64,000 nt of DNA from Conexibacter sp. S30A1 (GTDB lineage: Bacteria; Actinomycetota; Thermoleophilia; Solirubrobacterales; Solirubrobacteraceae): NCBI RefSeq assembly GCF_023330665.1, contig NZ_CP097127.1:248001-312000 (forward strand). Reading direction: 5' to 3'. The position numbers and the translations under genes are program-made. Shown in pieces: positions 1 to 64,000 of the stretch. A model generated the notes under the pieces. That model was not told the origin of the DNA. It made no database searches and saw only the letters and a list, made by a program, of their open reading frames with translations. The stretch's first letter is position 1; every line of letters begins with the position of its first letter.

Positions 1-731
1 TCCCAGAGGTCGATGTACCCACAGCCAAGGAGCTGATTGAGCAGATCCACGAGCACATGAGCGTGGCCGCGCTCGCGGCGATCGTCAGCGAGCTGGAGGC
101 GAAGGTCGCGGCGATGCGGACGTCCCTGGAGCCTCCGGTTCCGGGAGCAGCTGGCCTGCGCCAGGCGCTCGAATGGACCTTCGTCGGACGCCGGCGCGGC
201 AGCGCCGTCCTCGGCATCCGCTCAGACGCTGAGCTCTCCAGCTGGGTCTCCGGTCTGTTTGACTCCTCGGCGCCCCTCGCCGCCCGTTTTGACCGCTTCT
301 GTGCGGCCGCCGGCCCGCTGGCCGGCGGCCAGGCGGCTGAACTGGCCTCTGAGCTGCTGCACTTCACCGCACCCGATCGCCACTGGCTGTGGTCGCGCTG
401 GATGTGGAGCAACGAGAGCCGCACTGGTGCGCTGCCCCTATTGATCGGCGACGATTTCGAGCTCGACGGCGGGTCGCTGGGGGAGACCTATGAGCGGGTC
501 GGCCGGGCGTACGCGATGCTCGACGACTCGCCCGAGGCGTCCGCGTTCCGCCCTGCTGGCGGGGGCAGCCTCGGCACCGACCTGCTGCTCGCCTGCACCT
601 ACGCGGTCTACATGCGCACGGTGCTCGGTCTCAAGATGACCCAGGAGTTCAACGCGCTGGTGCCGGCGATGCCACAACTTGTGCGCCGCCTCCTGGGGGT
701 TCACTTCAAAGCGCTTCAGGAGGTTCGATAG
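1..731 (+). CDS. Hypothetical protein, 5'-truncated by the window (candidate sHdrH-like)
   Basis: The reading frame is open from the first complete codon at position 3, so the start lies outside the window; an internal ATG at 57 is only a fallback start. About 243 residues are visible, with a helical N-terminal stretch and several conserved-looking aromatic positions (for example LWSRWMW near the middle). I see no cysteine cluster, signal peptide or membrane segment, and I do not recognise the family from sequence. The next gene, an HdrB3/HdrD-like protein, starts 4 bases after this stop. In sHdr operons an uncharacterised gene, shdrH, lies between shdrA and the last HdrB-type gene. Position alone therefore suggests this is sHdrH; that is inference. 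The coding region is certain, the function is not. Confidence 0.7.
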   Translation, partial: PEVDVPTAKELIEQIHEHMSVAALAAIVSELEAKVAAMRTSLEPPVPGAAGLRQALEWTFVGRRRGSAVLGIRSDAELSSWVSGLFDSSAPLAARFDRFCAAAGPLAGGQAAELASELLHFTAPDRHWLWSRWMWSNESRTGALPLLIGDDFELDGGSLGETYERVGRAYAMLDDSPEASAFRPAGGGSLGTDLLLACTYAVYMRTVLGLKMTQEFNALVPAMPQLVRRLLGVHFKALQEVR

Positions 732-734
732 CTC

Positions 735-2030
735 ATGCCCATCGGAGGTCAGAAGCAGCCGCCGGTCGTCAGGGAACTCGCCTCGGCGGTGCTGGACGGT
801 GTGGAACTCTCCGCGGAGTGGAACCGTCAGTTCGAGACGCGGGTGATCGAGGATTACGACTCCTCGCCGCTATTCGAGCTCGCGGCGCTCACCGAGGCCG
901 AGTCGATCGAGTGGTGCTACGGATGTGGCCGCTGCGTGCCCGTCTGCCCGGTCGACGTGGTTGGCGAGTACGGGCCGCGGAAGGTGCACCGCAAGCTGCA
1001 GACGGGCATCAACCTGCTCGACGATCCTGACCTCTGGCTGTGCACCACCTGCGGCAACTGCCTGCGAGTCTGTCCCAAGCAGGTAGACATGATCAAGATC
1101 ATGCCTGCGGCCCGCGAGGCGGCGATGGCGCAGGGCAAGGAGGTCCCGGCCGAGCTTCAGGGCGTGTTCGAGTCGACCTTCAAGTACGGCAATGCGCTGG
1201 GTCAGTCGCCGCGCAAGCGCCCCGCGTGGACAAAGGGGGCTGGGGTCCCGGTACGTGACCTCACCAAGGAGCCGGGGCGGGTTGAGTACCTGCTCTACGT
1301 CGAGGACTATTGGGCCTACCACCCCCGCGGGAACGATGCCGCCCAGGCGTTTGCGCGAATCATGCACCGGCTCGGCATCGACTACGGGATTCTCGGTCAC
1401 GAGGAGAAGACGCTCGGTGACTCGCAGCGTTTGGCGGGCGAGAAGGGCCTGTTTGAGATGCTGATGGAGCAGGTGGTGGAGACGCTTGACCGGTTTGAGT
1501 TCGGCGCGATCGTCACGCCCGACCCCCACGGCTTCAACGCGCTGGCAAAGATCTATCCAAAGTACGGTCACGAGTTCAACGTGCTGCACTACACGCAGCT
1601 GTTGGCGCCGCGAATCGGTGAGCTGGAGTTCACCACACCGCTTGATATGCGGGTCACCTTTCACGATCCCTGCTACCTCGGCCGCCACAACGGCGAGTAC
1701 GACGCGCCGCGTCAGATCCTCGAGGCATTGCCAGGGTTGGAGCTGGTCGAGATGATGCGCTGCCGCGAGAACGGCTACTGCTGCGGCGGCGGTGGCGGCG
1801 GGATGTGGCTCGACGGCCACACCGTCAACCACACCAGTGAGCGCCTCTCTGAGCGGCGCGTGCGTGAAGCGGCAGAGACCGGCGCCAACGTGCTCGCCGT
1901 CTGCTGCCCCTATGAGGTGTCCCGCTTCGAGGACGGGGTCAAGTCGACCGGACTTGACGGCCAGCTCAAGGTCCGGGACCTGGCCGAGCTGGTGGATCAG
2001 GCCCTCGGCGGGCCGGGGGCGGTCAGCTGA
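735..2030 (+). CDS. HdrD/HdrB3-like (Fe-S)-binding heterodisulfide reductase-related subunit
   Basis: A 431-residue fusion of an HdrC-like ferredoxin domain and an HdrB-like CCG domain. The N-terminal half has two full [4Fe-4S] motifs: C61-C64-C67-C71P and C103-C106-C109-C113P. The C-terminal half has C313 and then C349C350 (spacing CX35CC), as in the CCG motif that binds the non-cubane cluster of HdrB. The usual final CxxC is replaced by a C390C391P pair, and the first CCG repeat (around 190-300) has lost its cysteines. A good ribosome site (aggagg, 718-724) precedes the ATG. No membrane segment is seen, so it should be cytoplasmic. In EtfAB-containing (type II) sHdr clusters such a fused subunit, HdrB3, links the sHdr complex to EtfAB. 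The gene for lipoate ligase follows after 2 bases. Confidence 0.8.
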   Translation: MPIGGQKQPPVVRELASAVLDGVELSAEWNRQFETRVIEDYDSSPLFELAALTEAESIEWCYGCGRCVPVCPVDVVGEYGPRKVHRKLQTGINLLDDPDLWLCTTCGNCLRVCPKQVDMIKIMPAAREAAMAQGKEVPAELQGVFESTFKYGNALGQSPRKRPAWTKGAGVPVRDLTKEPGRVEYLLYVEDYWAYHPRGNDAAQAFARIMHRLGIDYGILGHEEKTLGDSQRLAGEKGLFEMLMEQVVETLDRFEFGAIVTPDPHGFNALAKIYPKYGHEFNVLHYTQLLAPRIGELEFTTPLDMRVTFHDPCYLGRHNGEYDAPRQILEALPGLELVEMMRCRENGYCCGGGGGGMWLDGHTVNHTSERLSERRVREAAETGANVLAVCCPYEVSRFEDGVKSTGLDGQLKVRDLAELVDQALGGPGAVS

Positions 2031-2032
2031 GC

Positions 2033-3052
2033 GTGGTCCAGGCAACGCTGCGTGTGATCGATGCGGGCGCTGTTGGCGCGGAGCGCTCTCAGGCGCTCTG
2101 GCATGGGCTCGCCGACGCCATGGGGCCGGCTGACGCGCCTGTGCTGTCGTTCTGCCGTCCCGCCGAGCCCTACGTCGGGATCGGATATCACCGGCGGCTG
2201 GACGAGCTTGATCGTGCGGCGTGCGCACGGCTGGGCCTGCCGATTCTGCGTCGCCAGATCGGTGGTGGACCGGTCTATCTCGACTCCGACCAGCTGTTCT
2301 TCCAGCTCACGCTGCCCGCATCCTCGGCGCCGTCGGGCGTCTTGCGGCTCTACGGCGAGCTGCTGGGACCGGCGGTCCAAGCGCTGCGCGCGCTGGGTGT
2401 CGACGCGGCTCTGGCGGGAGTCAACGACATCGTGGCCGGTGGCCGAAAGGTCTCGGGCACCGGTGCGGGTCAGATCGGTGAGGCCGTGACCGTCGTCGGC
2501 AACGTGATGTTCGCATTCGACCACGAGCGGATGAGCGAGGTGCTCGCATTCCCAGATGAGGCGATGCGGGCCGACTTCCTGTGCCTGTTGCGCGCGAACC
2601 TCGGAACGCTCCCTGACCTCGACCCCACGGCCCTGAAGCAGAGCCTGGTGAGCGCCTACGCAGCCGCGCTCGGCCGCGAGCCGGTTCGGGACCTGCTGCG
2701 GTCGGATGAACTGGCGGCGATCAAGCGGTGGGACGAGCGGCTGCGCGACTCGAGCTGGCTCGAGGGGCCCGCGCTGGCGGCGACCCCCGGTCGTCAGGTG
2801 AAGGTCCGTGCCGGCACCTGGCTCTATGACGGCGAGTCGGACGGCCTGCGCGTCCGTGTGCGGGTGGAGGAGGGACTCATAGCTGAAGCCCGGGTGACGG
2901 CCCCCTGGCTGAGCGGTGCCGCCGCAGGGCTCGCGCGTGCTCTCGTCGGGGTGGCTGCGCGACCACACAGCGTGGCCGCGAGCATGGATCGATTCGAACA
3001 CGAGGGGGAGCGTGTGCTCGCTGCGCTCGCTCCCGGATTGGTGGTGCGGTGA
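2033..3052 (+). CDS. Lipoate-protein ligase (LplA-like) of the sHdr-associated lipoate assembly set
   Basis: A 339-residue BPL/LplA-family protein starting with GTG. It shows the substrate-binding segment RQIGGGPVYLD and the catalytic segment GRKVSGTG, with the invariant lysine at about K139. Ligases of this family adenylate lipoate (or octanoate) and attach it to a lysine on a carrier domain. It lies directly before, and overlaps by 4 bases, a gene for a GcvH-like lipoate-binding protein, its likely target. A C-terminal accessory region with a KVRAGTWLYDGE segment is present. Dedicated ligases (sLpl) next to lbpA are typical of sHdr operons; the exact acyl donor cannot be read from sequence. 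Confidence 0.85.
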   Translation: MVQATLRVIDAGAVGAERSQALWHGLADAMGPADAPVLSFCRPAEPYVGIGYHRRLDELDRAACARLGLPILRRQIGGGPVYLDSDQLFFQLTLPASSAPSGVLRLYGELLGPAVQALRALGVDAALAGVNDIVAGGRKVSGTGAGQIGEAVTVVGNVMFAFDHERMSEVLAFPDEAMRADFLCLLRANLGTLPDLDPTALKQSLVSAYAAALGREPVRDLLRSDELAAIKRWDERLRDSSWLEGPALAATPGRQVKVRAGTWLYDGESDGLRVRVRVEEGLIAEARVTAPWLSGAAAGLARALVGVAARPHSVAASMDRFEHEGERVLAALAPGLVVR

Positions 3053-3495
3053 TGATCACGGTGGCCGGCTACGACGTCGATGAAGGGCTCGAATACGATC
3101 CCGATTACAACCTCTGGGTGGAACGGCGCGGCTTGGGTGTGGTGCGTGTTGGCTACGACCCGCTCGGAGCCGAGACGGTTGGTGACATTGTCGCCGTCGC
3201 GCTGGCGGCGCCGGGCCGGGCTCTGGTTCGAGGATCGGCGCTGGCCACCATCGAGGCTGCCAAGTTCGTCGGGCCGCTGCCGGCTCCGGTCGCCGGGGAC
3301 GTGAGGGCCGTCAACGAGTCGCTGGCGCGGAACCCCGGCGCCATCAACTCCGATCCATTCGGCAGCTGGATAGCCGAAATCGACGGTGTCACTGACGACG
3401 CGTTCTCGCACCTGATCGCTGGTGCGGAGGCGATCCGGAGTTGGTTCAGCGCGACGGCCGAGCGTTTTCGCCTGCAGGGGGTGATCGCCGAGTGA
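3049..3495 (+). CDS. lbpA: GcvH-like lipoate-binding protein LbpA, copy 1
   Basis: A 148-residue protein of the GcvH/biotinyl-lipoyl fold. The modification site is K72 in IEAAKFVGPLPAPVAGDV; the K-F-V-G context differs from the K-A-A-S context common in glycine-cleavage GcvH. Two adjacent ATG codons (3049, 3052) are possible starts. No gcvT or gcvP genes lie in the window, whereas an HdrB3-like gene, lipoate ligases and LipS-type enzymes flank it, so a role as sulfur-intermediate carrier in an sHdr pathway is more likely than glycine cleavage. It is the most divergent of the three copies, lacking the ESxKWVG core of the other two, so a specialised role or partner is possible. Confidence 0.82.
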   Translation: MMITVAGYDVDEGLEYDPDYNLWVERRGLGVVRVGYDPLGAETVGDIVAVALAAPGRALVRGSALATIEAAKFVGPLPAPVAGDVRAVNESLARNPGAINSDPFGSWIAEIDGVTDDAFSHLIAGAEAIRSWFSATAERFRLQGVIAE

Positions 3496-4445
3496 CCACC
3501 GTCACAGAGTTGCCCGACGGTATGCGAGTCCGCTTGGAGCGTTTCGGTAAAGACATCCAGTTCTACGCTCCCGGTCTGAAGCGGTGGCAGTCGAGTGAAT
3601 GGACGCCCGAGCGCGCCAATCGCTTCCTGCCGGTGTCGGTGACCGGTACGGCGTGCGCATTGCAGTGCGAACACTGCAAGACCAAGGTGCTCGAGGGCAT
3701 GGTGACGCTCGGTGACGGCCGGGATCTGTTTGCCACTGCCGAGCGCCTGAAGGCGCAGGGTACCGATGGACTGCTGGTCTCGGGTGGTTCGCAGCGCCAC
3801 GGCGGCGTACCGCTCAAGCCACACTTCGACGCGATGCGTCGCGTCCGGGAGGAACTCGGTATGCGGGTGGTCGTCCATTCCGGCGTCGTTTCGCCCGAGC
3901 TCGCTGCGGGGCTCGCTGATGCCGGCGTCGATGGCGTGATGCTCGACATCATCGGCAGCGAGCAGACGATCCGCGAGGTCTACCACCTCGACCTGACGCC
4001 GGCCGACTTTGATCGGTCGCTCGATGTCCTGGCCGAGCGGGGCCTGAGGATCATCCCTCACATCGTTCTCGGCCTTCACTACGGTCAGTTCGTGGGCGAG
4101 TGGGAGGCGCTCGAGATGATCGCAAGCCACCCGGTCTCGACGCTGATCCTCGTGGTTCTGACGCCGCTGGTGGGGACGCCTATGGAGCACGTTCCGCCGC
4201 CGCCGGTCGACGAGGTGACCGATTTCTTCGCTCTCGCACGCGCCCGCATGGCCGATACGAGGATCAACCTCGGTTGCGGGCGCCCGATGGGACAGATGAA
4301 GGTTGCGCTCGACCGGGCTGCGATCGATCAGGGTCTGAACGGGATCGCCTACCCGGCCGAAGGGATGGTCGCCTACGCCCGTGAGCGTGGTCTTGAGCCG
4401 GCCTTTCATGAGTACTGCTGCTCGCTGACCTGGGCTGAGCTTTGA
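3492..4445 (+). CDS. Radical SAM protein, LipS-type lipoyl synthase component (LipS1/LipS2 family)
   Basis: A 317-residue protein starting at GTG 3492, inside the stop of lbpA copy 1 (GTGA overlap). The radical SAM cluster motif is C55-x3-C59-x2-C62 (CALQCEHC). A (beta/alpha)-barrel pattern follows, and the C-terminus carries further cysteines (a CGRP segment and a CC pair near the end) that could ligate an auxiliary cluster. In sHdr-associated lipoate assembly, two radical SAM proteins, LipS1 and LipS2, together insert the two sulfurs into a protein-bound octanoyl chain, instead of one LipA. A second radical SAM gene lies two genes downstream. I cannot say securely which of the two is LipS1. 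Confidence 0.72.
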   Translation: MTTVTELPDGMRVRLERFGKDIQFYAPGLKRWQSSEWTPERANRFLPVSVTGTACALQCEHCKTKVLEGMVTLGDGRDLFATAERLKAQGTDGLLVSGGSQRHGGVPLKPHFDAMRRVREELGMRVVVHSGVVSPELAAGLADAGVDGVMLDIIGSEQTIREVYHLDLTPADFDRSLDVLAERGLRIIPHIVLGLHYGQFVGEWEALEMIASHPVSTLILVVLTPLVGTPMEHVPPPPVDEVTDFFALARARMADTRINLGCGRPMGQMKVALDRAAIDQGLNGIAYPAEGMVAYARERGLEPAFHEYCCSLTWAEL

Positions 4446-5587
4446 GCTTCTGGCGGCTGATTACCGACGACGGCGCCGGCCCTGCCGACGGGCTGGCCGT
4501 CGACGAGGCGTTGATGGTGCACTACGGCCGTGACCATACGGCTGCCTCGGAGGCGGTCATGCGGCTCTACACCTACCGGCCTCACGTCGCGCTGGTCGGC
4601 CGCTACCAGGTGCTCGACGCGGAGGTCAACCGGGCGGCCTGTCAGGAGCGCGGAGTTGGTGTTGGCCGCCGCCCCACCGGTGGTGGCGCGATCATCATGG
4701 GACCGGGTCAGCTCGGCGTCGCCGTTTGCACCCGAGCCCCGGCCGATCTCGGGCCGCGTCAGCTGCTGCGCCAGTATGCCGGCGGGATCGTGGCTGGTCT
4801 CGCCCGCCTCGGCGTGCGCGCGAGCTTCCGAGGCAAGAACGACATCGAGGTCGCTGGACGTAAGCTCGCCGGACTCGGCCTCTACGTCGATGACCGCGGA
4901 GCGCTGCTTTTTCACGCCAGCGTGCTGGCTGACCTCGACGTCGAGCTGATGCTCCAGCTTCTGCACATCCCGGGGGCAAAACTCGAAGACAAGGGCGTCG
5001 CGAGGGTCCATGAGCGTATAACCACGGTGAGCGCCGAGACCGACCGCACCCTCGACGGCGCCGCACTGCGCGCGGCTGTCTGTGACGGGTTCTCGGCGCA
5101 GCTCGGGATCACGCTTCGCGACTCCGAGCTCGACGACGCCGAGCGCGACCGGGCAGCCGAGCTGGAGCGCGAACGTTATGCAGCGCCAGCGTGGATAGCG
5201 GGGCGCGTGCCGGCCGGCGACAGTCATGGCACGGCCGTTGTCAAGACCGGACTCGGGTTGATCCGGGCCTACGCGGGCGTCCAGGACAGCTCGCTCTCCT
5301 CGGTCATGCTCGCGGGTGACTTCTCGGTCATGCCCGAGGAGCTCACGCGGATTGAGGCGGCGCTGCGCTGGAGTCGCGCAGACCCCGAGCGGATCACCGC
5401 GATCGTCGCCGGCGAACTCGCCGGTAGCAGCGTGGATATCGACCCTGGGGTGCTTGCTGGGGTCGTGTGGGCCGCGGCCGAGCGTGCGCTCGAGCGCACC
5501 GGCGGCGCCGTTCCTGTCCGGACCGCCGGATCGTGTTACTTCCCGGCCGTGGTGGCGGCCACCGACGCAAGCGAGGTTTCGCAGTGA
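4442..5587 (+). CDS. Second lipoate-protein ligase (LplA-like) with C-terminal domain
   Basis: A 381-residue BPL/LplA-family protein starting with TTG overlapping the previous stop (TTGA). It has RRPTGGGAIIMG and KNDIEVAGRKLAGLG, with the catalytic lysine at about K141. After residue 255 there is a segment like the small accessory domain of bacterial LplA (KTGLGLIRAYAG, then a DFSVMPEEL region). It sits between the two radical SAM LipS-type genes. Two ligases in one operon might divide octanoate and lipoate substrates, or serve different LbpA copies; this is inference. The family assignment is firm. Confidence 0.85.
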   Translation: MSFWRLITDDGAGPADGLAVDEALMVHYGRDHTAASEAVMRLYTYRPHVALVGRYQVLDAEVNRAACQERGVGVGRRPTGGGAIIMGPGQLGVAVCTRAPADLGPRQLLRQYAGGIVAGLARLGVRASFRGKNDIEVAGRKLAGLGLYVDDRGALLFHASVLADLDVELMLQLLHIPGAKLEDKGVARVHERITTVSAETDRTLDGAALRAAVCDGFSAQLGITLRDSELDDAERDRAAELERERYAAPAWIAGRVPAGDSHGTAVVKTGLGLIRAYAGVQDSSLSSVMLAGDFSVMPEELTRIEAALRWSRADPERITAIVAGELAGSSVDIDPGVLAGVVWAAAERALERTGGAVPVRTAGSCYFPAVVAATDASEVSQ

Positions 5588-6732
5588 GCGCCAGTACCGT
5601 TGAACTTCCCCAGACTACACAGACCGAACATCAGAGTCCCGAGTGGGTTCGCATCTCATACGCAAGCGCGCTGGCGCTGCGCTTCAGATCGGGCCGCTTC
5701 ACGCAGCCGTTTGACTTTGGCGGGATCAATCTGTTGCTCTCCTACGACCGCGGATGCCTGTCGGATTGCGGTTACTGTGGCCTGGCCAGGAACCGTCCCG
5801 GTGACTATGAGGAGAAGTCGTTCATCCGGGTCGACTGGCCCCTGGTGGAGACCGACGAGCTGGTCCGCCGGCTCGTCCGCCACGAGGACAAGCTGACCAG
5901 ACTGTGCATCTCCATGGTCACTCACGGCCGCGCGTACCCTGACACGCTGGACATTGCCGGGCGCATCACCCGCAGCGTGGCCACGCCGCTGTCGCTGCTC
6001 GTAGCGCCGCCGACCCTGAACGAGGCGCGGCTTCAGGCGTTCCGTGACGCTGGCGCCGACATGATCGGGATCGGCCTTGATGCGGTGACCGAGGATCTCT
6101 TCAGATCGCTGCGCAGCGATGTGCCGAAGGGCGGCCTGAAGTGGAGCCAGTACTGGCGGATTGTGGATGCGGCGCGGCTGATCTTTGGCGCGTGGAAGGT
6201 GAACTGCCACACCCTTGTCGGGCTGGGCGAGAGCGACGCTGATCTGATGGGGATATTCACCCGGCTGCTGGAGGGCCAGATCTTCTCCTACCTGTTCTGC
6301 TTCAACCCGGAGCCTGACTCGCGCATGGGGGCGCTTCCCAAGACGCCGCTGCAACGGTGGCGACGCGTCCAGCTTGCCAAGTTCCTGCTCGAGGAGCGCG
6401 GGATAGCGCCGGAGCAGTTCCGCTATGACGACGCTGGCACGCTTGTCCGGATTCACGCGCCACGGGGGTTGGTGGAGGCTGTGGTCGCCGACGGTCATGC
6501 GTTCATGACCAACGGCTGCCCGTCATCCGGTGGCGAGCCGGGCTGCACTCGGCCGATGGGCAGCTGGCGGCCGACCGAGCCCCCGCGCGACTTCCCTTGG
6601 CGGCCACGCGGTGTTGAGTTAGACGGCATCCGAGCCGCGCTCGACCTTGACAGCCTGGTCAGTCCCGGCCCCGGACCCAGCCGGCCGCCTGAGCTTTGCG
6701 CACCGCCCGCGGCGGGGCGGGTAACCGAATAA
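5584..6732 (+). CDS. Radical SAM protein, second LipS-type lipoyl synthase component
   Basis: A 382-residue protein starting at GTG 5584, which overlaps the stop of the ligase gene. The motif C58-x3-C62-x2-C65 (CLSDCGYC) is the radical SAM iron-sulfur site. The middle resembles biotin-synthase-like enzymes (NCHTLVGLGES segment). Near the C-terminus the segment NGCPSSGGEPGCTRP gives two further cysteines, candidates for an auxiliary cluster. Together with the radical SAM gene at 3492 this makes the expected LipS1/LipS2 pair. The next gene, etfB, begins 6 bases after the stop with its own ribosome site, so the lipoate-assembly block and the electron-transfer block are parts of the same operon. 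Confidence 0.72.
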   Translation: MSASTVELPQTTQTEHQSPEWVRISYASALALRFRSGRFTQPFDFGGINLLLSYDRGCLSDCGYCGLARNRPGDYEEKSFIRVDWPLVETDELVRRLVRHEDKLTRLCISMVTHGRAYPDTLDIAGRITRSVATPLSLLVAPPTLNEARLQAFRDAGADMIGIGLDAVTEDLFRSLRSDVPKGGLKWSQYWRIVDAARLIFGAWKVNCHTLVGLGESDADLMGIFTRLLEGQIFSYLFCFNPEPDSRMGALPKTPLQRWRRVQLAKFLLEERGIAPEQFRYDDAGTLVRIHAPRGLVEAVVADGHAFMTNGCPSSGGEPGCTRPMGSWRPTEPPRDFPWRPRGVELDGIRAALDLDSLVSPGPGPSRPPELCAPPAAGRVTE

Positions 6733-6738
6733 GGAGAG

Positions 6739-7515
6739 ATGGGCATGAAAACTCTTGTTCCCCTGAAGCAGACGGTCGACCTCGTGGAGGAGCTCGAGCT
6801 CAACGACGACGGCACCGACGTCGAGCGCGAGTACCTCACGTTCAAGCTCAACGAGTGGGATGAGCAGGCGCTCGAGGAGGCGCTGCTGATCAAGGACGCA
6901 GTTGGTGGCGAGGTCACGGTGGTCGCGCTCGACGAGCCGGATGCCGACCAGAGCCTCTACGGCGCGCGCGCCAAGGGGGCGGATCGGGCCGTGAAGCTGA
7001 CCGGAGATTTCGCCGCCGGCGTTTCGAGTCATGCCCGCGCCGCGATCCTCGCCGGATTCCTGGAGTCGCAGAGCTTTGATCTGGTCTTGATCGGCGTTCA
7101 GACGCCTGAGGATCTGGACGGCCAGACCGGTGTGATCCTGGCCGGCATGCTGGGACTCCCGCACGCATCGGTTGCGGTGGCGGTCGAGCCCGACGGCGAC
7201 GCGCTCAAGGTCACCCAGGAGATGGGAGCCGGGGTGACGCACCAGCTGAGGATCGTCGGCCCGGCGGTGGTGGGTGTGCAGGCTGCGCGCGCGGCGCCGC
7301 GCTACGTACCGATCTCACGGATCCGCGCCGCCATGCAGGAGGGTGGACTGGAACAGCAACCTGCCGCCGAGGTTGAGGCGGTGAGCGGCCTGACGGTGCG
7401 CCGCATGTACGCGCCACAGTCGAGCTCCCACGCCGAGATGTTGGGCGCCGATGCCGACGCGGCCGCCGCACGAATCATCGAGATAATCCGCGAGCGCGGC
7501 GTGCTCAAGGTCTGA
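6739..7515 (+). CDS. etfB: Electron transfer flavoprotein subunit beta
   Basis: A 258-residue EtfB (AMP-binding domain family): it begins KTLVPLKQTVD, includes NEWDEQALEEAL and the characteristic IGVQTPEDLDGQTG segment. A clear aaggag ribosome site lies just upstream. ATG 6745 (MKTLV) is an equally good start. EtfB pairs with EtfA (next gene, 10 bases on) to carry electrons as a FAD heterodimer. Its position between lipoate-assembly genes and an HdrD-like membrane protein points to moving electrons from the sHdr reaction to the quinone pool, rather than to beta-oxidation. The flavin complement and any bifurcating ability cannot be judged without alignment. Confidence 0.93.
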   Translation: MGMKTLVPLKQTVDLVEELELNDDGTDVEREYLTFKLNEWDEQALEEALLIKDAVGGEVTVVALDEPDADQSLYGARAKGADRAVKLTGDFAAGVSSHARAAILAGFLESQSFDLVLIGVQTPEDLDGQTGVILAGMLGLPHASVAVAVEPDGDALKVTQEMGAGVTHQLRIVGPAVVGVQAARAAPRYVPISRIRAAMQEGGLEQQPAAEVEAVSGLTVRRMYAPQSSSHAEMLGADADAAAARIIEIIRERGVLKV

Positions 7516-7525
7516 GGGAGAGAGT

Positions 7526-8485
7526 ATGAGCAACGACATCTTCGTTCTGGTGGAGCACCACGGCGGTGCGATTTCGGAGACGACCAACGAACTCTTCGGC
7601 ATGGCCAGGGGGCTCGCTGAGGCGTCCGGTGGGGCGGTCGTCGGCTGCCTGCTGGGCAGCGGCGCGAGCAGCCTGGCGGAGGGGCTCGCGGCTGACGCCG
7701 TGCTGTCTGTGCAAGCCCCAGAGCTTGCCGCGTTTGTGCCCGAGGCGTACGCCGCGACATTGGCCGCGCTGGTCGCGGAGCGCGATCCACGGGTGCTGCT
7801 GATCGCCAACACGACGGTCGGAATGGATGTGGCGGGCGCCGTCTCGGGTCGCACAGGCCGTCCGCTCGTCGCCTACTGCTCGGCGATCACCGTCGAGGGA
7901 GACACGCTCGTGGTGACCAGCCAGGTCTATGGTGGCAAGCTCAACGCGGAGGTGCAGACCGCCAGCGGTGCGATCGTGTCGGTCGTCGGCGGCTCGGCGC
8001 CCGCGGCCAGCGGCGGCTCACCGACCGTTGAGACTGTTGCGCCACCGGATCTGAGCGGCCTGCGCACGACCTTCGTGGCTCGTGTTGAAGCGCAGTCAGG
8101 CGACGTCGATATCACCGGCGAGGAGATCCTTGTCTCGGTCGGTCGCGGGATCGGTGGTGAGGACAACATCGAGCTTGCCCAGGAACTGGCCGACGCCCTG
8201 GGTGCAACCGTGTCCGCGTCACGGCCCGTCACCGACGCCGGCTGGCTGCCCAAGAGCCGCCAGGTGGGCAAGTCAGGGCGCAAGGTCAAACCGAAGCTCT
8301 ACCTCGCCTGCGGGATCTCCGGCGCCCCGGAGCACCTGGAGGGCATGAGCGACGCGGAGCTGATCATCGCCATCAACACGGATGAGAAGGCTCCGATCTT
8401 CGACGTTGCTCACTACGGTGCCACAGCTGACCTATTCGACCTGCTCCCGGCTCTGACAGACCAGGTGAGGGCGGTGAGCACGTGA
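7526..8485 (+). CDS. etfA: Electron transfer flavoprotein subunit alpha
   Basis: A 319-residue EtfA with a strong ribosome site (gggagag). The C-terminal FAD-binding domain is typical: SVGRGIGGEDNIELAQELADAL, ASRPVTDAGWLP, YLACGISGAPEHLEGM and INTDEKAPIFDVAHYG. It forms a heterodimer with the upstream EtfB. Its stop overlaps the start of the membrane HdrD-like gene by 4 bases, so the three are translationally coupled, as expected for an ETF and its dedicated quinone oxidoreductase. Confidence 0.95.
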   Translation: MSNDIFVLVEHHGGAISETTNELFGMARGLAEASGGAVVGCLLGSGASSLAEGLAADAVLSVQAPELAAFVPEAYAATLAALVAERDPRVLLIANTTVGMDVAGAVSGRTGRPLVAYCSAITVEGDTLVVTSQVYGGKLNAEVQTASGAIVSVVGGSAPAASGGSPTVETVAPPDLSGLRTTFVARVEAQSGDVDITGEEILVSVGRGIGGEDNIELAQELADALGATVSASRPVTDAGWLPKSRQVGKSGRKVKPKLYLACGISGAPEHLEGMSDAELIIAINTDEKAPIFDVAHYGATADLFDLLPALTDQVRAVST

Positions 8486-10557
8486 GTCATGTGGCGTTCC
8501 CGATCGTCTTCGGGATCGCGCTGCTCGTCTTCGTCGGGACGATCGGCGGCCGGATCAGACTGCTCGCCACGGCCCGCCCGGCGCGTCGTTTCGACCGGCT
8601 TCCCGAGCGCGTGCAGCGGACCATCGTCTACGCCTTCGGGCAGAAGAAGTTCCTGACCGGCGAGCAGCCGGCCGGCATCGCGCACGCGTTGATCTTCTGG
8701 GGGTTTGTCGTCCTCGGCCTTCAGGTCATCACCCAATTCGGGCGGGCCTTAAGTGTCAACTTCAACATCCCAGGATTCGGCCCCAACCAGCTGCTCGGTC
8801 CACCGTTCTTCGTGGCGCGCGATCTGCTGGAGCTGGTCGTGATCGTGGCTGTGAGCTACATGCTCTACCGACGGCTGGTCGTGCACACACCACGGTTGTT
8901 CGGGCTGGGACGGGCAGAGGAGCGCTACCGCGGAGCGCCGCACTGGGAGGGGATCCTGATCCTGGTCTTCATCCTCTTCATCATGGTCGGCGGCCTGCTC
9001 GCCGACGCTGGCCGTCTGGTCTGGCTCGACATCCACGGCAACGAGCGCGAGTTCGCACCGCTCACCGCGCTGGTTGCGGACATCATTGGCGGCCTGGGCC
9101 GGAGCGGCGGACACACCGTCAGCGAGATCGGCTGGTGGTTGCACAACCTGACGGTGCTGACCTTCCTCAACCTGCTGCCGCTATCGAAGCACTTCCATAT
9201 CATCACCGCGGTTCCGAACGTCTTCTTCGGAGAGCTACCGCCCAAGCAGGTGGCCCGCAAGCCGGGCGCCCTGCAGACGCCGCCCGCCGGAGTCGCACGC
9301 CTTGAGCCGCCACCCACCGGTCTCACCGGCATCGCCTCGCTCGCCGACGTCAGCTGGAAGCAGGTGCTCGACGCGTTCTCGTGTACCGAATGCGGACGCT
9401 GCACCGCGAAGTGCCCCGCGACCGCGAGCGGCAGTCCGCTCGCCCCGCGCCAGCTGGTGCTCGACATCCGCGACCGGCTCTACGCGCACCCCGCCGAACA
9501 GCGCGGCGCCGTCGCGGGCGCGGCGCCACTGATCAGCGAGGATGTCCTCTGGTCGTGCACGACCTGCATGGCCTGCGTCGAGGCCTGCCCGGTCGGCATC
9601 GAGCACGTGCCGACGATTGTCGACATGCGCCGCAGCCTCGTCGACCAGGGGCGCATGGAGCCGCTGCTACAGCAGACGCTCGAGAACTTCGCAAAGCAGG
9701 GAAACTCATACGGGAAGTCCTCGAGGATGCGTGCCCGGTGGACCAAGGGCTTGGACTTCACCATCCCCGACGCCCGCACCGAGCCGGTCGACTACCTCTG
9801 GTTCGTCGGTGACTTCGCCTCCTTCGACGAGCGCGTCCAGACCGCTTCGCAGCGCGTGGCACGCATCCTCAACGAGACGGGGATTTCGTTCGGTCTTCTC
9901 TACGACGGTGAGCGCAACGCTGGCAACGACGTGCGTCGAGTCGGTGAGGAGGGTCTGTTCGAGATGCTCGTCGAGCACAACATGGCCATGCTCAGGGACG
10001 CCAGCTTCGAGGCGATCTTCACCACCGACCCGCACTCACTCAACACCCTGCGCAACGAGTATCCGGCGTACGGGCTCGACAAGCCGGTCTACCACTACAC
10101 CGAGCTGCTGGCAGAACTCGTAGCTGACGGCCGCATCAAGCTGACAACGCCGCTCACCGGTACCCGTGTCACCTATCACGACCCGTGCTATCTGGCCCGT
10201 TACAACCGGATCACGGACGCGCCCCGCAAGCTGATCGCCGCGACCGGCGCAGAGCTCGTGGAGATGCCGCGCCATGGCACCAACACCTTCTGCTGTGGGG
10301 CGGGCGGCGGGCGGATCTGGATGGACGACTCCAAGCTCGAGGAGCGACCCAGCGAACAGCGGATCAGGGAGGCGCAGGAGCTCGGCACCATTGACTATTT
10401 CGTCGTCAGCTGCCCGAAGGATCTGGCGATGTACTCGGATGCGGCCAAGACGGTGGGAGCGTCGTTTGAGGTCGCCGAGCTCACCGCGCTCGTGGAGCGG
10501 GCTTTGGGAGTGGCGGAGCCTGAGGTTCTCGCCGCGCCCGCCGGGAGAGAGCGGTGA
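8482..10557 (+). CDS. Membrane-bound HdrD-like EtfAB:quinone oxidoreductase (EMO/EtfD-like)
   Basis: A 691-residue fusion protein, GTG start. The N-terminal ~250 residues hold about five hydrophobic segments (around 4-21, 65-85, 108-125, 155-173, 216-235) with histidines suited to haem b, like a NarI/HdrE-type cytochrome b domain. Then come two [4Fe-4S] motifs, C301-C304-C307-C311P and C359-C362-C365-C369P, and a CCG domain with C569, C604C605 and C644. Proteins of this build (EtfD, Rv0338c type) pass electrons from EtfAB to menaquinone. As in the HdrB3-like protein upstream, the final CxxC is reduced to one cysteine (CPKD). It overlaps etfA by 4 bases and the next gene by 4 bases. Confidence 0.88.
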   Translation: MSHVAFPIVFGIALLVFVGTIGGRIRLLATARPARRFDRLPERVQRTIVYAFGQKKFLTGEQPAGIAHALIFWGFVVLGLQVITQFGRALSVNFNIPGFGPNQLLGPPFFVARDLLELVVIVAVSYMLYRRLVVHTPRLFGLGRAEERYRGAPHWEGILILVFILFIMVGGLLADAGRLVWLDIHGNEREFAPLTALVADIIGGLGRSGGHTVSEIGWWLHNLTVLTFLNLLPLSKHFHIITAVPNVFFGELPPKQVARKPGALQTPPAGVARLEPPPTGLTGIASLADVSWKQVLDAFSCTECGRCTAKCPATASGSPLAPRQLVLDIRDRLYAHPAEQRGAVAGAAPLISEDVLWSCTTCMACVEACPVGIEHVPTIVDMRRSLVDQGRMEPLLQQTLENFAKQGNSYGKSSRMRARWTKGLDFTIPDARTEPVDYLWFVGDFASFDERVQTASQRVARILNETGISFGLLYDGERNAGNDVRRVGEEGLFEMLVEHNMAMLRDASFEAIFTTDPHSLNTLRNEYPAYGLDKPVYHYTELLAELVADGRIKLTTPLTGTRVTYHDPCYLARYNRITDAPRKLIAATGAELVEMPRHGTNTFCCGAGGGRIWMDDSKLEERPSEQRIREAQELGTIDYFVVSCPKDLAMYSDAAKTVGASFEVAELTALVERALGVAEPEVLAAPAGRER

Positions 10558-11015
10558 GTTCCACGACGCCCTGTGTATCGCCGCAGCTGGCACGTTCGCT
10601 CGCGGCGCGGCTAAGGGACGCGACCGCGGCCGGCGAGCAGCTCGCCTCCTTTGCGTTCGGCGAGGATGCTCCCACTCCCGGCCCGGAGCTGGTCGACGGC
10701 GACGAGCTCGACGTCGCTCACGACTTCCTGCTGCGCACCCTGGGCGAGATTAGCGATCCGGTCAACTGGGAGATCCTTGCCGCAACGGTACCTGGCGGCG
10801 GGATCGGGCTTGACGATCTGGCGGCGCAGCTGCAGCGGCCACGCCTGGCCGTCACCGAGCGGGTCAACGCGTTGATCCAGCTCGGACTGATGAGCCGTGA
10901 CCTCGAGCACGACCGCGTCTGCGCCTCACCGGCCGGCGATGGGCTGTTTGAGCTGATCCGCGAGCTGGACGCAGAGATCGCGCGATGGCTGTCGAAGCGG
11001 CGGCGGGCCGGATGA
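10554..11015 (+). CDS. Small winged-helix-like protein (possible ArsR-type regulator)
   Basis: A 153-residue protein with a GTG start inside the stop of the membrane oxidoreductase. Residues ~60-140 look like a winged helix-turn-helix: NWEILAATVPGGGIGLDDLAAQL, a recognition-helix-like RPRLAVTERVNALIQLGLM, then a wing-like VCASPAGDGLFELI. It has two cysteines (in PCVSP and VCASP). ArsR-type repressors responding to sulfur are known for sHdr/Sox gene control in Hyphomicrobium, which makes a regulatory role attractive. The fold is my reading of the pattern and the role is inference from context; a structural role in the complex is also possible. Confidence 0.6.
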   Translation: MSSTTPCVSPQLARSLAARLRDATAAGEQLASFAFGEDAPTPGPELVDGDELDVAHDFLLRTLGEISDPVNWEILAATVPGGGIGLDDLAAQLQRPRLAVTERVNALIQLGLMSRDLEHDRVCASPAGDGLFELIRELDAEIARWLSKRRRAG

Positions 11016-11016
11016 G

Positions 11017-11322
11017 ATGCACTGTCCGCTCTGCGAGTTCGAAGACACCAGGGACAGCGTTCACGGGCACCTGGTACAAGCCCATGGTGAGGCCGTCGAG
11101 ACCTGGACCGTCGGCAGTGGCCGCATGCGTTACAGGATTGTCTGTCCTCGCTGTGGCGCCGAGCACGAGGCGAGAGTTAAGCCTCGCGGTCAGGATCCCG
11201 TGTTCCTGGAGACGTTCTCCCGAGAGATAAGGATGGTGGCGTTTGACATGCTGATCAACCACATCGTGGCGGAGCACGAGGCAACGGTGACATCCGAGCA
11301 AGAGGCTGGGAGTGAGAGATGA
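11017..11322 (+). CDS. Small zinc-finger-like protein of unknown function
   Basis: A 101-residue protein whose start is one base after the preceding stop. It has two C-x2-C ... H-x(n)-H patterns: CPLC followed by HGHLVQAH near the N-terminus, and CPRC (after residue 40) followed by H...H in INHIVAEH. This suggests two C2H2-like zinc-binding modules. I know of no named family. Its stop overlaps the start of lbpA copy 2 by 4 bases, so it is made together with the lipoate-binding proteins. It might be a redox or sulfur sensor, a zinc structural protein or a chaperone; nothing in the sequence decides. Confidence 0.65.
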   Translation: MHCPLCEFEDTRDSVHGHLVQAHGEAVETWTVGSGRMRYRIVCPRCGAEHEARVKPRGQDPVFLETFSREIRMVAFDMLINHIVAEHEATVTSEQEAGSER

Positions 11323-11759
11323 CGACGGTCAACGGCTGCAACATCCCCGACGACCTTTACTACCTGGTTGACAAGCACGTCTGGGCACGACCCGAGGGCG
11401 ACGCGGTCGTGGTCGGTCTGACCGATGTCGCACAGAACCTCGCCAAGGGCATCATCTCAGTAACCACCAAGCGTGCCGGCAAGTCGCTTGCCAAGGGCAA
11501 GAGCATCGGCACTGTGGAGAGCTCCAAGTGGGTCGGACCGGTACCAGCGCCGGTGAGTGGCGAGATCGTTGAGGTCAACGACGCGCTGACCAGCGACCCA
11601 GGGCTGCTGAACCGGGATCCCTACGGGCTCGGCTGGATCGCAAAGCTCAGGGCCGACGACTGGAGCGCGGATTCGGCCGACCTGGTCACGGGCTCGGCTG
11701 GAGTGGACGCCTACCGGGCTTTCCTTGACGCACAGGGGATCTCCTGCCAGGAGCAGTGA
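11319..11759 (+). CDS. lbpA: GcvH-like lipoate-binding protein LbpA, copy 2
   Basis: A 146-residue biotinyl-lipoyl-fold protein. The predicted lipoylated residue is K70 in VESSKWVGPVPAPVSGEIVEVND. The N-terminus (DDLYYLVDKHVWARPEGDAVVVGLTDVAQ) has the full GcvH-like sandwich, and NRDPYGLGWIAKL follows. The K-W-V-G context fits sHdr-type LbpA better than glycine cleavage GcvH. ATG start, 4-base overlap with the zinc-finger-like gene; copy 3 begins one base after its stop. Of the three copies, this and copy 3 are the closest pair. Confidence 0.88.
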   Translation: MTTVNGCNIPDDLYYLVDKHVWARPEGDAVVVGLTDVAQNLAKGIISVTTKRAGKSLAKGKSIGTVESSKWVGPVPAPVSGEIVEVNDALTSDPGLLNRDPYGLGWIAKLRADDWSADSADLVTGSAGVDAYRAFLDAQGISCQEQ

Positions 11760-11760
11760 G

Positions 11761-12216
11761 ATGCAGGTCTACGCCGGTTGCGCGCTTCCCGAGGAGTATC
11801 TCTACCACCTCGACTTTGACGTCTGGGTGAGGCTGGAAGCCGATGGCAGTGCGCGCCTGGGGATGACTGACATCGCCCAGACGCTCTGCGGACGCCTGGT
11901 CTCGATCTCATTTCAAAAGCGTCCAGGTGACCGCGTCAGGCGCGGCCGGACGCTGGTGGTGATCGAGAGCGCAAAGTGGGTGGGCCCGTTCCGCTCGCCG
12001 CTCAGCGGCGAGGTGCTGGAGATCAACCAGGACGCGTTCCGCGCTGACATTGCAGTCGTCAACCGCGATCCCTATGGTGCCGGTTGGCTGATGCGACTGG
12101 ACCCTGTAGCCCTCGCGCAGGAGCGCGACGACCTGGTCGACGGCTTGGCTGCCTTCCCGGTCGTGCGGGAGCGAATCGAGCGCGAGCAGATACGCTGCAT
12201 GCGCTGCGTCGAGTGA
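11761..12216 (+). CDS. lbpA: GcvH-like lipoate-binding protein LbpA, copy 3
   Basis: A 151-residue biotinyl-lipoyl-fold protein starting at ATG 11761, one base after the copy 2 stop. The predicted lipoylated residue is K72 in VIESAKWVGPFRSPLSGEVLEIN, followed by NRDPYGAGWLMRL as in copy 2. Unlike copy 2 it ends with two cysteines (CMRC near the C-terminus), which could be redox active or bind sulfur. A longer frame upstream to 11725 exists, but it lies within copy 2 and lacks any GcvH-like residues. Confidence 0.87.
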   Translation: MQVYAGCALPEEYLYHLDFDVWVRLEADGSARLGMTDIAQTLCGRLVSISFQKRPGDRVRRGRTLVVIESAKWVGPFRSPLSGEVLEINQDAFRADIAVVNRDPYGAGWLMRLDPVALAQERDDLVDGLAAFPVVRERIEREQIRCMRCVE

Positions 12217-12887
12217 TGGCGGGCGTGATCCTCCTGCGCACGACTGATTCGCTCGTCGTCCGGCGAGTCGCGGCGGTCGCCGTCGCGGTCGGCCTGGATA
12301 TGGCGACCGCGATCACTACGCCTCTGCCGGAGCCCGCGGCTCTGACGGGACTGGTTGTCGAGCTCGGAGGAGAGGCCTCGCTGGAGGTCATCGCGGACAC
12401 CCGTCGCGCCGCCCCCGACTGCACGATCGTTGCCTTTCTGCCGCGGCCCGATTCGGAGTTGTGGCTGCGCGCGGAGGCCGCCGGCGCCGACGTGGTCACC
12501 ACGCGCGGCCGTGTGGACCGCGCGCTGGCGGACACGCTCGCCGACCGGCTCAGTGGCCGGCGCCGGGCCAGGCGGATCCGGCTAGCGCCGCTTGCGGAGT
12601 TCGCCGGTCGCCTCGGGTATGTCGGCCGCGTGGCGGAAACGCCTGTCGGGCCGATCTCGCTCTATCACCTCGACGGTGCGCTGTGGGCGATCGCCGACAG
12701 ATGTCCGCACGCGGGTGCGTCGCTCTGCGAGGGCGAGCTGCACGGAGACGTCGTCACCTGCCCGCGGCACGGAAGTCAGTTTCGGGTCACCGACGGCGCC
12801 CGGGTCCGAGGGCCAGCCGACGTCGGCGTCTCCACCTACCCGGTGCTGGTGGAGGTTGGAGAGGCCTTTGTGGAGATGCCCGGTTGA
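12216..12887 (+). CDS. Pseudo-receiver / Rieske [2Fe-2S] fusion protein
   Basis: A 223-residue protein starting at ATG 12216, overlapping the previous stop by one base (TGATG). Residues ~1-115 look like an alpha/beta receiver-type domain (hydrophobic beta strands LTGLVVEL, CTIVAFLP and ADVVTTRG) but lack the phosphate-accepting aspartate. Residues ~125-220 form a Rieske ferredoxin domain with C163-P-H165 and C182-P-R-H185, the two-Cys two-His ligands. I know of no standard family with this order. Rieske domains carry single electrons; the neighbouring FCSD-like flavoprotein may be its partner. No signal peptide is visible, so it should be cytoplasmic. Confidence 0.75.
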   Translation: MAGVILLRTTDSLVVRRVAAVAVAVGLDMATAITTPLPEPAALTGLVVELGGEASLEVIADTRRAAPDCTIVAFLPRPDSELWLRAEAAGADVVTTRGRVDRALADTLADRLSGRRRARRIRLAPLAEFAGRLGYVGRVAETPVGPISLYHLDGALWAIADRCPHAGASLCEGELHGDVVTCPRHGSQFRVTDGARVRGPADVGVSTYPVLVEVGEAFVEMPG

Positions 12888-14017
12888 GCAGCGACAGGCA
12901 TGTGGTTGTTGTCGGCGCGGGTCCGGGCGGGCTCGCCGCTGCCGCGCGGCTGCGCGATCGCGGCGGCGGTCGCGTTGCGGTCACCCTCATCGCACCTGGG
13001 CTGCGCGCGACCTTCCTCGGTGGCACTCTGGATGTCGCGCTTGGTGACCAGGAGCCCACGGCGTTCTCGGCTCCAGTTGACATGGCTGGCGTTCGCTGCA
13101 TCGATGCTGCGGTCAGTGCTGTCGCCCCCGACGGGGTCGCGCTCGGCGACGATCGTATTGCTGCCGACGCGGTGATCGCGGCTCCTGGGCTTGTGGTCGA
13201 CGCCAACAGCATGCCGAGTTGGTCCCGGGTGGTGGCGGCTTGGGACCCCTATGGGGCGCGGCGGTTGCGTGAGCGGGCGCTTGGCCTGCGCGCGGGTCGC
13301 GTGCTCGTAGCGATCACCGCCGTACCCTACCGCTGCCCGCCTGCGCCGCTTGCGCTCGCAGTCGGTCTGGCCGGCCGCCACCTGGAGGCCAGACACGCGG
13401 TCAGGGTCACCGTGGCGACGCCCGAAGCGGTGCCCTTGGCCGGTGTCGGCGGCGAGGCGCCGGCGTTTGTGAGCGACGCCTGCGCCGCCGCGGGCGTCAC
13501 GCTTGAGCGCGGTTTCGTGCCCGACTTGCAGGCGAGCGCCGATGGGGTGCTGCGCGCCACCGACGGGCGCGAGATACCCTACGACGGAGCCTTCCTGGTA
13601 CCGGCTCACCGTCGCGCGGCCTGCCTCGAGGGGCTTCCGGGCACCGGACCGCTGGTCGCTGTCGGCGAACGCGGGAGCGTCGACGGCAGCCCGCTGTATG
13701 TGGTCGGTGACGCGGCGGGTACTGGCCTTCCACGCGCGGCCGGCTTCGCCAGCGGGGCCGCGGTGGCGGCCGCTGACGGGGCGCTCGAGTCGCTGGGCAT
13801 CGCTCCGGCGCCGCCACCGCCAGCCCTGGAGGCCTCGTGTTTCATGTTTCATCACGGCCGGGCGATCAGCCGGATCGGCGTGCGTTACACCGGAGACGGC
13901 CCGTCGGTGCGGATCGACGGGCCGAGCCGCGATCTGTGGCCCGCGCGTACGGGCGAGCTGCGCCGTTTTTTGGAAGCCGCGGGCGCGCCGGGGAGTGGTG
14001 TCACGGCAGCGGGCTGA
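12884..14017 (+). CDS. FAD-dependent oxidoreductase, FCSD/SQR-like (SoxF-like) flavoprotein
   Basis: A 377-residue two-dinucleotide-binding flavoprotein starting at TTG 12884 (TTGA overlap with the Rieske gene). It opens with VVVVGAGPGGLAAAARL, the FAD Rossmann motif, and has VVGDAAGTGLPRAAGFASGAA near the C-terminus. Two cysteines match, by context, the redox pair of flavocytochrome c sulfide dehydrogenase: C151 in PYRCPPAP and C319 in ASCFMFHHGR. There is no Tat signal and no cytochrome c partner gene in the window. Sulfide or polysulfide oxidation linked to the sHdr operon is the likely role. It is distinct from LipT, the oxidoreductase of lipoate assembly, but I cannot exclude such a role. 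Confidence 0.75.
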   Translation: MSSDRHVVVVGAGPGGLAAAARLRDRGGGRVAVTLIAPGLRATFLGGTLDVALGDQEPTAFSAPVDMAGVRCIDAAVSAVAPDGVALGDDRIAADAVIAAPGLVVDANSMPSWSRVVAAWDPYGARRLRERALGLRAGRVLVAITAVPYRCPPAPLALAVGLAGRHLEARHAVRVTVATPEAVPLAGVGGEAPAFVSDACAAAGVTLERGFVPDLQASADGVLRATDGREIPYDGAFLVPAHRRAACLEGLPGTGPLVAVGERGSVDGSPLYVVGDAAGTGLPRAAGFASGAAVAAADGALESLGIAPAPPPPALEASCFMFHHGRAISRIGVRYTGDGPSVRIDGPSRDLWPARTGELRRFLEAAGAPGSGVTAAG

Positions 14018-14774
14018 CGCTGTCGCCGACCCTGACCGCGCCGGGCTTCAGCACGCGCCCGTAGACGCCGAACGGAAGCGGCTCGGTGGTCTCGAGCCCG
14101 CGGCGATAGGCGCGCAGCAGGTCGAGCGTCGGCAGCGTGACTTCTCCGGTATCCGGGTCGCGGCTCGTGACCAGGCAGCGCCCGACGTGGCCGTCGAAGC
14201 GCAGCACGGCCCCGCCGACCTGCAGACGCTGTCCGAGCCAGCCATCCTCGGCGTGCTCGGCCACGCCGTCGACCTCGATCAGCATGCGGAAGCGGCGTCC
14301 ATCCACCGTTTCGGAGCCGGCCTCGTGCGCGAGCCGCTTCAGGGAAGCGCGCGAGATGAGGCTGACCGCTCCCCGTGCGCCCCGGTCAACCGCAGAGCCG
14401 GCGGCAAAGAGCCGTAAGCGTGTACCGCAGAACTCGGAGATCGCATCTGCCCACGGGCCCTCGACCAGCTGTCCCGCAACGCGATGCGAGTAGAACTGGC
14501 AGTCGAGCGTGTCGCCGAGCTCGACCTGCTCGCGGATCATGCTGCCGTCGGGGAACGTGACGCTCAGCCTGTCGCCTTCGAGGCCGCTGACCAGCTGCTG
14601 CAGCGATCCGATCTGCTTGGCGTTACGCATCCGCTGCTTGTCGTCTGCCAGAAAGAAGCGCCGGTCTCCCTCGGCTCCGCGTTCACTGAGCGCAATGCGC
14701 GCGACGCTAACGAGCTGTGTCCCCTTGATCGTCGCCGTGTGCAGCGCGCTTACCGTGACGCTCATATCCGTCAC
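14001..14774 (-). CDS. MOSC domain-containing protein
   Basis: A 257-residue protein of the MOSC (molybdenum cofactor sulfurase C-terminal) family with its N-terminal beta-barrel part. The conserved cysteine lies in GRCLVTSRDPDTGEV. MOSC proteins handle sulfur bound as persulfide or Mo cofactor, often as oxidoreductases; the substrate here is unknown. Either Met1 (14774) or Met4 (14765) could be the start. Its 3' end overlaps the end of the FCSD-like gene by 17 bases, so the two are convergent and it is not part of the sHdr operon. Confidence 0.8.
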   Translation of the reverse strand: MTDMSVTVSALHTATIKGTQLVSVARIALSERGAEGDRRFFLADDKQRMRNAKQIGSLQQLVSGLEGDRLSVTFPDGSMIREQVELGDTLDCQFYSHRVAGQLVEGPWADAISEFCGTRLRLFAAGSAVDRGARGAVSLISRASLKRLAHEAGSETVDGRRFRMLIEVDGVAEHAEDGWLGQRLQVGGAVLRFDGHVGRCLVTSRDPDTGEVTLPTLDLLRAYRRGLETTEPLPFGVYGRVLKPGAVRVGDSVSPLP

Positions 14775-14836
14775 ATTGCAGCACAGGCAGGCGTGGATAG
14801 CGCGGGTAGCGCGCCGGCTGCACGCGCGAGCGCAGG

Positions 14837-14905
14837 CACAGTGAGAACACGGACCCGCGCGTGTTACGCACCAGCTGCTGGTGTGTGCAGGAACAGCACA
14901 GTGAG
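14837..14905. repeat. Intergenic direct and inverted repeats upstream of the MOSC gene
   Basis: This 150-base gap between the MOSC gene and the membrane protein gene holds two copies of cacagtgag (14837-14845 and 14897-14905, exactly 60 bases apart). Between them lies an inverted repeat caccagc-t-gctggtg (14869-14883). The hairpin could end the FtsH-like transcript or be an operator for the MOSC gene. There is no run of T to support a simple terminator. Confidence 0.35.
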
Positions 14906-14924
14906 TCGGAGACCGCCGGTCGGC

Positions 14925-15755
14925 TCACTGCGCGGGCAGCTGTGTGAGCACCAGCAGCTTGCCGCCCACCTGCTGGGCCTCCACCTGCGAGGCGAACAGC
15001 GCGTGGGCGGTGATCTGGTCCACGAAGCCAGCCTCTGGGGTGCGGCTCCAGAGAGCCAGCTGCGCCGTCTCAGGCGGATACTGGGCGAGGGTGTGCGAGA
15101 GCGGTACGGCCAGCCAGGGTGACAGCTCGCTGCGAACGAACGCCACCGCCACAGTTATCGGCGCGGAGCTAGCTCCGGAGCCGCCGGCGCTCACGGTGTG
15201 GCCCGGCGGCAGCACGACCACCACGTTCTGGGTGCCACGGATGTACTTGAGCGTGTACAGCGCCAGTTCGAGCGCTTCGCGTCTGAGCAACAGCATGCGG
15301 ACAGTCGACGCTTGGCCGGCCAGCTCGCAGTTCTTGGAGCCGAGCCCGCAGACGTTGTAGGCGACCGTTTTGCCGTTGAGCAGCCCGAGCGACTGGGCCT
15401 TGCCGGATGGGCTCGAGTTCACCGCGATCGTCAGGCCGCTGCCGGATGACGTGCCCGCTGCGTTCATCTGGGCCACGGTGATCGGCGTGATCACGTCCAG
15501 TTGCTGGGAGGTGCTCAGTCGGTAGTAGGGCGCGATGTGCGCCGCGATCTCCGCGACGCCCTCGCTGCCCGAGCTGGTCGGCGTCCAACCGGACCACGCG
15601 GGGCCAATCGTCGCGGTGGTGGCGCCGGTGTGGTTGGCCAGCACGATCGCCGCGATCGCGAGCGCGGCCGCGGCGATACCGACCAGGGCAGAGATGGTCG
15701 CGCGGAAGCGAAGCGCATGCGGATGCCCGCCGGAGGCGGTGTGGTCGGTTGTCAT
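14925..15755 (-). CDS. Membrane-anchored hypothetical protein, partner of the FtsH-like protease
   Basis: A 276-residue protein starting at ATG 15755, overlapping the FtsH-like stop by 4 bases (ATGA). It has one transmembrane segment near the N-terminus (about 18-40, rich in Ala, Ile and Val) and a ~235-residue outer part with two cysteines (VCGLGSKNC) and Ser/Gly-rich stretches. I recognise no domain. Translational coupling to the FtsH-like gene suggests an adaptor, inhibitor or substrate of that protease. A longer frame in this phase continues to 16157 but lies inside the protease gene. Confidence 0.7.
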   Translation of the reverse strand: MTTDHTASGGHPHALRFRATISALVGIAAAALAIAAIVLANHTGATTATIGPAWSGWTPTSSGSEGVAEIAAHIAPYYRLSTSQQLDVITPITVAQMNAAGTSSGSGLTIAVNSSPSGKAQSLGLLNGKTVAYNVCGLGSKNCELAGQASTVRMLLLRREALELALYTLKYIRGTQNVVVVLPPGHTVSAGGSGASSAPITVAVAFVRSELSPWLAVPLSHTLAQYPPETAQLALWSRTPEAGFVDQITAHALFASQVEAQQVGGKLLVLTQLPAQ

Positions 15756-18196
15756 GCCCCGGGCCAAGTCGCGTCGTTGTAGAGGTCCACCTGCGGGCGC
15801 ACCAGGCCGACCCGATCCAGCAGGTTGCCAACCTCGTCGCCGTGCATCTCGCGGCGCTCCATCAGTTCGTCTGCGATCTGCTCGATCGCCTCCCGGTTGG
15901 TCGCGATCAGGCTGTAGGCCATCACATATGCCTGGCCGAGGAGCTGAGCGACGGCGTCGCGCTTGCCGGGGCTCGAGAGCACCGCGCTGATGGGATCGCC
16001 GCTGAGGGGCGAGCCGCCCGAGGCGCGATTCATGATCTGGTTGCCGATCTCCTCGAGGCGCTCTTTGACGCGGTCGCGCTGGTCTGGTTGTTCGCCTGGC
16101 CCGAGTCGGCGGCTGGGACGCAGGCTGATCGGCAGCTCCTCCGGTCCCATGCCCCACATGCCAACCATGGCGCTGGCCGTCGCCGTGGCGCTGTACAGGT
16201 CGCCGCTGACGCCCTGTGAGTTCTCCCCGTAGAAGACGTGCTCGGCTGCCATGGCGCCCAGCGTCATGATCAGGCTACCCATCACGCGGCCCCTGAAGTG
16301 GCTGAAGCGCTCGTCTTTCTCCATCGACTGGTAGTGGCCCAGAGAGCCTCCGCGCTTGCGGATCGACAGCCGCGTGGAGAGCACCTCGTTGCCGAGAAAG
16401 ACGTGACCAGCCGCCGCGTGGCCGGCCTCGTGGATCGCGACCGCTCGGGTCTCCTCCTCGACGTACTCGATGTTTTGGGCGGTTCCGGATTCCACCGTGG
16501 TCATGGCCTCGACGATGTCCCGCCAGGCGAACGCGTGCCTGCCCTCCGAGTGGGCGATCGTCAGCGCCATCGAACAGCACTGTTCGATCATCGAGGGCGA
16601 GTAGCCCCCGGTGATCCGGGCCAGCTCGTCGCGGCGATGGTCGGTGTCCAGGTCTGGCTCATGCGCGACCTTGGCCATGTAGAGGTCGAAGATGTCCTTG
16701 CGGTCGTCCTTGGTCGGTGTGCGGAACCAGATGTGGCGTCCCATGCGCCCCGGCCGCGTGAGCGCCGGGTCGAGCGCCTCGATCGGCACGTTGCAGGCGC
16801 CGATGAAGTAGATCTCCTCGCGCCTGGGCTTGGGCGTCGATAGGCGCAGGCGCAGACTCCCGATTCGCTGCGGCACGACGAACAGCGCGTCGAGAAATGT
16901 GTTGAAGCGGTTGATCATGAACTTCTGGAAGACCGGCGGCTCGCCCATCCCGTCCATCACCACCAGCAGTTGGTTGAGCGCCTGGCCCTGATAGCCCATC
17001 CCGCCCATGCCGCCGGGGAACACGGCGTTCACGCGAGCGGACACCCGTTGCAAGAAGCCGGTGGTGCCGGATACCGGGGCGCTGCCCGCTCGCGCTGAAA
17101 ACAGCTGATCACGCCACTGGCGCGTCTCGATCACGACGTCCCCGGTTGGCGTGATCGCACCGCTGGCGCCGAAGAAGAGGAAGTCGTGGATCGAGCTTGG
17201 GGTGCTCTGTGAGCCGGCGGTCATCGAGGTGCCGAGCGACTGACGCCGCAGGCCGACGGCGTCGATCTCGTCGATGAAGACGATGCACTGACCGCCCCAC
17301 TTGCGAGCCAGCTTGCGGGCGCGATGCGCCAACAGCTGGACGACCAGCGCGTCCATGCCCATGAACATCTGTGCAAACCCAGAGCCCGGGATCGTCACGA
17401 ACGGACAGTTGAAGTTGGTGGCGATGGCCTTGGAGATCATTGTCTTGCCGGTACCCGGGGCACCGAGGAAAAGCAGGCCGCGCTCGCGTTTGCCGCCCGC
17501 CTTCTCGAACTCCTCGCCGGACTGCCACAGGGTGATCACGCGGGTGATCTCCTCCTTGGCTTCGGCTTGGCCACGAACGTCGTCGATCTTCACGCCCCAG
17601 CTTGCGTCGCCCGGCTCATAGCTGCGGATCCCGCGTGCGGCCATGAACAGGAAGGGGCCGAAGAGGATGAAGACGTTGATGAACAGCAGCAGCGGCAGCT
17701 GGACGAAGATCAGCGCCAGCTGCGGCAGCGTGTCTGGCGGGAAGATCGTCCGCAGGCCGGCGAACGGGTTGAAGAAACCAGCGCTCACGCCGGCGAACGC
17801 GAACAGCGCTTGGCAGAGCGCCAGCAGGACCAACACAGCCCCGATCCAGATCGGCAGCCGCCTGTACTTTGCGCGCCAGTACCAGTAGCGGCGCCGCGCG
17901 ACGATGTCCTCCTCCTTGAGCTCGGCGCCGGCGCCGTAGAGGCTTGGCCAAGGCAGGAAGCGCCGCGCGATGACCTCCACGAGACCTCGGAAGAGCACCA
18001 CGGCGAGCGCTGTCAGCAGGAGCGAGGCGAGGAGGCCGAGGTGGTTGGAGTCGTAAAGAACCAGGAAGAAAGCCGGCGCTGTGAGCAGCGCCACGAACGT
18101 GGCCGCGCGCGTCAGCCGTCGCCATTCGTGCGCGAGCGCGCTGGCGTGCTCATTGATCGGGCCGCGGAGCCCGGTGCTCTGCTCGGCGTAAGCCAT
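15752..18196 (-). CDS. Divergent FtsH-like AAA+ zinc metalloprotease with insertions
   Basis: An 814-residue membrane protease. Hydrophobic segments are around 30-70, 114-137 and 157-188. The AAA+ domain has Walker A GAPGTGKT (245-252), Walker B IVFIDEIDA (305-313) and the second region of homology ALDPALTRPGRMGRH (474-488). The peptidase zinc site is HEAGH (589-593). Canonical FtsH is about 600-650 residues. Here about 80-90 extra residues follow Walker B (roughly 316-404), and about 45 more lie between NQLLVVMDG and the NVP segment. Several segments precede the ATPase instead of two with a periplasmic loop. It is probably a second FtsH besides a normal one elsewhere, with altered substrate choice. 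Confidence 0.88.
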   Translation of the reverse strand: MAYAEQSTGLRGPINEHASALAHEWRRLTRAATFVALLTAPAFFLVLYDSNHLGLLASLLLTALAVVLFRGLVEVIARRFLPWPSLYGAGAELKEEDIVARRRYWYWRAKYRRLPIWIGAVLVLLALCQALFAFAGVSAGFFNPFAGLRTIFPPDTLPQLALIFVQLPLLLFINVFILFGPFLFMAARGIRSYEPGDASWGVKIDDVRGQAEAKEEITRVITLWQSGEEFEKAGGKRERGLLFLGAPGTGKTMISKAIATNFNCPFVTIPGSGFAQMFMGMDALVVQLLAHRARKLARKWGGQCIVFIDEIDAVGLRRQSLGTSMTAGSQSTPSSIHDFLFFGASGAITPTGDVVIETRQWRDQLFSARAGSAPVSGTTGFLQRVSARVNAVFPGGMGGMGYQGQALNQLLVVMDGMGEPPVFQKFMINRFNTFLDALFVVPQRIGSLRLRLSTPKPRREEIYFIGACNVPIEALDPALTRPGRMGRHIWFRTPTKDDRKDIFDLYMAKVAHEPDLDTDHRRDELARITGGYSPSMIEQCCSMALTIAHSEGRHAFAWRDIVEAMTTVESGTAQNIEYVEEETRAVAIHEAGHAAAGHVFLGNEVLSTRLSIRKRGGSLGHYQSMEKDERFSHFRGRVMGSLIMTLGAMAAEHVFYGENSQGVSGDLYSATATASAMVGMWGMGPEELPISLRPSRRLGPGEQPDQRDRVKERLEEIGNQIMNRASGGSPLSGDPISAVLSSPGKRDAVAQLLGQAYVMAYSLIATNREAIEQIADELMERREMHGDEVGNLLDRVGLVRPQVDLYNDATWPGA

Positions 18197-18233
18197 CGCT
18201 TAGGCCGTCAGGGTACCGCCGATCCGGCCTACG

Positions 18234-19241
18234 TCAATTGGTATGACTTCCGGTGGCGTCGAAGTACTGCGTGATCGCTTCCGCGATGCCGCCCGCGATC
18301 ACATGCTGACCGAGGCTGCTGTCGGCGATCGAGCCCTCGAAGGGATCGGTGATGAAGAGCGGTTCGATCAGCGCGCCGGGCATCATGCTCGGCGTGTTGA
18401 ACCAGCCGGGCTTGGCCGGGCCGAGCAGCATCAGGTGGCCGTAGGCGTCACCCGCTGCGGCGTTGACGACGGAGCCCAAGCCGCCGTCGAGCTGTACGCC
18501 CTCATTGGGGATGCCCCAGCCGTGACGGTTCATGGCCGTCAGCACGTCGTGCTGCACGAGCTTTGCCAGTCGGAGGTTCTTGGCAGCGAAGGGGCGTGCC
18601 GCGTCGTAGCCCGTCACCGAGCCGGCATTGTTGGGCGCTCCGGCGTCAAAGTAGATGCCCACGAGCGCATCGGCATGTCCGCGGTTGGCGCACTGGGCGC
18701 GTGCGGCCACGTCGGCATGCACACCCGCGGCGGTCAGCAGGTTGCCGTCAACGTCAGCCTTCGTCAGCCGTGCCACTGAAGTGTCGCGTGTGCGCGAAAC
18801 TACGACCCGAAAGCCTCTGGCACGGAGGAGTGCCATGGCGTCGAGCTCAACCGGGAGGGTCAGGCGGGCCTCGTAGATGGTCTTGCCGCTCTCGGTGCGA
18901 CCGATCGAGCCGGGGTCGAGGCCGCCGTGCCCCGCGTCCAGGAACACGGTCAGGTGACGGTTGCCGTGTGTGGGCGCATAGGCCATGCAGGCCGACGGCT
19001 CAAAGTAGGAGGCATCGACTGGCACTGCTGCTCTGGCCAATCGCTTGGGGGGCTTGCGAACATGGCTGCGGCTGGCGCTGTGTCCGCCGCTAAGCACACC
19101 GGCGCCCACGCCGATCACCACCGCCGCGGCCAGCCCCCAGATCAGGGACATTCGCCGCGCGCCCTGGCGACGGGGTGGGTCACGACGCCGGTGTCGCGCC
19201 TTGCGACTGTTTCGCGGGGAGCGGCGAGGTGCCGGACTCAT
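18234..19241 (-). CDS. N-acetylmuramoyl-L-alanine amidase-like protein (Amidase_3) with altered zinc site
   Basis: A 335-residue membrane-anchored protein. Start taken as ATG 19241 (MSPAPRRS); an upstream ATG at 19298 is possible. A basic N-terminus and a TM helix (IWGLAAAVVIGVGAGVL) are followed by an Amidase_3-like domain: VFLDAGHGGLDPG supplies the first zinc histidine, IYEARLTL the glutamate, and ALIEPLFITDPFEG the late acidic region. The usual second histidine (in an S-I-H-A/D context) is replaced: the sequence reads GIYFDAG, with Tyr in its place. It may be a weak or inactive enzyme, or use another ligand. A peptidoglycan-related role in the cell wall is likely. Confidence 0.75.
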   Translation of the reverse strand: MSPAPRRSPRNSRKARHRRRDPPRRQGARRMSLIWGLAAAVVIGVGAGVLSGGHSASRSHVRKPPKRLARAAVPVDASYFEPSACMAYAPTHGNRHLTVFLDAGHGGLDPGSIGRTESGKTIYEARLTLPVELDAMALLRARGFRVVVSRTRDTSVARLTKADVDGNLLTAAGVHADVAARAQCANRGHADALVGIYFDAGAPNNAGSVTGYDAARPFAAKNLRLAKLVQHDVLTAMNRHGWGIPNEGVQLDGGLGSVVNAAAGDAYGHLMLLGPAKPGWFNTPSMMPGALIEPLFITDPFEGSIADSSLGQHVIAGGIAEAITQYFDATGSHTN

Positions 19242-19374
19242 AGCGGCGGGCTGGTCAGGTCTGGCTGGCGAGGCAAGGGCCCAGCGAGCATGACGCAACT
19301 CCCTAAGAGAAACATCATCTTCGCGCTGCGCGGCTGTCCGCCGGCGGGCCTACGCTGGTCCTGTGCGACACGGA

Positions 19375-20835
19375 ATGCGCTCGCTCAGGCTGCTGCTGGC
19401 TTTAGTTCTGGTGGCCGCGATCACGGGCGCGACGGTCGCCGCCGCGAGCGCCGGACCGGTTGCGCCCTCAGCTTGGACCACCTTCGACTACAACGCCCAG
19501 CGGACCGGCGTTGGCCCCAGCGACACCGGTGTCACGGCCGCAGCCCTGGGTTCGCTGCGGCGAACCGTGGTCCGGCTCCCGGGCACGGTCGACTCTGCCG
19601 CCGTGGCGCTTACCAACGTCCGTGTGCGTGGCGCGAGACATGACATCGCGATCGTGACGACCTCCTATGGACGCACGCTTGCGCTCAACCTCGCGAACGG
19701 ACGGATTCTCTGGCAGTTCGCGCCCGCAAGCGTGCGCTCGCTCCAGGGCGGGCCGCAGATCACAACCGCGGCGCCGGTGCTCGACCCGAGTCTTGCCTAT
19801 GTGTACGTGACCAGCCCCGACGGTTACGTGCACAAGCTCAGGGTTGCCAGCGGCCGGCCCGTCTGGAGCACGCGCGTAACCGCTGCGCCGGCGCGCGAGA
19901 AGCTGGCGGGAAGTCTGAACCTCGCGGATGGTGAGTTGATCGTGGTCACCGGCGGCTACTACGGCGACGTTCCCACTTACCAGGGTCACGTCGTCACGAT
20001 CGACCCGGCGACCGGTGTCATCACGCACGTCTTCAACACGCTCTGCTCGAACATCAAGCGGTTGATCGAGCCGCCAACGCGCTGCCGGGCGAGCGATTCT
20101 GCGATCTGGGGTAGGCCCGGCAGCGTGGTCGTGCCGGGCACCGGCGACATTCTGGTTGCGACGGGCAACGGGCCGTTCAACGGACGCACGGCTTGGGGGG
20201 ACAGCGTGCTCGAGCTCTCGCCGGCGCTGCGTCTGCTGCGTCACTGGACGCCGGTTGACCAAGTCCAGCTGAACGCGGACGACAAAGATCTCGGCAGCAC
20301 GGAGCCGGCGCTGCTACCGACCCACGGTGGGGTGCAGTTCGCCGTCCAGGGCGGCAAGCAGGGCGTGCTCAACCTGCTCGACATCAACCGTCTGGCCAGC
20401 AGCCGCGGGTCCGGTGGTTCCCGCACCGGGGGCTCGCTGCAGACCATCGCGGGTCCCGGTGCCACCGACATCTACAGCCAGCCCGCGGTTTGGCGAGCAC
20501 CGGGCGGCAGGGTTTACGTGTTCGTCACCAGCAACAGCGGGACCGCCGCCTACGCCCTGACGGCGGCGCGGCGTCTGCGCGTGGCGTGGCAGAACGGCCA
20601 GGCGGGAACGAGCCCCGTCGTTGCCGGCGGCCTGCTTTATGTCTACAACCAGTTGCAGGGGGTACTGAACGTCTACAACCCTGCAAACGGGCATCTGTAC
20701 CGGGCGCTGCCGGCGGCGCCCGGGCACTGGAACAGCCCGATCGTGCTCGCTGGCACGATCGTTCTGCCCGTCGGTGACGACAACGCACACCTGCGCACGG
20801 GCGAGCTGTTCATCTACCACCTGCCGCGTCGCTGA
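19375..20835 (+). CDS. Secreted PQQ-type beta-propeller protein
   Basis: A 486-residue protein with an N-terminal signal peptide (MRSLRLLLALVLVAAITGATVAAASAG). I chose ATG 19375; GTG 19363 is an alternative. Repeated units of the PQQ/WD-like type can be seen, for example LALNLANGRILWQF, HKLRVASGRPVWSTRV and VVAGGLLYVYN. The residues needed for a quinoprotein dehydrogenase (disulfide of adjacent cysteines, calcium site) are not obvious, so a structural or binding propeller is more likely than an enzyme. It ends 26 bases inside the 3' end of the convergent VOC gene. Confidence 0.75.
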   Translation: MRSLRLLLALVLVAAITGATVAAASAGPVAPSAWTTFDYNAQRTGVGPSDTGVTAAALGSLRRTVVRLPGTVDSAAVALTNVRVRGARHDIAIVTTSYGRTLALNLANGRILWQFAPASVRSLQGGPQITTAAPVLDPSLAYVYVTSPDGYVHKLRVASGRPVWSTRVTAAPAREKLAGSLNLADGELIVVTGGYYGDVPTYQGHVVTIDPATGVITHVFNTLCSNIKRLIEPPTRCRASDSAIWGRPGSVVVPGTGDILVATGNGPFNGRTAWGDSVLELSPALRLLRHWTPVDQVQLNADDKDLGSTEPALLPTHGGVQFAVQGGKQGVLNLLDINRLASSRGSGGSRTGGSLQTIAGPGATDIYSQPAVWRAPGGRVYVFVTSNSGTAAYALTAARRLRVAWQNGQAGTSPVVAGGLLYVYNQLQGVLNVYNPANGHLYRALPAAPGHWNSPIVLAGTIVLPVGDDNAHLRTGELFIYHLPRR

Positions 20836-21766
20836 GGCCAGCGTTCGCTGTGGCGCGCGGATTACGAAGCGGCGTCAGCGTGCGCTCCAGCCGGGTGCGC
20901 AGGTGCTCGTGCTGGGTCGGCAGGCACAGGCGTTCGCCGAGGTGCTCTGGATCCTCGTCGACGGCGAATCCCGGTGAGGTTGTCGCGAGCTCAAAGAGGA
21001 TGCCCTGCGGCTGGCGGAAGTAGATCGAGTGGAAGTAGTCGCGGTCGATCACGGGCGTGACCGTCATGCCCACGTCGAGCAGGCGCTGACGCCAGACTGA
21101 GTGGTCTGAGTCGGCCGCGTGCCAGGCGATGTGGTGCACGGTCCCCGCGCCCTGAAGGGCATGCTGGGCGGTGTTCTCGTAGGTCCAGCGGAAGCGGCGC
21201 GTGGGCCCGTCCAGCAGGTAGCCGCCGCCGGTGTCGGTCGCGGTGAAGCCGAGGGTGTCGGTGAGCAGTTGCGCGTCGGCCTCTAGCGGACGGCCGATGT
21301 AGGCACGCGCACCCTCCACGCCGGTGATCGCGTGCTCCGGGGGGATCGCATGATGCGTGGCTGTGAGCGGGGCGTTGTGCGGGTCGGCCGTGACCAGTTC
21401 GAGCGAGAGGCCGTCTGGGTCGGCGAGCTTCAGCGAGTCGCGTGCGGGACGGTGGTGGGCATGTCCGTGCTCGGCGAGCCGCTGCTCCCAGAAGTCCAGC
21501 GCGCGCGCGTGGGGCACGCCAAGCTCGATGGTGTGGACCGCGCCCGCGCCTGGGCGTCCCCGGGCTGCGCCGCGGAATTCAAACCAGGTCAGGATCGATC
21601 CCGGCGTGCCCTCCTCGTCGCCGAAGTAGAGGTGATAGGCCTCGGGGGCGTCAAAGTTGACGGTCTGCTTGACCAGTCGCAGCCCCAGCACGTCCGCGTA
21701 GAAGTCGACCACTCGCTGCGCGTCGCCGGTGATCATCGTGATGTGATGCATTCCGTCGAGTCGCAT
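20810..21766 (-). CDS. VOC family ring-cleaving dioxygenase-like protein (MhqO-type)
   Basis: A 318-residue protein with two vicinal-oxygen-chelate units. It starts MHHITMITGDAQRVVDFYADVLGLRLVKQTVNFD, typical of the MhqO/MhqA-type hydroquinone dioxygenase group. The metal site can be read as HHIT (first unit), a VHHIAWHA segment and a late glutamate in GILFELAT. Members cleave or detoxify quinone-like compounds. It stands alone, next to a tRNA gene, and is not linked to the catabolic operon at 43-54 kb. Confidence 0.8.
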   Translation of the reverse strand: MRLDGMHHITMITGDAQRVVDFYADVLGLRLVKQTVNFDAPEAYHLYFGDEEGTPGSILTWFEFRGAARGRPGAGAVHTIELGVPHARALDFWEQRLAEHGHAHHRPARDSLKLADPDGLSLELVTADPHNAPLTATHHAIPPEHAITGVEGARAYIGRPLEADAQLLTDTLGFTATDTGGGYLLDGPTRRFRWTYENTAQHALQGAGTVHHIAWHAADSDHSVWRQRLLDVGMTVTPVIDRDYFHSIYFRQPQGILFELATTSPGFAVDEDPEHLGERLCLPTQHEHLRTRLERTLTPLRNPRATANAGLSDAAGGR

Positions 21767-21798
21767 GCCCGTCCACCGGTCGCTTCCGCTGTCTCCAG

Positions 21799-21883
<85 letters not shown>

Positions 21884-21941
21884 CTGGGGCGCCGAGTATA
21901 GCCGTGGCCGACGGCTTCCGTCCTGGCGTCAGGATATGGTT

Positions 21942-21955
21942 CGAACACGTGTTCG
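21942..21955. promoter_or_regulatory. SOS box (LexA operator) upstream of lexA
   Basis: A perfect 14-base palindrome, cgaacacgtgttcg, fits the CGAAC-N4-GTTCG LexA box of actinobacteria and Bacillus. It lies 38 bases before the lexA start codon, so lexA is very likely autoregulated. A tatggt hexamer just upstream (21935-21940) could be the -10 element. Confidence 0.9.
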
Positions 21956-21992
21956 CCACAGTCTCGGGACGGTTCTAGGAAGGAGCCAGCGG

Positions 21993-22601
21993 ATGGACCT
22001 GACCAAACGTCAGCAGGAGATCATCGACTTCATCAAACGCTACGCGGAGGACCACGGCTATCCCCCCACGGTGCGCGACATCGGTCGCGCGGTTGGGCTC
22101 GCGTCGTCCTCCACGGTGCACGCGCACCTGGCCAATCTGGAACGCCTTGGTCTGCTTCGCCGCGACCCGACCAAGCCACGCGCGATGGAGTTGCTGGATC
22201 GCGCCGGGGCGCTGGCCAGGGGTGTGGTCGGCTCAGGTCTACCGCTACTGGGGCAGGTGGCTGCCGGCACACCCATTCTGGCGCAGGAGAATGTCGAGGA
22301 GTACATCGAGACGCCGGTGGCGTGCGGCGGTGACCGTGGCGAGTATCTGCTGCGAGTCCGGGGCGAGTCGATGAAGGATGCCGGCATCCTCGATGGCGAC
22401 CTGGTGGTGGTGCGTCCGCAACAGACCGCTCGCGACGGCGAGATCGTTGTTGCGCTGATCGATGATGAGGCGACGGTCAAGCGCTTCTATCGCGAGGGCG
22501 ATCATGTGCGGCTTCAACCGGAGAACGCGCTGATGGCTCCGATCATCGTGCGCGAGGTCAATGTGCTCGGCACAGTGGTGGGGCTGATGCGCAGCATTTA
22601 A
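21993..22601 (+). CDS. lexA: SOS regulator LexA
   Basis: A 202-residue LexA. The N-terminal winged helix has PPTVRDIGRAVGLASSSTVHAHLANLERLGLL. The self-cleavage site is A91-G92 (QVAAGTPI), and the catalytic pair is S126 (RGESMKDAGILDGD) and K163 (DEATVKRFY). The start is ATG 21993 with the ribosome site aaggag a few bases upstream. The upstream palindrome at 21942-21955 is its own operator. It represses DNA-damage genes until RecA-stimulated autocleavage. All functional residues are intact. Confidence 0.98.
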   Translation: MDLTKRQQEIIDFIKRYAEDHGYPPTVRDIGRAVGLASSSTVHAHLANLERLGLLRRDPTKPRAMELLDRAGALARGVVGSGLPLLGQVAAGTPILAQENVEEYIETPVACGGDRGEYLLRVRGESMKDAGILDGDLVVVRPQQTARDGEIVVALIDDEATVKRFYREGDHVRLQPENALMAPIIVREVNVLGTVVGLMRSI

Positions 22602-22646
22602 GCGTCCGGGCGATCGACGCGGCGAGGTTGGACGCTATCCTGCGGA

Positions 22647-22995
22647 CCGCAGGCTGAGCAGCCGCGGAGGTGTACGCGCCTTCGAGGAAAGTCCGGACAT
22701 CACAGGGCAGGGTGGTCGGTAACGCCGACCCGGGGAAACCCGCGGGAAAGTGCCACAGAAAAGACACCGCCTAAGCCTCGGTGCAAGTCTCGACGTGATA
22801 CGACGGGGCTGACGAGGCCGGTAAGGGTGAAATGGTGCGGTAAGAGCGCACCGGCGTCGCGGCGACGCGGCGGCCAGGTAAACCCCACCCGATGCAAGGC
22901 CGAGCAGAACCGCTTGTAGGTTGCCCGCCAAGGTTCGGGTAGGCCGCTTTAGATGGATGGCTGCTCCAGACAGGATCCGGCTTACAGGCCTGCTA
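22647..22995 (+). ncRNA. rnpB: RNase P RNA (type A-like)
   Basis: About 349 bases with the conserved core of bacterial RNase P RNA: gaggaaagtccggac near the 5' side, gaaacccgcgggaaagtgccacagaaa, ggtaagggtgaaatggtgcggtaagagcgcacc, ccaggtaaaccccaccc with gagca, agatggatgg, and acaggatccggcttac at the 3' side. Terminal pairing of gcaggc (22649-22654) with gcctgc (22988-22993) sets the ends to within a few bases. It matures tRNA 5' ends. Confidence 0.96.
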
Positions 22996-22999
22996 AGGA

Positions 23000-23025
23000 G
23001 GGTCCCCGGGGCAGCCCGGGGACCC
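23000..23025 (+). terminator. Strong hairpin after rnpB
   Basis: A perfect 11-bp stem, gggtccccggg / cccggggaccc with loop gcag, sits just after rnpB and before the 3' end of the convergent acetyltransferase gene. There is only a weak T-containing tail (tctaatct). It likely serves both transcripts. Confidence 0.75.
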
Positions 23026-23026
23026 T

Positions 23027-23541
23027 CTAATCTGCGCTGCCAGCCGCCGCCACCAGCGCCAGCGCTGCGCCGCTCAGGCGGTGGTTGGTCCACTCCTCGA
23101 GTACGGTCGCTCCAAGCTTGCGGTAGAAGGCGAGGGCGGGCTGGTTCCAGTCAAGCGCCGTCCAGCCGAGACGCGTGCGGCCACGCTCCAGGGTGATTCG
23201 GGCCACCCGCGCCAGCAGCGCCTGACCGACTCCGGCGCGTCTGTGCTCCGGCAGCACGAAGAGGTCCTCAAGCCAGATCCCCGGCTCGCACTCCCAGGTC
23301 GAGAACGTGCCGTGAAACAGCGCAAAGCCAGCGGGGACGCCGTCCACCTCCGCGATCAGCGCCTCGGCCGCGGGCTCGCTGCCAAACAGCCAGTGGCGCA
23401 GCTGCTCCGGGCTGCCGGTGACCTCGTCGGGGGCCCGCTCGTACTCCGCCAGGGCTCTGATCAGCGCAAAGATCAGCTCGACGTCCGCGTCGCTCGCGGT
23501 CCGGATCTGCACGCGGGCCGTCAGCTGTGACGGACCGTCGC

Positions 23542-23545
<4 letters not shown>
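23027..23545 (-). CDS. GNAT family N-acetyltransferase
   Basis: A 172-residue GNAT protein close to the diamine/spermidine acetyltransferase group: it has IRTASDADVELIFALIRALAEYE at the N-terminus, the acetyl-CoA loop LPEHRRAGVGQALLARVA, and the WTALDWNQPALAFYRKLGA motif. The substrate is unknown, possibly a polyamine or amino acid analogue. Its start overlaps the stop of the upstream acyl-CoA ligase gene by 4 bases, so it is the last gene of a three-gene minus-strand unit. Confidence 0.88.
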
Positions 23546-25032
<1,487 letters not shown>

Positions 25033-25042
25033 CTGTGTCTCC

Positions 25043-25849
25043 TCACTCTCCGGTGAAACTCGCGGGGCGCTTTTCCAGAAATGCCCGCACGCCCTCGACA
25101 AAGTCGGCCGACTGTGCGCGCTGCTGCTGCAGCTCGGCTTCGAGCTCCAGCTGGCGTTCTAGCTGCGGCAGGACACCACGGTTCAGCGCCTGCTTGATCG
25201 CCGCGTGGGAGCCGGGGGCGCCGTGCGCCAGCCGGTTTGCCAACGCCGCGGTGGCGGCCGCCAGCGCTTCGGCATCGGCGTAGACATGATTTGCCAGCCC
25301 GCAGGCGGTCGCCCGCTGCGCCTCCAGCGGCTCGGCCAGCAGGCCCAGCTCGGTGGCGATCCCGAGCCCGGCGCGCGCCGCGACGAGCACGGAGGAGCCG
25401 CCGTCGAGCGCCAGGCCGACGCTCGCGAATGCGAGCAGGAAGTAGGCGCCGGCGTCGGCGAGCACGATGTCGGCGGCGAGCGCAAGCGAGCAGCCGAAGC
25501 CGACCGCGCCTCCGTGAACCGATGCGATCACCGGCTTTGAGAGCGTGCGGGTGCGCAGGATCAGCGGGTGAAAGACCTCGCGCAGCGGTGTCAGCAGGTC
25601 GGCGCCGCCGTCCGCGCCCCAGGCTGCCACCTGCCTGAGGTCCGCCCCCGAGGAGAACCCGCGCCCGGCGCCGCGCAGCACGACCGCTCGCACCTGCGGC
25701 TCACGCTCCGCGCGCTCCAGCGCGGCCAGCAGCTCGTGGGCCATCTGGGGCGTGAACGCATTCAGCGAGCCAGGGCGGTTGAGGGTAATCCAGGCGACGC
25801 GCTCCTGGAGCTGCACGTCGATGCACTCAAAGGCCAGTGAGGCGCTCAT
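25043..25849 (-). CDS. Enoyl-CoA hydratase/isomerase family protein
   Basis: A 268-residue crotonase-fold protein: ITLNRPGSLNAFT, the oxyanion-hole segments RGFSSGADLR and HGGAVGFGCSLALAADIVLADAGAYFLLAFASVGLALDGGSS. The catalytic glutamate positions of classical hydratases are not clear (the sequence has VGLALDGG), resembling PaaG/PaaB-type isomerases. It is the first gene of the unit with the acyl-CoA ligase (10 bases downstream) and the acetyltransferase. Confidence 0.88.
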   Translation of the reverse strand: MSASLAFECIDVQLQERVAWITLNRPGSLNAFTPQMAHELLAALERAEREPQVRAVVLRGAGRGFSSGADLRQVAAWGADGGADLLTPLREVFHPLILRTRTLSKPVIASVHGGAVGFGCSLALAADIVLADAGAYFLLAFASVGLALDGGSSVLVAARAGLGIATELGLLAEPLEAQRATACGLANHVYADAEALAAATAALANRLAHGAPGSHAAIKQALNRGVLPQLERQLELEAELQQQRAQSADFVEGVRAFLEKRPASFTGE

Positions 25850-26133
25850 CTCGACCCAGTATCGCGCGCGGCCCGAGGCGGCGGTGGCCCGCCTGTGGCG
25901 GCGGTGGCCCCGCGCCGTCGCATAACTCTCATATCGAAACCGTCTGGCCCGGGGCTGTTCACGTTTTGTTTATGCGGGCACCTCGGTTAGCATGCCGTAT
26001 GCCACACGGCGCCCGCCCAAGGGCCGCAGCACCTCTGAATGTGCCGATGCGCACGAACGCAGCAGCGTCCGTGCGACTTCGGGGTTAATTGATCTCGACG
26101 GAGAGCAGCAGCGGGAAGGAGCAGGACCCGGAC
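25850..26133. promoter_or_regulatory. Divergent intergenic region between the enoyl-CoA hydratase and pckG genes
   Basis: About 280 bases that should contain promoters for both directions. A 14-base direct repeat, ggcggcggtggccc, occurs at 25877-25890 and 25897-25910 (period 20). The stretch from 25920 to 26000 is richer in A/T than its surroundings (cataactctcatatcg, cgttttgtttatg) and is the likely promoter zone for pckG. I see no classical riboswitch. A TTG-initiated N-terminal extension of PckG from 26089 cannot be excluded. Confidence 0.4.
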
Positions 26134-27951
<1,818 letters not shown>

Positions 27952-28092
27952 GCGGCCACGCTTGCACTGATCCCATCCGACGCCGGCCTGCTCGCCCTGC
28001 AGGCCGGCGTCGTCGCCGGACCCCGGCCGCTTGACGCGACCTGGCAGACGCGCCTGCGGTGGCTGCGCGGGCGGGGCTGGGCACTGATCCCG

Positions 28093-28761
28093 GTGGCGTC
28101 GATCGTGGGCGTGATCTTCGCGATCCGTTACGCCTCGGCGACCGCCACCTGGCTCACCTATCTGGCGCTGGTGGCGGTGCCGATCCTGGCAGCCCTGGCG
28201 CTCGGCTGGCTGGCGCGCGGCGCCAGACCGTGGCTGGCTGCGCTTGCGCCGGTGCTGTTTGCCGTGGCCTGGCTTGCACCTGCGAGCCTCGTCGGCGAGG
28301 CGGCTGCGGCGCTGCTCTCGGCCCTGAGTTGCGTGACGCTCGGCGTCCTGTTGGCGGCCGTGACACCGTCACGGTGGCTGAAGCTCGGGATCCTCGCGAT
28401 GTCGGCAGCCGATGTTTGGCTGGTCGCCTCCGCCCAGCTGCAGGCCCCCAACGCGGTGCTCGTGGCGGCTCGGCCCGGCGGCGGCCTGCCGCAGCTGCAG
28501 AGCGAGCAGTTTGGCAGCATGACGCTCGGCTACGGCGATCTGTTCGTGGCTGCGCTGCTCGGCGGGGCGCTCGCACCCCGCCCCCGCGTCCAGCGCCTGG
28601 CGGCGGCCGTGACGCTCGCGGTCGCGAGCGGCTTTGACCTGCTGTTTTTGGTCGTCTACGAGCTGCCCGCAACCGTGCCGGTCGCGTTGGCGCTGGTGCT
28701 CGTCAGTGTGTGCTGCGACCGGTCGAAGCCGGCGGACGCGACTCCTCCGCCAGTGACGTGA
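28093..28761 (+). CDS. Polytopic membrane protein of unknown function
   Basis: A 222-residue hydrophobic protein with about six helices, including LAALALGWLARG, LAALAPVLFAVAWLAP, LLSALSCVTLGVLLAAV, a DLFVAALLGGALAP segment and FDLLFLVVYELPATVPVALALVLV. GTG 28093 is the first usual start codon, but coding-like sequence in the same frame continues back to the pckG stop at 27951 (including RPLDATWQTRLRWLRGRG), so the true start may be an unusual codon further upstream. No family recognised. It ends 59 bases inside the 3' end of the convergent gene. Confidence 0.65.
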   Translation: MASIVGVIFAIRYASATATWLTYLALVAVPILAALALGWLARGARPWLAALAPVLFAVAWLAPASLVGEAAAALLSALSCVTLGVLLAAVTPSRWLKLGILAMSAADVWLVASAQLQAPNAVLVAARPGGGLPQLQSEQFGSMTLGYGDLFVAALLGGALAPRPRVQRLAAAVTLAVASGFDLLFLVVYELPATVPVALALVLVSVCCDRSKPADATPPPVT

Positions 28762-29266
28762 TGGCCAGCGTGCCGCGGGCCGCCTGCTCCAGCACCTCGG
28801 TCGCCTCCTCGGCGCTGCGCGCGTAGAGCTCGACCAGCAGGTGCACCACGATCCGCTCATCGTCGTGCTTGTGGAAGCGCACGTGGGTGAAGAACTCGCG
28901 TGTGCCATGGTCGCCGAAGGCCGCGTAGGAGAGCGCATCGCCGGCGTCGGGGCCCGAGCAGGTCTCGACCTCGTCCGCGCCCACCGTGACGGTGCACGAG
29001 GCGATCCACGGCGTGCCCGTGATCATCCGCTCCCAGCGGTCCTCGATCGGCTCCACGCGGCCGTTGTGAAAGCCGAGATGCGGCTGGTCGTGCATGCACT
29101 CCAGGCACTGCACGACCGCCTCCTGCATCTCGTCGACGACCTCGGTGCGCTCACCGGTCTCGGGGTCGATGCGGTGAATCCCCTCGTAGTGCAGCTGGAC
29201 CTCGAGGTTCTGTGACCAGCAGCGGTAGCAGCGAAGCCAGCTGCGAACCTCGGTTGAGCGCTCCAT
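28703..29266 (-). CDS. Conserved-looking hypothetical protein with CxxC motifs
   Basis: A 187-residue cytoplasmic protein. It has two C-x2-C pairs: CYRCW near the N-terminus and CLECM at about 54-58, followed by HDQPHLGFHNGRVEPIEDRWERM. Together these could bind zinc. The rest is rich in acidic residues, and the C-terminal third (IVVHLLVELYARSAEEATEVLEQAA) is helical. I do not recognise the family. It is the gene directly downstream of moaA on the same strand (36-base gap), but no link to molybdopterin synthesis is evident. Confidence 0.7.
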   Translation of the reverse strand: MERSTEVRSWLRCYRCWSQNLEVQLHYEGIHRIDPETGERTEVVDEMQEAVVQCLECMHDQPHLGFHNGRVEPIEDRWERMITGTPWIASCTVTVGADEVETCSGPDAGDALSYAAFGDHGTREFFTHVRFHKHDDERIVVHLLVELYARSAEEATEVLEQAARGTLAITSLAEESRPPASTGRSTH

Positions 29267-29302
29267 CGGCCCGATTCTAGACGCGCGCCGTCGCTTGGAC
29301 GC

Positions 29303-30319
29303 TCAGCCGCCGATCGCCGACATCGTCCGCTCAGGCTGGGTGAAGCCCTGCTCACCGATGTGGTGCTTGAGCTCCTTGAGCCAGACCGCCTCGCGGATGA
29401 TCTGCTCGAGCTCGGCGTCGTCGGCGCCAGCTCGCAGCGGCCCGCGCAGATCGGTCTCCCGCAGCGAGAACAGGCAGGTGCGCAGGCGGCCGTCGGCGGT
29501 CAGCCGGATGCGGTTGCAGTCGGAGCAGAAAGGCTCGCTGACCGGGCTGATCAGGCCGATGCGTCCCCTGCCGTCGGCGAAGCGGTAGACGCGAGCGGTG
29601 GCGCTCGGCTCGCGCTCAAGCGCCTCGAGCGGATGCAGCGCGTCGATCAGCGCGTGCAGCTCGGCGCCGCTCAGCACCCGCTCTGAGCTCCAGGCGCGGT
29701 CGGCATCCAGCGGCATGAATTCGATGAAGCGGACCTCATACGGATGGGTGCGCGCCAGCTTCACGAAGGCCGGCACCTCGTCCTCGGTGAAGCCGCGCAG
29801 CGCCACGGCGTTGACCTTGATCGGGTGCGCCTGCGGAAACTGCGCGAGCATCTCCAACCCGCGCAGCACCTGGGCGAGCGCGTCGCGCCGGGTGAGCGCG
29901 TAGAAGCGGTCGCGCTGCAGCGAGTCGACCGAGACGTTGAAGCGCAGCTTTGCGCCGCCGGCCCGCTGGCCGGCGGCTACAAGGGCCGCCGCGTCCCGCT
30001 CGAGCAGGTAGCCGTTGGTCGTGATCGCCACCTCGTGCAGGCCCTCGGTGGCCGCCAGCATCGCCAGCAGGCGGGGAAAGTCGCGGCGCACCAGTGGCTC
30101 TCCGCCTGTGAGCCGGAGATCATGCACGCCCAGACTCGCGAACAGGGCAACCAGGCGCGCGATCTCCTCGAAGCTCAGCACGTCGGCGCGCTCGAGCCAG
30201 GGCAGGCCCTCGGCCGGCATGCAGTACTGGCAGCGGAAGTTGCAGCGGTCGGTCACCGACACCCGCAGGTCGGAGATCAGCCGACCGTGGCCGTCGATCA
30301 GAGGCTCGCTCGCTGACAT
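29303..30319 (-). CDS. moaA: GTP 3',8-cyclase MoaA
   Basis: A 338-residue MoaA starting at ATG 30319. The radical SAM motif is C26-x3-C30-x2-C33 (DRCNFRCQYCMP). The C-terminal second cluster lies in PFCSDCNRIRLTADGRLRTCLFS. The protein ends in the Gly-Gly tail (MSAIGG) that is needed for activity in this family. It performs the first step of molybdopterin synthesis. No other moa genes are nearby; the MOSC protein at 14 kb is the only other gene here with a molybdenum connection. Confidence 0.96.
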   Translation of the reverse strand: MSASEPLIDGHGRLISDLRVSVTDRCNFRCQYCMPAEGLPWLERADVLSFEEIARLVALFASLGVHDLRLTGGEPLVRRDFPRLLAMLAATEGLHEVAITTNGYLLERDAAALVAAGQRAGGAKLRFNVSVDSLQRDRFYALTRRDALAQVLRGLEMLAQFPQAHPIKVNAVALRGFTEDEVPAFVKLARTHPYEVRFIEFMPLDADRAWSSERVLSGAELHALIDALHPLEALEREPSATARVYRFADGRGRIGLISPVSEPFCSDCNRIRLTADGRLRTCLFSLRETDLRGPLRAGADDAELEQIIREAVWLKELKHHIGEQGFTQPERTMSAIGG

Positions 30320-30392
30320 CTTCAGACGATCGATTGTAGGCGTGGCCGGCGCGCTCACCATTCCGCTGCGCGAACGGTTAGCCTGTGAGGTT

Positions 30393-30884
30393 ATGAGTGA
30401 AGAGCTGACCAGGGGCGGGGAGTCGCTTTTCAAGCTCGCTCGCCGCGGCTACGAGCGCGAGGATGTGGACGCCTACGTGGCAACGCTGCAGCGCCAGATC
30501 CGTGAACTTCAGGCGCAGCTTCAGGCGCACCTGCAACACGGGCCCGATGACGCGGTCCGAGAGGCACTTGAACGGGTGGGCGCCGAGGTCGTGAGCGTGC
30601 TCAAGCAGGCCCACGACACCGCTGGTGAGATCGTCGCAGAGGCGGAGCGGGAGGCCGCCGAGGAGCGCGCCCGCGCCAAGCGCGAGGCCGCGCACGTTAC
30701 CGCCGTGGCGGAGCAGCGCGTGCACGAGCTAGACCTGGACACGGATCGCATCTGGGGTGAGCGCGAGCGGATCGTTGCCGACGCGCGCGACCTTGCCCGT
30801 CAGCTCATCCAGCTGGCCGATCAGGCCGCCGCTCGCTTCCCGAGCGACGGCGAGGCCACCGCGGCGCTGAATGCGCGCAATTGA
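30393..30884 (+). CDS. DivIVA/Wag31-like coiled-coil protein
   Basis: A 163-residue protein starting at ATG 30393. The N-terminus (FKLARRGYEREDVDAYVATLQRQIRELQAQL) fits the DivIVA domain, and residues ~45-140 are heptad-like and rich in Ala, Glu and Arg, a coiled coil. Such proteins mark curved membranes and organise polar growth or septation; this one is short, so it may be a paralogue rather than the main Wag31. It overlaps the next gene by 14 bases. Confidence 0.75.
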   Translation: MSEELTRGGESLFKLARRGYEREDVDAYVATLQRQIRELQAQLQAHLQHGPDDAVREALERVGAEVVSVLKQAHDTAGEIVAEAEREAAEERARAKREAAHVTAVAEQRVHELDLDTDRIWGERERIVADARDLARQLIQLADQAAARFPSDGEATAALNARN

Positions 30885-31722
30885 CACCCAGCATCTGGGT
30901 CGGCGCCGTTGGATCTGCTGCTGGCAGGTGGGGGATGTTCTGATCGACCCGGGGCCGACGCTCGCGCTCGAGCACGTGCTTGCACAGCTCGACGGCTTCG
31001 AGCCACGGGCGCTGCTTTTGACCCACATCCACTTCGACCACGCCGGTGGTACCGGCACGCTCGCGGCGCGCTTCCCGCAGGCCGAGGTGTATGTGCACGA
31101 GCGTGGCGCGCCGCACATGGTCGACCCGACGCGGTTGTGGGCGAGCGCCGCACAGCTCTACGGCGAGCAGAACATGCTCTCGCTCTGGGGCGAGTTCGTG
31201 GCGGTGCCGCAGGAGCGCCTGCGGATCCTGAGTGGTGGCGAGACGATCAAGGTCGGCGCCGATCGCTTTGACGTGCTGTACACCCCGGGCCACGCCAAGC
31301 ACCACGTCACCTATATGCACGAGGGCACCGCGTTCGCCGGTGACGTCGCCGGTGTGCGGATCGACAGCGCGACGCCGACGCTGCCGCCGACGCCGCCGCC
31401 TGACATCGACATCGAGGCCTGGCACCGTTCGATCGAGCTGATCCGCGCGCAGCGGCCGCAGCGGCTGGCACTCACCCACTTCGGTGCCTACGACGACGTC
31501 GAGCGGCAGCTCTCAGAGCTCGAAGGGCGACTCGATCGCTGGGCGCGGTCGGCCCGCACGCAGGACCGTGACGCCTGGGTTGCGGATGTCGAGCAGGACG
31601 TTCGCTCGGCGGTCAGCGCGGATCAGCTCCAGTCGTTCCTCGCCGCCATGCCGATCGACCAGTCCTACGCCGGTTTGCGGCGCTACTGGGACCGGAGCAC
31701 CCTTCACCGCCAGCCAGAATGA
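30871..31722 (+). CDS. MBL-fold metallo-hydrolase
   Basis: A 283-residue metallo-beta-lactamase-fold protein. The metal motif is THIHFDHAGG (HxHxDH), then TPGHAKHHVTY, FAGDVAGV, and LTHFGAYDD for the last ligands. The family includes glyoxalase II-like and many other hydrolases; the substrate is not predictable. It overlaps the DivIVA-like gene by 14 bases and clpS by 4 bases. Confidence 0.88.
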   Translation: MRAIDTQHLGRRRWICCWQVGDVLIDPGPTLALEHVLAQLDGFEPRALLLTHIHFDHAGGTGTLAARFPQAEVYVHERGAPHMVDPTRLWASAAQLYGEQNMLSLWGEFVAVPQERLRILSGGETIKVGADRFDVLYTPGHAKHHVTYMHEGTAFAGDVAGVRIDSATPTLPPTPPPDIDIEAWHRSIELIRAQRPQRLALTHFGAYDDVERQLSELEGRLDRWARSARTQDRDAWVADVEQDVRSAVSADQLQSFLAAMPIDQSYAGLRRYWDRSTLHRQPE

Positions 31723-32027
31723 CGTTATTGTTGCCGCCGATGTCACAGACCGTGGAATTGCCAAGTGCACGCGTGCCGGGCGGCGGCACCGGCGGCCAGT
31801 GGCGGGTCGTGGTGCTCAACGACCACCACAACACCTTCGACCACGTCGCTGAGACGCTGGCCACGTATCTGCCGGGGGTGACGCTGGCCCAGGGCTACCG
31901 GCTGGCGGATCGCATCCACAACGACGGTGTTGCGATCGTGTGGAGCGGGGGGCGCGACGACGCCCAGACCCACTGGGCCAACCTTGACGGCGCCGGTCTC
32001 ACGATGGCGCCGCTCGAGGAGGGCTAG
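31719..32027 (+). CDS. clpS: ATP-dependent Clp protease adaptor ClpS
   Basis: A 102-residue protein matching ClpS: a flexible Pro/Gly-rich N-terminus, then WRVVVLNDHHNTFDHVAETLATYLPGVTLAQGYRLADRIHNDGVAIVWSG. The N-D-x-x-N-T-F region corresponds to the N-degron binding loop (LNDDxTPM in E. coli). It presents N-end-rule substrates to ClpC/ClpA. Start at 31719 overlaps the previous stop (ATGA); ATG 31740 is an alternative. Its TAG stop is in the same frame as the downstream PucR-type gene. Confidence 0.85.
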   Translation: MTLLLPPMSQTVELPSARVPGGGTGGQWRVVVLNDHHNTFDHVAETLATYLPGVTLAQGYRLADRIHNDGVAIVWSGGRDDAQTHWANLDGAGLTMAPLEEG

Positions 32028-32066
32028 GGCACGGCCTCGCAGCCCTGGCATGAGCTGCCAGGCGAG

Positions 32067-33212
32067 GTGGCGCAGGCGATCAGGCCGCTGCTGCCCGCGC
32101 TCGCCGACGAGATCATCGCCGCGGTCGGCTCGATCCCGGCCTACCAGCGCCCGCTCGAGGGCGACTTCGGCGTCGGTGTGCGCGCTGGTGTTGAGGCGGC
32201 GCTCACGCATTTGGTGCTGGAGATCGAGGCGGGTGGGCCGGTGCCCCGCTCGGATGTCTATCGGCGCTTGGGGCGCGGCGAGATGCGCGCGGGACGCAGT
32301 CTGGACGCTCTGCTTGGCGCCTACCGTGCAGGCGCTCGGGTCACCTGGCGGCGGGTGGCGAGGGCCTGCGAGGAGCGGGGCATTGCGCCCGCGACCCTCT
32401 ACCTGTTGGCCGAGTCGATCTTCGCCTACATCGACGTGCTCTCGGCCGAGTCGGCGGAGGGCTATGCGCTCGAGCAGACGCGCAGCGCGGGCGAGCTCGA
32501 GATGGCCCGCAGGCGCCTGGTCAGGCTGCTGGTGCGCGACCCGCCGGCCGAGCTTGAGATGGTTGAGCTGGCGGCCCGCGAGGCGGGTTGGGAGCTGCCG
32601 CGCCAGCTCACGGCGGTGGCGATCGAGGTGCCCGCCGGCACGGCGCTGCGGCTTCCCGCCGGCGCGATCGCGGAGCGTGCAGGCGAGGTGCTGTGCCTGA
32701 TCGTCCCGGATCCGCTGGCGCCTGGGCGTCAGTCGCAGATCGAGGCGACGCTGCGCGGCGCGGGCTTTCGGGCAGGCGTCGGGACGACGGTCGCGTGGCG
32801 CCAGGCCGCGCTCAGCTTTGCGCGAGCACGAGCTGCGCTCGCGCTCGCGCTCGCCCGCGCGGAGCCGCTAGTCAGCGCCGACGAGCACACCGGTGAGCTG
32901 CTGCTCGCCGCCGACCCGGTGTTGGCGGCCGAGTTCGCCGCCGCCCAGCTGGCGCCACTTGGCGACCTGTCTGCCGGTGGGCGCGAGCGGCTTACCACGA
33001 CGCTTGCGGTATGGCTTGACGAGCAGGGACGGCTGGCGGCGGTCGCCGCCCGGCTCGGTGTGCATCCACAGACCGTCCGCTACCGGGTCGAGCGCCTGCG
33101 CGAACTCTTCGGAGCGCAGCTGGATGACCCTGACGGGCGCTTCTGGCTGGCGCTGGCGCTGCGCGTGGCTCAGACGCCCGCGGCAGGGACCGGCTCGGGC
33201 GCAGACGCCTGA
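32067..33212 (+). CDS. PucR-type helix-turn-helix transcriptional regulator
   Basis: A 381-residue protein. The C-terminal HTH reads TTLAVWLDEQGRLAAVAARLGVHPQTVRYRVERLRELFG, the typical PucR_HTH. The central part is GGDEF-like without catalytic motifs, and the N-terminus (EIIAAVGSIPAYQRPL) is of the RsbRD/PucR-associated helical type. GTG 32067 is the only usual start, but the frame continues upstream without a start codon (SQPWHELPGE) to the in-frame TAG of clpS at 32025. The protein could thus begin earlier or be made by readthrough. Ligand unknown. Confidence 0.85.
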   Translation: MAQAIRPLLPALADEIIAAVGSIPAYQRPLEGDFGVGVRAGVEAALTHLVLEIEAGGPVPRSDVYRRLGRGEMRAGRSLDALLGAYRAGARVTWRRVARACEERGIAPATLYLLAESIFAYIDVLSAESAEGYALEQTRSAGELEMARRRLVRLLVRDPPAELEMVELAAREAGWELPRQLTAVAIEVPAGTALRLPAGAIAERAGEVLCLIVPDPLAPGRQSQIEATLRGAGFRAGVGTTVAWRQAALSFARARAALALALARAEPLVSADEHTGELLLAADPVLAAEFAAAQLAPLGDLSAGGRERLTTTLAVWLDEQGRLAAVAARLGVHPQTVRYRVERLRELFGAQLDDPDGRFWLALALRVAQTPAAGTGSGADA

Positions 33213-33532
33213 TCGCTGCTGTCCCGGGGCAGCTCTTCAGCCGCGTACTCGTCGTGCCAGACGTAGGTGATCGGCACCTGGTACTTGCCCGAGAAGCGGG
33301 CGCGGAACTCGCGCATCTCGGGGCCCTCCCAGTAGCGGTACCAGTCGTCCTTGGAGTCAAACCAGATCTGTTGCAGGATCCGGTACTGGTCATCGCGCGA
33401 GCGGTGCACCGCATAGCGGGTGGCACCGTAGTCGAGCGCCGCCGGCGCGGCCATCCGCACGACCCCGTCCACGAACATGTCGCCGCGCAGCACGGTTGCG
33501 TACCACTGAATGTGCATCACGCCCTTGGCCAT
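33170..33532 (-). CDS. Hypothetical protein, possible dimeric alpha/beta-barrel
   Basis: A 120-residue protein with alternating strands and helices and several aromatic residues (HIQWYATVLRGDMF, YRILQQIWFDSKDDWYRYWEGPEM, YVWHDEY). The pattern resembles small dimeric alpha-beta barrel proteins (ABM/EthD-like), but I cannot name a family. It overlaps the PucR-type gene tail-to-tail by 43 bases. Confidence 0.6.
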   Translation of the reverse strand: MAKGVMHIQWYATVLRGDMFVDGVVRMAAPAALDYGATRYAVHRSRDDQYRILQQIWFDSKDDWYRYWEGPEMREFRARFSGKYQVPITYVWHDEYAAEELPRDSSDQASAPEPVPAAGV

Positions 33533-33546
33533 GTCGAGGCCTGATC

Positions 33547-33738
33547 TTACACGCAGCGGCGCCGCCGCAGGTCGATCTGCCGGAGCTCCACCTGGAGCGT
33601 CTCCCAGGACTCGAGCTCGACGCGCTCGTAATCGGCGCCGGTCAGGTCATGCAGGTCCTGGTAGTACTGCGTCCAGGCGCGCTGCGTCTCGGCTTCCAGC
33701 TGGCGCAGGACATCGTTATCGGGGGCGATCGTGTTCAC
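33547..33738 (-). CDS. Small hypothetical protein (63 aa)
   Basis: A short protein with GTG start and a good ribosome site (aaggag upstream on the minus strand). It is mostly helical and charged (NDVLRQLEAETQRAWTQYYQDLHDLTG, ESWETLQVELRQIDL) and ends RRRRCV. Its stop lies 14 bases before the start of the downstream hypothetical gene, so the two are probably co-transcribed. No function is suggested. Confidence 0.6.
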   Translation of the reverse strand: MNTIAPDNDVLRQLEAETQRAWTQYYQDLHDLTGADYERVELESWETLQVELRQIDLRRRRCV

Positions 33739-33822
33739 GAGCTGCTCCTTAACCTCTCCTTTGACACCACCGATGGTAGGCGCTCGCGCGGTCGCTGACG
33801 GCTAAGGGCAGGTTAGAGCTGC

Positions 33823-34776
33823 CTAAAGGAACGGCAGCTCGCTGACCACGGCCTCAACCCCGGGGCCAGCCGCGATGGTGCTGCCGACCGGCGCCTCGCG
33901 CCGCACCAGTGCCAGGCCGATCGGACCGAGGCGAGGAGACACGGCAGCGCTCGTGACGGTGCCCACGACGCGTCCCTCCAGCGAGAGCTCGGTGCCGGGC
34001 GCGAGCGGTTCGGTCGCCCGCAGGCCCCGCAGCTGGCGGTTGGGCTTGCCCTTGTAGTAGAGGCGCGCGACCGTCTCCTGACCGACATAGCAGCCCTTGG
34101 TGAACGACACGGCGCGCTCGTTGAGCCCTGCCTCCTGGGGAATGACGCTCTCGTCCAGGTCGATCCCGTAGCGCGGGCGCCCGCGCTCGATGCGCAGCGT
34201 CTCCGCGGCCTGCTCGTCGATCGCCGCGGCACCGGCCGCAAGCACGGCCCCGCGCACGGCGTCGCCATGCTCGCAGGCGAACAGCAGGTCCACGCCCAGG
34301 TCGGTGCGGATCGCCCGTACGCTGACAGCACCGAGCGACACCGGCGCGTGATCGTGCTCGGTGGGGCCGAGCGTCGTACCGGCGCCGGCGATGAGCTCGT
34401 CGGCCAGCGGGCCGACGAGCGAATAAAGGCCGCTCTCCAGGGTGCGCTTGTGCAGCTCCACGTCGTAGCCCAGGCGATAGCGGTGGATCAGGTTGAAGAG
34501 CGCCTGCAGCGCCACGCGCTCGGTGTCGAGCAGGAGCTCGTCACCGGCGTTCAGCACGCGCACGTCGCCAAGCATCTTGCCCTTCGCTGTCAGGAAGGCG
34601 GCGTAGGTGCCGTGGCCGGGGGTGAGTGCGAGGATGTCCTGAGTGAGCTGGCCCTGCAGAAACTCCTTGGCGCCCTGGCCGGTGAGCGCGAGCTTGCCAC
34701 GCTGCGAGCGGTCCAGGAGGCCGACCGACTCGGTGGCTACGCGATAGTCCCGTTCGAAGCCTGTGATCGTGCCCAT
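33823..34776 (-). CDS. ygfZ: Folate-binding YgfZ-like protein (GcvT family)
   Basis: A 317-residue tetrahydrofolate-binding protein of the GcvT fold. The YgfZ signature K-G-C-Y-V-G-Q-E (in FTKGCYVGQETVARL) is present; other family parts are LTGQGAKEFLQGQLTQDI and RYGIDLDESVIPQEAGL. YgfZ-type proteins help build or repair certain iron-sulfur proteins, including radical SAM enzymes, which this window has in number. Start ATG 34776. It is not a glycine-cleavage T protein. Confidence 0.9.
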   Translation of the reverse strand: MGTITGFERDYRVATESVGLLDRSQRGKLALTGQGAKEFLQGQLTQDILALTPGHGTYAAFLTAKGKMLGDVRVLNAGDELLLDTERVALQALFNLIHRYRLGYDVELHKRTLESGLYSLVGPLADELIAGAGTTLGPTEHDHAPVSLGAVSVRAIRTDLGVDLLFACEHGDAVRGAVLAAGAAAIDEQAAETLRIERGRPRYGIDLDESVIPQEAGLNERAVSFTKGCYVGQETVARLYYKGKPNRQLRGLRATEPLAPGTELSLEGRVVGTVTSAAVSPRLGPIGLALVRREAPVGSTIAAGPGVEAVVSELPFL

Positions 34777-34838
34777 GCAGACCAAGCGTGACACAGCCGT
34801 GAGGCGCGCGGCGTGGCGGCTCGCTAGTGTTCGCGGCG

Positions 34839-35201
34839 ATGGCGTTGGCACAGACCTTCACCGACCTGGTGCAGTCGCTACCTGACGACTGGAGCTACCT
34901 GGAGTTCGACCTGCGCATCTTCGACGAGCGCCGCTACGTCGAGGCCGCCACTCTGCTTGTCACCTGCAACGCCCAGCCCTACTCCCGGCGTGACTGGCAC
35001 TGGCGGCTGCGGGTCGCCCATCGCTTCGGCCACGCCGCCTCGGTGCCGGCGGTGCACGCGGCGCTGACGCTGCTTGATGACGCGGGCATCGACGGTGAGC
35101 TGGCACTGCGCGAGACGCGCACCGGTCGCGTCGAGGTGGTGCCGATGTGGGGCCGCACCGAGTCGGTGCGCGAGGAGTTCCGGGTTCTGAGGGCGCAGTA
35201 G
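34839..35201 (+). CDS. Hypothetical protein (120 aa)
   Basis: A soluble protein with balanced composition: TFTDLVQSLPDDWSYLEFDLRIFDERRYVEAATLLVTCNAQPYSRRDWHWRLRVAHRFG and a conserved-looking hydrophobic end. ATG 34839 chosen; GTG 34827 is in frame. It is divergent from ygfZ (62-base gap). I do not recognise the family. Confidence 0.6.
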   Translation: MALAQTFTDLVQSLPDDWSYLEFDLRIFDERRYVEAATLLVTCNAQPYSRRDWHWRLRVAHRFGHAASVPAVHAALTLLDDAGIDGELALRETRTGRVEVVPMWGRTESVREEFRVLRAQ

Positions 35202-35208
35202 CGCCGCC

Positions 35209-36192
35209 TCAGCGTGGCACGAAGCTCGGGTCGAACATCGTCGCGATGTCGGGGCGGCGCTTGACGATCCCGAAGCGCACCTCCCAGCTCGCCCAGCGGC
35301 TGAGCACGCTGTGCTTGAGCGCGCCATAGGGGCCACCGCCACGTGGCAGAAACGCCGGCAGCTCCACCTTGAGCTGCTGGCTGACGGCCCTGCTCGACAG
35401 GCCGCTGACCTGTGACTCCAGATAGTGCTCGCCGGCCACCGGGTGGCGCAGCACGAAGCGGTAGCCGTCAACCAGCGTGTGCACCACCGCGCGTGCCAGG
35501 CCAGGGTCGCGCTTCAGCAGCGATGCGGTTGTGGTGAGCACCAGCTCCGGGTAGGACGGCGCGCAGAAGTCCTGCACGCGAAAGACGTTGAACGGAGGGT
35601 GCTGGTGGGAGAGCTGCACGCCCTCGTCGTTCCAGAACGCGGTTGCGGCCGCGACGTGGCCGGACAGCAGGTCGGGTACGGCGTTGTAGCCGATCGTCAC
35701 GGTCTTGAGCGTCCGCGGCTTGCCGCCCGCGCCTGCGACGACCGAGTCGAGCACCGCCAGGTCGCTCGGGTCGCCGGTCACGCCGATCGTCTTGCCGTCG
35801 AGCTCGCGCGGGTTCCGGTAGCGCGGCTGGGCGATCACCGCCGCCAGTGGCTGCTGCTCGAGCGCCATGATCCCGACCAGGTGCCGGCCCTGCTCGTCGG
35901 CGATCGCCAGGTCGTGGATGTCGAGGATCGCGAACTGCACACGGCCGGCGGTGAGCAGCGCGATCGCGTCGGTGCTCTGGCCGGGGATGCGAACCTGCAG
36001 GTGGATGCCGTTGGCGGTGTCGTAGTGGCGTGCGAGCGCCGTGTAGATGCCGGTGTGGATCGCGTTGGGCGTGAAGTCGAGGATCAGCGAGGCCGTCGGA
36101 AGCCGGCTGGCGGTGGCGGTGGCGCTGGCGGCCGCGCCGGCGCTGAGCGCGAGCGCTGCGACCAGGGCGAGCAGTGTGCGTTTGGTTCTCAT
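35209..36192 (-). CDS. ABC transporter substrate-binding protein, NMT1/ThiY-like
   Basis: A 327-residue secreted binding protein with signal peptide (MRTKRTLLALVAALALSAGAAASA). The fold is of the NMT1/THI5 type: LILDFTPNAIHTGIYTALARHY, GQSTDAIALLTAGRVQFAI, LDGKTIGVTGDPSDLAVLDSV. These proteins bind pyrimidine or thiamine precursors, or sulfonates. No permease or ATPase gene is adjacent, so the transporter is encoded elsewhere or the protein acts alone. Its start is 40 bases from the divergent fbiC start, so the promoters overlap. Confidence 0.85.
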   Translation of the reverse strand: MRTKRTLLALVAALALSAGAAASATATASRLPTASLILDFTPNAIHTGIYTALARHYDTANGIHLQVRIPGQSTDAIALLTAGRVQFAILDIHDLAIADEQGRHLVGIMALEQQPLAAVIAQPRYRNPRELDGKTIGVTGDPSDLAVLDSVVAGAGGKPRTLKTVTIGYNAVPDLLSGHVAAATAFWNDEGVQLSHQHPPFNVFRVQDFCAPSYPELVLTTTASLLKRDPGLARAVVHTLVDGYRFVLRHPVAGEHYLESQVSGLSSRAVSQQLKVELPAFLPRGGGPYGALKHSVLSRWASWEVRFGIVKRRPDIATMFDPSFVPR

Positions 36193-36232
36193 GCTCGGCC
36201 GAGGATAGGCACCTCCTAGAATCTGAGCTTCA

Positions 36233-38464
36233 GTGCGCCGCCGCGTCACATTCTCAAGAAACGTCACGCTGTCGCTTTCGCGCACGTGTCGCTGCTACTG
36301 CAAGTACTGCGCGTTTGCGACCCACAGGACGCACCTGCATGAGCCTGAGGAGGTGCTCGAGCTGCTTGACCGCGCCGTTTCGCGCCATCGCGCCAAGGAG
36401 CTTCTGGTGCTCACCGGCGAGCGTCCGGAGGTCAACGCGGGCGTGCGGGAACGGCTCTCAGCGCTCGGGTTCGAGGACTTCGTGGCCTACGTCGTGTGGG
36501 TCTGCGAGCGGGCGCTCGAGCGTGGCCTGCTGCCGCACACCAACCTCGGTGTGCTGAGCGCCACGGACCTGGCGCGGCTGCGCGAGGTGACCGCATCGCA
36601 GGGGCTGATGCTCGAGTCAGTCAACGCCGAGCTGATCGCCCACCAGGGCTCGCCGACCAAGCACCCGCAGGCACGCCTTGAGACGATCGCGGCCGCCGGT
36701 GAGCTGCGTATCCCTTTCACCAGCGGCATCCTCGTCGGGATCGGCGAACGCCCGGAGGAGCGCTTCGCCGCGATCGATGCGCTGGCGGACCTGCACGCGG
36801 CGCACGGCCATCTGCAGGAGATCATCATCCAGAACTTCGTTCCGCACCAGAGCTACTACGGCCGCGAGCCGGCACAGATCGCCACCGACGCGGCCGCTCG
36901 GTACTGGCGCACCGGGATTGGCGCCGCGCCCGAGCTGGCGGCGCCGCCGTGGGCGTGCGAGGTGACCCTCGACGACCTGCGCGACCTGGTGGCCCATGCC
37001 CACGCGCGGCTGCCCGGCGTCGGCATCCAGGTCCCGCCGAACCTGTCGGACTGGTGGCCCGAGCTCGTGGCGGCGGGCGCCACAGACCTCGGCGGCCTGT
37101 CGGCCAACGGCGATCACATCAGCCCTGAGCACCCTTTCCCGTCGCCTGCGCAGGTGCGCAAACGCCTCGCACAGGACGGCTACGCGTTGTCTGAGCGGCT
37201 CTGCGTCTACCCGGAGTTCATCGACCAGGCCTGGGTCGCGCAGGGCGTGCTGGACGTGATCAAGACCAGCTACTGGTCGTTCATCCCGCGGCGCGGCTCG
37301 GGGCGGCGCAGCGAGCTGGTGATCGCCCCGGACCTGGCCGGACGGGCGATCGAGAAGGGCGCCCGCGGCGAGCGTCTGGACAGCGAGGAGCTGACCGCCC
37401 TGTTTGCGGAGGAACGACCCGAGGTGATCGAGGAGCTCCGGGCGGCCGCTGACGCGCTGCGCGCCGAGCTGGCGGGGGAGACCGTCACCTTCGTCGTGAA
37501 CCGCAACATCAACGTCTCCAACGTCTGCACCGTCGGCTGCGCGTTCTGCGGCTTCGGACAGGGCAAGCGCTCACCCGACGCCTACGAGCATTCGGAGGCG
37601 GACTTTGCCGCGCGTATTGCCGACGCGGTGGCGTTCGGGGCCACCGAGCTGTGCATCCAATCGGGCATCCACCCGGACTGGACGCTCGACACCTACCTGC
37701 ACTGGTTGCGCTTCGCCAAGCAGGAGGGGGCGCGGCTTGGGGTCGATTTGCACCTGCACGCGTACTCGCCGATGGAGATCGCGCACATGTGCGACATCTC
37801 CGGTCTTTCGCCCGACGAGGTCTTTGTGCGGCTGCGCGACGCCGGTCTGGGCTCGACGCCTGGAACCGCCGCCGAGGTGCTGCACGACGGGGTGCGCGAG
37901 CGGATCTCGCCCAACAAGCTGCCGGTCGCCCGCTGGGTGCAGATCATCGAGGCCTCGCACCGCGCGGGCCTGCGCTCCACGGCGACCGTGATGTTCGGCC
38001 ACATCGAGGAGCCCGCGGAGCTGGCCGAGCACGTGCGGGTGGTACGGGCCCTGCAGGAGCGCACGGGTGGGATCACGGAGTTCGTGCCGCTCTCCTTCAT
38101 ACCGTTCCAGACGCTGCTCGGGCGCACCCACGGGATCGAGGAAATCAGCCCCGAGGAGAACCTCAAGCACACCGCTGTCTTCCGCCTGGCGCTCGGGCGC
38201 AGCATCAGAAACCTGCAGGCAAGCTGGGTGAAGATGGGGCTCGACGCTGCGACCGAGGCGCTGCGCTGGGGCGTCAACGACCTGGGCGGCACGCTGATGG
38301 AGGAGTCGATCAGCCGCCTGGCCGGTTCCTACCACGGCGTCAAGCTCGACCCAGAGGATCTGGTGGCCGCCGCCCACTCGGCCGGCCGTCCCGCGGCCGA
38401 GCGCACCACGCTCTACAGCATCCGCCGCCGCTACTCGCTGGGTGAGCCGGCCGGCGTACGGTAG
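36233..38464 (+). CDS. fbiC: FbiC, bifunctional FO synthase (CofG-CofH fusion)
   Basis: A 743-residue protein with two radical SAM domains. The CofG part has C19-x3-C23-x2-C26 (CRCYCKYC), and the CofH part has C432-x3-C436-x2-C439 (CTVGCAFC). Together they make FO, the deazaflavin core of coenzyme F420, from tyrosine and the flavin precursor. The fused form is typical of actinobacteria. GTG start at 36233. The later steps (cofD, cofC, cofE) are at 57-59 kb in the same window. Confidence 0.97.
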   Translation: MRRRVTFSRNVTLSLSRTCRCYCKYCAFATHRTHLHEPEEVLELLDRAVSRHRAKELLVLTGERPEVNAGVRERLSALGFEDFVAYVVWVCERALERGLLPHTNLGVLSATDLARLREVTASQGLMLESVNAELIAHQGSPTKHPQARLETIAAAGELRIPFTSGILVGIGERPEERFAAIDALADLHAAHGHLQEIIIQNFVPHQSYYGREPAQIATDAAARYWRTGIGAAPELAAPPWACEVTLDDLRDLVAHAHARLPGVGIQVPPNLSDWWPELVAAGATDLGGLSANGDHISPEHPFPSPAQVRKRLAQDGYALSERLCVYPEFIDQAWVAQGVLDVIKTSYWSFIPRRGSGRRSELVIAPDLAGRAIEKGARGERLDSEELTALFAEERPEVIEELRAAADALRAELAGETVTFVVNRNINVSNVCTVGCAFCGFGQGKRSPDAYEHSEADFAARIADAVAFGATELCIQSGIHPDWTLDTYLHWLRFAKQEGARLGVDLHLHAYSPMEIAHMCDISGLSPDEVFVRLRDAGLGSTPGTAAEVLHDGVRERISPNKLPVARWVQIIEASHRAGLRSTATVMFGHIEEPAELAEHVRVVRALQERTGGITEFVPLSFIPFQTLLGRTHGIEEISPEENLKHTAVFRLALGRSIRNLQASWVKMGLDAATEALRWGVNDLGGTLMEESISRLAGSYHGVKLDPEDLVAAAHSAGRPAAERTTLYSIRRRYSLGEPAGVR

Positions 38465-38485
38465 GTGCCGCGTGCCGTCGTGCCT

Positions 38486-38499
38486 CCCCCGAACGGGGG
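38486..38499 (+). terminator. Short GC hairpin after fbiC
   Basis: A 5-bp stem ccccc/ggggg with loop gaac lies in the 90-base gap between fbiC and fabD. There is no T run, so it is only a possible terminator. The promoter for the fab operon should lie between it and position 38555. Confidence 0.35.
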
Positions 38500-38554
38500 G
38501 CCAGCGCGCGCGGTCGCGTAACCTGCATCTCCACGGACACGTACGGTGATGGTG

Positions 38555-39397
38555 ATGACGAGCGCTCTCATGTTTCCCGGTCAGGGAAGCCAGACCGAAG
38601 ACATGCGCGACACGGTCGCGCAGCTGCGCCCCGACCTGCTCGCGCTGGCGTGCGAGGTGGTGGGCGAGGATCCCTTCCTGCAGGTCGAGCACGGCACCGC
38701 CTACGCGCAGCCGGCGATCTTCTGCGCAAGTCTCGCCGGCTACGGCGCGCTCGACGCTGCGACGCGGGCGGCGGCCAGTTACATGGCCGGGCACTCGCTC
38801 GGGGAGATCGGCGCGCTGGTCGCGGCCGGCGCGCTCTCAGAGCGCGACGGGCTGGAGCTCGTGGCGCTGCGCGGCCGCCTGATGCAAGAGGCCGGCGAGA
38901 CCGCCGGTGACGGCGGCATGATCGCGCTGCTCGGCGCCGAGGCCGCGGCCCGCGCCAGCGAGGTGGCGCAGCCGCACGGGTTGGCGGTCGCCAACGACAA
39001 CTCCCCCCAGCAGGTGGTGCTCTCGGGGTTGCGCAGCTCCCTGCCGGCGGCGGAGGCGACAGCCCGCGCGATCGGCCTGCGGGCGATGATCCTGCCCGTG
39101 ACGGGCGCCTTTCACTCACCGCTGATGGCCTCGGCCGTGGCACCGTTCAGGCAGGCACTTGACCGTGTCGAGCTTCGCCCCACCGCGGTGACCGTCGTCT
39201 CGGCGGTCACCGCCATGCCGTTTGACGACGTGCGCGCGCGGCTGGTCGAGGCGCTCATCGGACCGGTGCGCTGGCGCGAGGTGCTGCTCTACCTGCACGC
39301 ACGCGGCGTGCGGCGCTTTGTCGAGGTTGGCCCCGGCAAGGTGCTGACCGGGCTTGCCAAGCGCACCCTCAAAGAGGTCGAGCTCGCCAGTGTCTGA
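38555..39397 (+). CDS. fabD: Malonyl-CoA:ACP transacylase
   Basis: A 280-residue FabD. It begins with the family's FPGQGSQ, has the catalytic serine in MAGHSLGE (S81) and a later VTGAFHSPLM histidine. It loads malonyl groups on ACP. Four start codons lie in frame between 38546 and 38555 (GTG, ATG, GTG, ATG); I chose the last because FabD proteins usually start just before FPGQG. First gene of the fabD-fabG-acpP-fabF-fabI operon. Confidence 0.95.
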   Translation: MTSALMFPGQGSQTEDMRDTVAQLRPDLLALACEVVGEDPFLQVEHGTAYAQPAIFCASLAGYGALDAATRAAASYMAGHSLGEIGALVAAGALSERDGLELVALRGRLMQEAGETAGDGGMIALLGAEAAARASEVAQPHGLAVANDNSPQQVVLSGLRSSLPAAEATARAIGLRAMILPVTGAFHSPLMASAVAPFRQALDRVELRPTAVTVVSAVTAMPFDDVRARLVEALIGPVRWREVLLYLHARGVRRFVEVGPGKVLTGLAKRTLKEVELASV

Positions 39398-40151
39398 GCT
39401 CGGGTCTGCGCCGGCCTGGCCGCCGGCCGGCTGTGCCCTGGTCACCGGCGGCTCGCGCGGGATCGGCGCCGCGATCGCGCGCGCGCTCGCCCAGGAAGGC
39501 TGGCCGGTTGCGGTGAACTACAACGGCAGCGCACAGGCGGCCGCCGAGGTCGTCTCAGCGATCGAGGCAGCGGGCGGTCGTGCCGTGGCGCTGCAGGGGG
39601 ACGTGGCTGACCCACAGGTACCCGAGCTGGTCTTCGCGCAGGCCGAGGAACGGCTGGGGGTGCCGGTGCTGGCGCTCGTCAACAACGCCGGTATCACCCG
39701 CGACAACCTCGCGCCATCGCTGACAGATGAGGAGTGGGACGCGGTGATCGCGACCAACCTGACCGGCGCGTTTCGCTTCACGCGGCGAGCGCTCAAGGGG
39801 ATGATGCGCGCGCGGGTCGGACGGATCGTCAACATCGCCTCCGTCAGCGCGCTGCGGGCGAACCCGGGCCAGGCCAACTACGCCGCCGCCAAGGCGGGGC
39901 TGGTGCAGTTCACGCGCACCGTCGCCGTGGAGGTCGCGCGCCGGGGTGTGACGGTGAACGCCGTCGCCCCGGGCTTCATCGCCACGGACATGACCAGCGA
40001 GCTGATCGGACCGGATCTGCTCGCGGCGATCCCTGCCAGGCGCGCTGGCAATGTCGAAGAGGTGGCAGCTTGCGTACGCTTTCTCGTATCGCGGCAGGCG
40101 AGCTACGTGACCGGCGCGGTGCTTACAGTCGATGGCGGGCTGGGGGCCTGA
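39390..40151 (+). CDS. fabG: 3-oxoacyl-ACP reductase
   Basis: A 253-residue SDR protein: LVTGGSRGIGAAIARAL for NADPH, LVNNAGITRDNLAPSLTDEEWD, NIASVSALRANPGQANYAAAKAGL with Ser-Tyr-Lys, and the C-terminal ASYVTGAVLTVDGGLGA. It starts at GTG 39390, overlapping the fabD stop by 8 bases. It reduces beta-ketoacyl-ACP in fatty acid elongation. Confidence 0.95.
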   Translation: MSELGSAPAWPPAGCALVTGGSRGIGAAIARALAQEGWPVAVNYNGSAQAAAEVVSAIEAAGGRAVALQGDVADPQVPELVFAQAEERLGVPVLALVNNAGITRDNLAPSLTDEEWDAVIATNLTGAFRFTRRALKGMMRARVGRIVNIASVSALRANPGQANYAAAKAGLVQFTRTVAVEVARRGVTVNAVAPGFIATDMTSELIGPDLLAAIPARRAGNVEEVAACVRFLVSRQASYVTGAVLTVDGGLGA

Positions 40152-40195
40152 GCGCTCCGGCTGCCGTGAACCCGAATGAAACGAAAGAGGAGCAG

Positions 40196-40441
40196 ATGAG
40201 CGCAGTAACCAAGGAGCAGGTGCAGGAGCGGGTCGTCGAGGCGCTTGCGAGCTTTGGCCCGGACGCCGCCGACATCGCGCCGGAGTCCACCTTCGAGGAG
40301 CTCGACATCGACTCGCTGGACCTGGTCGAGCTGGCCCAGATCGTGGAGGACGAGTACGGCGTGGTGCTCAAGGGCGAGGACATGAAGGAGCTCAAGACCG
40401 TCGGCGAGGCGGTTGACCTGATCACCGAGCGCGCCAACTAG
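40196..40441 (+). CDS. acpP: Acyl carrier protein
   Basis: An 81-residue acidic ACP. The phosphopantetheine serine is in EELDIDSLDLVELAQIVEDEYGV. A good ribosome site (agagg) precedes ATG 40196. Central carrier for the surrounding fatty acid synthesis enzymes. Confidence 0.97.
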   Translation: MSAVTKEQVQERVVEALASFGPDAADIAPESTFEELDIDSLDLVELAQIVEDEYGVVLKGEDMKELKTVGEAVDLITERAN

Positions 40442-40473
40442 GCGCGCCGCGCTCAGGGACTGAAGGCGCCGCG

Positions 40474-41697
40474 ATGGCTGACAAGCGTCGAGCTGTGATA
40501 ACCGGGATCGGTGCGGTCACCCCGCTTGGGGTGGGTGCGCGCTACCTGCATGAGCGCTGGGCCCGGGGTATCAGCGGCGTCAGCGTGCGCGACGGTCAGG
40601 CCGGTGGTTACTGTGACGCCTACGACCCGGCTGAGCATCTCTCGGTCAAGGAGGCCCGCAGGCTTGACCGCTTCGCCCAGTTCGCCGTCATCGCCGCCGA
40701 TGAGGCGATCGGCGACGCGGGCTGGTCCGACGGCAGCCCCTATGACCCGATGCGGGTCGGACTCGTGATGGCGACCGGGATCGGCGGCTTCACGACCGTG
40801 CAGGCGAACCTCGACGTGATGCGCGAGAAGGGCCCGACACGGATCTCGCCGCTGGGCATCCCGATGTACATGCCGAACGCCGCTGCGGCGGCGGTCTCGA
40901 TGCGCCACGGCATCCAGGGCCAGTCCTTCGCCGTCGCCTCCGCCTGCGCCTCCAGCGGGCACGCGATCGGCCTGGCCGCCCGCATGATCCAGTACGGAGA
41001 TGCGGATGCGGTCATCGCCGGCGGCGCCGAGGCGACGCTCACCGACTTCGGCTTCGGCTCCTTCAACACCATGTCGGCGCTGTCCAAGATCGGCATCTCG
41101 TGTCCGTTTGACGCGCGCCGCGACGGTTTCATCATGGGCGAGGGGGCCGGTGTGCTGGTGCTCGAGGAGTACGAGCAGGCACTCGCGCGCGGAGCCACGA
41201 TCATCGGCGAGGTGGCGGGCTATGGCTCCACCTCGGACGCCCACCACCTGACCGCACCGGAGCCCACCGGCCGCCCGGCCGCCCAGGCGATCAAGCTTGC
41301 GCTCGACGATGCCGGCCTGACGCCGGGCGAGGTCAGCTACGTCAACGCGCACGGCACCTCCACCGAGCTCAACGACGCAGCCGAGACCGTGGCGCTCAAG
41401 CTGGCGCTCGGCGAGCACGCCTACCGGATCCCGGTCTCCTCGACCAAGTCGGCCACCGGGCATCTGCTCGGCGCCGCCGGCGCGATCGAGGCGGTCGCGA
41501 CCGTGCAGGCGCTGAACGCGCGCGTCGTGCCGCCGACGCTCAACTACGAGGTTCCCGACCCGGAGCTCGACCTCGACTACGTGCCCAACAACGCCCGCGA
41601 GCTGGTGGTGGCTGGCGAGGGCGCCCCGGCTGCGATCTCAAACTCGTTTGCCTTCGGCGGGCACAACGTCTCGCTTGTGATCAGGGGCCGGGGATGA
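40474..41697 (+). CDS. fabF: Beta-ketoacyl-ACP synthase II
   Basis: A 407-residue ketosynthase. The active-site cysteine lies in SACASSGHAIG, and the two histidines are in NAHGTSTELND and KSATGHLLGAAG. The glycine-rich end is FAFGGHNVSL. It condenses malonyl-ACP with acyl-ACP. The position 32 bases after acpP is standard. No fabH is present in the operon. Confidence 0.97.
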   Translation: MADKRRAVITGIGAVTPLGVGARYLHERWARGISGVSVRDGQAGGYCDAYDPAEHLSVKEARRLDRFAQFAVIAADEAIGDAGWSDGSPYDPMRVGLVMATGIGGFTTVQANLDVMREKGPTRISPLGIPMYMPNAAAAAVSMRHGIQGQSFAVASACASSGHAIGLAARMIQYGDADAVIAGGAEATLTDFGFGSFNTMSALSKIGISCPFDARRDGFIMGEGAGVLVLEEYEQALARGATIIGEVAGYGSTSDAHHLTAPEPTGRPAAQAIKLALDDAGLTPGEVSYVNAHGTSTELNDAAETVALKLALGEHAYRIPVSSTKSATGHLLGAAGAIEAVATVQALNARVVPPTLNYEVPDPELDLDYVPNNARELVVAGEGAPAAISNSFAFGGHNVSLVIRGRG

Positions 41698-41713
41698 TCG
41701 GCGGTGGGATCTG

Positions 41714-42499
41714 ATGGCCGGCCTGCTGGCCGGCAAGCGGCTGTTGATCACCGGGGTCATCACCAAGGACTCGATGGCCTTTCACGTCGCGGCGCGCGCG
41801 CAGCAGGAGGGCGCCGAGGTGGTGCTGACGAGCTTCGGCCGCGTGCGGCGGCTGACCGAGCGAGCCGCGGCGCGGCTCGATACGCCCGTGGATGTGCTCG
41901 AGCTTGACGTCAACCGGCCCGAGGACCTGGAGGCCGTCGCGGCGGAGATCGGCTCACGCTGGGGCGGCCTTGACGGTGTGCTGCATGCGATCGCCTTCGC
42001 ACCCGCAGACGCGCTCGGCGGGCGCTTCATGACCACGCCCGCCGCGAGCGCCTTGACCGCTTTTCAAACGAGCGCCTTCAGCCTCAAGGCGCTCGCGGCG
42101 GCGCTCGCGCCGCTGATGCCGCCAGGCGCATCGATCGTCGGCCTTGACTTCGATGCCTCGCGCGCCTGGCCGGTGTATGACTGGATGGGGGTCGCCAAGG
42201 CGGCGCTCGAGTCGGTGTCACGCTACCTGGCACGCGATCTGGGCGCCCGTGGCATCCGCGTGAACCTCGTGAGCGCGGGGCCGCTCGGCACCGTCGCCGC
42301 GCGCGACATTCCCGGCTTTGAACAGCTGGCCGCGCTCTGGCAGCAGGGGGCGCCGCTCGGCTGGGACATAACGGACCCCGCGATCATCGCGGGGCCCGTC
42401 TGCTTCCTGCTATCTGAGCTCGCGCGCGGGATCTCGGGTGAGATCCTGCATGTCGACGGCGGCTTTCACGCCGTCGGCGCGGCTATTGCACCGAGTTGA
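41714..42499 (+). CDS. fabI: Enoyl-ACP reductase (NADH), FabI/InhA type
   Basis: A 261-residue divergent SDR: GKRLLITGVITKDSMAFHVA is the FabI type cofactor segment, and YDWMGVAKAALESVSRYLA gives the Tyr-x6-Lys pair. The C-terminus, ILHVDGGFHAVGA, is typical. It performs the last reduction in the elongation cycle and is of the isoniazid/triclosan target class. Its end overlaps the convergent DsbA-like gene by 17 bases. Confidence 0.95.
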   Translation: MAGLLAGKRLLITGVITKDSMAFHVAARAQQEGAEVVLTSFGRVRRLTERAAARLDTPVDVLELDVNRPEDLEAVAAEIGSRWGGLDGVLHAIAFAPADALGGRFMTTPAASALTAFQTSAFSLKALAAALAPLMPPGASIVGLDFDASRAWPVYDWMGVAKAALESVSRYLARDLGARGIRVNLVSAGPLGTVAARDIPGFEQLAALWQQGAPLGWDITDPAIIAGPVCFLLSELARGISGEILHVDGGFHAVGAAIAPS

Positions 42500-43325
42500 T
42501 CGCGCTCACGTAGGCGCTGTAGCCCTTCTGCGGCAGACCGATGATCGCGTTGGCGACGCCCTTGGGGCCGCTGATCACGAGCGTCGGGGTGGAGCCACCC
42601 TGGCTGACCGTGATGCCCTGCTGGTTCTGAGCGTTGATCTCGCGCTTCAGGCTCGCGAGCTTGCGGTCGGCCATCCACTTTTTGAAGTTGAGGCCCGGGA
42701 TCTGCTTGGCGAGCCCTTCCAGGTAGCTCTCGGTGACGTAGTTGGTCGCCTCGTGTCCCTGCTCGTTGTACATCAGCTCGATGTAGTTCCAGCCCTTGCC
42801 CTGCAGGCCGGCGGCGTAGGCGGCGACCTGCTGCTGCATGAACGCGCTCTTGTCAGGGTTCAGGCTCGAGGCGGTCTCGAGCGACTTGTAGACGAGCTTG
42901 GCCTTGCCGGGGCGCACGTAGTCGGTGATCAGCTTGTCCAGCCAGCCCGACCCCTGCTCGCTCTCAGGGTTGGTGAAGCTGGTCGGCGTCGCCAGCACGT
43001 CGCAGACCGAGCACTCGAGGTCGCCGTACTCGGTGATCGTCACCGGTGCACTGGGCTTGCCGAGCGTCTCGCCCGACTGCGGGATGCCGGCCAACAGGCC
43101 GTTTACGTGCGTCTGTGCCGTCTTCGCCTCGGGGCTGTTGACGTTGACGGCCTTGCCGCCGCCCGCTGAGAGCGCGATCGCCACGACCACGACCGCGACC
43201 GCCACCACCACCGCCCCACCCAGGATCTGGATGCGCCGCGTGCGCGCGGCCCTGCTGGCCGCCTCCTGCTGTGCGGCCAAGCGCTGCTGGCGGGCCGCCT
43301 CCTTCTGTTCCTTGCGTGAAGCCAT
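42483..43325 (-). CDS. Membrane-anchored DsbA-like thioredoxin-fold protein
   Basis: A 280-residue protein. A charged, coiled N-terminus (RKEQKEAARQQRLAAQQEA) precedes one TM helix (about 34-52), and the outer domain is of DsbA/thioredoxin fold with the redox motif CSVC (in YGDLECSVC) and a cis-proline-like STPTLVISGP. It likely forms or exchanges disulfides in secreted proteins. Similar proteins precede or follow vitamin K epoxide reductases in actinobacteria; none is visible here. Confidence 0.88.
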   Translation of the reverse strand: MASRKEQKEAARQQRLAAQQEAASRAARTRRIQILGGAVVVAVAVVVVAIALSAGGGKAVNVNSPEAKTAQTHVNGLLAGIPQSGETLGKPSAPVTITEYGDLECSVCDVLATPTSFTNPESEQGSGWLDKLITDYVRPGKAKLVYKSLETASSLNPDKSAFMQQQVAAYAAGLQGKGWNYIELMYNEQGHEATNYVTESYLEGLAKQIPGLNFKKWMADRKLASLKREINAQNQQGITVSQGGSTPTLVISGPKGVANAIIGLPQKGYSAYVSAINSVQ

Positions 43326-43412
43326 ACGCCAAGTAAATCAGGAGGGGGCCCGCCGAATCGAACAACTGTGTAAGGGTCGCGTCAAGTCCGGCCGTCGTTT
43401 GGCGGCGCGAGC

Positions 43413-44912
43413 CTACGCCTGCAGGCCGGGCTGCGGCTTGAAGGTGGCGCTCTCATCCAGCGGCGGCACGCCGTGGTGCTCGAGTGCGTGCTGAGCCGCG
43501 GCTGCGACCCGCTCCGGGTGACGAGCGCGCATGTAGGCGAGCCACACCCCGACCAGCACCGCGCAGGCGCCGGCGATGATCAGGCTGAGGTCTCCGGGGT
43601 AGGGGGGGAACGGGTTCAGCGACCCGTAGTAGGCCAGCACCGGCGTGGCCACACCCACGATTGCGACCACCAGCCGCCAGAGCCGCGCGCCGCCGCTCCA
43701 GTCGCGCCAGATGATCCGGAAGGCTGCAACCGCCAGCATCGCGTAGACCGCCTCGATCAGAAACGAGCCGACGCCGGCGCTGACCTGGAAGGCCTCGATG
43801 TTGTTGGGCAGCTTGACGAGGTTGCCCAGCGTTGTCACCCCGCCGAGGATGATCGCGATCGTGCCCGCGGCGAGGATCACGAGGTTGCCGCCGAGCGGTG
43901 TCTCGTGACGTGAGAGGCGCGTGGTGAACTTCGGCAGCAGGCCGTCGCGGCCGAGCGCGAAGAACACGCGCGAGCCGGCGACGGTGAACGCCAGCGCCAC
44001 CGAGATCGAGTCGAGCATCACGACCAGGTCGATCAGCACCGAGAGCCAGTGACCGTCGTAGGTCTGTGCCAGCGCCCCCATCGGCGAGGGGTCCGCGGCC
44101 CAGGCGGTGGCCGACTGTTTGACGCCGAAGCCGACGGCGCCCGCGTAGGTGACCAGCAGGAAGAACACGCCGGCGAGCGCGACCGAGCCGATCAGCGCCG
44201 TCGGGATCGCCTTGTGCGGCTCGCGCGCCTCCTCGCCGATCGATGCTGCGGCCTCGAAGCCGATGAACAGCGTGACCGCGAACAGGATGCCGTGAAAGAC
44301 GCTGCCCCACGAGCTGTGGCCGGTGCCGAACACGGCCAGCGTGTTGCCGTTGGCGCCGCCCTTGGCGATGATCGTGACCGCCAGGATCAGAAACGGGATC
44401 ATCGAGATGCCCGCCAGCGCGAGCACACCCTGGATCGCGACCCTCACGCCGCGATGGTTGAGGCCCACGGCGATCGCCAGGATCACGATCGACGGGATCC
44501 ACCAGGTGACGTTCACGTGGATGTCGGCGAGGAAGGTCTGGGCCAGAAAGCCGTTGGCGATGAACACGCCGCCACCGCCGAGGAAGAGGATGCCCAGGCC
44601 GTAGATGCCGGCGCCAAACACGCCCGCCATCGGGTGCGCGCCATGCACCAGGTACTCATACATCGCGCCGGCGCCCGCGTAGCGGCGCGCAAACAGCGAG
44701 ATCACGTAGCCCAGGCAGACCGCGCCGATCGTGCCGAGCAGTACCGAGAGCGGCGTGCTGAAGCCGGCCACGCTCGCGATCAGGCCGGTCAGGAGACCGG
44801 CGGAGAACATCGGCCCGATCGCCAGCGACTGGCCGACGGCGTGGATCGTTGTCAGGCGCCGTTCGCCCAGGTGGCCCGACTCGCCGGCCACGACCTCATT
44901 GACAGTGCTCAT
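43413..44912 (-). CDS. APC family amino acid/amine permease
   Basis: A 499-residue transporter with about 12 hydrophobic helices. APC-family features are the first helix region (AVGQSLAIGPMFSAGLLTGLIASVAG) and the FIGFEAAASIGEEAREPHKAIP segment. It is the last gene of the ten-gene amine-catabolism operon and overlaps the aldehyde dehydrogenase stop by 4 bases. It is the most likely importer of the pathway substrate, an amino acid or amine. Confidence 0.9.
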   Translation of the reverse strand: MSTVNEVVAGESGHLGERRLTTIHAVGQSLAIGPMFSAGLLTGLIASVAGFSTPLSVLLGTIGAVCLGYVISLFARRYAGAGAMYEYLVHGAHPMAGVFGAGIYGLGILFLGGGGVFIANGFLAQTFLADIHVNVTWWIPSIVILAIAVGLNHRGVRVAIQGVLALAGISMIPFLILAVTIIAKGGANGNTLAVFGTGHSSWGSVFHGILFAVTLFIGFEAAASIGEEAREPHKAIPTALIGSVALAGVFFLLVTYAGAVGFGVKQSATAWAADPSPMGALAQTYDGHWLSVLIDLVVMLDSISVALAFTVAGSRVFFALGRDGLLPKFTTRLSRHETPLGGNLVILAAGTIAIILGGVTTLGNLVKLPNNIEAFQVSAGVGSFLIEAVYAMLAVAAFRIIWRDWSGGARLWRLVVAIVGVATPVLAYYGSLNPFPPYPGDLSLIIAGACAVLVGVWLAYMRARHPERVAAAAQHALEHHGVPPLDESATFKPQPGLQA

Positions 44913-46357
44913 CTGACGCTCCCCTCCAGGATCTGCAGTGTTTTCAAGTCCGAATAGAAATCCAGGGCGTAGTTGCCGCCCTCCCGGCCCAGGCCCGAGA
45001 TGCCGATCCCGCCAAACGGCGCCGTCAGGTCACGCACCAGGAAGGTGTTGACCCACACGACCCCGGCGCGCACCGCCCGGCCGACACGGTCCGCGCGGCC
45101 CATGGAGCTCGTGTAGACGATCCCCGAGAGGCCGTAGGGCGTCGAGTTTGAAAGCGCGATCGCCTCCGCCTCGTCGGCGAAGGTCTGGAACGTCAGCACC
45201 GGTCCGAAGACCTCGCGCTGCACGATCTCAGAGTCGTTTGTGCGCGGTTCAAACAGCGTCGGTTCATACAGCAGGCCGCCGGCGGGCCGGCCGCCGCGCA
45301 CCAGTCGGTCACCGGCCGCCACCGCGCGCTTGACGAAGCCGTCGACGCGCGCCAGATGCGCGGGATGAATGAGCGGCGAGACGGTTGTCTCGGGCGCGCG
45401 CGGGTCGCCCAGCACATGGCGGTCAACGGCCGCGTGGAAGCGTTTCAGGAACTCGTCACGGACGCTCTCCTGCACGAGCAGTCGGGTGCCTGCCAGGCAG
45501 ACCTGGCCGGCGTCGTCGTACTGCCCGGCCGCCTTGGCGGCGGCGGCGTCCAGGTCGGCGTCTTCAAAGACGATCAGCGGCCCCTTGCCGCCGAGCTCGC
45601 CGGTGAACGGCACCAGGTTGCGCGCGGCCGCGACGCCGATCTCACGCGCGGTCTCGGGCGAGCCGGTGAAGGAGATGCGCCGCAGCAGGGGGTGTGCGAC
45701 CAGCGCCGCTCCGGCCTGCTCGCCGGTTCCCTGCAGCACGTTGAAGACACCCGGCGGAAACCCCGCCTGGGCGGTCAGATCCGCGAGCAGCGAGCAGGAC
45801 AGCGGCGACCACTCGGCGGGCTTCAGCACCACCGGGCACCCGGCCGCCAGCGCCGGCGCGACCTTCCAGGTGGAGAGCATGAAGGGCGCGTTCCACGGGG
45901 TGATCACCGCCGCCGGGCCGGCCGGCATGCGCTGCACCCGGTTCCAGGTGCCCTTTGATCGCCAGTCGCGCTCCTCGTAGGTGGCCGCCAGCTCGGCGTA
46001 GTTACGGAAGTTCGCGGCGGCACGGTGGATCACGCGCAGTCGCAGCGACTCAAGCAGCATGGCCATGTCGGCGCACTCGACCGCGGCCAGGCGCTCGACG
46101 TTCTGATCGATCAGGTCCGCCAGGCGAGCCAGCAGCGTCGCCCGCCCGGTTGCGCCAAGCGCGGCCCAAGCGGGCGCGGCCGCGTGCGCGGCCGCCACCG
46201 CCAGATCCGCCTCGCGCGCGCCGCCCGCGGCCACCCGCGCGATCACCGAGCCGTCTATGGGCGTTATCACCTCGAAGCGCTCATCGCCTGCGACGCGCTC
46301 ACCGCCGATCCAGTGATCGGTTGAAACCTCGTGACCTGCGACGGTGGCGCTGCTCAT
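44909..46357 (-). CDS. Aldehyde dehydrogenase
   Basis: A 482-residue ALDH. NAD-binding and catalytic parts: TPWNAPFMLSTWKVAPALAAGCPVVLKPAEWSPLS, ISFTGSPETAREIG, the glutamate in GELGGKGP and the cysteine in DDAGQVCLAGTRL. The family includes 2-hydroxymuconic semialdehyde dehydrogenases. With an extradiol dioxygenase two genes upstream, oxidation of a ring-cleavage semialdehyde is the best guess. Overlaps both neighbours by 4 bases. Confidence 0.93.
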   Translation of the reverse strand: MSSATVAGHEVSTDHWIGGERVAGDERFEVITPIDGSVIARVAAGGAREADLAVAAAHAAAPAWAALGATGRATLLARLADLIDQNVERLAAVECADMAMLLESLRLRVIHRAAANFRNYAELAATYEERDWRSKGTWNRVQRMPAGPAAVITPWNAPFMLSTWKVAPALAAGCPVVLKPAEWSPLSCSLLADLTAQAGFPPGVFNVLQGTGEQAGAALVAHPLLRRISFTGSPETAREIGVAAARNLVPFTGELGGKGPLIVFEDADLDAAAAKAAGQYDDAGQVCLAGTRLLVQESVRDEFLKRFHAAVDRHVLGDPRAPETTVSPLIHPAHLARVDGFVKRAVAAGDRLVRGGRPAGGLLYEPTLFEPRTNDSEIVQREVFGPVLTFQTFADEAEAIALSNSTPYGLSGIVYTSSMGRADRVGRAVRAGVVWVNTFLVRDLTAPFGGIGISGLGREGGNYALDFYSDLKTLQILEGSVR

Positions 46358-47157
46358 CGCGTGTAATCCCGGACCGTGGTGAGGTCGTCCACCGTGTAGG
46401 CGAACGTGAAGCGGTAGCCGCGCACCACATCAAGCGGCGCAAGCAGCGTGTGCTCCTCGCCGGGGGCGGGCGAGAGCTCCAGCGTCGCGGCACCCTCCCA
46501 GACCTCGGAGACGCTGCGGTCGCGGCTGCGGGCGCGCACCAGCTCGTGCACCTGCGGCTCGTCGTGGCGCCCGGAGGTCAGGCGCGGGAAGTGACGCACG
46601 TTGACCAACGGCGGGTCGGTGTGCAGCGACCCGGATTCGCTCTCGCGCTCGAGTGTGAGCGTTGCGCGCGCCAGCTCACGCCCCCGCGCCGAGCAGCTTG
46701 CGCCGAAGCGTCCACCGGCGCCGCTGGCGGGCGTGGCCCGGCAGGGCAGCGCGAACTGGCGTGTCATCCAGACCTCGCCGAGCTGCTTGGGAAAGCCCTG
46801 GATCCAGCCGCGGGCCAGCGCGAAGTCCTGGTTGACCCAGATGAACGGGCAGGTGGTGACCGGCTCACCGTCGAGCAGACCACTGACCACCAGGTAGAAC
46901 TCGCGATACTGGGAGCGCACCGGGTCGATCAGCTCCTCACCGCTCTGTGAGCAGGACTGCCAGTCGACGAACACCGCGGCGCAGCGGCCCGCGTCGGGAT
47001 GGCGCTCGAGTCCCTCCGGCAGCAGTGAGGCGGCCGCGTCCGGATCGGCGTGAAAGTCGATCACGATGAAGTCGCCGACGTAGTGCCACGGCGGCGGCGG
47101 CACGAGGCTCGCCCGACCGGACGGTGTGCGGGGAACGGTGTAGCCCTGAAGCGTCAT
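46354..47157 (-). CDS. Acetoacetate decarboxylase-superfamily protein
   Basis: A 267-residue protein of the ADC fold: PPPPWHYVGDFIVIDFHADPDAAASLLPEGLE at the N-terminus and REFYLVVSGLLDGEPVTTCPFIWVNQDFALARGWIQGFPKQLGEVW in the middle. The lysine in GFPKQLGEV is at the place where acetoacetate decarboxylase has its Schiff-base lysine, so decarboxylase or aldolase/hydratase chemistry is possible. Exact reaction unknown. 4-base overlaps on both sides place it in the operon. Confidence 0.8.
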   Translation of the reverse strand: MTLQGYTVPRTPSGRASLVPPPPWHYVGDFIVIDFHADPDAAASLLPEGLERHPDAGRCAAVFVDWQSCSQSGEELIDPVRSQYREFYLVVSGLLDGEPVTTCPFIWVNQDFALARGWIQGFPKQLGEVWMTRQFALPCRATPASGAGGRFGASCSARGRELARATLTLERESESGSLHTDPPLVNVRHFPRLTSGRHDEPQVHELVRARSRDRSVSEVWEGAATLELSPAPGEEHTLLAPLDVVRGYRFTFAYTVDDLTTVRDYTR

Positions 47158-48077
47158 TTGGACTCCTCTCCGAGCGGGATGCCGAGCATCTCCAGGCTCT
47201 CGCGCTCCGATTCGATCGCCGCCTGGTCAAAGCGGAAGTAGGAGCGCGGCGGCAGCGGCCCCCAGGTGTTTGATGAGAAGCGGTCGTCGGGCCAGCGGCG
47301 GGGCCGGTGGCCCGCCTGCAGCTGCTCCATGTCGCAGTAGAGCTCGACGAAGCATTCCTCCTCGAGGATCCGCACATACGAGGCGATGTTGCCGCCGACG
47401 CCGTGACGCGTCGGCCCCCAGCCCAGCCAGCGTCCGTGGCGGCCGAGGTGGTCAAGCGCGGCGCGCATCTGGCCGATGTCGATCACGTCAAAGGCCAGAT
47501 GGTGAAGGTGCGGCGCGCCCTTGTCGATCAGCGCCATCACGTGGTGGTCGGTGTTGACGTGAAACCAGACGCCGCCGTCACCCAGCCAGTCGGTCAGGTG
47601 CATGCCGAGCGCCTCGGTGTAGAAGCGCACCTGCTCGGTGAGGTTGCCGGTCAGGAAGTTGACGTGGCCGAGCTTGCGCGGGTGCCCCGGTGCCGGGTTG
47701 GCGGCGGGGCGCGCGTGCGGCACAAGCAGCGACGGCGGCTGGCGGTGGCCGATCAGCCTGATCGAGTTGCCGTCGGCGTCATGGGTCTCGATGCCGCCCT
47801 CGCCGTCGTCTGTGACCTGCGCGCCGAACTGCTCGAGGTGCGCGCGTGCCTGCTCCAGTCCGCAGCCCGCCGCCAGCTCGTAGGCGACGTGATCAAAGCC
47901 CGCCGGGGCGCCGGCGATCAGCTCGAGCGCGCAGGGCTCGTCGTCGCAGGCAAGCCGCGCGACGTGCTCGTCGCGCCCAGCCTGACGCAGCCCGAACTGC
48001 TCAGACCAGCGGCTGGCGGCCTCGTCGAGGTCAGCGACGCGCAGGCCGACGTGGTCGATCCGGGAGATCTCGATCAT
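47154..48077 (-). CDS. Type I extradiol dioxygenase (catechol 2,3-dioxygenase-like)
   Basis: A 307-residue two-domain VOC protein. The C-terminal domain has the iron triad: His in LGHVNFLTGN, His in HLHHLAFDV and Glu in CFVELYCDM. The N-terminal domain (RIDHVGLRVADLDEA) is the usual structural repeat. Such enzymes open catechol rings next to the two hydroxyls. It lies between the P450 and ADC-like genes with 4-base overlaps. The actual catechol-like substrate is not known. Confidence 0.9.
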   Translation of the reverse strand: MIEISRIDHVGLRVADLDEAASRWSEQFGLRQAGRDEHVARLACDDEPCALELIAGAPAGFDHVAYELAAGCGLEQARAHLEQFGAQVTDDGEGGIETHDADGNSIRLIGHRQPPSLLVPHARPAANPAPGHPRKLGHVNFLTGNLTEQVRFYTEALGMHLTDWLGDGGVWFHVNTDHHVMALIDKGAPHLHHLAFDVIDIGQMRAALDHLGRHGRWLGWGPTRHGVGGNIASYVRILEEECFVELYCDMEQLQAGHRPRRWPDDRFSSNTWGPLPPRSYFRFDQAAIESERESLEMLGIPLGEESK

Positions 48078-49279
48078 CGCGTGACCCTCACGGGCAGGCG
48101 CTTGATGCCGTTGAAGAAGTTCGAGCGCAGCCGCTCAGGCGGGCCGGCGAGCTCGAGCTGCACGTCGCGTGCGAGCAGGTCCTCGAACGTGATCCGCACC
48201 TCGAGCTTGGCCAGATGGGCGCCCAGGCAGTGGTGCACGCCACCCGGCCCGAAGGTCAGGTGCGGGTTCGGTGTGCGGCCGATGTCGAAGCGCTCGGGCG
48301 ATCCGAACACCGCCTCGTCGCGGTTTCCGGAGACAAACCAGGTCGTCACCTTGTCGCCCGCACGGATCTGCGTGCCCGCGAGCTCCGTGTCAACGCGCGC
48401 GGTGCGGCGGAAGTGATGCACGGGGGTCGCCCAGCGGAGTATCTCCTCGGTCGCGGTGCGCCCCAGCTCCGCGTAGTTGGCGCGCAGGCGCTCACGCTCG
48501 TCGGGGTGCTCGCTGAGGGCGATCAGCCCGTGGGTGATCGTGTGTCTGGTCGTCTCATTGCCAGCGGTGGCCAGCAGCACGAAGTACACGTCAAGCTCGC
48601 GCTGGGTGAGCCCGGCCGCGACCAGATCGCTCATCACGTCGTTGCGCGGGTGCTCGCGGCGCTCATCCGCGATGCGGCGGCCGAAGGCGAACATCTCGAG
48701 CGCTGCCGGGCTCGAGAACGGCAGGTCGCGGTGTGCGTCATCGTCGCCGTCGTGCGCGTACTCGGGGTCGGCGTTGCCGAGCAGGCGGTCGCCGATCTCG
48801 ATGATCTCGCGCCGCTCCGACTGCGGCACGCCGAGGATCTCGGCAAAGACCTGCATCGGGATCTCGGAGGCGACCTCGGCCACGAAGTCAAACTCGCCCT
48901 TGGCCATCGCGCCGTCAAGCACCTCTCTGACAACCTTGCGCACCTGCTCCTCCCAGACGCCCACCGCCTTCGGTGTGAAGCGACGGTTGACCAGCGCGCG
49001 CAGCTCGTCGTGGCGGGGCTGGTCGGTGTCGATCATCGACTTGCGCGCCTCGATCTGCTCGGGCTCGAGGTCCTCGAGTGAGGTGCCACCGATCTCGGAG
49101 GAGAAGACGTCAGGGTTGCGGTGCACGGTACGGATGTCCTCGTAGCGGGTCACGGCCCAGAAGCCGCGCCCCCCGTCTGGCTCCGGGTTCCAGTGCACGG
49201 GGTCCTCGTGGCGCAGCTGCGCGAACGCCGCGTGCGGTACTGCGTCTATGAAGTTGTCGTGGTCTGAGAGGTCGATCAT
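48074..49279 (-). CDS. Cytochrome P450
   Basis: A 401-residue bacterial class I P450. The I-helix reads LLATAGNETTRHTI, the ExxR motif EEILRWATPVHHFRRTA, and the haem cysteine lies in FGPGGVHHCLGAHLAKLEV. The end, RSNFFNGIKRLPVRV, recalls CYP125/CYP142-type actinobacterial P450s. ATG 49279 overlaps the ligase stop by one base. Ferredoxin and ferredoxin reductase genes in the same operon form its electron chain. It probably hydroxylates or N-dealkylates the amine substrate. Confidence 0.95.
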   Translation of the reverse strand: MIDLSDHDNFIDAVPHAAFAQLRHEDPVHWNPEPDGGRGFWAVTRYEDIRTVHRNPDVFSSEIGGTSLEDLEPEQIEARKSMIDTDQPRHDELRALVNRRFTPKAVGVWEEQVRKVVREVLDGAMAKGEFDFVAEVASEIPMQVFAEILGVPQSERREIIEIGDRLLGNADPEYAHDGDDDAHRDLPFSSPAALEMFAFGRRIADERREHPRNDVMSDLVAAGLTQRELDVYFVLLATAGNETTRHTITHGLIALSEHPDERERLRANYAELGRTATEEILRWATPVHHFRRTARVDTELAGTQIRAGDKVTTWFVSGNRDEAVFGSPERFDIGRTPNPHLTFGPGGVHHCLGAHLAKLEVRITFEDLLARDVQLELAGPPERLRSNFFNGIKRLPVRVTR

Positions 49280-50592
49280 CACAGGTGGTGTAGGTATTCG
49301 TTGATTTGCCAGTCCGACACCCATTCGCGGTGGCGTTTGAGTTCAAAGCCCTTCATCGCCAGAAACGTCTCGACGATCTCGGCACCGAGCCCGTCACGCA
49401 GCACCTCATCAGCGGCGAGCGCGGCGAGCGCCTGGTCCAGCGTGGAGGGGAGCTGTGTGCCGATCAGCTCGGGGGCAGCGTGATAGGCGTCACCTGACAG
49501 CGGTGGCGGCGGCTCGAGCCGGCGGCGCACACCGTCGGCGCCGGCGTGCAGCACGGCGGCGATCGCCAGATAGGGGTTGGCCGAGCCGTCGCCGACGCGC
49601 AGCTCCACCCGTGTGGAGCCGCCGCGCTCGGGTGGGATGCGCACAAACGTGGAGCGGTTGTCAAAGCCCCAGTTGGCGTGTGTCGGCGCGAGCGAGTCGG
49701 GCAAAAGCCGGCAGTAGGCGTTGACCGTCGGGTTGAGCAACGCCATCAGCGCGGGCGCGTGCTCGATCAGGCCTGCCGTGAACCAGCGCAGCTCATCGCT
49801 CACACCCTGATCGGAGGCGGGCGCGGCAAACGCGTTGTGGCCGTCACGTGCGAGCGAGACATGCAGATGCGTGCCGGACCCGCCCTGGTCGTTGAACGGC
49901 TTGCCCATGAAGGTGGCGTGCAGCCCGTTGATCGCGGCGATGTCCTTGACGGCGGTCTTGAGCAGGAAAGCGCGGTCGGCGGCGGCGAGCGCTTCACCGT
50001 GGCGCAGGTTGATCTCGTACTGCGAGTTCATGAACTCGTGGTTGACCGCGAAGACCTCAAGCCCGATCTGCTCGAGCTGCTCGGTCATCTCGCGCACCAG
50101 GCCTTCAGGGTCGGCCAGCGGGCCGACCGTGTAGACCATGCTCAGGTTGTCAAGCAGCCGCCGCACGCCGTTAGGTGCTTCGGGGTCGCGAACGACGATG
50201 AAGAACTCGAGCTCGGGACCGACGATCGGCTCAAAGCCGAGTTCGCGCACCTGCTCGCAGGCGGCCGCCAGCGCGCCGCGCGGGTCAGGGAAGCTCGCAC
50301 CGTCGGAGGCCGGGCGCAGGTCGGCCAGGCAGCAGGTGACCCCGGGCTCCCAGGGCAGCCTCCGCATGGTGGCGCGGTCCGGGAAGGCGATGAAGTCCGG
50401 ATAGCCCTCCTCACCGCCGACCACCGGCGTGTGGCGCAGGTCGGTGCCGAACACCGCGGCGCAGAAGGCTACGCCGTGCTCGGCGACGCGGTCGAACTGC
50501 CGGATTGGTATGTCCTTGCCACGGGCGAACCCGTGCAGGTCGGGGTAGAGCACACGCACCGTCGTGATCGGCTCGTCGGGCTCGCTTGTCAC
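49279..50592 (-). CDS. Glutamine synthetase-like gamma-glutamyl ligase
   Basis: A 437-residue GlnA-fold enzyme. Catalytic parts: GPELEFFIV, VFAVNHEFMNSQYEINLRHGEAL, SGTHLHVSL, the substrate/ATP arginine region NWGFDNRSTFVRIPPERGGSTRVELRVGDGSANPYLAIAAVLHAG. This is the GlnA3/PuuA/aniline-ligase type rather than housekeeping GlnA. It likely joins glutamate to an amine. In aniline catabolism a pair of GS-like and amidotransferase-like proteins starts the pathway; the same pair is found here. Confidence 0.9.
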   Translation of the reverse strand: MTSEPDEPITTVRVLYPDLHGFARGKDIPIRQFDRVAEHGVAFCAAVFGTDLRHTPVVGGEEGYPDFIAFPDRATMRRLPWEPGVTCCLADLRPASDGASFPDPRGALAAACEQVRELGFEPIVGPELEFFIVVRDPEAPNGVRRLLDNLSMVYTVGPLADPEGLVREMTEQLEQIGLEVFAVNHEFMNSQYEINLRHGEALAAADRAFLLKTAVKDIAAINGLHATFMGKPFNDQGGSGTHLHVSLARDGHNAFAAPASDQGVSDELRWFTAGLIEHAPALMALLNPTVNAYCRLLPDSLAPTHANWGFDNRSTFVRIPPERGGSTRVELRVGDGSANPYLAIAAVLHAGADGVRRRLEPPPPLSGDAYHAAPELIGTQLPSTLDQALAALAADEVLRDGLGAEIVETFLAMKGFELKRHREWVSDWQINEYLHHL

Positions 50593-51284
50593 TTACCGCT
50601 CCTCTCTGCGCGTCGGGCGCGCTGCCAGAAACCGTCAAACAGCTTGAAGGCGTTGGCTTTTGCCAGCGGCGCCTCGCCGCGACCTGCCTCGAGCCGCGCC
50701 ACCGCGTCGATTCCGAGCCGGGTGAGGCTCTCGGTGTCCATCGCGGCCCATTTGGAGACGATCTCGATGGTGCTCTCGGGGTGAAACTGGGTGCCCAGAT
50801 GGAGCCCGTGGCTGAAGGCCTGCACGCCGGCCGGCGTGCGAGCCAGCTCGCGCGCGCCCGGTGGCAGCGTGAAGCGCTCGTAGTGCCACTCGAGCCACGG
50901 CCCGGCTGCGATCAGCTCGGGGTCGTCGGTCTCGATCTGATACCAGCCGATCTCGGGCTCCGGCGCATGCTGGACCTCGCCGCCGAGCACGTCGGCCAGC
51001 ACCTGCCCGCCATAGCAGAGGCCGAGCACGGGCACGTCGGCCGCCACCGCTGCGCCGATCAGGCCAAGCGTCTGCTCGACGGCCGGTAGGTGGCGGTCAA
51101 GCGGGCTGTTGGCCGAGCCTAGGCAGCTGACGAAGCTCCTGTCCGCCACCGTCGGTTCCGGATCGTCGGTGTAGGTGCGATGGACCTCGAAGGGGATCCC
51201 ACGCGCCTTGGCCCAATCGGCGAGCAGGCCGGGCGGGGTATCCGGCTCGTGCTCGAGGATCAGCGCGCTCGCCGGGGCGCTCAC
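50589..51284 (-). CDS. Class I glutamine amidotransferase-like hydrolase
   Basis: A 231-residue GATase1 domain. The nucleophile is in LGLCYGGQVLADVLGG, and the His-Glu pair lies in LGTQFHPESTIEI. It overlaps the ligase start by 4 bases. In gamma-glutamylanilide pathways a GATase-like protein works with the GS-like ligase; PuuD-type proteins instead remove the glutamyl group at the end. Either is possible here. Confidence 0.9.
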   Translation of the reverse strand: MSAPASALILEHEPDTPPGLLADWAKARGIPFEVHRTYTDDPEPTVADRSFVSCLGSANSPLDRHLPAVEQTLGLIGAAVAADVPVLGLCYGGQVLADVLGGEVQHAPEPEIGWYQIETDDPELIAAGPWLEWHYERFTLPPGARELARTPAGVQAFSHGLHLGTQFHPESTIEIVSKWAAMDTESLTRLGIDAVARLEAGRGEAPLAKANAFKLFDGFWQRARRAERSGK

Positions 51285-52519
51285 GGCGTCGCTCCAACCG
51301 GGCTGCCGAGGGTGGCGTCCTCCTGCGCGAGCGCCTCCTTGAGCTCGGCCAGCGGCCGCGGTGTCTGCAGCGCCCGGCGATACCAGGCCAGCCGCCGCGC
51401 GGCGTTCACGGCTACCACACCCACCACCAGGCGGCCCTGCACGCAGGCGGCAACGAACCTCCCGCCGTCAGGCGCGAGCTCGAGCAGCTCGCTGTGCTCG
51501 GCCAGCGCCGGACAGCCGAGCGCCTGGATCTTGGCGTCGTACTGGTCGGTCCAGAAGTACGGCGGGGCCGTGTGAGCGGTGCGCTCGTCGTGCGCCACCA
51601 GGGCGTTGCGCCCCGCCAGCTGCCCGTGCTCAGCGGCCGTCGTCCAGTGCTCGACCCGCACGCGCGCACCACCGGCCAGTGCGGCCGGCACCGAGGCGAT
51701 GTCGCCGGCGGCGAGGATCTCCGGATCGCGGGTGCAGGTCAGCGTCGGGTCGCAGGCCACGCCTGGGTCGAGCTCGAGCCCGCTGCCGGTCAGCCATTCG
51801 GTGTTGAGCATCGCGCCGAGCGCGATCAGAACCGTGTCGGCTTGCAGCGAGGTGCCGTCGCTCAGGCGGGCGCCGGTGACCCGCTGGTCGTCGTCGTCGC
51901 TGAGCAGCTCGGCGAGCCCCACGCCGAGGCGCAGCTCGATACCGTGGTCGCGATGCATCGCTGCCCAGCGCTCGCCGAGCACGGGCCCGAACGGCAGCAG
52001 CGGGTGGCTTGCGATGTCGATCATCGTCACCTCCACGCCGAGGCTCCGCGCGCTGGCGGCCACCTCGCAGCCGATGAAGCCGGCACCAACGACCAGCAGC
52101 CTGCGTGTGTCCTTTAGCGCGGCGCGCAGGGCGATAGCGTCCTCCAGCGTGCGCAGCGTATGAACGCCGTCCAGCTGAGCACCGGGGCCGTCGAAGCGCC
52201 GCGCGCGGCAGCCCGTGGCGACTATCAGGCGGTCGTAGTGCTCCTCGTCGCCGTCGTGCAGCCGGATCCGCCGCCGCGCACGGTCGAGTCCCGTCGCCTC
52301 CGTTGCCAACCGCCACTGCACGTCGAGCTCGTCCACGGGCAGCGCCGAATCCTCGATCTCCTGCCTGCCCTGCAAGAGCTCCTTGGAGAGCGGCGGGCGC
52401 GTGTAGGGGAGATGCGGCTCGGCGCCGATCACGATCAGCTCGCCCTCATGGCCTGCGCGCCGCGCGGCTTGCGCCGCGCGCAGGCCGGACAGTGAGGCTC
52501 CGACGATCACGAGCCGCAT
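51281..52519 (-). CDS. NAD(P)H-dependent ferredoxin reductase (P450 partner)
   Basis: A 412-residue FAD protein of the rhodocoxin/putidaredoxin reductase family: IVGASLSGLRAAQAARRAG, PYTRPPLSKELLQG, LLVVGAGFIGCEVAASA and DPEILAAGDIASVPAA. It passes electrons from NAD(P)H to the ferredoxin encoded 11 bases upstream, which then reduces the P450. Its stop overlaps the amidotransferase start region by 4 bases. Confidence 0.93.
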   Translation of the reverse strand: MRLVIVGASLSGLRAAQAARRAGHEGELIVIGAEPHLPYTRPPLSKELLQGRQEIEDSALPVDELDVQWRLATEATGLDRARRRIRLHDGDEEHYDRLIVATGCRARRFDGPGAQLDGVHTLRTLEDAIALRAALKDTRRLLVVGAGFIGCEVAASARSLGVEVTMIDIASHPLLPFGPVLGERWAAMHRDHGIELRLGVGLAELLSDDDDQRVTGARLSDGTSLQADTVLIALGAMLNTEWLTGSGLELDPGVACDPTLTCTRDPEILAAGDIASVPAALAGGARVRVEHWTTAAEHGQLAGRNALVAHDERTAHTAPPYFWTDQYDAKIQALGCPALAEHSELLELAPDGGRFVAACVQGRLVVGVVAVNAARRLAWYRRALQTPRPLAELKEALAQEDATLGSPVGATP

Positions 52520-52530
52520 CGCAGGCCGCC

Positions 52531-52722
52531 CTAGCCCTCGATCCGGATGGCCGTCATCGGACAGGTGTTGACGGCCGCCTCGAGGTCCGCGCGGCGGCTG
52601 TCGTCAACCTCCTCCTGCCAGCTGATGAAGTCGTTCTCATCGAGCTGGAAGAGATCGGGTGCGATGGCGACGCACTCGCCGTGGCTCTGGCAGAGGTTGA
52701 GGTCGATGTGGACCTTGATCAT
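52531..52722 (-). CDS. [3Fe-4S]-type ferredoxin
   Basis: A 63-residue ferredoxin with C11-x5-C17 (CQSHGEC, histidine in the place of the second cysteine) and C54-P near the end. Three cysteines imply a [3Fe-4S] cluster, as in ferredoxins that serve actinobacterial P450s. A good aaggag ribosome site is present although it overlaps the FAH stop by 4 bases. Confidence 0.95.
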   Translation of the reverse strand: MIKVHIDLNLCQSHGECVAIAPDLFQLDENDFISWQEEVDDSRRADLEAAVNTCPMTAIRIEG

Positions 52723-53576
52723 TGTGCTTCTCCTTGGTGCTCGCTCTGTGTGACCATGCGCTCGGCCTCGTCCTCAGGGACGGCGAGCGCCACGTGCAGC
52801 GTGTTGGCGGAAACCGCCGGCTGCTCGCCCACGGCGCTCAGGTCAACGTCCCAGTCGGTGACCGTGCTCTGCACGCTGCCAAGGCCGCTGATCTCGACGC
52901 TGACCACGTCGCCCGGCTGCATCGGACGGGAGTTGGCGGGTGTGCCGGTCAGCACCACGTCGCCCGGCTCAAGCGTGATCAGCCGGCAGAGGTCCGCCAG
53001 CTGGTAGGCGACACCCCACACCATGTCCTCGGCGGTGGCCTCCTGCACGACATCGCCGTTCAGGTAGGTGCGCAGCGTGAAGTCAGTGGGGTCAAACTCG
53101 TCCGCCGGGGTGACGTAGGGACCGATCGGCAGAAACCCGTCCTGGCCCTTGACGCGCAGCATCGAGCCGCGGTCGGCGTGACGGAAGTCGTGCAGGCCGA
53201 CATCATTGGCGGGCGCGTAGCCGGCGACATGGGCGAGGGCCTCGGCCACCGGCACACCGTGCATGCGCTCACCGATCACGACCGCCAGCTCGCCCTCATA
53301 GTTGAGAAAGCGGGTGCCGCGCGGGCGGCGCACGATGCCGCGGTGACCGTTCAACGTGGTCGGGGGTTTCATGAAGTACGACGGGTAGGCGGGTGTGCGC
53401 GCCGCGTACTCGGTCAGGCGACTGCGATAGGTGAGATGCACCGCGATGATCTTTGACGGCGTCACCGGCGCGAGATAGTGCGCGTCGGCCTCCGGCAGCG
53501 TGCGTCCGTCCTCAAGCCTGATCGTGTCTGCCATGAGCGTGCCCCACTGGGGCACGCCGTCGATTGTCAGGCGCAC
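52719..53576 (-). CDS. Fumarylacetoacetate hydrolase-family protein
   Basis: About 285 residues. The FAH fold is clear: YLAPVTPSKIIAVHLTYRSR, NYEGELAVVIGERM with metal acidic residues, GYAPANDVGLHDFRH, KGQDGFLPIGPYV and GDVVLTGTPANSRPMQPGDVV. The family includes 4-oxalocrotonate decarboxylases and hydratases of meta-cleavage pathways. I chose GTG 53576 (MRLTIDGVPQWG), which has aaagg upstream; GTG 53603 and ATG 53534 (MADTIRL) are alternatives. First gene of the catabolic operon. Confidence 0.88.
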   Translation of the reverse strand: MRLTIDGVPQWGTLMADTIRLEDGRTLPEADAHYLAPVTPSKIIAVHLTYRSRLTEYAARTPAYPSYFMKPPTTLNGHRGIVRRPRGTRFLNYEGELAVVIGERMHGVPVAEALAHVAGYAPANDVGLHDFRHADRGSMLRVKGQDGFLPIGPYVTPADEFDPTDFTLRTYLNGDVVQEATAEDMVWGVAYQLADLCRLITLEPGDVVLTGTPANSRPMQPGDVVSVEISGLGSVQSTVTDWDVDLSAVGEQPAVSANTLHVALAVPEDEAERMVTQSEHQGEAQ

Positions 53577-53654
53577 GCGCCTTTCGTTGGTGTCCTCCCT
53601 CACAGGCTTATCGTCACCGCTGCAGCGATCGTCGGCAACAGGAATCAGCGATCG

Positions 53655-53676
53655 ATTATGCGGCATAGGCGATAAT
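53655..53676. promoter_or_regulatory. Putative LysR operator and promoter between the catabolic operon and its regulator
   Basis: In this short divergent gap attat (53655-53659) and ataat (53672-53676) form an inverted repeat with 12 bases between them, and tatgc-g-gcata (53657-53667) is a perfect nested palindrome. The hexamer gataat (53671-53676) could be the -10 box of the lysR gene, only 8 bases before its ATG, which suggests a leaderless message. The site is placed for autorepression and for control of the divergent operon. Confidence 0.55.
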
Positions 53677-53684
53677 TGCCGGGG

Positions 53685-54668
53685 ATGGAGCTGAGGCAGC
53701 TGCGCTATTTCGTCACCGTCGCCGAGGAGCTTCACTTCTCGCGCGCCGCTGCGCGGCTGCACCTGGCGCAGTCGGCACTCTCTGCCCAGATCAGGCGTCT
53801 GGAGACGGAGGTCGGCGGGCCGTTGTTGGTCCGCAGCACGCGCCAGGTACAGCTGACCGTCGCCGGTGAGCTGCTGCTGGCGGAGGGACGCACGCTGCTT
53901 GCCGCGGCCGACAGCCTGCTCGCGCGCGCCGGTGAGCTTGCGCGCGGTGAGGCTGCGTCGTTCTCGATCGGCGCGCTTGGCCCCGTGCCAGGCGCGCTGC
54001 TTTCGCCGTTGCTTGCCACCTTCAGCGGCCGCCACCCGCGGCTGCGGATCGATGTGCGTGCGATCGAGTTCTACGAGATGACCACGGTGCTCAGGCGCGG
54101 CCGCGTCGACGCCGCCTTCCTCTACGCGCCGCTCAAGGACGACGAGCTGCGCGTGACCCCACTGATCAGCGAACCGCGTGTCGTGGTGCTGCCGCGCTCC
54201 CACCGGCTGGCCGGACGCGAGTGGGTGACGCCGGCTGAGCTTGAGGGCGAGACGTTCGTCGCACAACCGGACGTGACGCCCCAGGAGTGGCGCGACTACT
54301 GGATGCTCGTCGCAGAGCTCGGCAGGCGGCCGCCGATCAGCCCCTACGTCGGTGACAACCTGGAGGAGTGGCTCTATCTGATCGGACGCGGCGAGGGCGT
54401 GGACACCGCCCCCGCGATCATCGCGCGTTACTTCGTCAGACCGGATGTCGCGTTCGTGCCGCTGCGCGATGCGGCTCCGACGACGCTCGTGCTCGCCACC
54501 CGCAGAGAGCAGGCGCCGCCGCTGCTTGACGAGTTCGTGGCGCTCGCCGCCGAACTAGCCTTGGTTGCCACACGCAATCCGGGCACGGGCTACGCGCCAC
54601 CGGTCAGACTGGAGCCCCATGAGCCAACCGTCGCAGACACCACTGAAGCCACCGCCGCATCCGCTTGA
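53685..54668 (+). CDS. LysR family transcriptional regulator
   Basis: A 327-residue LTTR. The N-terminal HTH reads MELRQLRYFVTVAEELHFSRAAARLHLAQSALSAQIRRLE, and a substrate-binding domain follows (SIGALGPVPGALLSPLLATF). The resemblance is to CatR/BenM-type regulators of aromatic pathways. It is divergent from the catabolic operon and so is its likely activator, with a pathway metabolite as inducer. There is no clear ribosome site, which fits leaderless translation. Its end overlaps the start of the decarboxylase gene by 50 bases. Confidence 0.93.
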   Translation: MELRQLRYFVTVAEELHFSRAAARLHLAQSALSAQIRRLETEVGGPLLVRSTRQVQLTVAGELLLAEGRTLLAAADSLLARAGELARGEAASFSIGALGPVPGALLSPLLATFSGRHPRLRIDVRAIEFYEMTTVLRRGRVDAAFLYAPLKDDELRVTPLISEPRVVVLPRSHRLAGREWVTPAELEGETFVAQPDVTPQEWRDYWMLVAELGRRPPISPYVGDNLEEWLYLIGRGEGVDTAPAIIARYFVRPDVAFVPLRDAAPTTLVLATRREQAPPLLDEFVALAAELALVATRNPGTGYAPPVRLEPHEPTVADTTEATAASA

Positions 54669-56079
54669 GCTGATCGACCGCGCCCGCGTGCTCGAGCTGC
54701 TGGCCGAGCATCTGGGGAACGCCTGGGCCTCCTTCGACAGCCCCCGCCTGCGGGAGCCGGTGCTCGACCAGGCGCTGACCGAGCGCCTCTCCGAATCGCT
54801 TCCGGCCAGGCCTGGTGATCCCGAGGCGGCGCTTGCGGACATCGCCAGCGCCCTGGATGCGAGCGTCTCGCCCGCACGTCCGCTGTATGCGGCCTACATC
54901 GGCTCGACCGGACTGGAGGCGGGCGTGCTCGCCGGGGCGCTGGCCAACGCCTACGACGTCAACCTTGCCGCCGCTGCCGGCGCCGCCGAGATGCTTGAGC
55001 AGCAGACGCTGCGCTGGGTGGCGGAGTTCGTCGGCTACCCGTATGCGGAGGGTGTGTTCACGAGCGGCGGGATGACCTCGAACCTGACCGCGCTGACGGC
55101 CGCACGCAGCCGTGCCCTGCCGGATTGCCGCCGGACCGGGGTGCGAGGTGCGGCCGCGGCCGTCTACTGCTCGGACGAGTCACACCACTCCGTCGCACGT
55201 GCGGTTGAGGTGATCGGCCTGGGCAGTGAGGCGCTGCGTCGCATCCCGATCGACGGCCGGCGGCGGCTGCGGGTCGACCTTCTGCGCGCGGCGCTGGCCG
55301 CCGATCTCGCTGCCGGCGTGGTCCCGGTGGCCGTGGTGGCCACGGCCGGAACCACGTTGACCGGGGCGGTCGACCCGCTCCAGGAGATCGCCGAGGTGTG
55401 TGCCGAGCATGGGGTGTGGCTGCACGTGGACGGTGCCTACGGCGGCCCCGCGGCCGGCGTGCCCGGCTTGGCCCCGGCGTTCGCGGGGATCGAGCGGGCT
55501 GATTCGCTGACGATCGACGCGCACAAGTGGCTGGGCGTGCAGAAGAGCTGCAGCCTGGTGCTGATGGCTCGCCCCGGCGATCTGGAGCGCGCCTTCGCGC
55601 ACGACGAGCGCTACATGCTGCACGCCGGCATGGCCGCCAACGGCGTCGATCGCACGCTCGAGTATTCGCGCCCGGTGCGCTCGTTGAAGCTCTGGCTCGC
55701 CTTCCGCCTCTACGGCTCCGAGCTGATGCGGGCGTGGATCGCACAGACCGCCATCCACGCCCAGACGCTCGCCGAGATGCTCGCCGCCCGGCCCGACTTC
55801 GAGCTGCTGGCCGAGCCGTCGCTCTCAGTGGTCTGCTTCCGCCACCGCCCCGACCGTATGGCCGGCGGCGACGGCGACGCGAGCCCCGAGGCGCTTGACG
55901 CGCACAACCTGAGCCTGGCGCAGGCGATCATCGCCGACGGCCGTGTCTACCTGGCCCCGGCCCAGGTCGACGGGCGCACCTGCCTGCGCGTCTGCTTCAT
56001 GAACTTCCGCACAGACGCGGCACAGGTCGGCGAGCTGGTGTCGGTGATTGAGGAGCTGGCCGCCGGCGCCCTGCGATGA
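54619..56079 (+). CDS. PLP-dependent amino acid decarboxylase (group II, aromatic amino acid type)
   Basis: A 486-residue enzyme of the aromatic-L-amino-acid/tyrosine decarboxylase family. Features: PLYAAYIGSTGLEAGVLAGALANAYDVN, GVFTSGGMTSNLTALTAAR, SDESHHSVARA, HVDGAYGGPAAGVP and the PLP lysine in SLTIDAHKWLGVQKSC. Start at ATG 54619 inside lysR (ggag ribosome site). It would yield an amine from an amino acid, and its coupling to the regulator of an amine-catabolic operon suggests a shared pathway. Substrate unknown. Confidence 0.92.
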   Translation: MSQPSQTPLKPPPHPLELIDRARVLELLAEHLGNAWASFDSPRLREPVLDQALTERLSESLPARPGDPEAALADIASALDASVSPARPLYAAYIGSTGLEAGVLAGALANAYDVNLAAAAGAAEMLEQQTLRWVAEFVGYPYAEGVFTSGGMTSNLTALTAARSRALPDCRRTGVRGAAAAVYCSDESHHSVARAVEVIGLGSEALRRIPIDGRRRLRVDLLRAALAADLAAGVVPVAVVATAGTTLTGAVDPLQEIAEVCAEHGVWLHVDGAYGGPAAGVPGLAPAFAGIERADSLTIDAHKWLGVQKSCSLVLMARPGDLERAFAHDERYMLHAGMAANGVDRTLEYSRPVRSLKLWLAFRLYGSELMRAWIAQTAIHAQTLAEMLAARPDFELLAEPSLSVVCFRHRPDRMAGGDGDASPEALDAHNLSLAQAIIADGRVYLAPAQVDGRTCLRVCFMNFRTDAAQVGELVSVIEELAAGALR

Positions 56080-57029
56080 CGGCGGCGGCGCGAGCGGACC
56101 TGCGCCCACACGAGCGGCTCGCGAGCCGGCGTGCCGCGGTGACCTGCGCCGTGCTCGGCGCAGCGGTGATCGCGTTCTCCAGCACCTGGGTGAAGCTGAG
56201 CGGCGCCTCGCCCTCCACCGCCGCGATCTTCCGCTGCATCTACGCGGTGCCGCTGCTTTTGCTGCTGACCTGGCGCGAGGACCGCCGCTACGGCCCGCGG
56301 GCCTGGAGCGACCGGCGCGCGGCGCTCGCTGGCGGTGCGCTCATGGGTATCGACCTGGTGCTCTGGGACCACGCGATCAACGATGTCGGGGTGGGCCTCG
56401 CGACCGTGCTCGCCAACATCCAGGTGGTGCTGGTGCCGTTGGCTGCCTGGCTTGTGCTGGCCGAGCGGCCGGCGCGCCGGTTGCTTCTGGCGATGCCGGC
56501 GACCCTCTGTGGCGTTTTGTTGATCTCCGGTGTGCTCGAGCGCGGCGCCTACGGCGCCAACCCCGCGGTCGGGGCGGCCTATGGTGTCGGCGCCGGTGTC
56601 GCCTACGCCGGCGCGCTGCTGTTGTTGCGCCGCGGTGGCGTCGACCTGCGCCGCCCGGCCGGGCCGCTCTTGGATCTGACGCTCAGCGCCGCCGTGGCGG
56701 CGAGCGTGATCGGCGTGATATGGGGGGACGCACGCTTCATCCCGGTCTGGCCAGGGGCCGGCTGGCTGATCGTGCTGGCGCTGGGCTCGCAGGTGCTCGG
56801 CTGGCTGCTCATCACGATCTCGCTGCCGCGCCTGCCGGCCGCGCTGACGTCGCTGCTCTTGATGATCCAGCCGGTGGGCTCGGTGCTGCTGGGCGTGCTG
56901 ATCTTCGCGCAGCGACCCAGCGCGCTGCAGCTTTTGGGGGTGGCGGTGGTGCTGGCCGCGGTGCTGATCGCAAGCCGCGGCGGCGTCAACGAAAGAGATC
57001 CTGAGCGCGTTCTCGAAGCAGTGGTCTGA
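56076..57029 (+). CDS. EamA/DMT family transporter
   Basis: A 317-residue protein with ten hydrophobic helices in two EamA repeats (first FSSTWVKLSGASPSTAAIFRCIYAVPLLLLL, second GAAYGVGAGVAYAGALLLLRRG). Members export amino acids, amines or metabolites. Its ATG overlaps the decarboxylase stop by 4 bases, so the two are coupled; export of the amine or of a by-product is possible. Its 3' end overlaps the convergent cofE by 44 bases. Confidence 0.9.
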   Translation: MTAAARADLRPHERLASRRAAVTCAVLGAAVIAFSSTWVKLSGASPSTAAIFRCIYAVPLLLLLTWREDRRYGPRAWSDRRAALAGGALMGIDLVLWDHAINDVGVGLATVLANIQVVLVPLAAWLVLAERPARRLLLAMPATLCGVLLISGVLERGAYGANPAVGAAYGVGAGVAYAGALLLLRRGGVDLRRPAGPLLDLTLSAAVAASVIGVIWGDARFIPVWPGAGWLIVLALGSQVLGWLLITISLPRLPAALTSLLLMIQPVGSVLLGVLIFAQRPSALQLLGVAVVLAAVLIASRGGVNERDPERVLEAVV

Positions 57030-57744
57030 CGCCGGGACCGTCCTCGTCGGTCACATACTCGCCGGCACCGCGGATCAACACGACCGGCTGGGCGGCGTCC
57101 TTGCGCCGCGCCAGGTCGGCGGTGGCGGCCAGCAGATCAGCCACCGCGATGACGGTCGCTCGCAGTTCGCGCCCATCCTTGTCGGTGCGTCCACGCCAGT
57201 CATCAAGCGCCGCCACCCCGGCCAGGCCGATCGTCACGTCCACCTGCCCCGTGCGCCAGGCGCGGCCGAAGGAGTCGGTGATCACGACCCCTGGGGCAGA
57301 TCCCGTGAGCTCGCGCAGCCGTGCGCGGATGCGGCGCGCCGAGGCGTCCGGATCGAGCGGCAGCATCAGCACCAGATGCTCGCCGGGCACGTTTGACTGG
57401 TCCACCCCGGCGTTGGCGCAGACGAAGCCGTGGTGGGTTTCGCAGACGATCACGCCCGGCGCCGCGCGGACCACGCCGCGGCTCTCCTCCAGCGCAACCT
57501 GCACCAGGCGCGGGTCCCTGACGCCGGCCGCCAGTTCCACGGCGCGCTCGCTCGCGGTCACCTCGGCCAGGCGGCGGGTGCGGCCCTCGGCCTTTGAGAC
57601 GATCTTGTGGGCGATCACGAGCACGTCGCCGGGTTGCGCTCTTTCAGGCACTGGCCAGCGGGCCAGTGCCGTAACGATCGCTGCGCCGAGATCGAGCCCC
57701 GGGGTGACCTCTGGCAGCCCTTCCAGGGGTGTGGCGCTGAGCAT
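56986..57744 (-). CDS. cofE: Coenzyme F420:L-glutamate ligase CofE
   Basis: A 252-residue CofE domain: PGDVLVIAHKIVSKAEGRT, CETHHGFVCANAGVDQSNVPG, VVITDSFGRAWRTGQVDVTIGLAGVAALDDWRG. It adds glutamates to F420-0. Mycobacterial FbiB has an additional C-terminal FMN (nitroreductase-like) domain that reduces dehydro-F420; it is absent here, so that domain must be encoded elsewhere. The gene follows cofC directly, sharing a base. Confidence 0.95.
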   Translation of the reverse strand: MLSATPLEGLPEVTPGLDLGAAIVTALARWPVPERAQPGDVLVIAHKIVSKAEGRTRRLAEVTASERAVELAAGVRDPRLVQVALEESRGVVRAAPGVIVCETHHGFVCANAGVDQSNVPGEHLVLMLPLDPDASARRIRARLRELTGSAPGVVITDSFGRAWRTGQVDVTIGLAGVAALDDWRGRTDKDGRELRATVIAVADLLAATADLARRKDAAQPVVLIRGAGEYVTDEDGPGVRPLLRERAQDLFR

Positions 57745-58403
57745 CAGCCGTGGGCGCGGGTGAGCTGATTGAGCAGCCCGCGCGTGTGTGCGGCACGGCC
57801 GCGGGTTGCCGCGAGCGTCGCGACCAGCATCTCGAGGTCCTCGGGAGTGTCGATGTCCAGGCCCATCGACGGCAGCGCCACCACCTCGGGCATCGCGCCG
57901 GCGGTGGCTGCGGTCGTCGTGTGCCGCCGCCTGCTGCCCTCGCCGAACGCGGGCGTGATCACGTTCGGCGGCTTGAGCAGCAGCGCGTTGGTGCCATCGC
58001 CGTGCCGGTCTGGGACAACCAGCACCGAGCGTGTCGGGGTGGGGCGGGCGAGCAGCTCGTCGAGTTCGCGTGGGTCGATCAGCGGGCAGTCCGCGGCGGC
58101 CAGCAGGACCCGTGTGGCGCCGCCTGAGAGGGCATGGGCGACACCGAGTGAGGCGGCTTCGCTGTGGCTGGAGCCGGTGTCCTCGACCGTGGTCAGCCCG
58201 TGCTCGGCCGCGAGTCGGGTGGCCGTCGGATCGGCGGTGACCAGGCAGATCTCGTCGATCGCCGGCACGCGGCGCAGCGCCAGCAGGCAGTCGGAGAGCA
58301 TCGCCTCGGCGAGCGCCCGCCGGTGGCCGCCGGGGATGGCGGTGGCGAGTCGCTGCTTGGCAAGCTCAAAGCGCTTGACGGGGATGACCGCAAAGGTGCT
58401 CAC
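57744..58403 (-). CDS. cofC: 2-phospho-L-lactate/PEP guanylyltransferase CofC (FbiD)
   Basis: A 219-residue nucleotidyltransferase: FAVIPVKRFELAKQRLA at the N-terminus, LLAAADCPLIDP, VLVVPDRHGDGTNALLLKPP and LDIDTPEDL at the end. It forms the guanylated three-carbon donor used by CofD. Overlaps cofD by 4 bases. Confidence 0.95.
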   Translation of the reverse strand: MSTFAVIPVKRFELAKQRLATAIPGGHRRALAEAMLSDCLLALRRVPAIDEICLVTADPTATRLAAEHGLTTVEDTGSSHSEAASLGVAHALSGGATRVLLAAADCPLIDPRELDELLARPTPTRSVLVVPDRHGDGTNALLLKPPNVITPAFGEGSRRRHTTTAATAGAMPEVVALPSMGLDIDTPEDLEMLVATLAATRGRAAHTRGLLNQLTRAHG

Positions 58404-59365
58404 AGGCCATGCACGCTACCGGCTGCGGGCCGGGATGTGATTAGCGAGTCCGCAAAGGCGAGTGTCTCCGCGGCCAGACGCGCGCGGCCCTCGGCGCCGT
58501 CCATCAGCAGTCGCGTACGGAGCGTGGGCAGCTCGAGCGGCGTCTGCTCGTCGGTCACGATCGCGTCGAGGACCCCCTCGTAGAGGCTGGCGAGGCCCGC
58601 CGCGCCCAGCTCAACGCCGCGGTGGCGCATGAACGCCGCCGTCGGGCCCTTGAGCACGGCGCCCTCGACCAGCGGGCTGACAGCCACGACCGGTGCCGTG
58701 GCTGCTGCCAGCGCGCCGCGCAGCTGCGGGATCGCGAGGATCGGGCCGATCGAGATCACCGGGTTCGAGGGCCCGATCACAATCGCCTGCGCGCGCGCGA
58801 TCGCGGCCAGGACCTCGGGCGTGGTGCCGGCACTGCGGGCGCCGCTGAAGCGCACGTCCTCGACCTCGACCTCGCCCTGTCCGCGCGCCCGGATCATGAA
58901 CTCCTGAAGCGTCCACCAGCGGCCGGTGGCCCTGATCCTGGTGCGCACGGGGCGGTCGCTCATCGGTAACACCGAGGCGCTGACGCCGAGCGCCCGGGCG
59001 ATCTCCAGCTGGGCCTCGGTCAGCCGCCGCCCGTCCGCCAGTGCTCTGGCCCTGCGGATAGCGATCGCGAGGTCCTGGTCGCCAAGGTTGAACCAGACAT
59101 CTTCGCCCAGCTCGCCGAGCATCTCCATCACGCGAAAGCTGTCGCCGGCCAGCCCCCAGCCGCGCTCGTCGATGCGGTCGGCCAGCCAGAAGGTGACCAG
59201 GTCGGGGTCGGGGGAGACGTGCGCGCCGTAGATCTCGGTGTCATCGCCGGTGTTGACGATCACGCTCAACCGCTCGGGCCCGACCACGTCGAGCATGCCG
59301 CGCGCGAGCTTCGCGCCTCCCGTGCCCCCCGCGAGGACCACCACCTGACCTTGGTTCTCAGACAA
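58400..59365 (-). CDS. cofD: 2-phospho-L-lactate transferase CofD (FbiA)
   Basis: A 321-residue CofD: VVLAGGTGGAKLARGMLDV, IVNTGDDTEIYGAHVSPDPDLVTFWLADRIDERGWGL, and GPSNPVISIGPILAIPQLR. It transfers the phospho-lactate/PEP unit to FO (made by FbiC at 36 kb). First gene of the cofD-cofC-cofE unit; the divergent HMG-CoA lyase starts 59 bases away. Confidence 0.96.
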   Translation of the reverse strand: MSENQGQVVVLAGGTGGAKLARGMLDVVGPERLSVIVNTGDDTEIYGAHVSPDPDLVTFWLADRIDERGWGLAGDSFRVMEMLGELGEDVWFNLGDQDLAIAIRRARALADGRRLTEAQLEIARALGVSASVLPMSDRPVRTRIRATGRWWTLQEFMIRARGQGEVEVEDVRFSGARSAGTTPEVLAAIARAQAIVIGPSNPVISIGPILAIPQLRGALAAATAPVVAVSPLVEGAVLKGPTAAFMRHRGVELGAAGLASLYEGVLDAIVTDEQTPLELPTLRTRLLMDGAEGRARLAAETLAFADSLITSRPAAGSVHGL

Positions 59366-59424
59366 CGGGCGCGAGCTTAGCTGGAGCGCGTGAGCGACGG
59401 CACCACCCGGGTAACGTTTATGCC

Positions 59425-60345
59425 ATGACAGAGGCGCTGCCGGCGAGCGTGACGATCAGAGAGGTCGGCCCCCGCGACGGCTTTCAGAACGAGCCCGAGG
59501 TGCTCCCCACGGACGTGAAGCTGCGCCTGATCGAGCTGCTCGTCGCAAGCGGCGTGCGCCGCATCGAGCTGACCAGCTTCGTGCGCCCGGACGTGATCCC
59601 GCAGCTGGCCGACGCGGAGGCGCTGCTCGAGCGCGTGCGGCTGCCGGCGCAGGTCAGCGCCAGCGTGCTGATCCCCAACGAGCGCGGGCTCGAACGGGCG
59701 CTGCGCCACCGCGAGCACTTCAGCGAGATCAACGGGTTCCTCTCGGCTTCAGAGACCCACAACCAGCACAACGTCGGGCGCTCTGTCGAGCAGTCGCTTG
59801 TGGGACTGGAGCGCACCTTGGCGCGCGCCCGCGGCGAGGGGCTGCGCTGCGAGGCGGTGATCTCAACCAGCTTCGGCTGCCCCTACGAGGGCCGTGTGCC
59901 GGTGGGGCGCGTGCTCGAGATCGCCGCGCGGCTGGTTGCCGCGGGCGCACAGGAGGTCGGTTTTGGTGACACCACCGGCATGGCCAACCCGCGTCAGGTG
60001 CGCGAGTTCTTCAGGCAGGCGCGCGCGGAGCTGCCGGACGACGTGGAGCTGACCGCGCACTTCCACAACACGCGCGGGCAGGGGCTTGCCAACGTGCTGG
60101 CGGCGCTCGAGGTGGGCATCGACTCGTTTGAGTCGAGCTTCGGTGAGCTCGGCGGCTGTCCGGTGCCGGCGGGCGCGACCGGCAACATCGCCAGCGAGGA
60201 CCTCGTCTCGATGCTCGAGGAGATGGGGATCAGCACGGGGATCGACCTGCCCGCGCTGGTCGCGGCGGCGCGCGCGGCGCAGGAGGCGCTCGGGCGCAAG
60301 CTCACAAGCCACCTGCTGAGCGCCGGGCCGGTGCGTTGGGGGTAG
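59425..60345 (+). CDS. Hydroxymethylglutaryl-CoA lyase
   Basis: A 306-residue HMGL-type aldolase: VGPRDGFQNEPEVLPTDVK with the metal aspartate, TAHFHNTRGQGLANVL with the two histidines, and ELGGCPVPAGATGNIASEDL with the active cysteine. It cleaves HMG-CoA into acetyl-CoA and acetoacetate, the last step of leucine breakdown. The next gene is an acyl-CoA carboxylase subunit, consistent with that pathway. Confidence 0.92.
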   Translation: MTEALPASVTIREVGPRDGFQNEPEVLPTDVKLRLIELLVASGVRRIELTSFVRPDVIPQLADAEALLERVRLPAQVSASVLIPNERGLERALRHREHFSEINGFLSASETHNQHNVGRSVEQSLVGLERTLARARGEGLRCEAVISTSFGCPYEGRVPVGRVLEIAARLVAAGAQEVGFGDTTGMANPRQVREFFRQARAELPDDVELTAHFHNTRGQGLANVLAALEVGIDSFESSFGELGGCPVPAGATGNIASEDLVSMLEEMGISTGIDLPALVAAARAAQEALGRKLTSHLLSAGPVRWG

Positions 60346-60367
60346 GGGCGCTAGTGTGGGGGCCCGC

Positions 60368-61933
60368 GTGAGCACGAGCGAGGAGCAAGCCACAGCGTCC
60401 GCGGCGGCGTCAGCGGCGGCACTCGCGGCGGCCAGGGGCCGTGCACTGGCCGGCGGACCCGAGCGCCACCGGCTGAAGGCCGCCGAGCAGGGCAAGCTGC
60501 CGGTGCGTGAGCGCGTGGCGTTGCTGCTGGATGACGGCTCGTTCACCGAGGACGGCCTGCTGGCCAAGTGCGAAGCCGACGGCGAGGGCGCCGACGGCGT
60601 GATCACCGGTGTCGGTACGCTCGACGGCCGGCCCGTGGGGGTCATCGCCAACGACCCGACCGTCAAAGCGGGGTCCTGGGCACCAGGAACGGTCGAGAAG
60701 ATGCTGCGCCTGCAGGAGCGCGCCGGCGCGCTCCGCTGCCCGATCGTCTATCTGGTCGATTCCGCCGGTGCCCGCATCAACGAGCAGGTGAGGATGTTCC
60801 CCGGCCGGCGCGGCGCAGGGCGGATCTTCTACAACCAGGTGCGACTCTCGGGGGTGGTGCCGCAGGTCTGCGTGCTGTTCGGCCCGAGCGCCGCCGGCGG
60901 CGCCTACATCCCGGCCTTCTGCGACGTGGTGATCATGCGCGACGGCAACGCCTCGATGTACCTCGGCTCGCCGCGCATGGCGGAGATGGTGATCGGCGAG
61001 CGCGTGACGCTCGAGGAGATGGGCGGTGCGCGGATGCACACCGCAAAGAGCGGGGTGGGTCACGCGCTGGTGGCAAGCGACGCGGAGGGGATCGCCTTTG
61101 CCCGCCGCTACCTCTCGTTCATGCCGACCAACTTCGAGGCGCCGCCACCGGCCGCGCCTGCGCTGGCGCCGGCGGCGGGAAGCTCGCTGGCGGCGCTGAT
61201 CCCGGCGGATGAGAACAAGCCGTTTGACATCCATGAGGTGATCGACGCGCTGCTCGACGCCGGCTCGTTTCTGGAGATACACGCCCGTTTTGCCAAGGAG
61301 ATCGTGGTCGGCTACGGGCGCGTGGACGGGCGCGCGGTGGGTGTGGTCGCAAACCAGCCCAAGGTCAAGGGCGGCGTGCTGTTCACCGACTCCTCAGACA
61401 AGGCGGCGCGCTTCATCTGGACCTGCAACGCCTACGGCCTGCCGCTCTTGTTTTTGGCCGACGTGCCCGGGTTCATGATCGGGACCCAGGTGGAGCGCGA
61501 GGGGATCATCCGCCACGGCGCCAAGCTCGTCAGCGCCGTCTCGGAGGCGACCGTGCCGAAGATCTCGGTGATCCTGCGCAAGGCCTACGGCGCCGGGCTC
61601 TACGCAATGGCGGGGCCGGCGTTCGAGCCCGACTGCTGCATCGCGCTGCCGGGCGCGCACATCGCGGTCATGGGGCCGAGCGCGGCGATCAACGCCGTGC
61701 ACTACAACCAGCTTGCGGCGATCGCCGACGAGACGGAGCGCGAGGCGCGCACGCGCGAGCTGCGCGAGGAGTACGCGCGCGACATTGACATCCTGCACCT
61801 CGCCTCCGAGCAGGTGGTGGACGCGGTGGTCGAGCCCGACCAGCTGCGCGGCGAGCTGATCGCCCGCTTCGCGCTCGCCTCCAGCCGGGTGCGCGAGTGG
61901 CCCGCCAAGCGCAACCCGGTCACGCCGGTCTGA
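60368..61933 (+). CDS. Acyl-CoA carboxylase, carboxyltransferase (beta) subunit
   Basis: A 521-residue biotin-dependent carboxyltransferase. The N half has HRLKAAEQGKLPVRERVALLLDDGSFTEDG and VIYLVDSAGARINEQVRMFPGRRGAGRIFYNQVRLSGVVPQVC; the C half has VVANQPKVKGGVLFTDSSDKAARFIWTCNAYGLPLLFLADVPGFMIG and KAYGAGLYAMAG. The N-terminus is an Ala-rich extension. Methylcrotonyl-, propionyl- or geranyl-CoA could be the substrate; proximity to HMG-CoA lyase favours methylcrotonyl-CoA. GTG 60368 chosen; GTG 60356 is an alternative. No biotin-carrier subunit is adjacent. Confidence 0.92.
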   Translation: MSTSEEQATASAAASAAALAAARGRALAGGPERHRLKAAEQGKLPVRERVALLLDDGSFTEDGLLAKCEADGEGADGVITGVGTLDGRPVGVIANDPTVKAGSWAPGTVEKMLRLQERAGALRCPIVYLVDSAGARINEQVRMFPGRRGAGRIFYNQVRLSGVVPQVCVLFGPSAAGGAYIPAFCDVVIMRDGNASMYLGSPRMAEMVIGERVTLEEMGGARMHTAKSGVGHALVASDAEGIAFARRYLSFMPTNFEAPPPAAPALAPAAGSSLAALIPADENKPFDIHEVIDALLDAGSFLEIHARFAKEIVVGYGRVDGRAVGVVANQPKVKGGVLFTDSSDKAARFIWTCNAYGLPLLFLADVPGFMIGTQVEREGIIRHGAKLVSAVSEATVPKISVILRKAYGAGLYAMAGPAFEPDCCIALPGAHIAVMGPSAAINAVHYNQLAAIADETEREARTRELREEYARDIDILHLASEQVVDAVVEPDQLRGELIARFALASSRVREWPAKRNPVTPV

Positions 61934-62718
61934 TGGGCGCCGCCAGTCCTGACCCGTTCGAGCGCGAGCTGCTCGAGATCGCAGGCGAGGCGGCGCGCGC
62001 CGCCGGCGCGCAGCTGCTCTCCCGCTGGCGCCGCCCGCTTCACGTCGAGACCAAGAGCACGCCCACCGATCCGGTCACAGACGCGGACCTCGCCGCCGAG
62101 CGCGCGATCCGCGCGGTGCTTTCCAGCCGCCGCCCCGATGACGCGATCCTCGGTGAGGAGGGCGGTGAAACCGGTGAGGGAGCGTTGCGCTGGGTGATCG
62201 ACCCGCTCGACGGCACCGTCAACTTCCTCTACGGCCTGGCGACGTTTGCGGTCAGCATCGCGGTCGAGGACGCGCAGGGCGCGTTGGCGGCGGTGGTGCT
62301 CGATCCGGTCGCCGACGAGCTCTTCAGCGCCACCCGCCACGGGCAGGCGCTCTGTAACGGGCAGGCGCTCGAGCCGACGCGGTGCGAGACGCTTGCGCGC
62401 GCACTCGTCGGCACCGGCTTTGCCTACGACGCTGCGCTCAGGACCGAGCAGGCGACGGTCGTGGCGCGGGTGATCCCGGCCGCCCGGGACATCCGACGGG
62501 CCGGCGCGGCGGCGCTTGACCTCTGCGCCTGCGCGGCGGGACGGCTCGATGCCTACTGGGAGCGCGACGTCAACCACTGGGACATCGCCGCCGGCAGTCT
62601 GATCTGCGAGCGAGCCGGCCTGAGCGTGCGCACGCTCAAGCCCGCGGGTGGGCTGCCAGCCGGCGTGATCGTCGCCGGCGCGGCGCTGATCGAGGAGCTC
62701 AGCGCGCTCGTCACCTGA
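61933..62718 (+). CDS. Inositol monophosphatase family protein
   Basis: A 261-residue Mg-dependent phosphatase: STPTDPVTDADLAAERAI, LGEEGG, WVIDPLDGTVNFLYGL and HWDIAAGSLICERAGLSV cover the three metal sites. The family acts on inositol phosphate, histidinol phosphate, PAP or fructose bisphosphate. ATG 61933 overlaps the previous stop by one base. Confidence 0.93.
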   Translation: MGAASPDPFERELLEIAGEAARAAGAQLLSRWRRPLHVETKSTPTDPVTDADLAAERAIRAVLSSRRPDDAILGEEGGETGEGALRWVIDPLDGTVNFLYGLATFAVSIAVEDAQGALAAVVLDPVADELFSATRHGQALCNGQALEPTRCETLARALVGTGFAYDAALRTEQATVVARVIPAARDIRRAGAAALDLCACAAGRLDAYWERDVNHWDIAAGSLICERAGLSVRTLKPAGGLPAGVIVAGAALIEELSALVT

Positions 62719-62745
62719 CGCGCCGCCCTAGACTTGGCCTGCCAC

Positions 62746-62828
62746 GCCGCGGTGGTGGAACGGTAGACACGGCGGACTCAAAATCCGCTGCCCGCAAGGG
62801 CGTGAGAGTTCGAATCTCTCCCGCGGTA
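62746..62828 (+). tRNA. tRNA-Leu (anticodon CAA)
   Basis: An 83-base class II tRNA: acceptor gccgcgg/ccgcggt (first pair G-U) with discriminator A, D-arm tggtggaacggtagaca, anticodon stem gcgga/tccgc with loop ctcaaaa (anticodon CAA), long variable arm, T-arm gagagttcgaatctctc. CCA is not encoded. Second tRNA-Leu gene of the window. Confidence 0.95.
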
Positions 62829-62849
62829 TCCGCAGAGCGTTGACAGCCT

Positions 62850-62985
62850 GGTACCGTTGGCGCCTGCAAACGGGCGCGTGCCCGGGCGCAGACTCTGTAA
62901 ACCGAATCAGGAGGTGGTGAGCCACCGTCCTACCCGTAGCCGGCCGGAGTATCGGCTGGCAGTCGAAGTCACGTAGACGCCTGTG
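62850..62985 (+). promoter_or_regulatory. Candidate cyclic-dinucleotide riboswitch (c-di-GMP-I/GEMM-like) upstream of the Rpf-like gene
   Basis: The 5' region of the secreted protein gene is highly structured. tgcaaa (62865-62870) is followed by a hairpin cgggc-gcgt-gcccg (62871-62884) and then ggcgcagac (62885-62893). GEMM riboswitches have GGCAAA, a GAAA-capped hairpin and GACGCAAAG in the same order. Further on there is another hairpin, ggtgg-tgag-ccacc (62913-62926), and gtagccgg (62936-62943) with a closing hairpin (agccg/cggct), like the second GEMM helix. The loop is not a GNRA and spacing differs, so this is a candidate only; ydaO (c-di-AMP), known before rpf genes, is the alternative. 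Confidence 0.45.
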
Positions 62986-63007
62986 CGGGCTGGACGCGGT
63001 CAACCCT

Positions 63008-63403
63008 ATGCGGTCCATCAAGTTGCGCGCCGTCGTGTGCGCTCTCACCCTCGTCTGTTGCACGGGGAACATGACCGCGGTTGCCTCCGCGGCCACACGA
63101 CATCATTCACACGGCCACGGTCGTCACGCTCACCGGCATCCAGGGGAACACGCCATGCCCTCGGACTACGGGGCCTGGTCGCAGGTTGCCGAGTGCGAGT
63201 CCGGCGGCTGGCAGGTGCTCGGCTATGCCTATCCCGACAGCCTCGGTATCGACCGTGCCAACTGGCTGGCCTTTGGCGGCAAGCCGATGGGGCCCGGGAT
63301 GGTCGGTCCGGCCGGCCGGGTGGCGGAGATCCGCGTCGCCGACCGTCTGATCGCCCACTACAACGCCGCGATACCCGATCGGTACGGATGCGGGCCGTGG
63401 TGA
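63008..63403 (+). CDS. Secreted Rpf-like / transglycosylase-fold protein
   Basis: A 131-residue protein with a signal peptide (about 1-28), a His-rich linker (RHHSHGHGRHAHRHPGEH), and a domain beginning YGAWSQVAECESGGWQVLGYAYPDSLGIDRANWLAFGG. The E-C-E-S-G-G segment matches the catalytic region of resuscitation-promoting factors, and a terminal CGPW would supply the second disulfide cysteine. It probably cleaves or binds peptidoglycan. The His-rich linker may bind metal. Confidence 0.82.
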   Translation: MRSIKLRAVVCALTLVCCTGNMTAVASAATRHHSHGHGRHAHRHPGEHAMPSDYGAWSQVAECESGGWQVLGYAYPDSLGIDRANWLAFGGKPMGPGMVGPAGRVAEIRVADRLIAHYNAAIPDRYGCGPW

Positions 63404-63424
63404 GCGGGTGTGGTCCGCGCCGGC

Positions 63425-64000
63425 TCAGCTGGGCGCAAGCGAGCCGGCAACGTCCTCAAGCTGCGCTTCCACGGAGCTTTCCGGCTTGACGCCCGCGGCG
63501 GCGCCAACACCCCGGCGCAGCTCGACGTGTGGTATCAGCCACGCGGCCACGAACGCGATCACGCCGATCGGCGCGGCGATGATGAAGACGGTCTGGATCG
63601 ACTGCGAGTACGCGACCGCGATACCGTGATGCACGGCCGGCGGCAGCCTGTCGAGGATGGCGGGCGTGACGCTGGCGCTGCTGAGTCCACCAGGCAGCCT
63701 CGTGTGTCCGAGCTGGCGGGCCAGGTTGCCGACCAGGACGTTGCTGAAGATCGCTCCGAAGATCGCGGTGCCGAACGATCCGCCGATTGACCTGAAGAAC
63801 GTCGCACCCGAGGTGCCCACACCCAGCTCCGAATATGGGACGGCGTTCTGCACGATCAGCACGAGCACCTGCATCACGCAGCCCAGGCCGACCCCGAGCA
63901 CGAACATGTATAGGGCGGATACCAGCAGGCTGGTGGAGATGTCAACCTGTGCCAAAAGCAGTAGCCCGACGGTCAGTAGCGCCGTGCCGACGATCGGGAA
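63425..64000 (-). CDS. MFS transporter, DHA2 (EmrB/QacA) type, 3' part
   Basis: The frame is open to the window edge, so the N-terminal part lies outside. The visible ~191 residues include four or five helices and the typical segment VMQVLVLIVQNAVPYSELGVGTSGATFFRSIGGSFGTAIFGAIFSNVL of 14-helix drug exporters. Its 3' end is 21 bases after the convergent Rpf-like stop. Substrate unknown. Confidence 0.9.
   Translation of the reverse strand, partial: FPIVGTALLTVGLLLLAQVDISTSLLVSALYMFVLGVGLGCVMQVLVLIVQNAVPYSELGVGTSGATFFRSIGGSFGTAIFGAIFSNVLVGNLARQLGHTRLPGGLSSASVTPAILDRLPPAVHHGIAVAYSQSIQTVFIIAAPIGVIAFVAAWLIPHVELRRGVGAAAGVKPESSVEAQLEDVAGSLAPS

What the first reader, a model, noticed from the sequence alone, without database searches (positions are those of the whole stretch)
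1..14017. sHdr/LbpA-like sulfur oxidation operon in an actinobacterial chromosome
Fifteen overlapping genes plus a 5'-truncated one combine an HdrB3-like protein, EtfAB, an HdrD-like membrane quinone oxidoreductase, three lipoate-binding proteins, two lipoate ligases, two LipS-type radical SAM enzymes, a Rieske fusion and an FCSD-like flavoprotein. This matches the EtfAB-containing type II sHdr arrangement, in which sulfane sulfur on lipoate-binding protein is oxidised to sulfite. In this presumed soil actinobacterium it would imply unrecognised lithoheterotrophy or organosulfur use. What is seen: the gene set and overlaps. What is inferred: the pathway.
Basis: partly seen in the sequence, partly recalled or inferred. 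Interest (0 to 1): 0.85.

Follow-up and report, generated by a model that had tools for sequence, protein, structure and literature searches.

The report
Complete sulfur-oxidation operon in Conexibacter relative
This bacterium, a close relative of the actinobacterium Conexibacter, carries a complete and tightly packed set of genes of a kind already known to oxidise sulfur inside the cell, including one unusual lipoate-carrying protein that may belong to cofactor assembly rather than to sulfur handling.

Summary
In detail: positions 1-14017 carry 15 complete genes plus the 3' part of a sixteenth. The missing half lies just upstream in the same genome: a divergent ArsR-type regulator and a DsrE2-like gene, then TusA, a DsrE-family protein, sHdrC1, sHdrB1, sHdrA and the start of sHdrH. 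Together they meet the published definition of a type II sHdr system (shdrC1B1AHB3 plus etfAB in one cluster). The core order recurs in genus-mates, among them Conexibacter sp. DBS9H8, and in several phyla. Cao et al. 2018 already reported EtfBA-linked hdr-lbpA clusters in Actinobacteria, so this is a new member of a known kind.

Points I did not find in print: (1) LbpAa has no cysteine and belongs to a separate clade (EAxK motif) present on 35 of 35 pieces of type II loci that hold LipS1; I propose a role in lipoate assembly. (2) The membrane protein is EtfD-like but lacks the cluster D1 cysteines. (3) sHdrH is modelled as an all-helical fold without a PDB match. SoxB and RuBisCO were not found, so lithoheterotrophy is plausible. 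Activity is untested.

The parts
1..731 (+). sHdrH, 3' part; whole gene is G000:C1:247964-248731 (255 aa). Upstream genes outside the window, in G000:C1 coordinates: DsrE2-like 243198-243785 (-), ArsR-type regulator 243814-244173 (-), TusA 244340-244582 (+), DsrE-family 244592-244966 (+), sHdrC1 244966-245697 (+), sHdrB1 245718-246920 (+), sHdrA 246907-247962 (+)
   Evidence: Upstream stretch L009 and its frames, Pfam/NCBIfam, TusA. H has no Pfam or NCBIfam hit; assigned by place and by homologues on 79 of 80 pieces
735..2030 (+). sHdrB3 (fused C2-B2 type: two 4Fe-4S motifs plus CCG domain)
   Evidence: Pfam Fer4 and CCG; 12 cysteines invariant in 72 of 72 rows
2033..3052 (+). Lpl1, lipoate-protein ligase type (GTG start)
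   Evidence: PF21948; K139 kept in 44 of 44 rows; nearest solved chains are lipoate-protein ligases
3049..3495 (+). LbpAa, lipoate-binding protein without any cysteine, lysine motif EAAKF
   Evidence: GCV_H; motif and cysteines; own clade
3492..4445 (+). LipS1, radical SAM lipoyl synthase
   Evidence: NF053742 230.9 bits against cut-off 230; Cys55, 59, 62 in 32 of 32 rows
4442..5587 (+). Lpl2, lipoate-protein ligase type (TTG start)
   Evidence: PF21948; K141 in 31 of 31 rows
5584..6732 (+). LipS2, radical SAM lipoyl synthase
   Evidence: NF053743 166.9 bits, below its cut-off of 270; Cys58, 62, 65 in 26 of 26 rows
6739..7515 (+). EtfB, electron transfer flavoprotein beta
   Evidence: PF01012
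7526..8485 (+). EtfA, electron transfer flavoprotein alpha with FAD domain
   Evidence: PF00766 and PF01012; solved Etf alpha chains
8482..10557 (+).
   Evidence: 9ojn E 1.4e-90; ligand comparison; tree
10554..11015 (+). hyp1, conserved, no Pfam hit
   Evidence: No family; homologues in 4 of 4 sHdr-positive genus-mates and, more weakly, in L097, L106, L120 and others
11017..11322 (+). small conserved protein with CxxC pairs (zinc-ribbon-like by eye), no Pfam hit
   Evidence: No family; homologues in genus-mates and other type II loci
11319..11759 (+). LbpAb, lipoate-binding protein with N- and C-terminal cysteines, motif ESSKW
11761..12216 (+). LbpAc, lipoate-binding protein with N- and C-terminal cysteines, motif ESAKW
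12216..12887 (+). Rieske domain at the C-terminus of a 223-aa protein; N-terminal half without Pfam hit
   Evidence: PF00355; CPH and CPRH motifs by eye
12884..14017 (+). FCSD-like flavoprotein (TTG start)
   Evidence: 5n1t, 3vrd, 1fcd at 30-37 bits; conserved in 4 of 4 sHdr-positive genus-mates

Best explanation
The locus is a complete, regulated type II sHdr-LbpA operon for cytoplasmic oxidation of sulfane sulfur, 21 co-directional genes from TusA to the FCSD-like protein. Proposed route, with the chemistry inferred: TusA and the DsrE-family protein hand sulfane sulfur to the cysteine-bearing, lipoylated LbpAb and LbpAc; sHdrA-B1-C1-B3, with H, oxidise it to sulfite; EtfAB takes the electrons to an EtfD-type membrane protein with two cubane clusters and conserved histidines, which reduces menaquinone. 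LbpAa, Lpl2, LipS1 and LipS2 form a separable lipoate-assembly unit. A divergent ArsR-type regulator probably controls the promoter. With no SoxB and no RuBisCO found, the likely role is supplementary energy from sulfur in a heterotroph. Shown: genes, order, conserved ligands, phylogeny. Inferred: substrate, product, electron path, regulation, role.
For: C1, B1, A and H directly upstream; all parts of the published definition in one cluster (for the definition, for the order); cluster cysteines invariant over 71-81 rows per subunit; HdrA nearest to 6tjr; TusA in 5 of 5 sHdr-positive and 2 of 23 other genus genomes, p 2.1e-4; LbpA apart from GcvH; same core order on 69 of 80 pieces from several phyla; EtfD-type neighbour; promoter with divergent ArsR-type gene.
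Against: No activity, expression or substrate data. No SoxB (0 of 28), and the only Oxidored_molyb protein is of a kind found in 24 of 28 genus genomes, so neither the source of sulfane sulfur nor the fate of sulfite is explained. The regulator lacks the two-cysteine pattern of sHdrR (by eye; PMC12423496 passages). LipS2 is below its family cut-off. The EtfD-type protein has lost the D1 ligands.
Confidence: 0.86

Rival explanations
1. The cluster serves mainly organosulfur use: sulfane sulfur from methanethiol, dimethyl sulfide or similar feeds sHdr, and the carbon is eaten, rather than lithotrophy on inorganic sulfur.
For: No SoxB in 28 genus genomes and no RuBisCO in the 5 bearers. Cao 2018 lists organisms oxidising volatile organic sulfur among the bearers of such clusters (section 5).
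Against: No organosulfur gene is in or beside the cluster among the genes typed; methanethiol oxidase and DMS genes were not searched genome-wide.
Confidence: 0.2
2. LbpAa is a third working carrier of the pathway (for example a dithiol that reduces persulfides or passes electrons), not an assembly carrier.
For: [quoted passage not shown] the lipoyl lysine is kept; six genomes have a cysteine-bearing LbpA next to LipS1 instead, so LipS1 does not need a cysteine-free one; no transfer enzyme was recognised and both ligases keep their lysine.
Against: On the 80 pieces it goes with LipS1 in 35 of 35 cases, and in G139 it stays with the lip genes about 100 kb away from the shdr genes.
Confidence: 0.4
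3. The three LbpA proteins are glycine-cleavage GcvH and the cluster is a C1 or glycine system.
For: The nearest NCBIfam models are GcvH models; LbpAb even passes the PRK01202 cut-off (126.9 against 117 bits).
Against: Separate from 16 GcvH rows at 100/100; the genome has a GcvH elsewhere with ESVKA; the clusters are full of Hdr, TusA and DsrE genes.
Confidence: 0.02
4. The cluster is a decaying or silent remnant.
For: Only 5 of 28 genus genomes have it.
Against: All frames open, ligands kept, same gene set in four other genomes of the genus at 53-98% identity.
Confidence: 0.03

Closest known systems
Type II sHdr system (Group III of Cao et al. 2018, PMC6067878; definition in PMC11582611)
   Same: shdrC1B1AHB3 and etfAB in one cluster, several lbpA genes, lipoate ligase and two radical SAM genes, in an actinobacterium
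   Different: No difference that would exclude it. Added here: a cysteine-free LbpA class tied to LipS1, an EtfD-type protein without D1 ligands, a Rieske fusion and an FCSD-like flavoprotein at the 3' end
Type I sHdr of Hyphomicrobium denitrificans
   Same: sHdrA, B1, C1, H, LbpA, LipS1/LipS2 and ligase; HdrA 302 bits to 6tjr (identity of 6tjr recalled)
   Different: C2 and B2 fused as B3; EtfAB and EtfD-type protein in the cluster; no Sox genes found
Mycobacterial EtfD (9ojn, PMC13083937)
   Same: Membrane Fe-S protein next to or fed by EtfAB; two cubane sites and matching histidines
   Different: The four D1 cysteines and the last D2 cysteine are replaced; places matched by order and spacing, not by a direct alignment to 9ojn
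GcvH lipoyl-relay hub of Bacillus subtilis (LipM, LipL; described in PMC6067878, passages)
   Same: A small lipoyl protein tied to assembly enzymes; analogue proposed here for LbpAa
   Different: Different motif (EAxK against ESVKA) and clade; both ligases keep the ligase lysine and no amidotransferase was identified

Membership tests
Type II sHdr | shdrC1, B1, A, H and B3 in one syntenic cluster | tested here: met
   definition from PMC11582611
Type II sHdr | etfAB in the same cluster | tested here: met
   EtfB 6739-7515 and EtfA 7526-8485
Type II sHdr | C2 and B2 fused as B3 (type I has them apart) | tested here: met
   One 431-aa protein with two 4Fe-4S motifs and a CCG domain
Type II sHdr | No SoxT transporter (reported for type II genomes) | not tested
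   No search for SoxT was made
Type II sHdr | Oxidation of sulfane sulfur to sulfite | not testable with these tools
   Needs growth or enzyme assays
LbpA (as described by Cao 2018) | Conserved lipoyl lysine | tested here: met
   LbpAa, LbpAb and LbpAc
LbpA (as described by Cao 2018) | Two conserved cysteines, near the N- and the C-terminus | tested here: not met
   Met by LbpAb and LbpAc; not met by LbpAa, which has none. LbpAa is therefore called LbpA-like, of the EAxK clade
LbpA | Falls outside GcvH | tested here: met
   GcvH 100/100 against all LbpA rows; GcvH rows only from the same order
LipS1/LipS2/sLpl lipoate assembly | LipS1, LipS2 and a ligase together | tested here: met
   LipS1 over its cut-off, LipS2 under its cut-off but best hit; radical SAM cysteines kept
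EtfD | Cysteine ligands of clusters D1 and D2 | tested here: not met
   D1 cysteines replaced in the 34 rows, last D2 cysteine Asp in 33 of 33; 7 of 7 EtfD-type rows keep all. Called EtfD-type only
EtfD | Two cubane 4Fe-4S sites and two heme histidines | tested here: met
   Eight Cys in 34 of 34; His239 34 of 34; His68 31 of 31 with 3 gaps
sHdrR regulator | Two conserved cysteines, Cys50 and Cys116 in H. denitrificans | tested here: not met
   By eye on the translation: its only two cysteines are four residues apart (VCSVVC); PMC12423496 passages say many such regulators lack the pair

The most novel reading that the evidence does not exclude
In type II sHdr systems the cysteine-free LbpAa (EAxK clade) is not a sulfur carrier but the dedicated carrier on which Lpl2, LipS2 and LipS1 build the lipoyl group, which is then passed to the cysteine-bearing LbpA proteins that carry the sulfur. 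This would be a second protein-borne lipoate relay besides the GcvH hub of Bacillus subtilis.
Probability: 0.35. Interest if true: 0.65.

Novelty: new member of a known kind. Interest (0 to 1): 0.42.

Why it matters
It adds a complete type II sHdr operon, with its own sulfur-transfer proteins and regulator, in a Conexibacter-like lineage; no title or abstract start listed by my searches is about sulfur oxidation there (listings only). It also gives a testable distinction inside a known system: one class of LbpA has lost the cysteines while keeping the lipoyl lysine and stays with the lipoate-making enzymes, and the EtfD-type protein suggests how type II systems may feed electrons to menaquinone. 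Named bearers among the 80 loci (Conexibacter sp. DBS9H8, two Amycolatopsis, Ferrithrix thermotolerans) make tests possible, although only Ferrithrix and Amycolatopsis carry names of described species.

Tried and rejected
Rejected: LbpA as GcvH. Rejected: a truncated or decayed cluster (frames open, upstream half present). Considered and not supported: Lpl1 as a LipL/LipM-type cysteine transferase; it keeps a lysine (K139, 44 of 44 rows) that I take, from memory, for the ligase lysine, and its conserved Cys64 (43 of 44) lies just before the RRxxGGG motif, not where I recall the LipM/LipL cysteine. Not general: 'LipS1 always sits next to a cysteine-free LbpA'. It holds for the 35 pieces with LipS1 among 80, but of 23 LipS1 loci found in 396 sampled genomes of the phylum, 4 (all with sHdrA) have the EAxK type on the piece held, 6 have a cysteine-bearing ES-type LbpA and no close sHdrA (best 34-36% identity), and 13 have none on the piece, some of which are short. 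Withdrawn on checking: that type II loci without LipS1 lack the EAxK LbpA. RuBisCO absence is not significant (0 of 5 against 5 of 23, p 0.55). Fold search of H: best E 0.77. HdrA in plasmid records: two matches, 35-37% identity. In the EtfD-type tree the sHdr label needs 4 changes, so I do not claim one clade for it; only the group of 7 EtfD-type rows with the own paralogue is clean (100, quick tree). Rows dropped before the LbpA trees: 4 doubtful or truncated ones (L117, L063 LbpAc, L093 19531, L042 LbpAa) and 18 of 34 GcvH rows, thinned at random apart from the four of sHdr-positive genomes. Only the best 80 of 291 confirmed HdrA loci were returned.
Full report
WHAT IS THERE. The window is G000:C1:248001-312000 of a 3,458,291-base, single-contig genome estimated 93.8% complete. 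Positions 1-14017 hold 16 genes on the + strand in the order H (3' part), B3, Lpl1, LbpAa, LipS1, Lpl2, LipS2, EtfB, EtfA, EtfD-type, hyp1, CxxC protein, LbpAb, LbpAc, Rieske fusion, FCSD-like. Nine of 15 junctions overlap and no gap exceeds 10 bases. The next gene downstream is a MOSC protein on the other strand.

THE MISSING HALF. A DsrE2-like gene (below the NCBIfam cut-off, above Pfam's) and an ArsR-type regulator lie divergently. A TTGACA-N17-TATGCT promoter stands before TusA; similar boxes with 18-base spacing occur in L039 and L040, none in L122. In L039 a perfect palindrome, CAAGTTTTC-N8-GAAAACTTG, overlaps the -35 box; L122 has a similar one, and in G000 only a degenerate form is seen by eye. 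From TusA to FCSD the operon has 21 genes.

WHOSE GENOME. Other close bearers are metagenome bins LSA2.bin53, DBS1-3.bin51 and clean439. sHdrA was found in 5 of 28 genus genomes: the own one and four at 87-96% identity. A further genus genome, G004, has only 33-34% hits; none of the 33 other genomes of family and order searched has a hit at E <= 1e-20. Several of these genomes are incomplete, so 5 of 28 is a lower bound.

IS IT TYPE II sHdr. PMC11582611 (passages) requires shdrC1B1AHB3 and etfAB in one cluster; this is met. Cysteines expected to hold clusters are invariant across relatives: HdrA 4 (81 rows), C1 8 (71), B1 8 (75), B3 12 (72). HdrA's best solved relative is 6tjr at 302 bits; that this is the Hyphomicrobium sHdrA is recalled. 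TusA accompanies sHdr in the genus: 5 of 5 bearers against 2 of 23 others, p 2.1e-4. A scan of GTDB genomes with an HdrA alignment confirmed 291 relatives, of which the best 80 were returned. C1-B1-A-H-B3 is on 69 of these 80 pieces and, with EtfA and EtfB, on 50; many pieces are cut. They come from Actinomycetota, Chloroflexota, Bacteroidota, KSB1, Rokubacteria and others. On a quick HdrA tree the label Actinomycetota needs two changes (shuffled mean 24), consistent with inheritance mostly within the phylum. Cao et al. 2018 (PMC6067878, sections 5 and 6 read) named an EtfBA-linked arrangement Group III, with Actinobacteria and Firmicutes as bearers and two or three LbpAs. The kind is therefore known.

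LbpA AND GcvH. In 138 distinct rows the lysine motif falls in three classes: GcvH ESVKA-type (34 rows, no terminal cysteine), LbpA ESxK (64 rows: 60 with N- and C-terminal cysteines, 4 with the N-terminal one only, of which one is a row with a doubtful end), LbpA EAxK (39 rows: 38 without either, 1 with a cysteine counted on the N side); one fragment fits none. On a careful tree of 116 rows each class is one side of a branch: GcvH 100/100, EAxK 99/96, ESxK 95/92. All GcvH rows came from genomes of the same order, which limits this test. LbpAb and LbpAc are ESxK; LbpAa is EAxK and has no cysteine. Cao et al. state that the two cysteines are strictly conserved except in some archaeal LbpAs. I could not read their supplementary tables, so the EAxK class may have been outside their alignment.

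LbpAa AND THE ASSEMBLY ENZYMES. Of the 80 pieces, 35 hold LipS1 and all 35 hold an EAxK LbpA; 3 more hold EAxK without LipS1, in each case at the end of the contig (L044, L050, L086); 42 hold neither, but many of these are cut before the place where the genes could stand. In G139, Lpl1-LbpAa-LipS1-Lpl2-LipS2 lies about 100 kb from shdrA and still carries the EAxK LbpA. This suggests that LbpAa belongs to lipoate assembly. Against a simple rule, six genomes without close sHdrA have an ES-type, cysteine-bearing LbpA next to LipS1. No transfer enzyme was identified, both ligases keep a lysine that I take for the ligase lysine, and a role of LbpAa as a redox carrier of the pathway is not excluded. 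I give the assembly-carrier reading 0.35.

ELECTRON PATH. The membrane protein is nearest to mycobacterial EtfD, which PMC13083937 (passages; Discussion read) shows as an electron wire of Fe-S clusters and a b heme to menaquinone. In 34 sHdr-type rows (two of them, from G132 and G085, without known context) the eight cubane cysteines and His239 are invariant, and His68 in all 31 that are not gapped. Where the 7 EtfD-type rows, own paralogue included, have cysteine, the 34 rows have Asp (34), Asn (31; Thr 2, Ser 1), Asp (34), Ser or Thr (23 and 11) and Asp (33, one gap). By order and spacing these are the four D1 cysteines and the last D2 cysteine of the paper; I did not align to 9ojn itself. 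The paper notes that FadF and DgcB also lack the D1 cysteines and probably take electrons at D2, so the route remains plausible. That the sHdr complex donates to EtfAB is inferred from gene order.

OTHER PARTS. H gave a confident all-alpha model (pLDDT 88.9, 64 sequences) with no PDB match at E <= 0.001. The Rieske fusion and FCSD-like protein are conserved in four of four other sHdr-positive genus genomes, and the Rieske fusion also in L043, L073 (Ferrithrix), L112 and L121. By eye the FCSD-like protein has PYRCPP in own and four relatives, and the second motif EASC in own and two; the printed sequences of the other two end before it. Its partner is unknown.

PHYSIOLOGY. SoxB: 0 of 28 genus genomes. 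RuBisCO large subunit: 0 of 5 bearers, 5 of 23 others, not significant. LipA is present in the own genome, so LipS1/LipS2 are an additional lipoate route. The only Oxidored_molyb protein is of a family found in 24 of 28 genus genomes. With a genome estimated 93.8% complete, these absences are provisional. The sulfur donor compound and the fate of sulfite are unknown.

LITERATURE LIMITS. Ten searches were made in an open-access library. In the listings (25 of 99 shown; none; 15 of 60 shown) no title or abstract start is about sulfur oxidation by Conexibacter; I opened none of those papers for it. A cysteine-free bacterial LbpA did not appear in the listings or in the passages. Tanabe et al. 2024 (PMC11094781), cited by PMC11582611 for type II, is not held and may contain either.

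Noticed in passing
L187, L189-L192 (G338, G411, G441, G126, G367) and L188 (G065): LbpA-type proteins with N- and C-terminal cysteines and an ES-G-K-F/W motif stand beside LipS1 and an Lpl2-type ligase in genomes whose best HdrA hits are only 34-36% identical, so an LbpA system may exist without close sHdrA.
   Followed up: partly
G000:C1:2746757-2748673 (-), L013: A second EtfD-type protein in the genome keeps the cysteines that the sHdr-linked one has lost and groups with ordinary actinobacterial EtfD, so two parallel Etf-to-quinone branches may exist.
   Followed up: partly
L024 (G132:C108:11727-13658): An EtfD-type protein that groups with the sHdr-linked ones in a genome (89% complete) where no HdrA match was found.
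   Followed up: no
G004:C171:8561-13957 (L019, L020, L172, L176): A genus genome without the close sHdrA has two TusA genes next to long HdrA-like frames (33-34% identity), perhaps another sulfur system.
   Followed up: no
L009:6174-6339, L039 and L122 upstream of TusA: Palindromes of the form AGTTTTC-N8-GAAAACT between the divergent ArsR-type gene and TusA, overlapping the -35 box in L039: a candidate operator.
   Followed up: partly
window 36233-38464 (+): A two-domain radical SAM protein with a CofH/MqnC C-terminal region, FbiC-like by size and make-up (name recalled).
   Followed up: no
window 22649-22997 (+), 21799-21883 (-), 62746-62828 (+): RNase P class A RNA and two tRNA genes.
   Followed up: no
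L009:94-4720: Upstream of the sHdr genes lies a block of amine-oxidase-type flavoprotein, DUF1365, cyclopropane-fatty-acid-synthase-type methyltransferase and a photolyase on the other strand.
   Followed up: no
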